Assembly (NCBI GenBank): GCA_947034885.2
Contig: OX344749.2
Coordinates: 41,817,682 to 41,881,681 of the forward strand
Origin: Thuidium tamariscinum
Lineage: Eukaryota > Streptophyta > Bryopsida > Hypnales > Thuidiaceae
Direction: 5' to 3'
DNA: 64,000 bases
Part shown: piece by piece, positions 1-64,000 of the stretch
Position numbering within the stretch: the first letter of the stretch is position 1
Layout of the letters: every line of letters begins with the position of its first letter
Position numbers and translations under genes: made by a program
Notes under the pieces: generated by a model
Told to the model about the DNA's origin: nothing
What the model saw: only the letters and a program-made list of their open reading frames with translations
Database searches by the model: none

Positions 1-1289
1 CACGTGTGTAGCTTTGGACACCTAGAAGCGTCCAAATAAGAAACATCTGATTATGCATTCTATTTCTATAATTGTTCATTTATATGTTTGGGCTTTGAAA
101 GAGACTTGCAAAGTGTGTGGAAATGTTTTTTGGGAGACATTGAAAAAATAATGAGTCTTTAAAATGTAGATTGCATTTGTATGTACACTTGGCCCTAATT
201 TTTCAAGTGCAAGTCAATAGATAGGCAAGGCTTCTATGTAGAATAAGGTAGAGGTATTAGTAGTGGATCGTTTAATCCCTAAATATCCAAGGCCTTTTTT
301 GAACTTCAAGGAATTTGGAGCAGTTTGTGAATAGTATGAGGTGGCGGGAATTTTTCTATGGAAGAAGATACAAAATATGGGCATTACAAATTTTTCATAT
401 ATTATTTCCAAAATTGAAATTACTATGAATTTTTGGAGCCAAGAAAGTATTCATCACTCATAAGTCAATGTCTAGAAACTTCCAATTTCAATCATTTCAA
501 AACTACTTTCCTACTAACATCTTCCTACTCTGTTGTTTAGTACTAGAGGATATTTGTTAGAACTTTATTGGTTCCAATCTTCAAAGGGACCAAAAAAATA
601 CATCTTAAGTTTTGGTTGGAAATTTCTTGGAACCTTGGTTTGCAATATTCTACCCTATAGGTTGGATACAAGGCATGGTTGACAATTGGTACCTCTACCT
701 CAGCTTTCTACATGCTTTTTATTAGATGTTGGAGGCTTTCAAGAAAATTCTCAATGGTCTATTCATTTTATTAGATAGTTAGTTCTTTAAAGATGAGGGG
801 GAATTTAGATTTTTCAAATTATGAAGATACACTATAAAATGCAACTTAGAACAATAATTGAATAATGACTTTCAAACAACAATTGTTGAAAATGATTCAT
901 AGATCATATCTATTTGCTTAAACCAACCTACTTAGAAAATCTAGTTTCCTATATTTTTCCATGAAAAGCAAAACATTGTCAATTTTTTAATAAATTCTGT
1001 TGGAAAGGAGGTTTTCTTCACATGCTGATTTTTTAGAATTTTTGCGTTCTTCAATTCTATAACCTCATTTTTGCAATTCCAAGTTTGAACTAGAGTCAAC
1101 ACAAGTCAACCACTCGACATACTACTTCTACATTTGTAATTTCAGAAAAAATGTGCTTTAATTAGTAACACAAATCCAACCCTTGTATAGAACCACAACT
1201 TCATAAAATATCTCTAAACATTAGGATGATTTTTATTTAAGTTATAATGAGAAATAAATTTGATTTTCATTCTATATCATCCCAAAAAT
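1..1289. other. AT-rich DNA, no gene seen
   Basis: Unique-looking within the window, no open frame with family resemblance and no terminal repeats found. Confidence 0.5.
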
Positions 1290-2688
1290 AGACATTGGAA
1301 CACTTCAAGGTTAAAGCTTATAATTTAGATATTATGTTAGCAATATCCAATGGAAGCATCCACTAAGTTTGCCCCAAATCCAATTACGCACTCTTATAAA
1401 CCAACTCTAATTCTTGCTATCTTCCTTTATACCATTTTCTATTATAAACAAAGCAAACTGTAAATGGTAGGTGAATAGTGGAAATGAATGACAATTAAGC
1501 TAAGACCACTCTCCCATAAAACTATTTCATAGTGGTTAAGCAATTTGCACATACTCACATAAGAATAACAATTAAGATTATTTTTTGTATCAAATGGAGA
1601 CATTTTTAGGGAAATTAATTTTAGGATATATTTTCAATGCCTACAAATATTTAATTTGTAGGTCATTAGTCAAATAGGTTTAGATTGTAGATATCTTTTG
1701 GAATTTTGATGGATCCTATGTAAGAATAATTTTGTATTTTCAAGGGTAAGCTACTTTCAAAATCATGAGACTTGCAAGCTTTACCTAGAAACTATTTTAT
1801 TTTGAATGAATTTTTCTTTACTTATGTTTATCATTATATATTAAAATTGGAAAAGGAGTGGGAATCTTCATCAAGATATTTAGATGCTTAATTGGATGAT
1901 AATTGGTACTTCTACATTATATATAACTTGGAGCCTTATACTTCCTTTTCTTCCATAGTTTAGGATATATATGAGTTTTATTAGCTATTTCCTTCTACTC
2001 TTCATATTGAACTATTTTTTCAAATACCAACTTTGTTTGCTTCTCTAGTTTTTACAATAAATAAGAAATTTAAAGATTTTTCCACTAAGTAGTTTTTGAT
2101 GCTTTCATATTGCAACCATATTTTTCCCAACTCCTAAATCCCATCAATATATAAGTATTTTCATGGTGTTTGAAGCTTAGAGTTTGGAAATTATTTTAAC
2201 AACATGCAATGGAAGCTACATCTAGAAAAATTGCCCCAAATCGAATTAAGCACTATATAAACCAACTCCAGTTTTTGTCACCTTCCTTCATACAATAAAT
2301 AGATTTTTGGATAATGGAAATATATAACAATAAAGGTAAAACCAATCTCTCCCAAAAATTTATATATATATATTCACATGAGAGTGATAATTAAGAATAT
2401 GTTTTGTATCAAATAGGGACATTTTTAGAGGAATTGATTTTAGAATATATTTTGAGGTTCAAGAATATTTTATTAATGGGTTATTATTTAAATAGTGTAA
2501 GGATTTCTTTTGGAATTTTCATGGGTCATGTGTATGAATAATTTTGTATTTTCTAGGGTAGACTACTTTGAAAATTCAAAAGGCTTCTAAACCTTATCTA
2601 ATAGGAATATGATTTTGATTGAATTTCACCCTCTTCATCTTCATTACTACATGAAAAAATTGAAAGGGAATAGAATTCTTCTTTACAG

Positions 2689-2742
<54 letters not shown>

Positions 2743-2960
2743 ATTGAATGGTAATGGATACTTCTACCTTATATGAAATTAGGTGTAGTATATTTCTTCC
2801 ATAGTTTTGGACACTTTTGAGTTTTACTAGCTATTTCCTTCCAATTCCACATTGAACTATTTTTTCAAGTACCAAGTCTATTTTTTCCTCTTTTTTGACT
2901 GTAAATTAAAAATTTATAGATTCTTTTCACCAATTATTTTTTGTTTCTTCTAACTCCAAC
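1290..2960. repeat. Direct repeat, two units of about 820 bp
   Basis: Unit 1 (about 1290-2130) and unit 2 (about 2140-2960) share a series of colinear segments such as AACCAACTC, TTGCCCCAAATC, GTATCAAAT.GGACATTTTTAG and CATTGAACTATTTTTTCAA. The segments are offset by roughly 820 bp. Part of the unit recurs near 9505-9640. No coding potential. Confidence 0.6.
2697..2739. repeat. AT dinucleotide microsatellite
   Basis: An uninterrupted run of about 20 TA units. A similar run preceded by poly-A is at about 10169-10212. Confidence 0.9.
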
Positions 2961-2984
2961 CGTTTTTTGACAGCTCTATTAGCT

Positions 2985-4130
2985 AATAAAAATCTAACCT
3001 TTTTCTTGGCACCATGGTGCTAAATTGCATCACTTCAAAGTAAAATTAACCCCTAAAGGACTAAAGTCCCCTCGGGGGACACTTGGAATTTCGGGCAGGC
3101 TTGTGTGACTTGAATTTTCGCTATGATTTTTTGAAACTTTTTTTGAAGATAGGAAATTAGATTAGCTTTCCAAAAATATAATTTTTATTTCAAAAATGCT
3201 TAGAAGCAAAAGTTATGCCATTCTAAGTCCAAAAAGCAGTTCACCAGGTAGAAAAAAAAACACAAAAGAAATTATTTTTTTATTTTTTATTTTTTCTCTA
3301 AAAGATTATGTTTTTTTTCTACATCTGAAGCTTTGGTTCATTTTATTTGGACTAATAATGAGAAAATTATGGACCATCTTGTATTTCGGGCAATCTAAAC
3401 AACTTCTTCAAAAAATAACTTATAGAATGTATTTTTGAGTGCAATTTTTCAAATTTTTCAAATTTTTTTTTGATAGGGTTTAGGATGTTTGCAAGAACAA
3501 GCTCACCGTTGGAATCATGGTTTTCTAATTACATCTTAAAGTTATTAACAGCTTAGTGTTTTATTCAATCTTGGACCTATTTTTGCTTAACAATTTTTTA
3601 ATGAATGAAAATCAAGTAGCTTTTTTTTGAAATTTTTTTCCCTAATTTTCAACTCAAATTTTCAATATAAATTTTTTTAACTATATGGTCTATAGTGCAG
3701 AAAAATTCAACAAATGGCAATCAAAGTCATCTGAAATTGCAAATCAGAGTTGAAAAAAACTTTTTTTTCCAACTTTGAATGCTAATATCTTCCAATCAGT
3801 ACGGTCAAACTTCATGAAATTCTTACCACATGATCTCAGACAAGTAATTTACAAGATCCTATGGTTAGATTCTAATAAAATTGTTTCTTTTGTTTTTTGG
3901 GGAGGAAGTAGCAAACATGGCAGTTTTGAGTGGTTTTCAAGCTAGAAAATGCCTAAGTCCTTTAGGGGTCAATCTTTTTTCCTCAAATTTTTTTCATTTC
4001 TATTCAAAATATAGATGAAATCACCAAATATGGATGAAAAGTATGAATATGGTTCAAAAGAAGGATAGAAGTAAAAATACAATGCTTTACCAAATTTTAA
4101 GTTATTCCCATCTTAGCACTTTCTCAAAAT
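2985..4130. repeat. Dispersed repeat L, copy interrupted by element A
   Basis: The left piece (CTTGGCACCATGGTGCTAAA) and the right piece (ATATGGATGAAAAGTATGAA, ATACAATGCTTTACCAAATT) flank element A. Intact copies are at 4960-5230, 60440-60705 and, inverted, 22290-22545. Confidence 0.65.
3050..3968. mobile_element. TTAA-flanked MITE, copy A (919 bp)
   Basis: Begins CCCCTAAAGGACT and ends AGTCCTTTAGGGG, flanked by TTAA (3046-3049) and TCAA (3969-3972). Sequence outside continues the interrupted repeat L, so the boundaries are well supported. No coding capacity. Same family and length as copies B and C. TTAA target duplication and a CCCT-type terminus suggest the piggyBac superfamily. Confidence 0.8.
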
Positions 4131-4319
4131 ATAAATAAATAAATAAATGGATAACAATGTGGAAGTGTGGAGAGTTGTTTTTTGGAGATGTCAAGTGGTA
4201 AGGTCAGGAATCAAGTTATTGTATTGATTTGGAATGGGTTCAATTATTTCATAGTATACTAGTATGCCTTATGTTGTTGCTACAACCAAAATCAAAGTGA
4301 AGGAATTTCCTAATTTTTG

Positions 4320-5620
4320 AATGCATAAGAACTTTGAAATTCAATAACTCTCACACCATAGGTCCAAACACCACAAAACAAAGTTTGGGTACCCCTCCTC
4401 ATCGAGGGCTTTTCAACGGGCCCAAGATATATTGAGACCAAAATCAAAGTAGAAGTAATTTTCTAGTTTTTTAGAACCAAAAATAACTAAAAAATTTTGC
4501 ACCATAGGTCAGAACACCACGCAACAAAGCCTGTACACCCCTCTTCGCTAAGGGCATTTTGAGAGTACTAAACACACAACTAGGATATTACACAAGGGAT
4601 GCACGGTCTAGGAGATCTCAATGTGACAAACAAAACAAAATAATTTTTTTAAACTAAAAATAATTCAAAAATCTATAACTTTCACATTTTAGGTTGGAAT
4701 GCCACGAAACAAAGTTTGTACACCCCTCTTAGTCAAGAGCTTTCTGATAATACCAATAATGTGATTGGAAGACGCATGGTCCAGGAGATCTCAATGTGAC
4801 AAACAAACAAGAACAAAAGAGAATATATCAAGCTTCCTTAATGTATAAACTAGTGTACCATGTGTCGTTGCTATAGTCAAATCCAAAGTAATACAGAGTA
4901 GTAATTTTTTAATCCATTAAAACTTTGAAATTCAATAACTTTCTTACTATGCATCCCAATGCCACAAAACCAACCCTTTTTTCTGGCACTATGGGGCCAA
5001 ATTGCACCATTTAAAAATAAATGTCTTTTTTTCACCAAATAAAAGTAATCTTTTTTCGCCAAAAGTTTTCAAATTCTCTTTAAAATATGGATGAAGTTGC
5101 CAAATTTGGATGAAAAAGTATATGAATGTAATGGAAAAGTATTTTTAAGTCCAAAAGACAGATGAATGTCGAAATACAATGCTTCACTGAATTTGAAGTG
5201 ATTTCCATCTTGGCACTTTTTCAAAAAATAAAAAAAGGGATATACAAAACAAAGCCCATACACCCCTCCTACCTTTAAGCTTTCTGACAGTACTAAGCAT
5301 GCAACAAATAGACAGATGGTTCGAGAGATCTCAACTTGACAAACAAACAAAACAAACTACCTATCTTAAGTATAGACTAGTTTGCCATGTACCGTTGCCA
5401 CAATCAAAAGTAAAGTAAAAGTAATTTTCTAATTTTTTAGAACCAAAAATAAATCAAAAGTCAATAACTTTCCCTCTGTACATTGGAACTCCACAAAACC
5501 AAGCCCGTGCACCCCTCCTTGCCAAGAACTTTCCAAAGGTACTAAACACGCAATTTTGGGATGCACGGTCTGGGAGATCTCAATGTGACAAATAAACAAA
5601 ACAAAACAAAACAAATCAAA
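4320..5620. repeat. Irregular array of a roughly 130-bp motif
   Basis: The core, CACCACAAAACAAAG..., then TACACCCCTC.TCGC.AAGGG, then GAGATCTCAATGTGACAAAC followed by AAACA repeats, recurs at about 4375, 4510, 4690, 5250 and 5480, with a copy of repeat L embedded at 4960-5230. Single or double copies are also at 57160-57300 and 59960-60230. Confidence 0.6.
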
Positions 5621-6232
5621 CTAGAAGAGAGGGCTCTAAAACAAGTGTCTAGTAGGAGGCTATGAAATGAATATCTAATTGTGGGAAAATGGCCTTTTGA
5701 TTACATCAAAGCATGATAAGATTTGGTTTATACTTCTTCAATGGATGGCTTAAGAGCAACAATGGGTTCTTTCCTAACTAAGTGAGTAGGTGTCTACTAA
5801 TTTTATTGAAAACAAGAATTGGTAGTCCAACTACCTTCTTACAAATTATGTTAAAAAATCCAAAATAATGATTGATTCAAGCATTCAATTCAGTCTTAGA
5901 AAAGGGTCACATTTAGAAACCATCTCTAGCACTTTTTACATGTTGCAATGCTAGTTTTGAACAAAACCAGATTTTTTTTAAAACCAAGCATGTGTCAGAT
6001 TCCGAGGCCTACAAATCACAAATAGAGACCTATGCCGCATTTTGTTTGAAAATTCATAAATAATTCATAAATGCTCCAAAAAGTATATGACTTATGTTAG
6101 ATTCCTTGTTTATTTTTCTTTCACTGAAAAATGAAAAATGAGCAAAAATATTATTATCTCAAAAAATACATGATAAAGGCAGACCAGCCCTTAAATGAGT
6201 AGTTTATGAGCCTCTTACCTTACCATTCTTAA

Positions 6233-7151
6233 CCCCTAAAGGACCAAGGCCTTTTTTTTTGTCAAAAACCTCTCAAAACTATCATTTCTATTGCATTCAC
6301 CCAAGAAAACAAAAGAAAATAATTTTTTAAGAATCAAACCATAGGATCTTGTACTTAACTTGATTGAGATCATGTGGTGAAAATTTCATGAAGTTTGACC
6401 ATATAGATTAGAAGATATGAGTATTCAAAGTTGGAAATACGATTTTTTTTGAACTGTGGACTGCAATTTCAGATGACTTTGATTGCCATTTGTTGAACTT
6501 TTTTGCACTATAGACTTTGAATTAAAAAAAAATTGTGTTTAATAATTGAGTTGAGAGTCTAAGAAAAAACATTTACACAAAAAACACTTGATTTTCATTC
6601 TTTAAAAAATTGTTAAGTAGATGTATGTCCAAGATTTAAAGAAAAACTAAATGGTTAATAACTCTAGGTGGGATTGAAATACAATAATCCCAATGGTGAG
6701 ATTGTTCTAGCAAGTAAACATAACCTTTTTCAACAAATTTTTTTGAAAAAATGTGAAAATTGCATTTAGAAATGAATCCTATAGGTTATTTTTTTGAGAA
6801 ATTGTTTAGATTGCCCGAGAAATAAGATTGTCCATAACTTTCTCATTATAAGTCCAAATAAAATGAATCAAAGCTTCACATGTAGGCAAACATATATTAT
6901 TTCAGAAAAAAATTTAATTAAACTTTGAATTTTTGCAAAAAAAAAATTCTACCCGCCGAACGAAAATTTGGACTTTTTGAGGTATAACTTTTGCTCCGGG
7001 TCACCAATTGAAATAAAAATTACATTCCCACAAAGCTAATCAGTTTTTCTATCTTGTGAAAAAGTTTCAAAATGTTTCACCAAAAATTGAAGTCTACGGA
7101 ACCTGCCTGAACTCCAAATTGTCTCCCAAGGGGACAATGGTCCTTTAGGGG
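6233..7151. mobile_element. TTAA-flanked MITE, copy B (919 bp, inverted to A)
   Basis: Begins CCCCTAAAGGACCAAGGCC and ends GGTCCTTTAGGGG between TTAA at 6229-6232 and 7152-7155. Its left part is the reverse complement of the right part of A (for example CATGAAGTTTGACCATATAG), and its right part that of the left of A, so it is the same element in the other orientation. No coding capacity. Confidence 0.85.
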
Positions 7152-7668
7152 TTAAGGTATGGATTTCCAAACTCTTGGGATTGAAGCTGCTTTTACAGTA
7201 CAGTTGGCTATGATTCTTGTGAGCGAATCATCAACCAGGATTGCAACATGCCAATGAATACACCATGAAATTTTTAGGGAGAATTTTGAAATTACTATAA
7301 TTATTCAAGAAAAAAACAAGGAAAAATCATATCAAATATACAGTATATTCAAAAAACTTTAAATTTTCACCACATATGTATATTATAATATATATATATA
7401 TAACATTATGTTATAAACCAAATCTATCATATCACTCTAAAATTAAAAAATCACAATACTATAGATATAGGTCTAAAGTTCATACTGCTATAAAATATTG
7501 AAATTTATGGGGTTTTCAATCATTCCAATTGGTGTAAAAAGTGCACTCAACATAGTCCACTTCAATAGGTAAACTCAAGTTTTAAAAATATTGTTTTTAG
7601 GGCTAAAATTCACATCAAGAAAAAATAGCAACAACTACCAACCTACACAAGGGGGATTCATGGATTAA

Positions 7669-8588
7669 CTCCTAAAAGCCCATTATTCTCTTGAAGGACA
7701 ATTTAGAGTTTGGGCAAATTTTGATGACCTCAAATTTTAGTGGAACTTTTTGAAACTTTCTTACAAGATAGGAAAACTGATTAGCTTTGTGAGAATATAA
7801 TTTTTATTTCAATTGATGTGAGAAAGCAAAAGTTATACCACAAAAAGCCCAAATTTTACTTGGCAGGCAAAAAAATAAATTCATAAAAACTTGAAATTGA
7901 ATTAAATTTTTTTCTCTTTTATAGATCATATTTTTGTCTACATGAGAAGCTTTGATTCATTCCATTTGGATTAGTCGTGTGAAAGTTATGAACAATCTTG
8001 TTTTTTGTGCAATTTGAACATCTTCTTGAAAAAATAATTGATAGGATTCATTTCTAAATGCAGTTTTCACATTTTTAAAAAAAAAAATGCTTGACAAGGT
8101 TATATTTTCTTGCTGGACCAGTATCATTGTTGGGATTATTGTGTTTCAATTCCATCTTAGAGCTATCAACGATTTACTTTTTCTTTCAATCTTGGACCTA
8201 CCTCTACTTAAGAATTTCTTAAAGAATGAAAATCAAGCATTTGTTTTTTGAAATTTTTTTCCTAGACTTTCAACTCAATTCTTAAACACAATTTTAAAAA
8301 AATTAAAAATCCATAGTGTAGAAAAATTCAACAAATGGAAATCAAAGTCATCTAAAATTGCAAGATAGTGTTTAAAAAAACTATGTTTTCCAACTTTAAA
8401 TGCTCATATCTTCTAATCTATATGGTCAAACTTCATGAAATTTTTATCACATGATTTTGGGCAAACAAAGTAGAAGATCCTACATTAGATTTTGTATAAA
8501 CACTTTTTTTTGTTCTTTTGGATGAACACAACAAAAATGGCAGTTTTGAGTGGTTTTTGACAAAAAAATGGCCTTGGGCCTTCAGGAA
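7669..8588. mobile_element. TTAA-flanked MITE, copy C (920 bp)
   Basis: Begins CTCCTAAAAGCCC and ends GGGCCTTCAGGA, with TTAA at 7665-7668 and 8589-8592. It is colinear with copy A over its length (GATAGGAAAACTGATTAGCT near the start, GGCAGTTTTGAGTGGTTTTT near the end). Termini are slightly diverged from the CCCCTAAAGGACC consensus. Confidence 0.8.
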
Positions 8589-8592
8589 TTAA

Positions 8593-10173
8593 GCATCCTC
8601 TACTTTAGAAAAGTCAATAATACCTGAATGAGAGGATTGCAATACTATTCACTAAAAATGTACTTAAGCAACTTCCAAAAATGAATTGGATGAGAAAAGG
8701 TTGTTTTCCCATATTATATCCTTGGGTGAAGTCATCCAAAGGGTATTTCATGTCCTTGACACAATGTTTCTAAGTTAATGCACAATCAAAAGAACTCATG
8801 AGTTTATTACTAAATGATTTGAAAGTTGAAATCCAACCCAAATTTGATGTTGATTTGGGGTACATTTATAAATGACTATGTATCTATGGTACAAGATTTT
8901 TGAGTGTTTTATTTAGATATGTACTGCAATTAGCAATACTCAGTTGCTATTATTTGAGCTAAGGATCATGAGCATGCTAGTATAAGAGTCAATACATCTA
9001 TATTATAAATATTCATAATATAGAAACCTATCATGATTATAAGTTATGTATATTGTAGATACCTCTATTATAAATGTTTTTTCTATAAACTTCTTCAATG
9101 ATTGTAAAATATCTATTTATACATATATTCAAGGCTCACATGCTTACATTTTTATATTTAGTTATTCACATGTTAGCATTGCTATATATGTTCATATACC
9201 AATAGAATCATTTTTTGAAGGAATGGAACAAGTCAAATGCTTGTTTTTTAAGAATCCCCTCTAAGATTTGTTTGTGATACAAAATAAATAATTTTGAAAA
9301 AGAAATTTACCTAGATTTCATTTATGTACTTACATAATTTTTTCATGGTGAAGTTTGTAAGTACTCTATGTATACTTAATCAAAAGAATGACCAATCGTT
9401 GTTAGAAGTTTTTTTTAAATTATAAAATATGACACTTTGCATGAGAATTGGCAATTTGGGTGTATCCACTAGTATTTAGAATACTTTACAAGTTTTATTA
9501 CCTATTTTTCATTAATTCCTATACTAAACCAAATTTTTCAACACCAAGTCCGTTTATTCACTATTTTTTACACCAAATAGAAATTTTATAGATTTTTTTA
9601 ATTGATTTTTTAAATATTTTTAAATGAGATTTTTTTTCCTAATTCCACTAGTTACTAACGAACCAACCAATGGTTGTCCCAAAACTTTAGTATACACCTT
9701 GTCTCCTATCTATATATTGTAGGAAAACCATAAATGGTTAAGTTACCTCCTTCTAATAATAAATTGTCTTGAAACCAACTATAGCTGACACTAAAAAGAT
9801 TTTGAAAATTTTGATTTGTTTGCACTTAATTGGCTCACACTTGACTAGGAACAAGTTCCAAAGGTAGATGTTTAAAGTGAACCTATGACACAAACTGGGG
9901 TCCAAATGAAATGAAAGACATTTATATTGCAAGGAAAAATATCTCAATTTTTTTTCCACATCCTTGTTCTTGCACATATTGAGCTTTCCCAAAGGAGTGC
10001 CCAAATCCATTAAAATGATTATTTTAATCAAATAAACAATGACCATTTATGGTATTCCTACAATGGAAACATCCAAAACCGTCAAAATAAGGAATTCAGC
10101 ATAGTTGGAGGCAACGTTTTCTAAAAATGATATTTTTCTAGTATTAACGAGTGAAAATCATGAATATTAAAAA

Positions 10174-10207
<34 letters not shown>

Positions 10208-10631
10208 TATATTTGGATACAGTATGTAATTTCTACAAATTTTCAAAGTGTTGGCTCCCTAGACCTGTGGAACCATCCTATAGGTGCCCCCAAAATTGAA
10301 CCCTGCAAAAATCAGCACTCAACCAACCAGATTTCCCTAGGTGTCCTTCAGTTGTGTTAACAAATTACAATCATACATGTGGCGAACAGATTAAGGGAAG
10401 TCTACTGACACATTTGGGTGAATCTATAGTCCATTGCAAGGAATAGGTGCGGGAGTGGGTGTTTTGCCCTTAGTAGCTTTTCTTTTTTGAGAGAAATTTT
10501 ACTTGGCCTGACAGATTCTGGCCTCTTTGGCACTCTCCCTCCCAATTTCAACCTATACCCAAAAGCTGACAAACTGACACATGGCCAAAAAGAGCAACTT
10601 AGAAAGGCCACTTGATGTGATCATCCTACCT
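8593..10631. other. AT-rich DNA, no gene seen
   Basis: Between elements C and J. It holds part of the 820-bp repeat near 9505-9640 and a poly-A plus TA microsatellite at about 10169-10212. Short open frames have no recognisable product. Confidence 0.5.
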
Positions 10632-10635
10632 TTAA

Positions 10636-10856
10636 CCCTGAAGCGCTCGGACGTCCATATTCTGGACGATGAACAGATGGCTTCAAGGCTATATTTCATT
10701 CAATTAACTTTTCATTTATCAAATGTTATACTTGAATCTAAAAAAGACAACCTTCTTTAATGACCAAATTCATTAAATTCTGGTAAATGATATATCTGTA
10801 CAAAGCTAGAAACAAAAATGTGCAAAAATTCAAAAAAGGATTGAGACGCTTGAGGG
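10636..10856. mobile_element. TTAA-flanked short MITE, copy J (221 bp)
   Basis: Begins CCCTGAAGCGCTCGG and ends GACGCTTGAGGG, flanked by TTAA at 10632-10635 and 10857-10860. The terminus is close to that of copy I (CCCTTGAA..CGC) but the interior is unrelated to the 920-bp family, so it is a second lineage sharing the TTAACCC boundary. Confidence 0.7.
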
Positions 10857-11139
10857 TTAAACTCTGAGGATTCATAGTGCAAAGGATTGATGTACGAAAC
10901 CTAACTTCCATGAGTCATTTGATTCAACCTCCAGTTCTGTATCAATGGAAGACATGAGGGTCACTAACTTCTAGAAATGTCAAAGGCAATGTTGCTCATT
11001 TTCAATGCTGTTCAGGAAGTTGGTGGAGAGAAGGGATGTGCGACAACTGAAGCTCTGACAGGAATTCGATATTTTGATGGACTTTCCTTCAAAGCGACAT
11101 TCAATTTATGGGGTTCAAAAACATCATTGTTTTTGAAGC

Positions 11140-11955
11140 TTTATGGATTTAAATGCCTTCAAATTATACAAATCTCAACTGTACAATTTTGTAATGTATA
11201 ATTGTATATGTTGTAGATGATATGTACAAAATTTGAAGTCATTTGGCCACATCGATTGCAAGACCAAAATATTTTAGTGTTGAAAATGGATGCTGAAATT
11301 TTCCTAAAAACATATTTGGAGGTGAAATTTGATTCATAAACTTACTCAAATGAAAAGACTTTACACTACAAAATGATTCAAAATTCCTATAAAAACACAC
11401 TGGTGAAATTGCAAAAAACACATCTAAAGTTGAACGTGCTTCTACTAGAATGCTTCTTAGTCATTCATTAATCCTTGGATTAAGATGAAATTTTTGCCAC
11501 ACAAACAAGACTAGTATGTGCAACTTTTCCAAAAAGAATTATTGAAAATGAACTTTGTATGAAGAAGAAACAAGCTGATGAAGTTCATTGTACTCCAATA
11601 ATGGTAGGATTTTGAACTTTGAATTGCTCTCAAACATTTAAAACAATTTGGATTGACACAAAAACTTTACCACAATAATTATACTTCAAGGTGAACAAAA
11701 TCCAACAAATTTTTATTGAAAATGAGCAATGGGTGAAGGAGATCCAAGGCCCCAAAGTTGCAACCCTAAAATGCAATTAGGTGAACTCAAATTGAAGTTA
11801 TGAACTTTGATTGGCTTCCAAAGAATCAATACATCTTGGATTGATTTGAAAATTTTACCACACAAACTAGAGGGGAGAACACAACTTTCCAACAAGTTTT
11901 ATTGAATTGAAACTTTAGATGCAAAAGTTACAACACTTTGAACTGTGTGAGGACA
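11140..11955. repeat. Dispersed repeat K, copy 1 (about 0.8 kb)
   Basis: Colinear with 43185-43995: shared pieces include TTTGAAGTCATTTGGC, ACACAAAC.AGACTAGTATGT, GAAGAAGAAACAAG and GCAAAAGTTACA.CACTTTGAA. No terminal inverted repeats or coding capacity were found, so the class is unknown. Confidence 0.65.
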
Positions 11956-12408
11956 CTTTTTGTCTTCTTTGTTACTTTGGGGTTAACCTTGGAGTGCTAG
12001 CAATGCCATTTTGTGGTGCTTGGATGACTTCATAACAGTGTAGGGAGATTTCTAGTAGTTTTTCATCCATTTCTTGTTGCTTGACCTTTCTCAAAGGATT
12101 ATAAAGAGTACCTAATTCACTTTGTAGTCTTGTAAGTATTTCTCCTCACATAAATAAGAAATTAGAAAAAAAAACGGATCACAAAAATATGCTATTTTCA
12201 GTGTTTTTTGGGAAGTTATTGCTTCTTACTCTAAATCTCAGATTTCTCAAAAAAAAACGATATTTTTTGAGTTTGAGCCCAACTAACAAAATGAAGGTCA
12301 TCTATTCTAGTTCTTTTTCTCCAATTGGAACTTTGAAAAAAATCATAATTTTGAATATTTCATTGCAATTTGAACTTTGGATGTATTTTCAATGTCTTTT
12401 GGATAGTA

Positions 12409-12732
12409 AGGTAGAAGGCTCTTAAATGGAGCGGTTTCTAAAATGGTGCCCTATATTAAATGTATTGTATTTGTAAATGTTTTTTTATAGTCTTCAGCAA
12501 TGTATTGACTATGTACATTTTAGTTAAGACACCATTTTAGAGCCCTATGCCCTTTCAACTTCAAAATTTGATAACTAATTCCACAAAGCTCCAAAAAATA
12601 CAAAATGACTTGGGTTAGATGTCAATTCCACTTTTTTTCAAGGAAAATATAGTGAAAAATATTTCAAGATGTTTCACCTCCCCAAAATTGCAATTTCAGC
12701 CCTTAGATGGGCAATTATTGAGCCTTTTACCT
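12409..12732. mobile_element. TA-flanked MITE (324 bp) inside G1
   Basis: Terminal inverted repeats AGGTAGAAGGCTC and AGGTAAAAGGCTC (12 of 13 match) lie between TA dinucleotides, as in Tc1/mariner (Stowaway-type) MITEs. G2 lacks the insert, showing an empty-site-like sequence TTGTAATTG. A 105-bp internal inverted repeat (12437-12541, ends TCTAAAATGGTG) may be a further nested element or just the core. Confidence 0.75.
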
Positions 12733-13021
12733 TAATTGTAGAATGACATAGAAATTGAGCTTACACCATGATGTTTGCCACTGAAATGTACACACATGGT
12801 GAAATTCTCATATTTATTGAAATAATTTCTATTTGATATGATTTTTCTTCACTTTTTCTTCAAAATATTTCAGGAATCAATATTCCTCAAAAAAATAAAA
12901 ATTTTAGGAAATAAAAAAGAGATGTAACTTAATTTGTGAAAAATAAATTAAAAAAATTTCATACACATCTAGTCCTGAAATGGCAGCAAATTGAGTGTTG
13001 GGCACAAGGGCTTGAAAATAG

Positions 13022-13279
13022 CATTAGAGGAGATTTGGGCTTCTAGGAGATTGTGAGTTTCCATAGTCTATAAACGCGGAAATTGTTGTAGGAACACAGT
13101 TTTGTAGGATCTCTATGTACTTGAGAGAGTGCCACATCAAATTTTTTTTTGAAATGTTTTCTAGCTTTTTTCATATTTCAAGACTCAAAAAAAATTGATA
13201 AATGCTGGCCTAACAACAACCAGCAGTTACGGGAACAGTCCTGAAACAACCCTTTGGAGCCCTCAAATCCCCTCTAATG
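13022..13279. mobile_element. CATTAG-terminus MITE, copy M1 (258 bp) inside G1
   Basis: Inverted ends CATTAGAGGAGATTTGGGC and the complement of CAAATCCCCTCTAATG. The interior shares GTGCCACATCA and an AACCAGCAGTTACGGGAACA-type motif with copies M2-M5. G2 lacks it at the matching site (GAAGACAGTGGTTATAGG). Confidence 0.75.
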
Positions 13280-13305
13280 GTGGTTATAGGTCCAATGTTT
13301 AAGGG

Positions 13306-15313
13306 CAAATCCTACCATCAAAGGTGGACCTAAGGTAGAATGAACCATAACCAACCATCATCCCATAGCCAACCTATATATTGATGAACATATTTCCATT
13401 CAAGGCTAGAATGTTTTTTTTCTCCATTTCAAAATTGGGACTAAAAGTTAATGGCACATGTCCCAAAGTAGTGTGCAAGAAAGTAGGAAGGGATGAGTAA
13501 AAAAATAGTTTCTTGAATGATCGGAATTAGAACTTTAGAAGAGTCCACAAATAGGCTATAGGTCTAGAGCACATTTTGCTTTTCAAAATTCATAATAATT
13601 TCAATTCATATAGTAGAATTACTAATTTTTTTGCAATTCCCATCATTTCTATTATTGCACCTCTAAAGTTTTTTTTTTTTGCCTTGCACTACACTAGATC
13701 ATGTCTGGAATACTTTAAATGATCAATTATAGATGGTTTTATCTTAGAAAGGTAAATTTTGAGTTCTCTTAGGTAAAAGTGAAAAAAGACCTCTATTTTG
13801 TGTTATATTTAAGGTTCATTCTAGACTTCTCATATTTTTAGAATTTGAAAAAAAAATGAAAATGAAACCTTCTAAAGATGAATTTAGAATTTGAAAAAAA
13901 AATTATTTGCAAAAAATAAAAGATTAATGCATTTTCCCCAAGGTCATCCACCCTGTTGAGCCTACTTTGAATGGAAGATATAGTGTCCTCTCATTAATTT
14001 AGCATCATTGCATACTAGGTTGATTCCCTCCCCCCAAATAGTCATTTTAGCTTTAGAATGTGATATGTGTCATTATGTAATTGGTTGAAACTATTGAATT
14101 ATACAACTGATATATGAACACAAGGAATGGATTTTGTCTATAAATTATAGGGATGAATTTATTAGGAAATGAGTGGTGAATAATGGTATACATGGTATAA
14201 TAAGAAGATACACTATAAGAGGCTTTGTCTAAATAGCATTGTCTCACTTTTTGAGTAAATTAGCTATTTGAATCACCTTGTAAGAGGAGTGAAACTTTAT
14301 TAGCTATGTCAAGGTAGTATTCAGAAATTAACATTATTTTTTAACTTCAAGCCATTACTCTTGCAATTTTTGAAGTTAAAGTTCTTGAAATATTCCCTAC
14401 ATACTCCAAATATTTGTCTCTAACTTTTCAAAGAAAGCATTAATTTTCCTTGCACATGAAATCATCAAAAAATGTCTATTACATTGTGAATTCACTTAAC
14501 CTCTTTGCATTGCAAGGTGATTTGAAGTGAGCTAGCCCTTAAAGGATAGACCTATGACTACTGGTTTGAAGCCTCCTTGCTTGTCACTTAGTTTGTTACC
14601 ATTTTGGAACCTGATATATATGAAAAATTATATTTTTATTTTTCAAAGATGAAAGTACATGTCTTCTATACTTAACAAAAAATTTAGATTTTTTAATGAA
14701 AAATGTTCTTTATGGAAATTTTTGGAGAAAAACTGAAGAAAAAATCATATCAAATAGAAAATAAACTCAAAAAATCTGAAATTTTCACCATGTGTGAATA
14801 TTATAGTGACAAACATCATGGCTATAAACTCAAATGCCGTGTACTTCTATAATTAGAAAGCAATGGACATTAAAAATATCGCTTAAGTTCAAACTACAAT
14901 AAAATATTCAATTCTACAAATTTTTCCAAAACTCCAATGGGAGAAGAAATTAAAGTAGAGGACCTCCATTTCATAAGTTGGGCTCAAATTCAAAAAATGT
15001 TGTTTTCAAGGAGAAATTTCAGATTTACTCAATTTCTCAAAATACACTAAATTGGCAAATTTTGCCATCCGTTTTTCTTAATTACTTCTCAGCTATATGG
15101 AAAAAAACATCAATTAGACTAAAAACTCAGTTGGACACTCTTTGTAACTCAATATGAAAGGTCATTAAAGAAAAAGTGGATGAAAAAACTATTGTTTAAG
15201 TCTTCTTATAACCCTCTAAATTCATCCAAAAGCCACGAAATGGCTCCTTAGGCACTAAGAAGCTAGACCTCATATTTGCATCTAAAATTTTGCATGAGTG
15301 TAATCAATAAAAT
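13306..15313. other. AT-rich DNA, no gene seen
   Basis: Segment 14700-14830 resembles the right part of the G elements (CATATCAAATAGAAAAT, TTCACCATGTGTGAATATTA), as does 7260-7400, suggesting decayed relatives. Nothing else recognised. Confidence 0.45.
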
Positions 15314-15664
15314 CATAAGAGGATTTCTGGGCCCCTAGAAGACCGTTTCAGGGTTGTTCCTTGAAATTGTTCCCACTGCTGCAGACCAGCCCCTTATTGG
15401 TCTGAATTTTTGAATTTTGAAAAAATAAAATAATTTTTTTTCCAAAAAGATTCTGAATGTATTAAAAAGCAAGAAAATGATTAATTTTTTTTTCTGAAAG
15501 AATATTTTAAAAATATTTAATAATCAATTAAAATAATTAACTAATTTGTACTTTTTGTCGTGGCAGTCACTTGACTACATCATCATAGCATTCCCAGCAT
15601 TCCCACAACATTCTCAGCGTTTGGGAACTTACAGTCTTCTAAACTGGTCAGAACTCCTCTTATG
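15314..15664. mobile_element. CATTAG-family MITE, copy M2 (351 bp)
   Basis: Ends CATAAGAGGATTTCTGGGCC and the complement of GGTCAGAACTCCTCTTATG form the inverted repeat. The interior contains GAATTTTTGAATTTTGAAAA and GGGAACTTACAGTCTTCTA, matching the family in opposite orientation. Confidence 0.65.
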
Positions 15665-15884
15665 TTAGGATTCAATTGTGAAGAGATTCAAATTCATCGA
15701 TCAAGAGCAAAAGTTTTACTCCAAGAGGGCTCAAACTTTACTAACCTTGCTTTGCACAAATGAAAAAAAGTCATTTATACTCCAAACATTATAATCTTTC
15801 GGTCCACATGGTCAAATGGCTTAAAATTTATTCAAACTACCTACATAGTAGTCTACTATGCTTTTATACAATTGAAGTTCAATA

Positions 15885-16012
15885 CAGGGCTTTTTTTTTG
15901 GACCAATGTCCCCTATGTTGGCCTCACTGCAGAGGCCAGATTTTGGAGGGATGAACTAGTAGAGGTCAGGATTTTGACAAACTGGCGAAATTTCGCCAGA
16001 AAAAAAGCCCTA
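15885..16012. mobile_element. hAT-like MITE (128 bp)
   Basis: Termini CAGGGCTTTTTTTTTGG and CCAGAAAAAAAGCCCTA form the YAGGG-type inverted repeat typical of hAT elements. The 8-bp flanks GTTCAATA (15877-15884) and CTTCAACG (16013-16020) agree at five positions, consistent with a decayed 8-bp target duplication. It contains a perfect 18-bp palindrome centred on GAAATTTC (15982-15999). Confidence 0.6.
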
Positions 16013-16608
16013 CTTCAACGACAACAAAAAATTTTATTCTCAATTTTGAACAGTGCACAAAAACATGACAGCTTTTTATAATTTCTCTTGAAAAACAGCC
16101 TTCAGTTGGTCATTGTCCTTTACATGGTCAATCCAGATTCCAGAAGGATGTACTTACACCAGTAACACCACTCCTCCTTCCAATCTCCCATGGATAAAGA
16201 GATGCCAAATTCACAGAGAATTGTACTGTGACCCCATTTCCAAGTCCACTGGGAATTTGGAAACCTAATAATTGAACATCAACAACCCCATGATTTCAAC
16301 AGTGAGAGCTGCAAAATACGGTAAGCCTTCAACAAAAATGGCCTCCAGTACAAAACCATTGTAACAATATTGTACAGTATGTTACTGTACTTGCACAAAG
16401 CCCGCTAACAGACCATAAGGGGCTGCCGAAATTGAGGACCTCTATGGTGGGCACCCCCAAAACTGCCACTTTTTGCTGCCAGACGTTAAATCCGTCTCAC
16501 CAAGTGCCTGGATTTACCCTATGGGTAAATGCTGAATTTTTTAATTTTTTGCACAAATTCTTTTTTGCAAACTCTGAATTCATATTTGCAATCAGAGAAC
16601 CCAAATTA

Positions 16609-16934
16609 AGGTAAGAAGTCCTACAATGGACCATCTAAGGGCTGAAACAGAATTTCAGGGAGGTAAAACTTCTAGAAATATTTCTCAAGAAATTTTCCTT
16701 GAAAGACAAGTAGAATTGACATCTAACCTAAGTTGTTTCATATTTTCTGAGCTTTGTGGAATTAGTTATCAAATTTTGAAGTTGAAAGGGCATAGGGCTC
16801 TAAAATGGTGCCCTAGCTAAAGTGTACACTGCTAGTACATTGCTAAAGGCTATGAAAAAGAAACATGTACAAATATTGTACATTTAAGGTAGGGCACCAT
16901 TTTAGAACCTGCTCCATTTAAAAGCCTTCTACCT
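16609..16934. mobile_element. TA-flanked MITE (326 bp), second copy
   Basis: The same element as at 12409-12732 in the opposite orientation, with TA at 16607-16608 and 16935-16936 and termini AGGTAAGAAGTCC and the complement of GCCTTCTACCT. It includes the same internal inverted repeat (16799-16906). A third, right-truncated copy starts at 62102. Confidence 0.75.
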
Positions 16935-16936
16935 TA

Positions 16937-19094
16937 GCTAGAGAGGGCCTTGAACATATCCAAAAACACGGCACAAAAATAGGGGGCTTTTTTACTTTTG
17001 CCCTTGGATAACATGAATTTTATCTTGTTGGACGTACTTCATGGGATGGATTTAATGTCCTTCCTTTTTGCTACTCTACAATTTGCATAGATATTATTAT
17101 AGTAGTTTGCTCTAAAAACAATTACCATCTTCAAATGGTTAGGATATACTGGCCCCCTTGCTTCGCCACTCGAAGTAATTCCAGGGGTAGAAGTTAAACA
17201 AAAAGCCTCCTATTTTGTGTTTAATTAATTTACCTTGTACAATCAAACTAGCTAATTGTAGGGCTCTAATTGTAGATATGAATTCAAAATTTGCAAAAAA
17301 TAAAAAATTCTAGCATTTTCCCAAGTGGCTAAGCAAAGGGATCAGTTCACTTTGGCCCTTCAAATAGAGGAGGATAAAATGGACTTAAAAATGGATATAA
17401 TGTGGTTTTCAACGGGAATTGTGATTGATAGTTAATATATTAGAGAAGAAGTGAGGGTGCATTTAAGTGTGTCAGTAATGTATTTGAGTTGTAATATAGG
17501 GCCAACTACAGACCTATATCCAATTTGTAAAGTATAGCTATTTCCAACCAAGGCTAGAACATATCTCCAACCAAAGTTTAGAATGTGTTTTTGCCTCCAT
17601 TTCAAAGTTGGGCCCAATAAGATCATAACACATGTTCAAAAGTAGAGAATAAGAAAGTAGGAAGTAGTGGGTGGGAAAGTACTTAGTCTATGATTGGAAT
17701 TGGAAGAGTCTAGACATTAGCTATTTGTTTGGACAACTTTTTGTCTTCCAAAAATCACAATAATTTCAATTTTGGAAATAAAATTCTGAAAAATTTGTAG
17801 TCCCCATATTTCCTATCTTTCTACTTGGCGAAAATTTCACTTACCTCATACTCCTCATGATTTGCTTGAAAATTACTTAAGTCATCTACTTTAGTGATAA
17901 TTGATTTAGCATGCAATGTGGTCCATTTCAAAAAGCTATAACATGTGTAAATTAATATATTTAAAATTATATCTGGTTAGCAAACAACCTCTAAAAAATT
18001 ATATAGAATCTAAAACCTTAAAAATTGCCATTGGTCACTTTAAGGACCTTCCCTTGTTTTTCATTGCAAGTGGCAAAAAGCTTCTTGTAAATTTCCCCAA
18101 CTTTCTTTACATTCCACATTGTATTTGCACTTTATCAAACCTGTAGTCAGAAATGGGTACCTAGGACTTCCATCTTAAAAAAACCATAACTAATTCAATA
18201 TTGCTCTAAAAATTATGAACCACTTTTGTTGCATGCAGAATCTGTTTTTCTCTTTTTGAAAAATAAGAAAAAAAATTGTCTACATAAATCTATGAAAAAA
18301 TACAACTAATTCTTAAATGGTTTCTTTTTTAAGCAAACTAGATTGGACAAATTTTCATATTTTCTTGCTGGCATTCCTAGTAAAAGGAGTTTCAAATGCA
18401 CTAAAGATTGCAACATTTGAATAATATATGCAAAAATTATGAAACTAAGGTCAAAGTGCTTTTTTGCAAAGGTTCTATACTTGTTTCTTTCTTATAGGTA
18501 CATTTTGATTTTGGAGATGTATATAGAGTGAGTGGTGCATTTGTGTGGCCTTTTTTTAGTTTAGATTCAATCATAGGTTGCATTGTGCCAAGTTTACTAT
18601 AAAAGAAATTAAACTAAATTATAACAATGCATAATTAGGAGTATAAGAAGGAATAATGGTTGGTGAGGCTAATTTTAGAAGGTGTGTTTGCAATTGATGT
18701 TAGGAGTGTTGTTTGCATGTTTAATTTAGTGCAAAAGAGTAAATCACTGACTTTCTTATGATGATTAAGGTAAAGAAATCTATCACAAGTAGCATGACTA
18801 ATGTAGTTTGATACTACTATTTAGAAAATATAGAAATACATTTAAATGGTAAAGCAAATGGTTCATTTCCAACAATGTTAAGCATTTTTGCATATGTTTG
18901 GTTGAGTGATGGTATCTTTGTAGGGTAATTTTCTCCAATTAGGGAATGATGAAGATTGCACTAAATTTTAGTAGAAATTAGTTGAGGAAGTGTAGATTAT
19001 AGTCCAATCTATTTGTGATGTATAGGCAAATCTATTTTTGAAGAGTGCAAAAACTAAAAATTCACCTTAACAACTTCAATTTTTAGGTGTCAAT
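16937..19094. other. AT-rich DNA, no gene seen
   Basis: No coding family, RNA gene or clear terminal repeats recognised. Confidence 0.5.
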
Positions 19095-19420
19095 CATTAG
19101 GAAGGATTTGAAGGCATGGAAAGACTGTATATTATCTTGAGTTCTTGAACTATGAAAAAGTACCACATAATGGTTTGACTTGGTCAAGAAAGTACCACGT
19201 CAACAAATAGTATTTTTATTTATTTATTTATAGAAATGAAATAAAATCATTTTTAGATTTCTTAACACTTTGAAACTTTTGAAAAAAATTAATTAATTAA
19301 TTTTCCAAAAATTCAAAAATTTTGCCATTATAGGCTATGTCACAATTTTTGGACAAAACAGGGAATGAGTAGGGAATAGCCTTGAAAAAACCCTCCTTTG
19401 TCTTCAAATCTCTTCTAATG
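19095..19420. mobile_element. CATTAG-family MITE, copy M3 (326 bp)
   Basis: Ends CATTAGGAAGGATTTGAAGGC and the complement of CTTCAAATCTCTTCTAATG form the inverted repeat; the interior has the family segment AAGAAAGTACCACGTCAAC. Confidence 0.7.
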
Positions 19421-20011
19421 GTGTTATTTGTTACATATTCTTGAAATTGCTAAAACCACATCATATTTCATTGGTAAAAAGTAGGTCACCCTACATTGCA
19501 CAAATGGAGACTTAGTTGGAAATAGATCGTATATCTTAAAGAAGTAATAAGAAAAAACACTATTAAAATTGAAAAAATAAATTTGGACCACATTATTTTG
19601 TTTTATTTTATTTTAAAGAAGGCTGTTTCCTTGGACTTCTCATGAAAGCTTGTAGATATCCCTACTAGGGTAAAAAGTAGCTATTGTAGGACTTCTACCA
19701 ATCCATATGCAACTTAATATATACCAAATCTAGTATATAATGACCTCAATACCAATTACATAGTTCTATTGCCAAAATGAATCAGTTTGCATTGATTTGA
19801 CACTAAGTCACTAACTCATGGTAAATTGATGCTAATAGGTGATTGATACAAAGATTTTTTGCATTTCAAACATTGTTATCTTCATTTTGTACAATCAACT
19901 CTCTAATGCAAGCAATTCATTCCCCCTTTGTTTTTAATCTATTTTCCAATACATAAAATGAATTCTTTTTAGAAGTTTAGAATAGGAATTTAGATTGGAA
20001 TAGGACGTTAT

Positions 20012-21132
20012 CATTAACCCCTAATTGCGTGGGCCACCACATATGGTTGCACAAAAAATTTCAGCTCAAATCTGAATAGGCAGTTAAATTCCTTTGACCA
20101 TTTTGAAATTTTTTTCGAGCACTTTTTAGTGTTAACTATCAAAAACTTTCATTTTTCACAAAAAAAGTAAATATTTGATTATTTAGGGGTCTTCAAAGGT
20201 ATATATGAAACATTAGTGGAGAGTAAAGCTTGCCAATTCTACTTCATTTTCCACTTTAGTGCACAACTTGCCAATTTCACTTGATTTTAAATCTAAGAAA
20301 TTGTACTGATTCAAATGCTTTGAAAATGGTCCCAATAGAAAGAGTAAAGTATTTTCATGATTTTCACCATTGAAAATTTCAACATGCAAGTGTTGCTTTG
20401 AAGATTTTTGCGATTTTTAGTTATAGAAAAAAATTATATTACTGCAGTTGCAAGGTGGATTGTGTAATGAATTTGATAGCTTTTCAAGTGAAATTAATTT
20501 TTTTGAAAGTAGATTTTAGTATGCTAACACAATTTCTATTTGTTCATATCACCATTAATCCCAAAAAACTTTTATATACAAATTTCTAAAACATTGTGGG
20601 AAGAAGCAACATACTAAAAATATAAAATACACATTTCTCTTGTTATAATCTCACAACTCCTTTGCAATTTTGCATTCAAAATTGATTTGTAGACTAATAT
20701 GTAAGTTCTTAAAACATCTATGTAGTTGGATTTTAAAAAATGAAAAATTTGCTTCATTGGAGATTACTAGGAGCCAATGTTCTTTTTTCATAAGAAAAAT
20801 ACATTTGCCAAGGCTTAGGCATTTAGGGGTTAAAAGAGATTTGAGCCTTTAGAAGATTGTAAGTTCCCCAACTTTGTAAAATGCTGCTATATTAACAATC
20901 TAATGTGGTGGGCAACTACCATGTCAGATAAATAATATTAAATAAACAATTTAATTAATGAATTACTAAATTTTTTCCTTAAATTTTTTTTTTCTTTTTG
21001 ATACATTATAAATATGTATAATTTTCTTGAAATAAAAAATTTAGACCACTAAGGGTTGGTTTATATAGCATTGGGAACAATTTCAAAGAACGTCCCTACA
21101 ACAATCTTATGGAGGCCAAAACTCCTCCAATG
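20012..21132. mobile_element. CATTAG-family MITE, copy M4, interrupted by element H
   Basis: The family start CA lies at 20012-20013. Element H with its duplicated TTAA interrupts after it, and the MITE resumes at 20834 with AAGAGATTTGAGCC and continues to 21132 (end ACTCCTCCAATG). Joined, the start reads CATTAAAAGAGATTTGAGCC, matching the other copies. Confidence 0.75.
20018..20829. mobile_element. TTAA-flanked MITE, copy H (812 bp), inserted in M4
   Basis: Begins CCCCTAATTGCGTGGGCC and ends GGCTTAGGCATTTAGGGG, with TTAA at 20014-20017 and 20830-20833. Its interior differs from the 920-bp family, so it is another lineage with the same boundary rule. No coding capacity. Confidence 0.85.
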
Positions 21133-22289
21133 ATTATATTTTACTCCAATTGTAGTGGTTGCATTAGAGAAGTGTCATATTGTCGAATTGGCATACAATT
21201 GTTATAGTAAGGAGGAAATTGAAAATAAAATTTTAAAGATTAAATGTCATACATATGTGGTAATCACTAAGATAATTATGACACATGTTTCTTTTTACAT
21301 CCTAGGGGAGAAAAACGTGGAAGTCATGCTTTGAAAAGACAAACCCTAAATGCAATACAACTATTGATAGATCTTGTTTGCTTCTCTATATCATCACATT
21401 AGTTTTTATTTATTTATGTTGCATTAGTGAATGTATCAGCTATAGTATTGATTTTGGTTCTTGACTATGAACATCTTATTCCTAAAAATCTTGTCACAAA
21501 ATATAGAAATTGTCATCTTAGATGGGGTTAGATAAAAGGAGATTATATTGTATCTAAGTTCATTCCTTACTTATGTGTTGGCTTACATTATTTTTAACAC
21601 CAAATGAGAATATATATTGAAGTGCATTCCTCTTTAGTATTAAATGTAGTATTAGTGATTGAGGTCTTAGAATTAGGCTTTCAATAGGTGTAGATATAGA
21701 CTACATTCACTTTGCCAAGAGTGTTGTAAATAGTGAGAGTGAAAAATACTTTAATAAAAGTGGGTATTATCAAGGGTTCTAGAAATGAACGTAGGTACAT
21801 TTTAGAACCAAATTTTCTTTGCTAGCACCACTATTAACACTTTTAAGAGGTATGTTTGCACTTGGTAAGAAAATAGATGTCACTAAAGTGAATAAGTCCA
21901 AAGATTTACTTCAATAATTCTAAAATTCCTACTAACACCACTATAAACACCATTTTAGAAAATAGGTACCTAATGTTTCAAAAATTACATAAGGAATGAA
22001 CTCAATGATGTCCTAACTTCTTCATTCCATCCATCAAAGTGTTATTAGATATGTGAACAAATTTTTCAACATTTGAATAGTGCAGGTTTCCAAAATTCTT
22101 CTTAACAAACACAATACAAATATTTCAGATTTTTTTCTTTCAAAAATTAATCTTTCTAATTCAATGAACCTTTGATCCCTTGCCATGTGGACTTCAATGA
22201 ATTCATTGAAATTAAATTTCCTCTACTATGACCGATCTATCCCTTATGAAGGGGCTATGAATTAAAAATTAGATGCCAGCAAGGTGCTT
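21133..22289. other. AT-rich DNA, no gene seen
   Basis: No coding family, RNA gene or clear terminal repeats recognised. Confidence 0.5.
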
Positions 22290-22545
22290 ACCTCCTCCCC
22301 TTTTTTGGCAAAAGTGCCAAAATGATTATTACTTAAAATTTGGTCAAGCATTGTATTTCTACATCCATCCATCTTTTGGACCAAAAAGCACTTTCCAATC
22401 ATATTCATACACTTTTTCATCCAAATTTGGTGATTTCATTTTGATTTTGAATAGAAATGAGAAAAGATATTGGCAAAAAAGATTACTTTTATTTGGTGAA
22501 AAATTGAAATTTATTTTGAAATGGTATAATGTAGCACTATGCTCC
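22290..22545 (-). repeat. Dispersed repeat L, inverted copy
   Basis: Reverse complement of the 4960 copy, with CATACACTTTTTCATCCAAA and CAAGCATTGTATTTCTACAT. It is open in one frame for 139 codons by chance. A poly-C tract follows at 22552-22562. Confidence 0.6.
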
Positions 22546-22655
22546 CTCCCTCCCCCCCCCCCCTACACACAAAAAGAAAAGGCTGGTGTTTACTACTATA
22601 ATCCACCTAACAATAGAACCACATTCAAGGATGGAATCAATCATTTGTCATTTAA

Positions 22656-23390
22656 CCCTGGAGCACCACTGATGTCACTTCGTGGCACTTAGACAACTTT
22701 GCAAGTGTCGAGGGAAATTGCTAGTAGTTTTCCATCCATTTCTTGTTGCTTGACCTTTCACAAAGGATTATGAAGAGTACCTAGTTCACTTTGTAGTCTA
22801 GTGAATATTTCTTCTCACGTGAATAAGAAATTAGGGAAAAAAATAGATCACAAAATATGCTATTTTTAGTGTATTTTGGGAAGTTGTTGCTCCTTGCTCT
22901 AAATCTCAGATTTCTCCACGAAAATGATTTTTTTTGAGTTTGAGCCCAACTAACAAAATGAAGGTCATCTATTTCAAATTCTTCTCCAATTGGAATTTTG
23001 GAAAAAATTGCAATTTTGAATAATTTACTGCAATTTGAACTTTGGATGTATTTTCAATGTCTTCTAGATTGTAATTGTAGAATGACATAGAAATCAAGCT
23101 TACACCATGACATTTACCACTGAAATGTACACACATAGTGAAATTCTCAGATTTTTTGGGATAATTTTCCATTTGATATGATTTTTCTTCATGTTTTCTT
23201 CAAAAATTCTCAAAAAAATCAATTCTCCTCAAAAACATCTAAATTTTTATGGAAAGTACAGAAGAGATGTAACTTCATCTCTAAAACAAATTAAAATTTT
23301 TTTATGCACACCTTGTCTCCAAATGGCAGCAAATTGAGTGTTGGTTCACAGGGGCTTGAAGACAGTGGTTATAGGTCCGGCATTTAAAGG
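22656..23390. mobile_element. TTAA-flanked element, copy G2 (735 bp)
   Basis: Begins CCCTGGAGCACC and ends GGCATTTAAAGG between TTAA at 22652-22655 and 23391-23394. It is colinear with G1 but lacks the two nested inserts found there, so it serves as the undisturbed reference. Confidence 0.75.
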
Positions 23391-23410
23391 TTAAGTCCAT
23401 GAGTGTTACA

Positions 23411-23592
23411 TAACATTCAGTAGCATTGGATGACTCTGCCTTCTGAAGGATGTGGAATATTCCACACCCCAACAGTGTTTCATCAGTAACTACTGATGTA
23501 AGAAGACATGATTGGCTGTGGGGTGTGAAATATGCCACACCCTTCACTATAGAGAAAAGGCAGAGTTACAATGTGCTACAAAATGTGATGAA
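23411..23592. mobile_element. Putative short inverted-repeat MITE
   Basis: Left ATAACATTCAGTAGCATTGG and right AATGTGCTACAAAATGTGAT are imperfect inverted repeats, with a second inner pair GTGGAATATTCCACACCCC and GGGGTGTGAAATATGCCAC. The left end reappears at 56938. Confidence 0.5.
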
Positions 23593-23690
23593 ACAGTTCA
23601 ACCATTTCCAACCAATTCTTCATTCATGCCACTCTTTCATATTGGAATGAACCTTCTTTTTTCTTCCTTGCTCTACTGGTCATAATTTAA

Positions 23691-24026
23691 CCCTTGAATG
23701 ACGCAGAGGACGTTCTGCATCCAATGGATGACAAAAATTTCATCTACTACTTATCCCAAGACCATTTTTCATCCATTTTTTTTTCCAATGTGATCGTGGA
23801 GGCATACTACATCGTACCAAGCAAAAAATAGCGCTGTGAACTTCTTTTATATTTTTAGGTTTGCTACTCACATTGGCAGATACAAGTGCATTGTTTTCAA
23901 GTCCATGCTGCCCTCTCACTGCCCTCTCACAATTTACGAAGAGGGCAGCATGGAAAGGTCACTAGCACAACAGTTTCTCATGCGGTCTTCTCTGACAGTC
24001 AACAGGGCCAATCCGGCGTTCAAGGG
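23691..24026. mobile_element. TTAA-flanked MITE, copy I (336 bp)
   Basis: Begins CCCTTGAATGACGC and ends GGCGTTCAAGGG between TTAA at 23687-23690 and 24027-24030. It contains an internal hairpin (CATGCTGCCCTCT and AGAGGGCAGCATG). Related at its ends to copy J. Confidence 0.8.
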
Positions 24027-24030
24027 TTAA

Positions 24031-24583
24031 AACATTTATTTGAAAGCATCATTGAATTCCTATCCAAAGCTGCAGATTATGACAGATTTTTACATTTTTT
24101 GAATCTAGATTACCCCATGATCCTTCAGGGATTAAGTAAAAAGGAGGTAACATACATACATAGAATACACTTGCATATCAGGGGAAATACCTCACCAAAG
24201 CAAGAATCCACTTGCATGCACTTATAAACAGCACATTGGCTTAAAATTAAACTGGTTAATCAGTTAGTTTGAAAATTAGCAAGAGAGCGAGCATGACTGT
24301 GAGGAAGAAGTTGATTACATTATGCTTAGATGTTCGTCTAGAGAGGGCCATCCGAAACAGCCAGCTATTTCTAGTTGGTGACAAAACTCACGATGTTGAA
24401 AACCAAAATAAATGACCGGTACGAATAATGACCTTTGGCACCAAGTCACATGTGTGGAAACATAAATACATATAAATCACCTCATCAAAGAGGAGTAGTA
24501 TTTAACAATATTTGAACTTAAATGAAGGGAACCCATATACTCTAGAGTTGGAAAAAACGGAGAAAAGCACTTCAATTCGTTTT
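24031..24583. other. 3' flank of the V-ATPase C gene
   Basis: Mixed-composition DNA between element I and the V-ATPase C stop codon. It should hold the 3' UTR of that gene; no polyadenylation signal was pinned down. Confidence 0.4.
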
Positions 24584-27500
24584 CTATCCAGCCAAATTCA
24601 CCGTTAGAGAGACATACGGATGCACCTCTGAATCGCCACCCGCGAGTCCCATCATCCCGGCATCGTCTTCAGAATGCCAAAATGAACTGCAAAAAAGGTA
24701 ATCGGAGGAAAATCAGTCAGAAATGTCCAGCTATGAGAGTCTCCTATCAATCATCTAATTATTTCGTATCTAGCAGACTAAAATGTTGATGCTCAAATAA
24801 GTGATGATAATGAAAGAATCTCCAAGAATCAGTCACACTTGGTCTTAGTTACGACATTCTGACTCGAGAAACCTTGTCTTGAGACACTAAATGGTAAAGA
24901 AGTCTGACACATTGCACATGATGAGGCATACCTGTTTGACTCGCTCGAGAGCTTGTCACAAACTGCACGTACTTTCTTTTCAGTCTTTGTGCTTGGAGCC
25001 AAAACAGCAGCCTGGATGGATCAAAATAGACACAGTAAGAATTACATTGCTGCGAAGCATTTTAGAAGTGCAAATTGAGATATCAGATCAAAGCAATCAA
25101 GCAAACGGCAAAGTAACAAAAATGGCTCTGACCAGGAATTTCGGTGGAAGCCCATATCTTAAGATACTCTCAGTGAAGAGTCGAATAGCACACAAGTGCA
25201 TCCATGCACTAAAAACCTGTTCATCGTACCACAATGAGCACATGTTAGCATGCAGTTTGATACAACCATGCAGTCCCTTGGAAGACAAGAACACCTCAGC
25301 TAAATCATTCAAAAGGAATACCTCGCCATAAACTTGGTAGCACCACTGTTGAAGGGATTGGCGAAGTTCGTCTTGATCTTTTTGTAACTTTGCCATCTCT
25401 TCCTGCTTGGATGTCTGTCCTTCCGGGTCTATCTCAAAATCTCGAACCTGATTGATAGTCATCAGTTAGGTACAGAATAGCAAATCATGATTGTTGGTCA
25501 ATTAATGTCAAGGCAAGAAAATTTACTCACCAGAAAAGCTCGTTCTCTTGCTGAGGTTCTGAAGGAATCAGCGACCTTTCGGAACAAAGTCACGGTGTAG
25601 AGAGCATATTCATTATCCTCCGTAAGTTTATTGGAAGAGCGTGGGACCTTCATCAACCATAAACATCGTAGTAAGGCCCAATAAAAAATCAAATTAACCA
25701 ACATCCGCAACAAGTACAAAGCTACATCACATTCGTTAAAATAGTACACATGTCATCAAGGTGCCTGGAAAAAACATGTAATGATGAGCTCCAAAAACCA
25801 CTCACATACCACAAAATTGGAGAGCGTTTCATAGCTTGCTAGCCAATCCTTTTGTGAATACTTAGACACCACCACCAGAAGCGTGATCAAATGCTCCGTG
25901 CTGATAATATCATCGGGTTTCACTACATTCGAAAGATCCCGTACAGCCATACTGTCCAAAATTACCGCAAGTTTCAAAATACGATATGAATAAATCGTCA
26001 ATGATAGTTCTTCAAGTTAAACTGCATTTTCAGTGGTAAATTGACACGAACACTAAATTACGGTGGGTCTCAGAACAAGATAACAGAGACACACCTGCCA
26101 CTCTGCTTTCGCAGCATTGTGGTCAAAGTCGTCTTCACATTGCTGTACTCCGAAACCCTTATCTGAGATCATAGACAAATGTACGCTTAACGGATGAGAA
26201 ATGGCAACAAAAATTGCTCGCCGAACATAGAATGAGGTTCGAAAGCTTCAAAAGATGTTAGGATTTAAGCAAAAAGCGATATGAACTATCTTCATGGATA
26301 AGAGTGCACCTTAAGATCGTCTTCAAGCTTGCTCACGTTTTCCTGAATCGCGTCCACAATCTCTCTCATGGGTGACATAGTTGGATACTTCGCATCATCC
26401 CAGGTAAATCTGAAAATTATAATAGTCACTTCTCGTCAGCAATAGATTCTGTTACCCCCGCTCCCTTCCAATCTCGGAAAACGAAAGGTCCCCTCCAAAA
26501 TTATTCACAATCCACTTGTTAAAATACCTGGTAACATAGTGGTCAACAGGAACTCCATCAACAGAGAGAACACCGCTGTTGTCAGCATTGGATGCCCGCT
26601 CCAAGTCATCTATTTGCCTCCGTACCTTGTGCGTCACTGTCTCGACCACCTGATTCGCCTGTAATTTGGAACTACAAAAAATGAGTGCTCAGGAAACGGC
26701 AATTCTGAACGCCCAAACCTTTTTGATACAACCTTCTCTCAAATGTTTCTAGATTAACTAAACACTTGTCACACTATCATTGACAATAGCAAACAGTCAA
26801 ACTATGTTATGATGAAAAAGTTGGAACCCTGCATGATAAGACTAAAGAGGTTTGAGTGTAATTCTAAAATGCTGGGCTCCTATTATGCCTCATTCTATAG
26901 CTCCCATAATCACAAGTAGCCCACTTGTCACATATTCAAACCATGTCATTTTTAACAAGCTCGGACCCCACGAGGTCAGATTGTGGAGGTTTAAGTACAA
27001 TTTTAAATTCCTCGCTTCTTTGCATCAGTCTTTAGTTCCCCAAATAATATTTAATGTGACATTATCAGTTCCTCGCCATCTACAACGAGGGTTTCAGAGT
27101 GAGCAGCATGAAGCTCCCAATCGCTTAACTTAGAGCATAACTTTGAAAGAAAATAGATCACTTTCAATAGTTGCAAGTCGATACTTTGTATAGATTAGAA
27201 TTAGGTTGAAAACATGTACTAAAATTCTCCAAAACTCTGATCCCTTGGGGCAAATAATTAGGGCAGCAAGAATGACGCGTACACGAATAGATCGCTTCCA
27301 ATGCTTGCAATCCAAAATATTGTATAACGAAATCTCGAACTAGATTAAACTCATAACAAATCCGCAAATTTTCCAAAGGATTTAACTAACTGAAAAGACT
27401 CGAATTCGCACCTTTGTAAGATCATCACTGAGAACGAGCAATGAGTCCAGAGTTCCCGTTCGCAGCTGCGGAATGGGAAACTGCTCCCACGAAAACACAA

Positions 27501-27777
27501 ACACACACACACACAAAATCGCTTACAACTCCGATCACAATGTAAACCTCGTCGCGACTAAACACGCCAAATCGCCTTGGGATCCAAACTCCGCGACCTA
27601 AGATATAAATCCAAAGTGATCCGATCTATTGAATTCCACGAGGGAAGGTCATTTCTGTACCTTGTAGGTTGGAGTATCAAACGCAGCTCGCGAGACTCCG
27701 CTCTGCAGATTCTCCCACGTCTGCCGCTCCGATCCTTGTAGCGGCAGCGACACCAGGAGGTACTTATTCACCGCCAT
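24584..27777 (-). CDS. VHA-C: V-type proton ATPase subunit C (DET3-like), 11 exons
   Basis: Encodes a 378-aa subunit C of the V1 peripheral stalk, which links the V1 ATPase head to the Vo proton channel on vacuolar and endomembranes and controls their reversible association. Exons in transcript order: 27777-27661, 27480-27412, 26658-26528, 26409-26310, 26162-26095, 25951-25810, 25647-25531, 25447-25322, 25216-25133, 25011-24932, 24686-24584. All introns are GT-AG and the phases close into one frame. The length is close to Arabidopsis DET3 (375 aa) and the match is colinear: start MAVNKYLLVSLP, then DGVPVDHYVTR, AVRDLSNVVKPDDI, YSQKDWLASYETL, NEYALYTVTLF, QQWCYQVYGEVFSAWMH, ESILRYGLPP, and a final HPYVSLTVNLAG. 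The start ATG at 27777 is chosen because it gives the family N-terminus; an in-frame ATG lies 102 codons upstream but the added stretch matches nothing. The start is in a GC-rich leader. No residue looks damaged, so the gene appears functional. Confidence 0.96.
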
Positions 27778-28140
27778 CGCCGCTTGCTCTGCGAAAGTGA
27801 GACGAAATGGAAATGAAGAAAAATAAATTCTGGTGAAATGCGAAGAATACGTCGGCCCTCCGGCTATGGCGTGAAGGGAGCTTGCGAAAAAGCACGAAAT
27901 CGCCCCCGTTTCCGCAGAACGCTTGGGGTGAGGGGAGAGAGACGACTGTGTGACCGTCGATTCAGGGATCGGACAGTTCAGGAGGTGCCACGTCGGAAAG
28001 GAATTCTCAGGCTTCAATAGTGAGCTTGTATATGCTGCGGGAGTGGGGATTCTCATCCATCCTTCGTTCGCGCATTCATCCATTATGACGAAAGCCTTCT
28101 AAGGGCCGCCGCGGTACACTTAATGTAAAAGCACCAGTAA
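27778..28140 (-). promoter_or_regulatory. Probable 5' leader and promoter of the V-ATPase C gene
   Basis: This stretch upstream of the start codon is visibly richer in GC than the repeats beyond 28.14 kb, with many CpG dinucleotides. It has no coding similarity that I recognise. I see no convincing TATA box and cannot place the transcription start. Treat as leader plus proximal promoter by position only. Confidence 0.4.
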
Positions 28141-29428
28141 CCGATCATTTAAGCAAATTCGGCACACATGGTGCGCAGTAAGATCTGGTGGAAATTTCTC
28201 CCATGAAGGAAGATAGGAAATATGGGGATAGTGAATTTTTTTTAATTTTATTCTAAAATTTTGAAATTTTAGTGAATTTCAAAGTCAAAATCTACATCTG
28301 ATCAATAACAAATCTTTAAAGTCCACTCACATCTTCTGAACATGTGTCATAACCTTATAAGTCCTAATCTTGAAAAGGACAAAGGAAGAAACAAACAAAA
28401 ACAAAAACATCCTCCACTTCATTTCTATCCTAGGGTTGGAAATAGCGCACCTTGTAGGTTGATTAATGGTTGTAATTGGTTACTAGTGCTTCTACCTTAA
28501 AGGTTGGGCCAATTCCTCTCCAAGCCAATTGTACAAAATTTCAGCCCCTTTTGGATTAAAATTAGGCATTGGAATAAGATTATAGCAAAGGACAATTCTT
28601 CCATATTAAAGAGCATTCCCATACTTGGTGGAGATTGATTATAGTGCGAAGTTGGGTTGTTTAGTAGTGAGCTTTTTTGATGGGGCCAACTAGTGTTGTA
28701 GCTATCTACTCCACTTCCAAACATTGAATGCAATACTTCAAGAAGGACATGCACTCTAATTTAAAAATTCAATTTATTTTGCTTTAAGAAACCAAAAACA
28801 ATCTGATTTTTCACTCTTTGAGAATTATTGGATACCTCATTTGTTTCCACATGAAATGAAAGAAGACTACCCTTTAGTGCCTTACAAGTAATGTCAACTT
28901 TAAATGAAATGCAATTGGAGAAAAAAAGCTTTTTATATCCACATGGGGTTGACAGAGATCTTCCAACCTTTGTGGACTTAGGTAGGTTGGTATATTTGAA
29001 GGAGAGAATCTCCCTATATCTTGATGAGGTGGAAGGAGGTCTTCCAACCCATGCAAAATAAGTGAATATAAACTAGTTCTCTAGCTCCCACTAGTTCATG
29101 CTCACTTATTCTACATTAATTGGAAGGCCCCCTTCCACCCCATGAGGATATAGTAAGCTTATTACCTTCCTTGGAAAGAGAATTCAAGGTGAAAGTGAAC
29201 TTTCATTTTTATCCTTTTGATATAAGTTTCCATAAGTTTATTGTAGATGTTATGCTTTTTGGCATCCCTTTCACTTCAAATTTTTTTTAAAAAGGAATTG
29301 AATTCATTCAAGGGCAATTGGGGATTAGTACCTAAAAATTGGAGTGATCTCAGAGTACAACCAAAAACCATACAAAGCCTTGGCAAAGACACTTCATTTA
29401 GTTATCTTTCCTTCAATTTTAGCAATGA
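28141..29428. other. AT-rich DNA with a decayed hairpin, no gene seen
   Basis: At about 28925-29160 a weak inverted repeat (GGTGGAAGGAGGTCTTCCAA and GGAAGGCCCCCTTCCACC) resembles the foldback at 61196. Otherwise nothing recognised. Confidence 0.45.
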
Positions 29429-29884
29429 CTAGCGGTTGGTGCTTGCTATGCTTGTCAATCATCATTAGAATTTAGAAAATTGATATCATGAAAGCTCAAA
29501 TTTCACAAAAGCACTAAATCATAGAAGCGCAAAGAAGCGTTAAGCCAAGAAAACCAATGGATTTTCTACCTCTATTATACCTTCTTGTGGATCCTCTTTA
29601 ATATCACCTTCATGGCAACAACTACATTATTTTTATAATATCACTCTTTGTAAAAAGTGATATTACAAAAGTGATTGCAAATTGCTACTCCTTTTCTGTA
29701 ATATCACATTGTGTGACAATAAAATTTTCATGTATTCATGATTGAAAACATTCTTATAAAATACTTAAAATAATTATTTTAAGGACTTATTGAAGTCAAT
29801 ATCATGCATTCTATTCAAATATATAAATTTTTTTATTAATATGTGATATAGTGAATGCATAGCATACCAAGCACCAGCCCCTAG
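29429..29884. mobile_element. TA-type inverted-repeat element N, copy 1
   Basis: Termini CTAGCGGTTGGTGCTTGC and the complement of CCAAGCACCAGCCCCTAG agree at most positions. If the element proper starts at GCGGTTGG, flanking TA fits a mariner-like target. A second, nearly identical copy lies 0.9 kb downstream in the same orientation. Shared similarity runs about 52 bp past the right terminus (to 29936), so the true right end is uncertain. Confidence 0.6.
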
Positions 29885-30059
29885 TATTAATGGTAGCATT
29901 TGTGACATTAGAGAGGGAGTTATGATTTTAGTAGTATATAAATAAATAAATAGCAATATAGAAATTCCAAAAATTTACTTGTATAGACTCTATGTAATAA
30001 AGGCTTGAATATATGCTAGTATGCTACCACCTGACATCCTATATATTGAATCAGTTGAA

Positions 30060-31280
30060 GATAAAACTACGTTTTTTAGCAACATAGTAGTTTTGGGCTA
30101 CTCTCTTCAAATGGAATTTTTATTTTTTCTTTGAAATTTTCACACAACATGTGCCTGAGGAGTAGCTTTGAGACGCAACAATTTTTATAACATGTGACTA
30201 CATAGTTAAAATTTTATTGCACGATATGTGATTTTCTTTGATCTTTGGACAATCTAGACAACTTAGGAAACTTTTTTAAGAATCACATTTGGAAAAAATA
30301 AAAATTTGAAATTGTTATATTAGGTTTATACTAGCGGTTGGTGCTTGCTATGCTATGCTATGCAATCATCATTAGAATTTAGAAAATTGATATTATGAAA
30401 GCTCAAATTTCACAAAAGCACTAAATCATAGAAGCACAAAGAAGCATTAAGCCAAGAAAACCAATGGATTTGCTACCTCTATTATATCTTCTTGTGGATC
30501 CTCTTTAATATCACCTTCATGGCAACAACTACATTTTTTTATAATATCTTTGTAAAAAGTGATATTACAAAAGTGATTGCAAATTGCTACTCCTTTTCTG
30601 TAATATCACATTGTGTGACAATAAGATTTCCATGTATTCATGATTGAAAAAAATTCTTATAAAATACTTAAAATACTTATTGAAATAATATTATGCATTC
30701 TATTCAAATATATCAAAATTTTATTAATATGTGATACAGTGAATGTATAGCATACCAAGCACCAGCCCCTAGTATTAATGGTAGCATTTGTGACATTAGA
30801 GAGGGAGTTATGATTTTAGTAGTATGATGATGTATATGCTAAACTTTGAATTATTCCATTTTGATTAATGAGATAAAAATTATGAAAAGTTTTAGGTTTG
30901 TGTGTAGTTATGCATTCACTAAAGGTTTTTCTATGCACAAACTAAAATCCCTCATGATTTTTATCTCATTAATCAAACTAGAATGATTCAATGCTCACCA
31001 TATATATAGAAATCTTATAAATCAATTTCAAGTTTTTATTTTTTGAAAAGTGAATTTTAAAGAACTTTCCTAAGCTCCCTAGGCTATCCAAAGATCAAAG
31101 AAAATTATTTTTTTACTATGTAGTCACAAGTTATGAAAATTATTGCACTTCAAAGCTATTCCTTGGGCACATGTTGTATTGGTGTTTGAAAATTTCAAAT
31201 AAAAATTAAAAAATCCATTTATAGTAAGTTGCTCACAATTGCTATGTTCATATAAAATACATCTTGGTCCTTTACAGATT
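30060..31280. mobile_element. Foldback element D with a nested copy of N
   Basis: The left arm (30060-30330 and 30830-30900) is the inverted complement of the right arm (about 30945-31280); for example CATGTGCCTGAGGAGTAGCT on the left pairs with AGCTATTCCTTGGGCACATG on the right. The right end GGTCCTTTACAGATTAA is a decayed version of the 920-bp family terminus. Copy 2 of N splits the left arm. Confidence 0.65.
30331..30772. mobile_element. Element N, copy 2, inserted in the arm of D
   Basis: Same terminal and internal sequence as copy 1 at 29429, with a small TGCTA triplication near the left end (TGCTATGCTATGCTATGC). Shared similarity continues to about 30825. Confidence 0.65.
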
Positions 31281-31679
31281 AAAAACATTTAATATTTATT
31301 ATCAATATTCTATCTCAAATAAACAAAAATATTATTAAAAGTTAAATATTGAAGATTTTGTATCTAAACATCATATCAAACGCTTAGAAATCTAAACCAT
31401 GTATGATTATAGATGAATATTTTAATCTATAAATTTTTTTGATGCAATTTGGCGAAAAAATCCTTAATCACTCTTTTCCTCAAACAATGCTCAAATATGT
31501 GCTATTATTTATATTATGGTAGAACAAAGTCTCTAAGTTTAGAGCAAACTATAAAATATCTTAGTTAGCGTTTTAAAATACATTCTTTATCCCCTCCAAA
31601 ATTTTAGAATAAGAAATCTAATCAATTGTAACATCATGATTTTTAAAATTCAAAATAAAATATTTTCAACTTTTCTTAA

Positions 31680-33662
31680 CCATGGCCATTTTTTCATAAA
31701 AACACTCAAAATTAAGGTGATTTTAAGAAACACTTATCCTATGTAATGTCCCCTTGGCCTCGGACAATTTTTTTTCTTATAACTTTTGCGTTTTTAAATA
31801 GCCTCTAATTGGATATCTACCTTCACTTTTTAGGATTTTAGTCCTATTTTCTACCCAAAAATACAAATTTTATGCTCAAAATTGGCATGCAAAGATCTCT
31901 ACAAAATATACACAAGCCTAAGAAAAGATTTTCTTAAAATAATAAATTTTCCAACTTCCACATGTGTTCAAAGTGCACTACCTTTACACACGTGTAGAAA
32001 ACACAATTTATTTTTTATAAAGATGAAAATGGTTGTGGAGAAGAATCTTTAAGTTAAAAAGATAATTTTTTTGAATTTTTTAACTATTTAAGAGAAATCA
32101 AACATTAAAGTGTCTTTTTTCATTGTATTTTCTATTGGGTTTTTTTGTGCATAACTTTTAAAGTTAAATTTTCTTAAGTCTAAATTTTGAGAGATACAAT
32201 GTTCTCATTGCTCTTCAAATTATTCATATTTTATTTAATTTAAAAATAATAATTTCAAAAATCACAAGACTCATTGAAATAGGTGAATTTGAGCCAAAAA
32301 TGATAATCGTTTCTTGCAACGACCTATTGCCATTTTCATTGAACCGTATCCTCAAATTAGATTTGTACAAAATAATTTATTTATAGGAATATTTTTTTAT
32401 TACATGATATTTTACTTTTATCAAATTTCATTATTTGTGATATCTAATATTTCAATGTGACTTTTGATCCTCTACTTTGCTTTTTCCATGTGAATAAGTT
32501 TTACACTCTTAAAATCTTGGACATTTATATAGCACAAGATGATAATATTATCCTCCTTTTGCAACTTGTAATGATTTTTATAAATTGACAATCTTGTAAT
32601 TTGTACATAAGAATGTTCTTTGCAAAAAATTTAAATTTTAATAATTGACAATGTTGTAATTTGTACATAGGAATTTTCTTTGCAAAAATCTTGAATTTTT
32701 ATAAATTTTGATTATTTCCATCAATACTTTCTACACTATTCAACAATCCTATCTTATAATTTTTGAAACTTTAATAAGTTGCCATATTCAATTTTTTTGG
32801 AGTTATTTTTTTGAAGATTATGATTTCTTATTAAGGTAGTATTTCATTCTTAAATAGTCCAAAAATGTGTGGAATAAATTTCAAAGAACACCAACCACAT
32901 CAATTGCAAGATATTTGCATTTAAAATGAAGAAAACAAATTATATTTGTACCTTATATAACTAAATTATTTGACTTTGAACATTCTTAATTAAAATATCT
33001 TGCACCACAAAATTTTAGGGTTTAAATCTTTATAGTAGAGGATTGACTTGAGAATTGTGGAAAAAAAATTTAAGAGAAAAATACTTAATTTTCATTCCTA
33101 AAATAATTCCCATGTAGAAGTAGGTACATGATAGAAGGAAAATCTAAATTATTAATATGTTTAAGATGGAATTGAAATATACTAATTCTAATGGTGAGAT
33201 TATTTTTAAGAACAAACCAAACTATGTCAAACCCTTTTTTTTGGAAAAATTATGAAATTGAGTTCAAAATGAATTCAATAAATTATTTTTTCAAAAAATT
33301 GCTACAATTGCCTTGAAAACATGATACTCCGGAACTTTCACATCAATTATCCAAATGGAACAAATCAAAGCTTTCAATGTAGATGAAAATATAAATTATG
33401 AGGAAAATAAATTCAAAACATTCAAAAATTTAGATTATTGTGATTTTTTTTGTTCCTTGTCTTTTTTGTTTTGAGCTTATTTGAACATAATTTTTGCTAT
33501 TGGACATTGATTGAAAAACAATTATACTCCCTTGAAGCTAATCAATTTTCTATCATAAACAAAGTTTCGAAAAATCATGAAAAAATTGAGATTGTAGGTG
33601 TCTATCTTGGTACCTACCCAAAATCCAATTTATTCACTAAAGGGACAATGGTCCTTTACAGG
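31680..33662. mobile_element. Long TTAA-flanked member F of the 920-bp family (1,983 bp)
   Basis: Left end CCATGGCCATTTTTTC after TTAA (31676-31679). Right end GGTCCTTTACAGG before TTAA (33663-33666), preceded by GGGACAATGGTCC as in copy B. The last 650 bp align with B (AATGGTGAGATTATT), the middle does not. It may be a longer member or contain insertions. No long reading frame. Confidence 0.55.
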
Positions 33663-33666
33663 TTAA

Positions 33667-36600
33667 ATGGTTAAGTTTCATTTTTTAAACATTCTACCCT
33701 AAAATGGATACATCCTATAAGTTGAAATTCTCTTTAACCTCCCAAAGACCTAAAAGATAAAATATGTCTTCTTTAAATTTTCAATGGCATATAGTATGGA
33801 ACAAATCTTAATGTTCTGTATAGTAGTATCTTCAAGATTAACAAGTTGACATATTTGTTACATTTTTTGATTTTTATAATTTCAATGTAAGAAGAATCTA
33901 ATTTTTTTATGAAATATAGTTTAAAATAGAAAGAGAGCAAATATAATTTGTTTTGAATAAATGGGACATTAGGGATGGAAAAAAACAAGTTTTATTATAT
34001 ATATTTTAAGCAAACAAACTAGGCCTAAATTTTTTTTCACATTTGTATCAATAAAAAATTCAATGTGATGTGATGTGATGTGATGATGATTGAATACAAA
34101 ATAATTAGAGTGATCCTAGATTTTTTGGAGATGTTCCAAACAATATGCTAATAATATCAATTATTAAATTTTAAAAATTGACACATATATTTATTTTTTA
34201 TATTTTGAAAGATCCAAGTTGGTTGGTTTTGGCTTTCTACGCAACCATGTTTTGTTTGAAAATGTCTACAAATTAAATTTAAAATTTTTTTTTTTGTGTT
34301 TTTTTAATTAAAAAGTATTAAATTTGACTTAGATTCTAAACAATTTTTTCTTTGGGTGGGTACAAAATCATTATTCATCTTCTTGAAAATATTCTATATA
34401 TATGCTTGAAAAAAATGATAACTAGAAAGAAGTAAAATATAACAAAAAAAACTAAAATATTAAAAAATTGGTTATGGAATTTATAAATTCCAATTTCAAA
34501 CTAAATTATAATGTTGTAATAAACAACCTACATTATATATTTTTAATTTTGATAGAATATTAAAATTTTAGTTCAAAAAAGGACTTAAGAGTTTTTTTTC
34601 TAAAAGAAATTCCATAGTTGCATGCAAGCTAAGACTCCTCATAACTGCATGTTTAGAAGTGAATAATTCAAAGCTTTACAAATATATATAAATCTAGAGA
34701 TCCTAGTTAAATTTTCTAATCTTTTAAAATATGATTTATTCTAAGTTGTTTGATTATCCATATTAAGAATCAAGCTATACATCATACAATAATTTTTTAA
34801 TTATTAATTTAGTCAAAAGTTGTAGAAGTTGTTCCACTTTAAAACTAATCCTTGATTATAGCTTGTGTGAGAATTTCAATCGAATATTTTTTAAAACTCC
34901 ATTTGCAAATAGATGACCAAAAGGCGTTGCCTAAAAAAAGTGATTAATCATTCTATGGCTAAATTAACACTTATTTTAGTATGCATTTAATTTTTTGACC
35001 AAAAATTGTCATAACCTATGTTTATGATTCATATAATTGAATATAAATTTTTTTTAAAAAAATGATTCATACTTTAAAATGAAAAAAATTCTAATTTAAA
35101 TGCTAATAATCCATTCTGTTGGCATTATGTATACCTTCTAAACCTTATTACCACTTTTAAAATTAAGATGATATAGTCAAATGTTTTATCTTTATAAAAA
35201 ACTTTAATAAAAATTGGAACTATCTATAGAATTGTTCAACTTTATCGAGTACTGCAAATATGTAGAATTAAGAAATGTGTCTTTAAGAAAAATTTAAGAA
35301 ATTTAAAAATCACACTTTAACAATGCACCTAAGGCAATCATGCAGTTTTTACTCTTGCTATATCTGCATTGTTGGCTAATAATAAACAACCTTCTAAAGT
35401 ATTATAATTTTTCTAATGTGAAGTGTACTATTTAATATTTTAACCTTGTAGAAAGTTAGACTTTTAAATACTAGTAATACACAAAGTACCAATTAAAAAA
35501 AGGAATCACTATGTGAAATACGTTTCTATATTGAATGATTGAAGTGAAACCACTACCAATATATGAAACTATTTTTTTATTATAGTAATTTGTGTATGAT
35601 TTTCTTCATGGAGGTGAATAGAATTTATTTAGAATCCAATATGAAGGCACTTTAGACTAATGTATTAATATCGCTATGAACATCCTTATGTTGAATATTA
35701 AAATCATATTTATCAAAAAAAATTGGCTTAGATTTTAGAATTAGCTAATTTAGGTTGATTAGTCTTTGTGAAAAAAAGTTCAATAGATAATTTATAGTTA
35801 ATTCCTTGGATTTTTATGAGTTTGAACCCCAAAAGAGTTGTTTTCTATTAATGATTACAACTATTATTCATATAAAAGTAGGAATGTTAATAATAAAAGA
35901 ATAGTACATTAGTACATTAGAAAGTAAGTGAACTTGACTATTATTTCCATTATGAACATGTTTGTTTTGGATGAAAAAATAGGTTGAAAAAATGTTGATA
36001 GAGGCTTAAGAGTAGATTGTTCTACCTTATTACCAGCTTTAAGAAAAATATTGAAAACATTGTCTTTTCCATTTATTTCTTTGAATTGTTGAATGGTTGT
36101 AAATTTATATAGTTTAGCTTTTTCTAATATAGTCTTTCAAATACTAGGTAGATATACATAATTGACTATAGTGAAGTCTTCATATGAATCATGGGGTGGT
36201 CTTTAGATGAATTACATCACATTTGTCTTTCTTCTATGTAAAAGATCTCCCTATAATGTAGTCTAAATTTCTTAAAGTGATTTTAATAGATACTAATATT
36301 TGCTAATCCTTTCATAAAATAGACTTAAAGACTAGTAACTTTCAAGTGTAAAATATACTAAGTTTACAATATTCAAGTAGTTTTAAGATGTTATAAATTT
36401 CAATTTTAGATTGATATGTAAACTAAAATTGTTAAGAATTAAATAGATTACTAATACTCACTAAATCAAAAAATAAGATGAATGTTTTTGTATACTTCAA
36501 TACAAAGAGCCCATTATAATACGAGTGATTTGAAATATGCAATGAATGATTTTTTATACAATGAAAGTGTAATGAATAAAATTATAAAAAATTCCAAACA

Positions 36601-36788
36601 ACGAAATGTCAATTTTGTTTTAAAAAATCAAACAATTCTTTAATTTAAAAGCAACCAAGTTTGAATATCAATCATTTGATAGTTAGATAGTTTTAAAATA
36701 AAGCAATAAGATATAATATACAACAATATCAATATTCCATCCCTCTCTCTGTATAATTTTTTCCTTTTTTTAAAACTTTGGATGAACT
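33667..36788. other. Very AT-rich DNA, no gene seen
   Basis: Among the most AT-rich stretches of the window; apart from the GTGAT microsatellite no repeats, open frames or RNA genes were recognised. Confidence 0.5.
34060..34087. repeat. GTGAT pentanucleotide microsatellite
   Basis: About four GTGAT units followed by GATGATG. Confidence 0.8.
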
Positions 36789-36792
36789 TTAA

Positions 36793-37729
36793 CCCCTAAA
36801 GGTTTTTGACTATGTTTTCACCAAAACTGCTCTAAAATTGTCATTTTTAGGACAACTATCAAATTTTAGAAAAAACAACATTTTTTGAATAATGTAATTG
36901 TAGGATCTTTTATAGTGCACTAGTTTGAGAAGATGTAGAAAAAATTTCAGAAAGTTTCACTGTGTAGATTGCAAGATATAAGTATTTGAAGTTGCAAAAG
37001 TCCTTTTTTTACCACTTCGAAAATCCGGGCAATTGCAATTCAAAAGGACACATTTGTATGAATTTTTTTTCAAAATGGTTGTTACTCTTTGGATTCATTC
37101 TTCAATTCAAGTTGGCTACATGCTTGAAAAATTTTTAATCATTTGGAATTGTACAACATGTACAAAAAAAATAGTAAGTAGAAAGAAGTAGAGAATGATT
37201 CAAAATACTAAAATGTTAACATTTATTTGTCGAATTGAAAAATGCCAATCCCAATGGTTCAAAGGTTGTAATAAAAAATCTACACCCAATTTTTAAATTT
37301 TTTTTCAAAAATATTGAAAATAGACTAAAATAAAGGACTTCAAAGTTTTTTTTAGAGTAGGGAATCCATAACTACCCAGAAACTAAAATTCTTCATAACT
37401 TTTGACTCACTAATCCAAATGGAATGATTCAAAGATTCTTGCATACACAAAATTCTAAATAAAATATTTCAATTTTTCATTTTTTCAAAAAATTATTTTT
37501 AAAGAAGTTTTTTTATTTGCCCAAGTTGCCTAAAGATCAAAGGAAATCACATATCATACAATAACTTTTTGACTATGTAGTCAAATGTTATAAAACTTGT
37601 TGGAACTTAAAGCTACTTCTTGAGCTCATGTTGTGTGAAAATTTCAAAGAAAAAGAATAAAAACTCCATTCTTAGTGAGTTGCGTGAAATCACTATATTG
37701 CCAAAAAACGCAGTTTGGTCCTTTAGGGG
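36793..37729. mobile_element. TTAA-flanked MITE, copy E (937 bp)
   Basis: Begins CCCCTAAAGGTTTTTG and ends GGTCCTTTAGGGG, with TTAA at 36789-36792 and 37730-37733. The left part resembles B, the right part resembles element D (GCCAAAAAACGCAGTTTGG), so it looks like a subfamily between the two. Confidence 0.8.
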
Positions 37730-38031
37730 TTAAGAAAAGTTTATCATTTTTTTGAAAGTCACTTCCAAATTGAAAGATCCTTCGAAAGAAGAATTCAATT
37801 CATCAATGTCTCATTAATATAAACAACAAGGAGGGTTTTCAAGTAGAATTGAATGATTTGCAAATTACAAGACTCACAAGATTGATTTGATTCAAAACTT
37901 TCAAAACCCGTAAGATTGAAAGTATAATTTATAGTAGAGACATAAATTTTTAGTCTTTGTATTAACACAATATGTGTAATATTTCTATTTATACTTTAAA
38001 TCACATATCTTTACTTTGCTAATGGATTGAT

Positions 38032-38355
38032 TTATGAATAACTACAAAGCTTAACTACAAGAAATGTCAATTTTTCTATAAGCCATGTTGGAAGGGAAAT
38101 TTGATCTTCTCTTGCTCCTTGAGCATTGTACTTGGATGGCATGGTGGAAAGTTCATGAAATGCTAAAAGATCTTTAGGCTTCTTCCAATCATGTATTTTG
38201 TCAAAGGGCATGTCATACTCAATTGTTGGATTTTCACCAATAAAATAGGATTCTAGAATGAGCTCGCATTCACTACAAACCAAATTTTGTGCAAGAAAGT
38301 CTTGTTCCAATTCTGTTCTCTTTTTGCAGTACGAACACCATATCCACTCCATCAC
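38032..38355 (-). CDS. Small protein with TFIIB/BRF-like zinc ribbon (possible gene fragment)
   Basis: A 107-codon uninterrupted frame. Near its start, after MMEWIW, it has C-S-Y-C, a 16-residue spacer, then C-S-E-C followed by ELILES. The CX2C-X16-CX2C spacing with a hydrophobic segment right after the second pair is typical of the N-terminal zinc ribbon of TFIIB and BRF proteins, which contacts RNA polymerase. No cyclin-fold repeats follow. The rest (PFDKIHDWKKPKDLLAFHEL and a Leu/Val-rich end) is not recognised. The protein is therefore either a short stand-alone zinc-ribbon protein, the first exon of a longer gene whose later exons I could not find, or a degenerate fragment. It is divergent from the NF-YC gene, whose start codon is about 610 bp away. 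Base composition is less AT-skewed than in the flanking repeats, which supports a coding origin. Confidence 0.5.
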   Translation of the reverse strand: MMEWIWCSYCKKRTELEQDFLAQNLVCSECELILESYFIGENPTIEYDMPFDKIHDWKKPKDLLAFHELSTMPSKYNAQGAREDQISLPTWLIEKLTFLVVKLCSYS

Positions 38356-38799
38356 TTCTTTGATTTAAAAAAATATTGATAATCAATCACGTTTTCGATG
38401 AAAAATCCAACAAAGAAACAAAATGCTAGAGTGACTAATAATAAATTGGTGAAAGAAAATGTGAGGTGGATCAATTTAATTTATAAATTTCACAGAAGAT
38501 GCAAAATTTATATATTTTGGCTTCACACTTTTACTTTCTATTTTACTTTTTATGATCAATGGCAATGGTAAATGTGAAAGCAAAGGCTCAAGGCCAAGTG
38601 CAATCCATCCATCCATTTCCACTCTGTCCATTTTACCTCCATTCATCCATTTCTAAGTACTCTGTCCTCTCTTCATTCATCCATTTCCGTCCAAGTTCCC
38701 TCGCATTGAGTCCAAGTCCCTCGACCTATCGACTTCCCGCTGTTTAAGTCTGCTGCCCTTTAGATTCCTCTCATCACCCCTCTAGCTAGCTGCACAGCT

Positions 38800-38889
38800 A
38801 TGGCGGAAGCCGGTCTCGAATGCCACGCCCAGCTGCCCCTCTTGGCGCTGAACAATCACCCATTTCGAAGCGACCAATTCCGTGACTGA
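38800..38889 (+). CDS. Upstream open reading frame in the NF-YC leader (29 codons)
   Basis: An ATG at 38800 opens a 29-codon frame (MAEAGLECHAQLPLL...) that stops at TGA 38887-38889, 75 bp before the NF-YC start codon. It lies in the GC-richer stretch that should be the 5' leader. If the transcript starts upstream of 38800, this uORF would be met first by scanning ribosomes and could dampen NF-YC translation. The transcription start is not known, so this is inference. Confidence 0.35.
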   Translation: MAEAGLECHAQLPLLALNNHPFRSDQFRD

Positions 38890-38964
38890 GGAAGCTTTCG
38901 CGTTTGTGTCCGATTCACTTCTCAGTCAATTGGTTGTGATCGTTTAACCAGCTGGGGTTTGACG

Positions 38965-41920
38965 ATGGATCACGACGATGGCAAGGTATGCATGCTCCTT
39001 GCTTGGCTCAGCTTGCTTGCCGTTGGATGCACGCTTCATGTTTCGAACGGCGAGGATGCTTGCTTCGTTGCAAGCAAGAATTGGTTCATAATCGTAGGTT
39101 TCTCATTTGGATTTCACTGACTGATGACTTGTTGTCGCTGTCGAACGATTCTGTTTGAAAGGGTTCCTTCAATCAGAGCGAAATCGTGAAACTTCAGTTG
39201 GATTAGGGTTCCAGGCTGTGAGTGGTGAATCCTACAGTTTGCACTTTCATGGTTGTTACGGAGTATGGTCAACCCCTACTTGTTGAGATCAGAGCCTTTT
39301 TTTTTAAAAAAAACTAGGGGAGAAGATAGGGTTTTAGAATTTGTTTTTGCTTCACGTTTGGTTGAGTGCATCAGACAACAAGCAGATTTTTTTTGAGGTT
39401 GGGTAGCGTTGTTTCTATGGTGGACGAATGTGGTGTAACTCAGTGATCTCATGGACCATTTGAGATGGCTCGTTTTGTCGTTGATGGACTTCCGAGATGG
39501 TGCTGCAAGTTGGTCACGAGTGGTAGTGTAATACTTGCGTGGTTTTAGTGTAGTAATGTTGGAATGTTTGTACGCACAAGGTAATTTGTTTTGTTAATTG
39601 TGTTCTGCAATGAGTGTAGATGCAGCCCCAGCTCCACTACCAGCAGGTTCAGAAGCAGCAGTTGACTGAGTTTTGGGGTCAACAAAGGCAGGAAATGGAG
39701 CAAGTGAATGGTATGCACAGTTACACTGGATAGAAGCAACAATAGAACTCTTTCCTATATGTTTATTGGAAATGTCCGGTGGAATTGGAGAATCCAGGTT
39801 GTGTTAGCATATGAAAATTTATTGGTTTTATCTGACACTAGCATTCATGTTTCTTTCAGATTTCAAGACACATCACTTGCCACTTGCACGCATTAAGAAA
39901 ATCATGAAGTCTGATGAAGATGTTAAGGTCAGCTTGTGTTTCATCCTACTCCTTCAGTTAGACCAGGGTATTTGTCTCACTTGGCCAGTTCCACAAGTAA
40001 TAGGCTTTCGCATACCTTATTGGGAAGGGAGTTGTTTAGTGATGAACTTCGGGATGATATTGTTTTCCTTCTGTTGAAGTTTTCAAATACCTTGGTAATT
40101 ATAATCCCAGCAAATGGCATTGCTGAGATCTTGTGTTCTGAATAATGGTTTTTGGTAACAGATGATTGCAGCGGAAGCTCCCGTCTTATTTTCAAAAGCC
40201 TGCGAAATGTTTATCTTGGAATTAACGCTTCGGTCTTGGATTCATACTGAAGAGAATAAGCGACGAACACTGCAAAGAAACGACATTGCTGGCGCTATCA
40301 CCAGGGGTGATATTTTTGACTTTCTTGTAGACATTGTTCCACGTGATGAGTTGAAGGTGCACTTCTCAAACCACTAAATATGTTTATGTACTTTTCTCAT
40401 CCCTGATATTTCTACTATTCTGACAGTACAATGTTTTTGGGGTTCGGTTTATGAAAATTTATATTCGTCAGAATTTCTTTTTATCATATTTTACTTTTAT
40501 TTTGATTAGATCCAATCTTCATAGAGTGCATGCCTGCACTTTGTTTTAACCCTAGGCTCAAAGCAAAAAAATATGAAAATCCACTGTGGAAGCTAATATT
40601 TGATTATGCTTACTTTCGAAATGAGTTTGTACTGTTCAAAAATGTAGGACATGATTTCTTCCTCCTGTTGAATTTTGTTACCTTGTTTGGAGTTTCTGAA
40701 ATGATTTATATAAACTTTTACGAGTATGGAAGCAGCCACTTAACCTCTAAGTGTGCGCACTAGGGAGTTAGCTTCTATTATTGAAGTTTATGCAAAATGT
40801 ATTCCAGGAGGAGGATTTGGGGGTTCCATGGAGTGGAGTTACCGGTGATCCTGTTCAATATGGAGGAATGTACTACCCTGCTATGCCTGGGCAGCAAATG
40901 CATCATCCTATGGGGGCTCCTGTAATGATCTTCGTAACTTCTGTATTTTCCGCTTTGATCTGAAACAATGTGATTAGAAGATTTCTGCTTGACCGAAAGA
41001 GCCCAAGATAGAAATTAGAAAGTTCGCTTTGGAAGCCTGTAGTAACCTTCGGAACACATTTCATTTGTCCAAAAATGCTGGTTATGGTTTCTGATTTCCA
41101 TTGGCACACTTTGTTACTTTCCTTGGAGCCTGCCAAACGATTTAATTCAAGTTCTATAGATATTGAATTGATCATTTTTGGCTATTTTGTCACTTACGGC
41201 ACTTACGGGTTAATCATATTTTCTGGAGGCCTACACTGCCCTCACGTTTGTGTTGTTTGAGGCTGAAGCCTTTTTCTTGAACTGCCGGCCCTAAGCTCAA
41301 AGAGTATTTTAATATGGACATTCATCATTGCTCATCACAGTTGCCATGATGCAGGAGATGATGGTCGGCCAGCCAGCTATTTCGCCAAATGCACAAATGA
41401 TGTATCCGCCACCTCAGGTAATTGCAGGCTTTGAAATCTTTTAATCGATTCCTGTAGTTTCAGAGATACTTTCAGGTCTAGTTGCACAGCCGATTTAGTG
41501 GGACTGGGGTACTAGAGACGATTAGGCCTTCTGTATGGTAGCTATTGAAAGCGACTATATCCTGCATCCCGAATGCTGTAGAGGACCCTTGTGTATTCAT
41601 AATATCCAGATGTCAATGATATCATTACTTAGGGGCCCCGTTTTTTTGTGTATTTTAGTACGAACTAGCTTGGACCAGTGATTAGGTTAGTTTGCGGGAT
41701 GTGCATGTTTTTTTATGTAATGAAGTCTTGCAATTAATATCTCGTAGAATCACGTTTGATTAACACCAAAATATACCTTCTCTTGGTCTTCTGCTGCACA
41801 AATGACTAGTTTATGAATTCTGTATAATGAAACTCATCGTTTGTGCTTTCTCAGGCTGGCTTTGCACCTGAGCAGCAGCAGATGCAACAACAGCAGCAGC
41901 AGCAGCAGCAGATGCAGTGA
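38965..41920 (+). CDS. NF-YC: Nuclear transcription factor Y subunit C (CCAAT-box HAP5 type), 7 exons
   Basis: Encodes a 205-aa histone-fold subunit that dimerises with NF-YB and recruits NF-YA to bind CCAAT boxes in the nucleus. Exons: 38965-38985, 39620-39710, 39860-39927, 40162-40356, 40808-40921, 41355-41417, 41855-41920; all introns are GT-AG and the frame closes. The H2A-like core runs over exons 3 and 4: [21 protein letters not shown], then [18 protein letters not shown], then [15 protein letters not shown] and [16 protein letters not shown], almost identical to plant NF-YC. The N-terminus is Gln-rich. The last exon encodes a poly-Gln tract from a CAG run and ends QQMQ-stop. The first coding exon has only seven codons before a 634-bp intron. 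Exon 2 has two in-frame acceptors 6 bp apart (start 39620 or 39626), so two-residue length variants are possible. Confidence 0.95.
41867..41917 (+). repeat. CAG trinucleotide run coding poly-Gln in NF-YC
   Basis: A stretch of CAG and CAA codons, including an uninterrupted run of eight CAG, codes Gln residues broken by Met at the NF-YC C-terminus. Such runs vary in length between alleles, so this is a likely coding microsatellite. Confidence 0.85.
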
Positions 41921-42440
41921 CCGCTAGAGAGCAGCAGAAGTTTTTCGGAAACTTGAGAAAGCGTCTTGCAGCACCGAGCAGTTCGCGTCACATGGAGTGA
42001 CATTCATCGTGTTGGTGCCACCACTGGTCTCGTATGGCAGGAGTCAATGCAGCAGCTGTATCTTTGTCTCGAGAACATGTTTTTGTTGGCTTTATTTTGA
42101 GGAGCTGGGGCATCTTAACTGTGGCTGGGGTTCAGTAATCCTTGCGGAGGTTGTAGTTAATTGTGCAGCACATCCTGATTTTATGTCTTGCAAACTGTGT
42201 GAATACGGAGCTGAAACGCATCAAATCTTGTATCTTCATTTACATGATCTCTCTTCGTGTAATCCATCATCAGGCTCTATTTTCGGTCATTATCGGTTCT
42301 TTCAGAACTGCGTCTGTTGTCCTTTTTGCATCTCAATCTGCAGACTTGATGGGAATTGTGGTTGTCTTGGGATTATGGTTTACACTTTACACGTCTCCAC
42401 GTTTAGTCCCTTTTTCGTGAACTAAAATCACCAAATTAAA
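41921..42440 (+). other. Probable 3' UTR of NF-YC
   Basis: Non-coding, mixed-composition DNA directly after the NF-YC stop codon, T-rich and without repeat matches in the window. No AATAAA was seen, so the cleavage site is unknown. The next element, the U2 promoter, begins about 42510. Confidence 0.4.
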
Positions 42441-42510
42441 ATCACCAAAAAAGTCAGCTTCGTATATGAGTGTATCTAAATAGACGAGTTATGTGTTCCT
42501 GGAGTGGTTT

Positions 42511-42557
42511 GTCCCATATGGTTTGCGGTACTGACGGTGAGACTCGGGGTATAAGAG
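42511..42557 (+). promoter_or_regulatory. Plant snRNA promoter: USE plus TATA box
   Basis: GTCCCATATGG at 42511-42521 matches the plant upstream sequence element RTCCCACATCG at 9 of 11 positions and starts 70 bp before the RNA. TATAAGAG at 42550-42557 starts 31 bp before it. The USE near -70 and TATA near -30 are the arrangement known for plant snRNA genes transcribed by RNA polymerase II. Confidence 0.8.
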
Positions 42558-42580
42558 CTCTGGGTTGAGGGGAATGAAGT

Positions 42581-42773
42581 ATACCTTTCTCGGCCTTTTG
42601 GCTAAGATCAAGTGTAGTATCTGTTCTTATCAGTTTAATATCTGATACGGGGCTCATCGAGTCCCATGATATTAATCTAATTTTTCAGCGGGTGCGGGTC
42701 CACCGGGCAGCTTGCTTCCCGGACCCGCGTGTGTCGCCTTGGTCTTGCACTATCTCCTTGGCTGGCGCAACCC
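42581..42773 (+). ncRNA. U2: U2 spliceosomal small nuclear RNA
   Basis: U2 snRNA pairs with the intron branch site in the spliceosome. The 5' part, beginning ATACCTTTCTCGGCCTTTTG, is identical to plant U2 through stem-loops I and IIa as I recall them. The branch-site recognition sequence GTAGTA is at 42614-42619. An Sm site AATTTTTC lies at 42679-42686, followed by a strong GC hairpin (stem-loop III) and stem-loop IV with TTGCACTATCTCC in the loop region that binds the U2A'/U2B'' proteins. The length of about 193 nt fits plant U2 (about 196). The 3' end is set by similarity to the usual ...GCAACCC end and may be off by a few bases. With an intact promoter and no lesion in conserved parts, it is likely functional. 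Confidence 0.96.
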
Positions 42774-42776
42774 TAA

Positions 42777-42810
42777 ACCCCTCTCCAGAGGGGACCCAAA
42801 TCAACTCTAA
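42777..42810 (+). terminator. Possible U2 3'-end signal (hairpin plus 3'-box-like motif)
   Basis: A perfect 7-bp stem CCCCTCT/AGAGGGG at about 42777-42792 lies just after the RNA. At 42797-42810, CA followed by five bases and ACTCTAA resembles the plant snRNA 3' box CA(N)3-10AGTNNAA with one mismatch. Assignment is tentative. Confidence 0.4.
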
Positions 42811-42890
42811 AATGCAGTCACACTTCCTACACTAAATTCTGAAGTGAGGTGAACTTAACCCAAGAACAGTAACTACTTCAAAAGTAGTGC

Positions 42891-43095
42891 ATTCTTGAAC
42901 AATAACTACAAATATTTATATTGTGCGAAATGTGGATTCTTGAACAATAACTACAAATATTTATATTGTGCGAAATGTGGAGACTAGTTAGGAGCAATCG
43001 AATGAACCGAATTTCACTATTTAGTGTATATTGTGCGAAATGTGGAGACACTAGTGAGGAGCAATCAAATGAACCGAATTTCACTATTTAGTATA
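42891..43095. repeat. Two overlapping tandem duplications downstream of U2
   Basis: A 45-bp unit beginning ATTCTTGAACAATAACTACA occurs at 42891 and 42936. The shared end TATTGTGCGAAATGTGG then starts a second unit, at about 42962 and 43027 (period about 65 bp), containing GAATGAACCGAATTTCACTA. Both copies are nearly identical, so the duplications look recent. Confidence 0.85.
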
Positions 43096-43184
43096 GGGCA
43101 AAATGATGAGTATTTAGAAAGTGAAAGGAAGGATTTCAATGGGAATTCTAGTGGTGATTAACTTTAGAGCTCAAGGCCTTTTAA

Positions 43185-43995
43185 GGTTTTAAAACATAAT
43201 TGCTTCTAAAGTATTATAGAACTAAATGTCACTAGGATACTTAGATATAGAAATTTCAATTGTACAATCTTATAGTATATATATCATAAATGATGTGAAT
43301 CAAATTTGAAGTCATTTGGCAACATAGATTGCAAGATTGTAATGTCATAGTATTGAAAAAGGGATCTCGTAATCCAAAACCAAAATATAAACATATTGGT
43401 GAAAGAAAATATTGTTTAGTTGAATTTGTCTATTAAATGGCTTTGAAATTTCCAAAAATAGTGAAAAAGGTTGCAAAAAACACATCTAAACTTCCTCTGA
43501 CTAAAATGGTTTTGAGTCACTTCTTGTATTGACATGAAATTTCAGCCACACAAACTAGACTAGTATGTATAACTTTTCCAAAAAAAATGATAGGAAACAA
43601 ACACTATGAAGAAGAAACAAGTTGCCAAAGTTCAATGTAATCTAAAAATGTCATATTTTGAACTTCAAATTGCTCCCAAACATTCAAAACAACTTGGATT
43701 AACATAAAAAATTTACCACAATAACTAGACTTGAAGGAGAATATAACCCAACAAATTTTATTGAAAACAAATAGAGGATAAAGGAGATACAAGCCCCCTA
43801 AGCTGCAGCCATCACATGCAGTTTGGTGAGCTCAAATTGAACCTGTGAACTTCAATTGGCTCCCAAAAAATCTTTACATCTTGGTTTGATCTGAAAACTT
43901 CAGCACAAACTAAGAGAGCAAAATTTTACTGGCAAGTTTGATTGAATTCAGACATTCTATGCAAAAGTTACAGCACTTTGAATTGGACTTCTGGT
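43185..43995. repeat. Dispersed repeat K, copy 2, between U2 and BRM
   Basis: Second copy of the 0.8-kb repeat at 11140, same orientation. It fills most of the space between the U2 tandem repeats and the BRM 3' end. Confidence 0.65.
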
Positions 43996-44199
43996 CCCCT
44001 AGGGAGTAAGATTTTACGTGACACATACCAAAGCCAGAGTATTTCAAAAACTGCCGGAGGCATTTTGCAGTCCCAACCCCAGTTCACAACTACAATACAC
44101 CCCCCACTAAAAGAACCTAAACAAGAAAATCAAAACTACAGCTTTGATGGCATCCAACCTCTGAAAAAGTCGGTCCTAACAGAGTTTGCGAGTTGCAGT

Positions 44200-44486
44200 A
44201 GTCCCTGAACAAACAGTCACTTAAAGTGAAGTCTTATTAAGTAATGTTAAATCCCTCTTTCCAAGAGAGTTTAGACGTCATGTCTTTGGTATAATACCGT
44301 AGACCAAAATTGATATTTATTCAGGCAAGGGTTCACAATGCAGAAAATCTCAGATCCAAGTAAATTTAAGCTACAGGATAAAGATGGGTACCCTTGCAGC
44401 AAACTCTTGAAAGAAAAATCCACCCCAAGGCAGAATGGAATAAGAATTGTTATGGGACAAACGATCTAAAAATACAGGGTAGGAAT
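44200..44486 (-). other. Probable 3' UTR of the BRM gene
   Basis: Non-coding DNA immediately after the BRM stop codon on the minus strand, less repetitive than the K repeat that ends near 43995. No clear polyadenylation signal was identified. The extent is a guess by position. Confidence 0.35.
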
Positions 44487-47400
44487 TTAAGGATGACTAG
44501 GCCTTCGTTTTCCTCCGTCAGACCTTGACTTTTTCAACACAGTAACAGCAGCAGCACCCACAGCACCCACTTTCATGTCCGGTTGTGGTGCACTTCGCCT
44601 GCTACTGGCAGGAGAGGCAGCCGGAGTCCGTGACCTCGGGGCTACTACTTGATGTTGTTGTTGGGAACCCCTTGCATTCCCCGATGAGCCTACACTAAAA
44701 CCCCGAGCAGCAGTCTCCCTCATCATCTCCTCCGTATGAAAACCTAATTGTGAGCCAACTACTCCTGTCCTACTTCCTCCTGTGTGTTCCCTACCTTTTC
44801 GTTTCTTCTTATGTATTACAAGATCCACAGGATGCATAATCCCTTCATCGGATTCCACCTCTTCATGTACTAATAACTCTTTCTCCTTCACACTACTTCT
44901 GGCTTTGCTCTTTGATTTCCCCTTGTCCTTCGACTTTTCTCCCTTTTCCTTTCCTCCTTTCTTGCTTTTCGACTTGCCTTCCTGCTTGGGTTGTTGCACT
45001 ACCTCCTGTGGTAGGAGAGCGGGAGCGGGATGTCGGACGAGCGCTATCCTTGTGGAGCTCCTCGCATTGGTAGGAGTTTCAACATGTTCGGTGACAGCAG
45101 GGGGAGGGGGTCTACGAACACCTCGTGGGCCTGTTACGATGGGACCCTGTAGTACACCTCGCGGACCAGTAACAGTAGGCGCCTGTAATACACTTCTGGA
45201 ACCAGACACGGAAGGAGCCTGTTGGGGCAACACTGGAGGATAACTTCGTACTCGTGCAGACGAGAAGTCCACCTCGGGAAACACAAGGGACATCCTTGAA
45301 TCAAAGAGTGCTTGTAAGCGACGTGCATCCGCTTGAACCTGCATAAAAATTCATTCATACACATGTGAGCTGAAAGCGAGAGAAACTTTAAAAATTAGTT
45401 GTCAAGAAACTTGAGAGTAAGATTAAGAGGCTTCTAAAGTAGACTTTTTATTTTTCCGTTCAGGTAGCAAGGGGTTGAAGGAACAATTACCTCTGCAGAA
45501 GTACTGTAATAATGAACTGCATTATCGATCATAAGGTGAAAATCTGAAGCGAATTCCAGAACATTTGGGTACTCCAAGCGATCTAACTTCTCCTCGATTT
45601 GATGAGCGGTAATAGGTCGGGCTATTACTTTGTAATACTCAGGCAATTCACTACGCTTTGGTAACTCCAGGAAGAGTGCTGCCATCTGTCTGCCATCCTT
45701 GTTCATTGCTCCATGCAATTTACTCAGCACAGATTTGCACTGCACGCGCAAAAGACACCAATTACAAATGTGTATCAAGATGTAATTCATAAGAAATATG
45801 TTTCGGAACAAAAATGATGAACCGACAATACAGAAAAAATTAGATGTAGATAACGCCAGAATGGCAGAACCGAAATTGCATCATGATACCGAGAGAACGT
45901 GAACAGAAAGATAATTACCTTTTTCTGCTGTCCCTCGGGCAGACGACCTTTGTCACCACTATAGCTCCCCAGCAAACCTGCTTGAGTTCTAACAGTCCTG
46001 TTGTCTCTTCCCACATCAAGTTCTACAACAGAATCCTGCAACCCGTTTGTCCGACTGTGCTTGAACACAATGCGAGGTCGTGCTGGTGCTTGAGCTTCCG
46101 AGACATTGACACTCCTCTTTTTAGCAGCACCACCCCAGTGATCCGTCTTCTCATATGGGGGGTCAACTGTTCCAAAATTAGACCATGGCAGGGATTTATG
46201 CTCAACCCTAGTATTAGAGCGGAAGGACAGTGACGGATGGGTTTCTCGGTCAATGAAAGACCCGTTACTGATCTCTCTCTCGCCTAGCCCATCTAATTGA
46301 GCAGTACGACGGTGGCTGCGGCTGCGTTTCCTTTTCTTCTGTGGTTGTACGGCGTAATCCTCTTCCTCCTCTGCAATCTCCTCAGCTTCCTCCCTCGCTT
46401 CCATCCAGCTTTCTGACCGCTGATCTGAATCGACTGATGCAGCTATCTCCCCTTCTTCAAGTTCATCGCCCTATCCAACCAAAGATTTAAAACTGTTAAG
46501 AAAGTCATGGCCCCCCAACATTGTTCTTGTGCTCATTTTCTTAGAAAGAGGCCTCCAAAAGATATAAAAATAGACATACCTCTTCTGTTCTACTTGGGCG
46601 AGCCTCCAAGGCCGATAAAGATGCAAATTTTTTCGACTGACTTGTGACAGCTCCACGCTGGGTTCTTGCTGGAGATATCTCGCCATCATCAGACGATACT
46701 TCGGGAACTAATTCACCCTCTTCTTCGACATCTTCATCCTCAGCTTCACCTCCCTCTTCTTCCTCTTCATCGTCATCGTCGACTTCCTCAATAACCTGTC
46801 GGTCAGATAAAAAAGCTCAGCGTAAAGATATCAATTAACACCAAAATGGTTCATCGAAATATTGGAGAGAAAGCATTAGGGCCAAATCGGCTGGACATAC
46901 AAGATGTGTATATGCAGAAGTACATGTGAGATGATTACCTCTTCAATAATCTCTTCCTCCTCAATCAGCTCCTCTCCATCTTCTGCATCAATCATAACTG
47001 TACAAAAAGAACCACAATTTTAACGCCAAGGTTCAACTCTTCTGATATGTCCTACAAATAAATGAACCACAATACACTATTAAGTCCAAAAATTACTGGA
47101 AATGCACCTTCATCTTGGTCTACTCCAGCGACACCTCCTTCCTCTTCCTCTTCATCGTCAGCATTCGCAGCAGTTAACACCTCTTCAATAACTGATTCTC
47201 GTTCATCCTCTTCCATCTCCTCAGTATCCTTCTCAGGATAAAAATCATCGTCAATTTCTACCTCACGATAACTCTTGTACCTGCTTGTACTCTTGGAGCG
47301 TTTTTCGAGAGCCTTCGGAGCCAATGGACCCTTCGTCACCTGGGAAATCAACTGATCTTCAGCTTCCTGCGTGCCCACGGCTCCCAAGAAACCCTTCTTC

Positions 47401-50400
47401 ATGGCCTCTTTGGAAGTAGATTCAATTGCAGCATTGACCTCCCGAGAACCAACGCGCATCCATTTAGGAACTTTCTGATGAGGGAGGAGATCACCAGCCC
47501 ACTTGTACTCCTCATCCATCTTGTCAAAAAGTTCCAATTCCTCATCTGACCTTGCTATCATTCGGTTCACTTCTTGTAGAGACGGAACGTCATGAACTGT
47601 TTGTTGATACCTTTCCTCATCATGCAATAGAGCTTCCAGGGTCAATCGTCTCTCCTCCTGGGTGGTCCGTTGATCAAACCTCCCGGCATTAATGACTTCA
47701 TCAGCCATATCGATTTTGTGCTGCTGAATATTGTTGCGAACCAAGCTCTCCACAGAGCCCACATATCGATCCTTACCAGCCTGAACCATATACAAAGGGG
47801 ATCAATACCAACACCTTCACAGATACGGGAAGAAACAAGGATGAACCATAACACAAGAACGAAGGAAACAGGTGATAAAGCGACAAATAAGATCTCCAAA
47901 GTCCAGTTACAAACTGGCTGAACAACAACGAAACCAAGACTTTGATGATTATCGAGTCCCAAGTACCAGTTCATCATCCTTCGCGTCCAAGGATCCCCCA
48001 CTCCGTAGCTCATCCTCCTTCTCGTAGCTCGGGGTACTTTCCACAACAGCCTCCATATAAATTACACGAACCTCTCTCTTCTGGCCAATGCGATGTGCGC
48101 GAGCAACCGCTTGCTCCTCATTTTTAGGATTAGGGTCAGGGTCGTACACAATCACCGTGTCAGCTGTCTGCAAATTAAGACCTCTTCCGGCAGCCCGAAT
48201 ACTGAGCAGGAAGATGAAACAATCAGAATTTGGCCGATTAAATTCAACAATAGCGGATTCTCTAGCCTCGAGGGTTGTCATTCCATCAATGCGACGGTAT
48301 ATAAGCCTTCGCCACTGTAAGTAGTCCTCTAGTATATCCAGTAACCTGGTCATAGTACTGAAGAGCAAAACTCGATGACCTGTCTTATGCAGCTTCACCA
48401 GGATGCGATCCAGTATCCACAGCTTTCCGCATGTACGTACTGACATGTCCCCTTGACCATGAAACCGTGGAGGATAATTTAAGTAAGGGTGATTGCAGAC
48501 TTTTCGTAGTTCCATGCACTTGTTTTGCAATGGAGCATAGGCTCGTGCAAGGCGCTTGCTATTTCCTGATATCCTTTGGGCCTCATCATCTGGATCCAAA
48601 CGCAGAGTCCCGGTTGTTTTCACCCAGTCATAAATTGCTGCCTGGTATGCTGACATTCTGCACTTGAGGACCACGGACACCTGTGGAAGCAGCGTAAGAG
48701 TGCATGAGGATCTAAGCAGTAAACAACATCAGGTGCTAAAAGTTCGTTCTTTTTCGAAAAAAATTTGAGGAAGAAGCGGACTGAATGACAATACTAGACA
48801 ATCATATGACATTCAGAGCACTGAGTGATAGTGAACATGGAATCACCTTGGGAGGAAGAGATCCTTCCACATCCTCAACACGACGTCGCAACATGAAAGG
48901 TTCCAGGATCTGATGAAGTCTATGAATAACGATAACTTTTTTTTCAGTCTCCAGCCAGTCATCCTCTTCAGTCTGCGTAGCCTCCTTCTGGAACGGTTTT
49001 GAAAACCACTCGTGAAAAGACCTACTGTTGTCAAAAACTTCAGGGAGAAGCAAATTGAGGAGTGACCACAGTTCATGAAGGTCATTCTGCAGAGAAACAA
49101 ATTCCATCAGTACCCTCAGAGCATGTCAAAAATAATCAAACTAAATGGAACGTGCAACCCTATCATCAACCAGATACTTACTTTTAAAATAATTTTGAAA
49201 AACTACCTGTAGAGGAGTGCCAGTAAGCAGCAAACGCCGCGAGCAACGGAATCGATCGAGATCACGGGCAAGACGTGATTCACGATCCTTCATTCGCTGA
49301 GCTTCATCAATAATTATATACTTCCAATCCACTTTTGACAGTTTGGATCGATCACGCATAATAAACTCATATGTTGTCACCAAAACATTAAACTTCATAG
49401 AGCAAACCTCCTGCGACAAGCATACAAAATGTTAAATTATGATACAAATAGACCATGACGGAGGCCCTAAACCATAATGGTCTAGATAACAGAAATAAGT
49501 AATAAAATTGTCAGGAGACTGACCTGGGCGAATATTTTTGCACGTTGATCTTTATGTCCGACATAATATATACACGAGACAGACGGAAGCCATCTGAGTA
49601 GTTCACTCTGCACTCATAGATAACTCCAATGACATCAGGAAGAATTCTTGGAGAAAACAAAGAATATCTAAATTGAAAAGTAGACATCTGACTAGACAAC
49701 AAGAAAGTCTGATATGTAATTAAGCAAACAAACACTGCGGTGCAAGAAAACTACCTTCCAGTTAACCATGACAGCATTAGGTACAATAATTAAATGAGGC
49801 CCGTAGTTGCCCTTGTACTCCATAAGATAAGCAATAAGTGCCATCACCTGTAAGCCCATGTGAAAAAATTGTTAGCTACTCCATTTCACACTATTGGATT
49901 CAGGAGTATTAGGAAGTTTAGGTTCTGTAACTCAAATTCAGATTATGCACTGCAAAGATGGTGCATGCACCATGTGGGACCCAATTTCTCCTAAAATCAA
50001 AGAAACATTTTCAGCTCTAAGCAGTGCCCATGGAAAAACATTTCACAAACACAAATCTGACATGTTTGTCAATGAAGTGCACCCTCACCTGCACTGTTTT
50101 CCCAAGACCCATCTCATCAGCAAGTATGCCATTCAGCCTATTATTGTACAATGATAGCATCCACTGTAATCCCACCTGTCAATTAACAGAAAAGAGGAAG
50201 GAAAAATTTAGGACTGAAATTCAATTGCTTCGCTTTTCAACACCAGATAGCCCCTACACATTAAAACAATCAATAACAATACTTCTCAAAATAAAATTGT
50301 GTTCCGTATCTCCAACAAAAGAGCTTAGTGAAATAAGGTTTGGAAATGGTTCTCCAATAACTACCATTTGATAGTCTCGCAGGACACCAACAGCAAGCAT

Positions 50401-53400
50401 TGATGGTTGTTTAACAATTTTCTCATGAACCGCGTGAGCCAAGCTGTAATATCTGCGATGCCAATTTTTAGTACATAATGTCAGTCTCAAAAAAAGAAAG
50501 AGCCGGTCTTGTCACCTTCATATGTGCCAACCAGGAACAGTGCAACTTCAATAGTTCGCATGACGCACTACAGATTCATTACTTTCATGAGGGTAGTACT
50601 ACAATCGCTCAGATTGGTATTCAAGTCCACAGTACTAAACATATACAGGAAGGCAAGACTCACTTATTCACAGAAGAATCATGTGGGGCTCTATTGATGT
50701 AACCATTGACTCCAGCTTCTTCACTTGCTCGAACAGCTGCTTGCTGCACTTCCTCTTCTGAGTAACCCTGTAGTTAAAACGCCTGAATCAGACATGTAAT
50801 ACAGACACAAGTGCAAAATTTGATCACTAATGCACAAGCATCATTGGAGAAAAATGCTAAGATCCTAGACCTGTGCTCTGGCGGCAGCGGCGGCTGCAAT
50901 GGCAGCCTCTTCTCGTTCCTGGTGATTCTTAACAGCAGATATCTTTCCGCCCAACTTGTGCAAGTATTCTTCAGTCTGCGTTAGAAAAGAGGATAGCACT
51001 TCAAATCTCTCTCCAGCATCTCCAGGAAGTTGTCCCTGTTGCTGTTTCAACATCTCTCTGTAGGCATCAACATCATTGTTCTTCAACGCCTCCATCCTCT
51101 TGTTTCGATCTTCATCCTTCCGTTTAGAGTACTCCCTCAACATTCGCTCATGGTATTTTGCTACACCCCTGTTCCTCGTCACACGAGCATCCCTAGATGA
51201 CCACTGTGACTCTAATAACTTTTTCCGCCACTGCATCAGTCCTTTCAAGTGCTTCTCACGAGTGGACCTTTGCAGTACCATTACTTGTCTAGAAAGATCC
51301 ATCCGTTGCCTTTCACACAGGCGAACAAACTTTCTGTAAGCTCGCTCCCCCATCGCCATAATCTCCTGCTGTTGCTCCTCCACCTCATCTCTAACACGAG
51401 ATTGGAGTTCCATCAGTCGCAACTTCTTCTCCTCGACCCGAAGCCTTACGATTTGATATGCCTGCAATAACTTCTTACCATTTCTTGTGGTCAGAACATC
51501 TGAAATTGTTTCAAGTCTCTCAGCTCTCTTCTTGTCGATAGCACGTACTCCTTCCTCCAGAAGAAGCTCCCGAACTCTGTATCCAAGGGAAATTGGCTGA
51601 CCCCATAAACTTGCTTGAGGTGTCAATGAGAGTGCAGCTCCATCAATTCTTTTGCTGACGGCGGGGAAATCAAAGAGCGGACCACGATAAGGGCGCACAG
51701 CTGGAGGAACCTTCTGAATAAAAGACGGCATCATGGCAGAAAGGGCTCCTGTCTTATTCACTGTTAAATTTGCAGGAGTAGATGGCCCTAGAACTCTGCT
51801 AGTATCTACCTTGTTAGCCTTGGTCTCTAACCCCTTTACCTCCGATTTAACAGCACTCTCATTTTTGGCCCCTTGTTCGGGTTTTAATTGAAGAGGTTCG
51901 TGCTTTATGCTTGGCACGCCTTTGGCATCTCCATTGTCAAGAGCCTGTACAGTAGATACAGTAGACCCTACTTTTGCACCTCCATCCCTGATTTCTAATT
52001 CCTTAGAAACTGGAGGGTCTTTCAGTGCCAAGACCTCCTTTGGTTTGGAATCGACATCTTTAGAAATAGGTTCATGAGCACCTTTTTCTGAAGGTTCAGG
52101 TCCCTTCACAGTGGCTTGAGAAGCAGGTGACTGTTCCTTGGGACGCGATGCGGCAGACAACTGAGAGGAATGCTGTGATGAACGAAGAGGAGGATTAATG
52201 AGACGCTTTATCTCCTCTGCGATAATCACTTCTCCAGGCTGCACAGATAAGAAAAAAAGCAACTATCTCTGAGTAAACGGCTTGTACATATGAAGAGAAA
52301 CGGTAATACGATTTGGGCATAATTGGTAATTTAACACTCTATCTCTATTAGAATAATGACACAATTAGTCGAGGTGAAACGTCCACTAATAACATATTAA
52401 TCATCCAAACCCGTTTATGTTGTGCGTCATCCACTGCCTGAAAATATAACAAGGCAGGAGCCAAATAAAATTTGACGTTATCCGGTATTTATCATACCTT
52501 CCTTGCCCTCAGTTTCTTGAAAGCCAATATCTGGTTCCGAAGAAGAGTGAGTTGATATTTGCTGAAACCGAAACCCGAGGGCAATTGCTGAGCTAAAGAA
52601 TGTCTTAATTGCTGACCGGGTCCGAAACTCTCCGCGGCTCCCAAAGGCATATTTGGTCGAGACACTTGCTGGGCCATCGGAAGACCGTGTTGAATTGACC
52701 CACTACTAGATCTGTCAGTCGCATCTCCAGTACTAGAGTCAGCATTTGCAGACTTTGACGACGGAAGGGTGGTATTCAAAGACCCTGAAAGCAAATTGTG
52801 GACCTCATAGTTAGAATACAAATCGCCAACTTGGTTCCCTTGTGAAGGAAAACAAATGAAACTACAGAAAATCATTGCAGGAGTAGAGTGAGCAACAGGA
52901 GAATTTAGAACGTCACTAGAGAAGGATCATTTGCAACTATCCAAGCTGTACCTGTGTTGGCTTGCAGATTTGCACTTGATTGTGTTCTAGGGTCCCCACC
53001 TTGAGTCGGGGTATGATACATTACAAAACTAGGGTTTCCATCAGCCACAGTTCCACCAGACACAGAAGAGCTTCCAGGATGCACCCCTTGGTAATAAAGA
53101 GACATAGGTACTGCATTAGGAAATCCGCCTAATGGAAGGCCACTGGATGTCATAAGCATGGGTGCTCCTCCCCCAGCTGCTCCCATCCGGTTCTGGTCTA
53201 CAGCCGAAGTCAACTGAGGACCAGACACTGGCATCGGTCTGGTCTGAGCCATTACCACCCCACCTTGGCCACCTGACTTCTGCATAGCTGCAAGATGGGC
53301 TTGGTACTGAGGTAGAAACTGAGGAGGTATATGGGCTTGTGGAGGGAGAGTGGTATTGACAGACATAGTGGAACCAGTCGTGGGTGTTTGCTGTGAAGGA

Positions 53401-55756
53401 GTTGCCATACTACTAAATGGAGCGCTAGTACTACTCTGGATACGCTGTTGGGGATTTTGTACCGCTTGCAAGGGTCCAGGAACAGGTCGTGGAAAGCTTC
53501 CATGAGGATAGGCAAGAGTCATTGCATCCGACCGTGATGGTTGCTGATTAGCCGCCCGTGCTTGATTTCTAGGCTTCTCAGCTGAGTTATTAGTCTGGCC
53601 GAAAGCAACATTTCCAGGTTGCGTTAGCTGCTGCAATTGCCTTCCGGCCAGCTGCTGATGCATCAACTCCTGAGGCAGAAAACATTCCATATTTTTGTGT
53701 ACTCAACAAAACCAAGACCTTCGATTGCAAAACACTACGTACCGCTGTACTTTGCACAGGTGCTACAATTAGTGAAATGCAACGAAAAGAGCTAGTAAGT
53801 CTCTTCAGATGATCAAGAGCAACGATTGAGTGCAAGAACCTACCTGCAGAGTTAGGCTGCTCGCAGTGTTGAAATCCCTGTTTGTCGAACCTGCTTGCAA
53901 AGGCTTGGAAACCACTTGCTGGCTGTAAGCATTGGCTTGGGCTTTCTGCTGCGCAGACAGTAGCGCTTGCTGCAGGTATGCAGCTTGAGAATGCGAATGA
54001 GTTCCGCGACTAGAGTCGGAGTTGTTACCCAAGCTGGTATCGCCACTGCTCCGAGAATTACCATCTTGCTGTAATCTTTGCTGAATTGTAGGGGGAAGGG
54101 GGCCAGCAGGAACCCCTACACTGCCACCACCAGCACTTCCAATCACGTGTGAACCCCCCGCAGCCTGCTGAGTCTGAAGAAAGGCAACTATCGACTTATA
54201 CCGAGGGTCATTGATTTGACCAGAGTCCCTCAGATGTTGCAACTGCACAGCGACAGCAATTTTTGTCAGGTAATATTCAAAGCCTCTAATACATGAACTG
54301 AACCAGCCTGTGCAAGTGTCTTCACGAGTTCGAGGAGTTCAAAATTTGCAAAGCGCGCCATTTTTCTGGAATTCCGTGTCAATTAGGATGCCGAATCACT
54401 AATGTTGTTAAAAAGTATGTTCAGAAATAATAACAATGTAGCGGTAGGAAACTCCGACAAATGAAAAACAGTTCCATCGAAAAATGACACCCATTGAGTA
54501 CATCTCTGATATCTTCGTAAAATGATCCGCGAGACTCTCAGTAACCCCGATGACTAAAACCCTAGATTGGCGAAAGAATTGCCTTGTTGAGAAAAATAGA
54601 AGTTTTTATCTCAAGCTCAAAACCCTAATAGTGGTCACAGGAAAAAGCCCAGACAACCAAGGACTCTCGCTATGAATGAAAAGGAGAGGGTGATCGTGAT
54701 CATTTCGAAGGCACAGGTTAATAACTGCCTCCAATACTCTTCCGTCCAGGTGAGCTGTTTCCTAAACGTTTCACCGTTCTCACACGTGTAGTCGATGCAA
54801 ATTACCGCAATGAACCAGGAAACCTTCCCTCTGCGGTTCTATTCCCTGACTCCAAGTATTTGCACATACCGAGGAGCGTAACATGAGAGACTCCACGTGA
54901 ATAAAATATAATCTGTGTCGTAAATTCGAGAACACAACCCCATGCAATGATTCTCTAAGAGACGCCGCAGGATAAAAAAGATTATAACACCCGCCGGAAC
55001 ACACTTAGGGTTAATTCCCTCAAATTCTAAAGAGGTGTCACACTATGAGACCTCGTAGCATCTTCGAAATGCAAGTTCGTGGACCGCAAAAAACCACGGA
55101 CCATACCCTTAGGGTTCCCTATCGACGATCAATCCTCGCCAAATCACGACGCTAAGGGAGTATGAAGAATACCCGCCGGGCACGGCATTGATCGCGGCAC
55201 GACGAAACTGGGGATTCGAACAATTTCACGCGCTCAGAGAGAGGTGCAAGAACAATTCTATCAGTTCGACAAAATGAGCGTTCTGAGCCACCTCTAGGGT
55301 GTGCCCACCGACATATAACTCCGATAGCAATTGCGAGCGCTCTGCGCCCTCCCTAGGGTTTGGCCAAAGGACATTAATACTCCGACAGCAGCAATTGCGA
55401 GAGCACTAGTACCCCACCTGTTGAAACAACTGGTGCGACGGTAGAAACTGCGGCCATGGCGTCGCCGCAGGCGCCGTCGAGAACGAAGTCCCACTCCCAC
55501 TCCCACTCGAATTCGGTTGCGGCGCTGGCGCCCCCTGTATCTGGGGTGGCTGTATCTGCGCTTGCAGTGTCTGCTGCTGCTGCTGAACAACCTGCGCTCC
55601 CTGACTGTGATTCGAAGACGTTCTCGCACTGTCCCGTTGCTCCTCCCCGATCGACGACACCGCCGGGGGTAACGGCGAGGACGAGGGCGGATCTGGAGCA
55701 GCGATGGTGGGGGGCCGGCTGCTTGCCGCCGGCTCCTCCCCCCCCGGAACCTGCAT
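44487..55756 (-). CDS. BRM: BRAHMA-type SWI/SNF chromatin-remodelling ATPase, about 21 exons
   Basis: Encodes the ATPase of the plant SWI/SNF complex, about 2,489 aa (Arabidopsis BRM is about 2,190). Exons in order: 55756-55413, 54365-54308, 54242-53844, 53669-52952, 52838-52498, 52437-52411, 52238-50871, 50767-50664, 50452-50365, 50175-50089, 49847-49755, 49607-49524, 49410-49207, 49086-48847, 48680-47967, 47780-47108, 46997-46939, 46795-46580, 46470-45919, 45739-45491, 45338-44487. Order of parts: Pro/Gln-rich N-terminus, QLQ motif, HSA, DExx and helicase-C lobes, SnAC-like region, Glu-rich acidic block, bromodomain, basic tail. BRM identity (not SYD or MINU) is shown by [38 protein letters not shown] and the last residues GGKRRPSH. 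Exons 3-21 are secure. Exon 2 and the intron-1 and intron-2 junctions are tentative; intron 2 may use a GC donor. Confidence 0.95.
45491..45739 (-). other. BRM: BRM bromodomain exon
   Basis: This exon of 83 codons carries the bromodomain ZA loop [12 protein letters not shown] and the helix with [20 protein letters not shown]; the fold continues into the next exon ([15 protein letters not shown]). In acetyl-lysine-binding bromodomains this position reads (Y/F)N. Here the Asn position is Tyr (NAVHYY), as in Arabidopsis BRM (FYGFS). Confidence 0.85.
47967..50452 (-). other. BRM: BRM SNF2 ATPase/helicase core
   Basis: Seven exons encode the motor. Motif I (Walker A) DEMGLGKT is at 50095-50118, motif II DEAQ at 49297-49308, motif [12 protein letters not shown] at the end of the next section of the same exon. 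The helicase-C lobe is in the 714-bp exon, with [40 protein letters not shown] (motif V) and [11 protein letters not shown] (motif VI, 48081-48113). All catalytic residues are present, so the enzyme should be active. Confidence 0.95.
51033..51353 (-). other. BRM: BRM HSA and post-HSA region
   Basis: A long basic helix ([77 protein letters not shown]) matches the HSA and post-HSA segment upstream of the ATPase. In SWI/SNF complexes the HSA helix binds actin-related proteins. Confidence 0.85.
52498..52575 (-). other. BRM: BRM QLQ motif
   Basis: [20 protein letters not shown] at the end of this exon corresponds to the QLQ motif of BRM (Arabidopsis GFTKQQLHVLKAQILAFRRL), a protein-interaction motif near the N-terminus of BRM and growth-regulating factors. 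Confidence 0.85.
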
Positions 55757-56900
55757 TCAAAAGGCCGTGGCGTCCAGTCCTATGCTACGACCAGGCAGAC
55801 ACCCTTTCCCCTTCGCCAGTGTTCGCGTGGAACGAGACCGTTTCTTCAAGGGGAAGGGAGAGCTCCCCGCCTGGCGAGCCTGCTGGAGGGGACCTGGAGG
55901 GCGGGGGAGGGGGGAAGGAAAAAACGGGCCAACCCCAACCCAACCGACCAACCCTCCCTGTTTCGGTCAGTCCTACCACTCTCTCTTCTCTCTCTCTCTC
56001 TATCTTCCAGTAACTTAGTATCTTTCCGTCCTCGTCCCCCCGCTGCTCCTTCCCGGCGTCTTTTCTACTGTACCACGGCTGGTGCCGTTTCTACCTCTTC
56101 GACCTACACTACTACTTCTCACTCTCTCTCTCTCTCTTCTTTGTTTTCTCTCTGACTAAGTTATAAGATCCTGATACGACCGCACTTGCGCGCTCCCGAC
56201 GAACTCTCTCTCTCCCTCCTGTCTGGCCCCCCCGCGACGAGATGCCACAGCAGCCGGGGCGGGTTTGGTCACGTGCGAGGTAGCAGCATCGCCTCCCCTT
56301 CTTTTCGCGTGCCGTGCCGCTTCCACTGGAAATCTCGCCCGAGCGTGATTTATTACCAATCCTCGAGCGTGCAGGAGGCCGGGGCACTGGGGGCTTCCTG
56401 GAGGCTTGCAGCCTGACGGAGGGCACTCGCAGTCGTCGGTCAGAGCAGAGCCCGTCCCATCCCCATGAGTTACGGTAGGAGCAGACTAGGGCGAGACATC
56501 ATGCACCATCATCCCCATCCCCATGAGGCATGCATGACTAGGTTAGTGGGAGAGTTCAGTTGCCTTGCCTTGCCTTGCAAACCCCTCCCTTTCAGCGCGT
56601 AACCCTAGGCTAGCTCTGAGCCTCTGACCCCACCGCGGAGAGAGTGAGTGATGACTCGAGTCGCCCCACCCGTCCCGACTTGGCCCGGCCCGGCCCCGGG
56701 GCTGCCCTGCGCGGGCAGCTGCTTTCCCGCCATAGGAAAAAAGGGAAGGAAAAAGCGGGCGATGGAAAAAGAAAAGAACGGGACGGGTGCTGCAGATGAA
56801 CAACACTTGGCTCGCGAAAGGACCGACTTGGCTCGGGGGGGTTGGAACAACCAGTCAATTGATTGGTTTTTTTCTCTTCATCCACGTATTAGTTGTAAAA
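55757..56900 (-). promoter_or_regulatory. GC-rich leader and promoter of BRM
   Basis: Upstream of the BRM start codon the DNA is markedly GC-rich and holds several pyrimidine repeats on the plus strand (CT runs at about 55978-56000 and 56119-56150), which read as GA repeats in the BRM leader, a common plant 5'-leader and promoter feature. CCTTG pentamers occur at 56560-56578. No TATA box could be assigned. AT-rich repeats begin near 56870. Confidence 0.55.
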
Positions 56901-56937
56901 TTAAAATAAATGTAAAAGGAAAAGGAATTTGTACCAC

Positions 56938-57073
56938 CATAACATTCAGTAGCCATATTCCACACCATTCAATAACTAAAGTTGCAAACTTCAAGAAATG
57001 TTAGATGAAATTAGGTGATGGGGACTTCACAAAGGGAAAGGCAATCCTTCTATGGGCTACTGAATGTTATGAC
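56938..57073. mobile_element. Short MITE with 17-bp perfect inverted ends
   Basis: CATAACATTCAGTAGCC on the left and GGCTACTGAATGTTATG on the right are perfect inverted repeats around a 0.1-kb AT-rich core. It lies just beyond the GC-rich BRM promoter, and its terminus matches the element at 23411. Confidence 0.65.
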
Positions 57074-57339
57074 GTGCCTTTTCCACAACCAAAATAAAAG
57101 TGAAAGTAATTTTTTTAATTTAATTGTTAAAAAATTTGAAATTTCATAACTTTCACAACATACATCCAAATGTCTCTAAACAAAGCTCAAGCATCCCTCT
57201 TCGCAAAGGGCTTTCCAATGGTATCATGAATGTGATTAGAAAATTCATAAGTAGGAGATCTCAACATAATGTAACATATCAAAACAAAACAAAAACAACC
57301 TTAAGATATAGAGTTTTGTTCAACCATCTTGCGGGAAGG

Positions 57340-59126
57340 TGAAACTTGGTATAAATTAAATCATTCTATAAAAAAAATGATCACATATTGTCTTTGGAAT
57401 GGTATGAAGTGATGTCAACCAATCCTGTAAAAATTTAATGTGGAAATTCAATTTTGGCACTTAAATCTTAAATTTATACCTTTGTGCACAATATTATGGC
57501 AATTTCAATATTTTTGAATGGATTTGGTGATTTCACCCATTTTATTTAGTTTTATTATAGCCAATGCCAAAATGAGGTAAGATATGAAGAATTTGCCAAA
57601 GAACTTTTGATTGGAGCACACTTTAATAAGTAAATGAACAACTAGAATTCATTTAAATTTGAATAGGTTGCAATATTGTATAGAAAGGTTGGTTTGGGCC
57701 AAAGAAGTCCCCAAATTGAACTTTTGCATCAAATTTGGAAAACTTGACAAAGCCCCAAATAATCACAAAGATGAAACATAGGAGTTTCTTGACAAAATTA
57801 AATAATCTAAATATTAACTTTTCTTCCTTCATATAGGATGTCAAATCACTATTAACTTATAAGGGACACATTAATCCAATTAAAATTTATAGATGATTTT
57901 GTAGGATGGCAAATCATCATTTGACTTAGAATAGATGCATCAAACCAATTGTGGTTAATGGGTTTATTTAATTTGTATAACATTCTCACTTACTTGAAAT
58001 CCACAAATTTATATTCCAAAATATATTCATAAGCAATATAGTATTTTCTTTACATATTATGCTTCCATGTATTCAATAATTTCTTAGGGAATAAAATAAA
58101 GTTGGATTATCTTTATAGATCATTCTCAATTTCAATTTTCCATCATATAGATATTAGTAACTTACTCAAGTTATGAAATGTACCATTTTTTCTTTATAAT
58201 CAAGGAAGATAAATATTAGATAATTTTAAATGACTAATATAATTGATTTCAAAGTCCAAATCTTTGAATTGATCTTTTTTGAATTTTAAGTTTGGATATA
58301 CTTGAAAAATTTTGAAAAAAAATTAAATTCTTTGCATTGTTTTTAAAGTATAACAAATTTCATCAAAATGGCGAGATTCCATTACTTTGACACTTTTGAC
58401 AGTATAGACCACGTACTTTGAAATCTAAATTTGTCATAGATTTTTGAAATCTATACCAAGTTTGGATTTCTAAAATCTATATCTAGTCTAGATGTTTCAA
58501 ATGAGGTGGTGTGAAATCTAAAGCTATCGTAGATTTTTTAAATCTATATTAATTCAAATATCATTCATAGATTTCTAAGATCTACACCTATCTTAAATGT
58601 CAACTTTTAGTTCAAATCACTTAGTTTGAAAATTGACATGTGGAATACCACCATTTTAATGAAAATTTGTCATAAATGGGCTTTCTAGGAAAATTTAGAG
58701 TTTTGATGTGAAGGAAGTTAAAGAATTAAAGTTTTTAGTGTGCAATTTAAAATGTAAAACAATATTTAGAAATTTAAAAAATCTACTTTGTAAATGTTTG
58801 CAATTGAAAGATTATTCTTAACACATTGTTTCAAGTAATTGAGTTGAGACATCTTGTCTCCTTTGTTTGTACGATTTCAAGGAAGATGGAGAAAAAAAAT
58901 TTCATCCTATTTTTTAGAGAGATGCTTGAATACATTTCTAGAAAAATGCAGTTGGATATAGGGATGGCTATTGTGCTCTTTCTTTTTCTATCTTGTAAGA
59001 CAATGCTTAATCCATAAATCATTATGTAATTTCTTGTAGGATTTCTAACTTTTTATTCATGATTTGAATTTTAGACAAAAATTAACTTTTTCCTAATTGA
59101 TCTCAACCAATGAAATAAGTTTATCA
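57340..59126. other. AT-rich DNA, no gene seen
   Basis: Apart from the inverted-repeat element at 58351-58674, no coding family or RNA gene recognised. Confidence 0.5.
58351..58674. mobile_element. Putative inverted-repeat element
   Basis: AACAAATTTCATCAAAATGG at the left and CCATTTTAATGAAAATTTGT at the right are inverted repeats with few mismatches. The interior repeats an AAATCTA-type motif several times. No family assigned. Confidence 0.45.
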
Positions 59127-59420
59127 CATTAGATGAGATTTTGAGCCTCTAGAAGAGTGTGGATTCCCTAACTGCAAGAACTCTGAAACTGCTACAAGAA
59201 TGTTTTTTTTCTGTCGCGGGAACATATAAATAACATAGTCCAATGTGGTCAAGCATGTGCCATGTCATCAATTTTTTTTTGAAATTTTTTTTTTGACTTT
59301 TTTTCACATTTCAGGACCCAATTTTTATTTTATTTTTTTGAATTGTTGGTTGTTGTTTTGGGAACCATTTTGGAAACATGGCCGAAATGGCCCTCCCAAG
59401 GCCTCAAATCTCATGTAATG
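59127..59420. mobile_element. CATTAG-family MITE, copy M5 (294 bp)
   Basis: Starts CATTAGATGAGATTTTGAGC and ends GCCTCAAATCTCATGTAATG, clear inverted ends. The interior has GTGCCATGTCATCA and a long T run shared with M1. Confidence 0.75.
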
Positions 59421-60439
59421 AGTCTAGTTTCTATTTCAAGTTGAAAATTTGATAGAAATTATAAAACTCTATACATTGTTGCTATTTGAACTTTGGACCA
59501 ATAACCATCATTAGTTGGTTTTCAAGTTTTTAAACCAGTCACACTTGTAATTTGTACCAAGACATTTACACTATAATATACACCTTCATAAAATGTGTAA
59601 ATTGAATATTATGTAAACATTTCTTACTTTGTATTCAAAATTCATAATAATGTCAAATTTATAAAGAAATATGAAGTTCTAATGACTAACAAAGGCACAT
59701 AATCATATTTGTGAAAAATAATAATAGAGAATCTCATTCAAATATAGATGTAAAATGAGAGCAAAATAGAGTGAAGGACTTTGAAGTTTGAGAAAAAGTG
59801 GTCTTACACTTGTCCTTTCATAGTTATGGTAACATGGCCTAATTGTAAACCTCCTAGTATAGTCATGTGTTGTTGGCCTACTTTTCTTTAGCAAATCAAC
59901 GCAGTGCCATTGGTTCAGTTTAAAAACAAATTCAAACTCAAGAATGATCCAAAAATCTTTAACTTTCACACCATAACCATGTCCGAATGCAATGAAACCG
60001 AGAACATTACAAAGTCCATGCATCTCTCTTCATAGAAAGAAATCTAACTAAAAAATAGCTCAAAAATTTAGTGCAACTTTCACTACATATGTCTACATGT
60101 CACAAAATAAAGTCCATGCATCTTTCTTTACAAAGAGTTTTTTGACAGTACCATAAACGTGACCATAGAATACACAATTCTAGAGATCTCACTATAGCAA
60201 AACAAACAAAACAAACAACCTAATTTAAAGTATAGATTTGATTTTGATCCATACTATAAAGTGAACCATCATATTAAAAGTATCCCTTGGGTACATAAAT
60301 GAGGGTAATAATTGGTTGGTTTACCTTGGAAGGCAAAAACCTTTAGAAAGGCTCTTTTAATTAAAGTAGGCAAACCCAATACCAACTGTTGACTTAATAC
60401 CACCCAAAAGCATGGCCATGATTGATTCTATAGCGAGAA

Positions 60440-60705
60440 CCAACCCTTTTTTTTGGGCATCATCGGGCCACATTGCACCATTTCAAAATAAATGTCTTTT
60501 TTTTGCCACATAAAAATAATCTTATATCGCCAAAAAAATTTCAATTCTTTTTAAGATATAGATGCAATTGCCAAATTGGGATGAAAAAGTATATGAATAC
60601 AATGGAAAAGTGTAATTAAGTCCAAAAGATGGATGGATGTAGGAATACAATGCTTCACCAAATTTGAAGTGATTGCCAACTTGGCACTTTCTCAAAAAGT
60701 TTTTA
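60440..60705. repeat. Dispersed repeat L, copy beside the Harbinger-like element
   Basis: Close match to the 4960 copy, from AACCAACCCTTTTTT through GATGAAAAAGTATATGAATA to TTGGCACTTTCTCAAAAA. Confidence 0.65.
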
Positions 60706-60732
60706 AAAAGGCTAGCAAAAACCTACTATATT

Positions 60733-61688
60733 AGACCATCCCCACTGCAGCTCAGAATTTGGCTCAAACTGGGTATTTGGCCGGGTCAACCAACTATCTG
60801 TACCCCACCCCACGCAAAATAAGACTCAAAATATGGCCGGGCACGGCCAAATTTACTGGGCAGACGGGAAAATACTAAGTTTTATCCAGGGGCCGGAAGG
60901 GAGTTTGATTGCACTTTTGACCCCAAAATCGAGGTACAGACCCTGTTGACCTTCCAATTTCAATTTTTTTTTTCCAAAAATGAAATGGTTACAAGCAATT
61001 TCATGTACAAAAATGAGACAATTCTTATCTCAAAAAAAGATGAGTTCATAATTTCTTTTATCCCACATGGATTGGGACTCCTCCCTCCACCCCAAGAGGA
61101 TGTAGGGAGTTCCTCTTCTCATGGAAACTCATGCCTCCCTACATTCACTAGGGAGTGTATGTAGGAAGAAGTGAGTATGCAATGGAGCAAGGCTCTTTAC
61201 ACCCCCATGGGGCAGAGGGAGGTGCTCCAACCCATGTGGGATATATGAATTCCAACTAGTTGGAATTAGAAATTCAAATTTTGAATTTTGAAAATTCAAA
61301 GTTTTTTTGGTTTTTGAAATTCAAAAATTGAATTCCTAATTCAAACTACTGTAGTTGGAGTTCATATATCCCACATGGGTTGGAGCACCTCCCTCCACCC
61401 CATGGGGATATAACGAGCCTTGCCCCATTGCAAATTCAAATTTTTTTGAGATCTCTTCAAGGAAAAAGAATGAGACCTTGAAGGAAAAAAAAGCCCAATG
61501 TTTTTGGGTTTTAATTCGAGGCAAAACGAACTGAAAAATTGATTAAAAAAATAAAAACAGCTTTTAGAGGGTTGCTTGCGCTGTTCAGCAGTGGGGCTCT
61601 CCAACTTTGGCCGGGATGGGTCATTATCTTCTGCCCTGCAAAGGGCCTCATTTTGAGTCAAATTCTGACCCATGCGGTGGGGATGCTC
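60733..61688. mobile_element. Harbinger-like element with TTA target duplication (956 bp)
   Basis: Termini GACCATCCCCACTGCAG and the complement of GCGGTGGGGATGCTC, with TCAGAATTTG shared just inside, lie between TTA at 60730-60732 and 61689-61691. A 3-bp TTA duplication and a GAGCATC-type end are characteristic of PIF/Harbinger elements. No transposase; the centre holds a foldback (61196-61425). Confidence 0.75.
61196..61425. repeat. Foldback hairpin inside the Harbinger-like element
   Basis: Two arms of about 100 bp pair, for example CAGAGGGAGGTGCTCCAACC with GGTTGGAGCACCTCCCTCCA, and ATATATGAATTCCAACTAG with the complementary right arm. Transcription through it would give a long hairpin RNA. 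A related but decayed hairpin lies at about 28925-29160. Confidence 0.7.
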
Positions 61689-62101
61689 TTAGTACATGCC
61701 TTAACTTCACTTATTGAAAAGTTTAAACATTTACTAATGTCATAGATTCTTATTCTATAATCAACAAAAGTCCTACATTTGAGAGATATTATATCAATGG
61801 TTGATAATGGGTTTGCGTACCTAGGGAGACTGTCTCATAGCCAACGTGCTGGTAACTTCGACGCTGGTGAAGTAAGTTGTGACGGAGTCCAGTGCAAGCA
61901 AGTCTTCATTGCAATGCAAGTTGGGTTTTCTCTCCAGTGCAAGCAAGTCTTCGGTCTTTGCAATGATAGCCACTGAGGCTGCTGCCATCATAACTTAACT
62001 TACTCAGGTCATCAATCAATTGCTTGTGAGCTGGGTCTAACTTATGTTGTAACTGCAATCAGCATTTTCTTCATGATTGTCCGTTATGCAAAACTAAGGT
62101 A

Positions 62102-62300
62102 AGGTAGGAGGTCCATAAAGAGTCTATCTAAGAGCTGAAACCGAACTTTGGGAGGTGAAACTTTTTTAAATGTTTTTAATGAAATTTTTCTTGAGAGGCA
62201 AGTGGAATTGGCATCTAATACAAGTTGTTCATATTTTTTGGAATTTTGTGGAATTAGTTATGAATTTTTGAAGTCAAAATGGCTTAGGATTTTAAGCAAC
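62102..62300. mobile_element. TA-flanked MITE, third copy, right-truncated
   Basis: Starts AGGTAGGAGGTCCATAAAG after TA and follows the 16609 copy (GAGAGGCAAGTGGAATTGGC, TTTGTGGAATTAGTTATGA) up to about 62290, where similarity ends before the internal inverted repeat. Confidence 0.6.
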
Positions 62301-62937
62301 CTATGATAGGCAAAATGTCTACTTTGATATACTGGTATGTTGAATTTAAAAAAAAAATTCATATAAAGACAAATGTGAAAAATGTGGAGAGCCATCGAAG
62401 CTTTATTTTTTGGACACATCATGAACTTATTATGAATTTTTGAAGTGTACTATTTAATTGGCCCAAGAGAGTCTTTAAACTATTCTAAAGCTAACAAAAA
62501 GTACATCTTACTCACCTAAAGTAATTACAATAATCCCTAAGATGGAAACAACATGAGGGCTTCAAAAAGTTTTTTTTGTGGTGAATTTATACTAAAAAGA
62601 TGGAGGTTCAAATTATAATCACTAATCATTCCATCACCATCACCAGAGACATTAATTGTGGCTACTAAATTAACCTAATGTAGCCCAAATTTCATGTATT
62701 GAAAAAATTCAAGGGCGTAGGTTCATGCAAGACTATTATGGATTTTTTTCTAGGTGCTTGTTATGTGTGATTTGTTTGTCATAGGTTGGTGTACCTTATC
62801 TAAATTCTTGATCAACTAAAGTGTAATCGTGTGAGTGACTTTGTTGGATAACTTCCATATGACTTTTATATTACAAGGTGTGTACACCGCAATTGATATC
62901 TAGTGCATATTTATTATTATAAAATATAAATTATTAA

Positions 62938-63741
62938 CAATGAAGTCATCTATTTAACCTTTTGTAAGAAGGTTAAAAATCATCTCTTTATGATATTGTT
63001 GACTTTTCTATAGAGTTTTGAGGGGTGGAGTAGGGATATACTTGTGTGAATTTGGACCATTGAAATGGTATTTTTTGAAATTTGAGTTCAACCAATGAAA
63101 TGAAGTTCATGAAGTGTGGTTTCTATTCCAACTTGAATATTTGAAAAATTCCTAGAAATGAATCTCTTTTAATTGAACTTTAAGCCTATAACTACAATCT
63201 ATTGATTTTCTTAATTACAAAAAGTATATCCCTACTCCACCCCTCAAAACTGTAAACAATCTTTTTTTTATTCACATGAAGTTAGAGTTTGAGATTGTCA
63301 TTTGAGATACATTAGAAAATCACTTAAATAGATAGAAAAAATTATAGATTTGGATTTAGGATGACAAAAGGACACATAAGCACTCCGTTGCAATGGAAAA
63401 AAATAGGCTCTACTTCAAAATTTATTGTTAACTCAATAAATCATGCAAAATTTGTCAAATCAACAACAAATTCAAACAAATTTTGGAGCATTCTAATCTT
63501 ATGATGGACATGTGGAGGGATGTAATAATCATCTAGTGTTTTATTCTTTTTGTATTTGGGGATTTAAAAAAACAATTCCAATAGTTTTTTTTTAAATTTT
63601 TTAAATTTTAAATTCCATTTGAATAAGAATTATTATTTTGATAGATATGAGAGTTGGAGGTTAATCCTTTAAAAGATGTTGAACAATCCTAACCATATAA
63701 GGATGTCGCAAACCAAAAAGGTTAAATAGATGACTTCACTC
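62938..63741. mobile_element. Inverted-repeat element (804 bp) with TTAA flanks
   Basis: Ends AATGAAGTCATCTATTTAAC and GTTAAATAGATGACTTCACT are inverted repeats of about 27 bp, with TTAA at 62934-62937 and 63742-63745. The terminus does not begin CCC, so membership of the TTAACCC group is uncertain. It contains a second, nested element. Confidence 0.6.
63015..63250. mobile_element. Nested MITE with 29-bp perfect inverted ends (236 bp)
   Basis: The 29-bp end starting GTTTTGAGGGGTGGAGTAGG at 63015-63043 is the exact complement of 63222-63250. Perfect ends in such AT-rich, decayed surroundings suggest a young insertion. Target duplication not resolved. Confidence 0.75.
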
Positions 63742-64000
63742 TTAATTTTAAAAACAAAAAATGCACCCAAAGAGGGCATACAAAAATGTGCCACTAATCT
63801 AAAATCACCATTACTATTATGGATACATCTTCAAGATCAACATGTACTTATGTGGATGAAATAATTTTAGAGCCTTTACCCAAATTATTTTGACCCTTTA
63901 TTATTTTTGCATAAAGCATCCAAATGCCACATTTTTGGTGTTTTTAAGGCTCCTTCTAATTTCCAACAAGTTTATCTAGTCTAATAATAATAAATAGTCT

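Follow-up and report, generated by a model that had tools for sequence, protein, structure and literature searches.

The window analysed was a stretch of 64,000 nucleotides from Thuidium tamariscinum (contig OX344749.2), with a GC content of 35.0%. A V-ATPase subunit C gene was located by Pfam match on the minus strand at ~25-28 kb; the V-ATPase exon matched two PDB chain sequences at E <= 0.01, including 7uw9, a citrus enzyme, in keeping with a plant host. An NF-Y/CBF histone-fold gene, read as NF-YC, was found at ~40-42 kb, a U2 snRNA at 42581-42775 and an SNF2-type remodeller, recognised by an open reading frame and PDB matches, around 48 kb.

Nine elements, A, B, C, D, N, G, H, I and J (letters are the labels of this analysis), were delimited at both ends between positions 3046 and 37733 and measured 229-1991 bp with the target bases counted. 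In addition, homology identified E, F, F', E' (43-44 kb) and a fold-back (30-31 kb) as more decayed relics. All are listed below; coordinates include the target bases, which are given as left/right.

3046..3972, plus strand: A, family 1; 927 bp with target bases; both ends CCCCTAAAGGACT; TTAA/TCAA; sits in repeat R
6229..7155, minus strand: B, family 1; 927 bp; both ends CCCCTAAAGGACC; TTAA/TTAA
7665..8592, plus strand: C, family 1; 928 bp; ends CTCCTAAAAGCCC and TTCCTGAAGGCCC; TTAA/TTAA
10632..10860, unstranded: D, one copy in the window; 229 bp; ends CCCTGAAGCGCTC and CCCTCAAGCGTCT; TTAA/TTAA
11100..11986, unstranded: E, relative of E'; left limit uncertain; right end CCCCAAAGTAACA followed by TTAA
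11983..13309, plus strand: F, relative of G; TTAA/CAAA; carries nested insertions K and M
14532..15266, minus strand: F', relative of F and G; 735 bp; CTAG/CTAG
20014..20833, unstranded: N; 820 bp; ends CCCCTAATTGCGT and CCCCTAAATGCCT; TTAA/TTAA; sits in the end of repeat M
22652..23394, plus strand: G; 743 bp; ends CCCTGGAGCACCA and CCTTTAAATGCCG, alike at 6/13 positions; TTAA/TTAA
23687..24030, unstranded: H, one copy in the window; 344 bp; ends CCCTTGAATGACG and CCCTTGAACGCCG; TTAA/TTAA
30064..31282, unstranded: fold-back relic, the right half of a J-like element; right end GGTCCTTTACAGA followed by TTAA
31676..33666, minus strand: I, family 1 relative; 1991 bp; right end CCTGTAAAGGACC, left end decayed; TTAA/TTAA
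36789..37733, minus strand: J, distant family 1 relative; 945 bp; ends CCCCTAAAGGTTT and CCCCTAAAGGACC; TTAA/TTAA
43158..44009, unstranded: E', relative of E; 852 bp; ends CTTTAGAGCTC and TCCCTAGGGGACC; TTAA/GTAA; beyond 3046-37733

The TTAA at the right end of E (11983-11986) is common to the left end of F, the insertions nested in F lie at ~12410-12734 (K) and ~13017-13276 (M), and the fold-back relic encloses another repeat. Eleven elements account for 9923 of 34688 bp with nested inserts and ~27% without them, that is ~27-29% of 35 kb. The initial annotation had described a common TTAA-bounded rule for elements of 221 bp to 2 kb; the rule was present where it had been placed, with nine elements delimited and some ends decayed, and the lengths agree with D, which is 221 bp without its two TTAA, and with I at 1991 bp. 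A lone end, TTAA with TCCCTGAAGGATC, was observed at 24132, and a possible element start at 272 pairs with 1311-1314.

Boundaries and age of the families

One family is represented by A, B and C, whose surroundings are unrelated. When the three copies were compared in pairs, the outermost 50 bp within the elements were identical at 30-40 positions on the left and 36-41 on the right, while the adjoining 60 bp outside were identical at 21-27 positions on the left and 15-25 on the right, which we take as the level of a forced alignment. The homology breaks at the four target bases, and the match between F and G likewise begins at TTAACC. On self-comparison at E 1e-5, family 1, the F/G group, N, D and H had interiors with no match to one another.

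Kimura distances among A, B and C were 0.307, 0.365 and 0.248, and with values of 0.25-0.37 in family 1 the activity is read as ancient. For this genome, the elements are old relics without visible function.

Duplication of the target site

TTAA stands on both sides of eight of the nine delimited elements, the exception being A with TTAA/TCAA. These eight were picked as TTAA pairs, and the weight is therefore carried by the empty sites and by F'. Comparison with empty sites was made for N and A; in both, uninterrupted copies of the surrounding repeat hold one tetranucleotide and two are found around the insertion. Five other ends of repeat M read CATTAG (four) or CATTAC (one), and N is flanked at the same site by CATTAA and TTAAAAGAGATTTG, with only two repeat M bases left of the insertion. 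Three other copies of repeat R carry a single GTAA, ATAA and GTAA at the site of A, where the occupied copy has TTAA to the left of the element and, to its right, TCAA followed by TCTTTTTT. This second case is weaker, because the R copy holding A lacks ~22 bp next to the insertion and the empty site is not clean. As neither the R sites (GTAA, ATAA) nor the M sites (TTAG, TTAC) are TTAA, one prior point mutation has to be assumed per target; such a mutation to TTAA is what an enzyme demanding TTAA would, on this assumption, select.

The match of F' to G starts at one target site (14533 versus 23393), that to F stops within 18 bp of the opposite end, and the spacing is equal. At the alignment columns where G has TTAA/TTAA, F' has CTAG/CTAG; the chance identity of four bases, calculated from composition, is 0.0055. 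The presence of CTAG on both sides indicates that the four bases are duplicated target DNA. Were TTAA part of the element, the same two positions would have had to change at both ends, whereas a duplicated CTAG requires one step.

These data bear on whether PIF/Harbinger (Tourist-like) MITEs with a 3-bp TTA/TAA duplication, or Tc1/mariner elements with TA, have been misread as TTAA elements. TTA and TA are both contained in TTAA, TA is also contained in CTAG, and PIF/Harbinger-like elements seem to be present in the window. Insertion K, when considered as a TTAA element, was rejected: against the uninterrupted G a 3-bp TTA fits without any assumed mutation. A duplication of 3-bp TAA/TTA is that given for PIF/Harbinger (Tourist) in a passage of PMC10004981. 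The fit of K to TTA against G suggests that the PIF/Harbinger and TTAA types are separable here; relatives of K occur at 16604-16936 and 62100-62288. CTAG, however, has no TTA inside and its outer C and G are duplicated too, so that four bases rather than TA were duplicated in F', albeit in one element only. All nine elements carry A as the fourth base beyond the right end, though eight were picked as TTAA pairs. Stowaway elements end in CTCCCTCC, and the ends in the window are unlike it. A misreading of this kind is thus very improbable.

Chance controls

Motif counts were compared with 100 Markov resamples of the window in which dinucleotide content was kept. Pairs of the form TTAA-CC...GG-TTAA (100-2500 bp, >=9/16 inverted matches) numbered 7; the resamples averaged 1.04 and never exceeded 5. 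Five are elements (B, D, H, J and N), one is a cross-pair joining two elements (22652-24030) and one is a false positive, 40740-41213, which was rejected as an element and regarded as a chance match because it spans the NF-YC coding exon. A, C, G and I each fail this test singly, owing to the TCAA of A, a start other than CC in C, ends alike at 6/13 in G and the decayed left end of I, and they are supported by homology to other copies. With the CC condition dropped, 14 pairs reached >=12/16 matches against a mean of 1.8 and a maximum of 7; B, H and N are the only single elements of this type among them, the rest being unrelated or nested inverted repeats. Good inverted matches beside TTAA are therefore no distinguishing mark of these elements. 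The bare TTAACCC/GGGTTAA motif was weakly enriched (17, mean 9.62, maximum 16).

Motif counts consequently prove little, and the case is carried by the family boundaries, the empty sites and the CTAG duplication. The modest excess of the bare motif and the one scored pair crossing an exon would be compatible with chance TTAACCC motifs in AT-rich DNA, but the repeat-family boundaries, the empty sites and F' contradict this account, which is scarcely credible overall. For A, B, C, F', G and N it is already refuted, but not fully so for D and H, single copies for which the ends are the sole support.

Terminal sequences

Among the 18 ends of the nine elements, 13 start with CCC and 16 with CC; all start with a pyrimidine, which is C in 17. 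A strict CC[C/T]T is present in 6/18 (D, G and H) and CCCCT in 8/18, leaving four with neither, namely both ends of C and both of I. Family 1 (A, B and C, with the more distant I and J) has ends of CCCCTAAAGGAC or close to it, N has CCCCTAAATGCC, H has CCCTTGAAYGMCG, D has CCCTSAAGCG and G has CCCTGGAGCACC and CCTTTAAATGCC. The ends vary on one theme but differ too much for certainty that a single enzyme handled them all. When ends were scored leaving one element out at a time, 17/18 ranked 23rd or better among 1010 oriented TTAA sites, a ranking that is partly circular, because selection of the elements was by motif and the training set still contained their family relatives. Exact matches to TTAACCCCTAAAGGACC numbered 0 in viral contigs and 8 in contigs of prokaryote genomes, where ~30 would be expected by chance (257 billion bases, two strands, equal base frequencies).

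Non-autonomous Kolobok elements also duplicate TTAA and have been recorded in chlorophytes and rhodophytes, according to a passage of PMC9587614, which gives their ends as 5'-RR...YY-3'. The ends described here differ, all 18 starting with C or T and 17 with C, and a Kolobok origin is very unlikely. Assignment to piggyBac agrees better with published descriptions of that superfamily. Features listed in a passage of PMC2872659 are ends of 12-19 bp with CC[C/T]T and a TTAA target; a part of PMC10813416 gives starts of CCCTT, CCCTC, CCCAT or CACTA, and TTAG, TCAA and GTAA among examples of rare targets, CTAG being unnamed there.

The likeness to the superfamily lies in the TTAA target duplication, the short C-rich terminal inverted repeats and the CCC start; the differences are the lack of a transposase in the stretches scanned here and one CTAG duplication. 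The family 1 ends, CCCCTAAAGGAC, were compared with described features of piggyBac and are assigned to no named family. In style the ends are close to those of coral piggyBac MITEs, CCCTTTAAGCCCTA and CCCCTCAGTGTCCG, and coral family III also has CCCCT, as reported in a passage of PMC2872659. The coral CMITEs described there share TTAA, ends of 13-14 bp, several end families and a non-coding nature; they are ~100 bp with a conserved interior, whereas the elements in the window are 229-1991 bp with unrelated interiors.

Search for transposase sequences

A six-frame Pfam scan, with X at stops, covered both strands of 3001-17490, 19401-24290 and 30060-39690, and one-strand scans covered 39846-44735 (plus) and 24801-29690 (minus); 1-3000, 17491-19400, 24291-24800, 29691-30059, 39691-39845, 44736-64000 and the opposite strand of the one-strand stretches lay outside. 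In the scanned stretches no transposase family, DDE_Tnp_1_7 included, was matched at E <= 1. The sole matches in the three two-strand stretches were to E2F_CC-MB (E 0.16) and a TFIIB zinc ribbon (E 0.0015), neither of which reached its curated cut-off, and element I yielded no protein domain in the six-frame scan. Fragments of V-ATPase subunit C and NF-Y were recovered, which indicates that split coding sequence was detectable. Sola3-type elements also use TTAA, which speaks for them; given that no transposase domain of any kind was found at E <= 1 in the scanned stretches, such an origin is judged very unlikely.

Judged by ends and target only, the elements are most probably ancient non-autonomous DNA transposons of piggyBac type. 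The piggyBac-like character suggested by the initial annotation is upheld by the ends, the 4-bp target duplication and the empty sites; the DDE_Tnp_1_7 domain did not appear in the scanned stretches. One or more transposases of the piggyBac superfamily, encoded elsewhere or now lost, would have acted in trans on these ends, excising the elements and rejoining at TTAA, and the copies would afterwards have decayed in place. A single shared transposase, as first proposed, goes beyond the data: the ends form at least three sequence types, which makes several related transposases as likely as one. The termini suggest that more than one related transposase operated over time. More tentatively, and with somewhat less than even probability, the plant lineage may have hosted a long-lived, diversified piggyBac population, in which several transposase lineages each had their own non-autonomous families, which came to occupy ~27-29% of 35 kb and tolerated CTAG.

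PiggyBac elements in plants

The initial statement that piggyBac is rarely reported from land plants was overstated, since passages of surveys and reviews record it in land plants, among angiosperm MITEs and in a fern. It is named among the superfamilies present in all groups studied, land plants included (PMC4438587), among the MITE superfamilies of angiosperms (PMC10004981) and for plants generally (PMC8086355), and 1230 annotated copies are given for Ceratopteris (PMC6890710), in each case in the passage concerned. The angiosperm MITEs share the category name and a plant host with the elements described here; the likeness is one of name, as that passage of PMC10004981 is without sequences. 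A search of the open literature, with subscription papers mostly outside its scope, found no paper whose title was devoted to native piggyBac elements of plants, and the matched passage of PMC10619864, retrieved for piggyBac in moss, holds the word 'piggybacking' only.

Plant piggyBac relatives are already catalogued, and the present elements add a member with moderate descriptive value. In the passages found, plant surveys of PiggyBac give counts or names only. Defined ends, target duplications and empty sites can serve as search strings for finding or excluding a resident plant transposase, and such a search would bear on whether plants have kept working piggyBac enzymes. If the reading of a diversified population were true, the elements would represent a well-documented plant piggyBac radiation and not a stray annotation.

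Insertions nested in element F

The decayed piggyBac-like element F carries one copy of family K as an insert. Comparison with its uninterrupted relative, G, fits a 3-bp TTA duplication at this insertion, and family K therefore appears to be PIF/Harbinger-like. For the family M insertion in F, the same comparison revealed no clear target duplication (≤1 base).

Family K (ends GGTARAAGG): about 12410-12734, 16604-16936, 62100-62288
Family M (ends CATTAGAGGAGATTTGAG): 13017-13276, about 20012-21131, 59112-59421

Other repeats and an open frame

Copies of repeat R share about 72-85% identity, and one of these is split by the piggyBac-like element A. The direct copies are younger than the relics around them, the second (30330-30825) lying within the fold-back of a J-like element. 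In the tandem pair, the first unit starts at a TTAA.

Repeat R: about 2990-4139, 4968-5227, 22302-22541, 60438-60698
Direct copies (92% identity): 29428-29937, 30330-30825
Tandem units (about 800-860 bp, 67% identity): 1311-2124, 2170-2968

The open frame at 38032-38364 (minus strand) lies in a region weakly matching a TFIIB-type zinc ribbon (E 0.0015, under the curated cut-off). The scan for inverted end pairs beside TTAA also yielded pairs without CC ends, with 12-14 of 16 positions matching.

TTAA-flanked inverted pairs: 16486-17055, 28120-28500, 62934-63745

Inverted repeats with CTCCCTCCACCCCA-like arms were additionally observed at 61053-61438, and these resemble 29101-29157.
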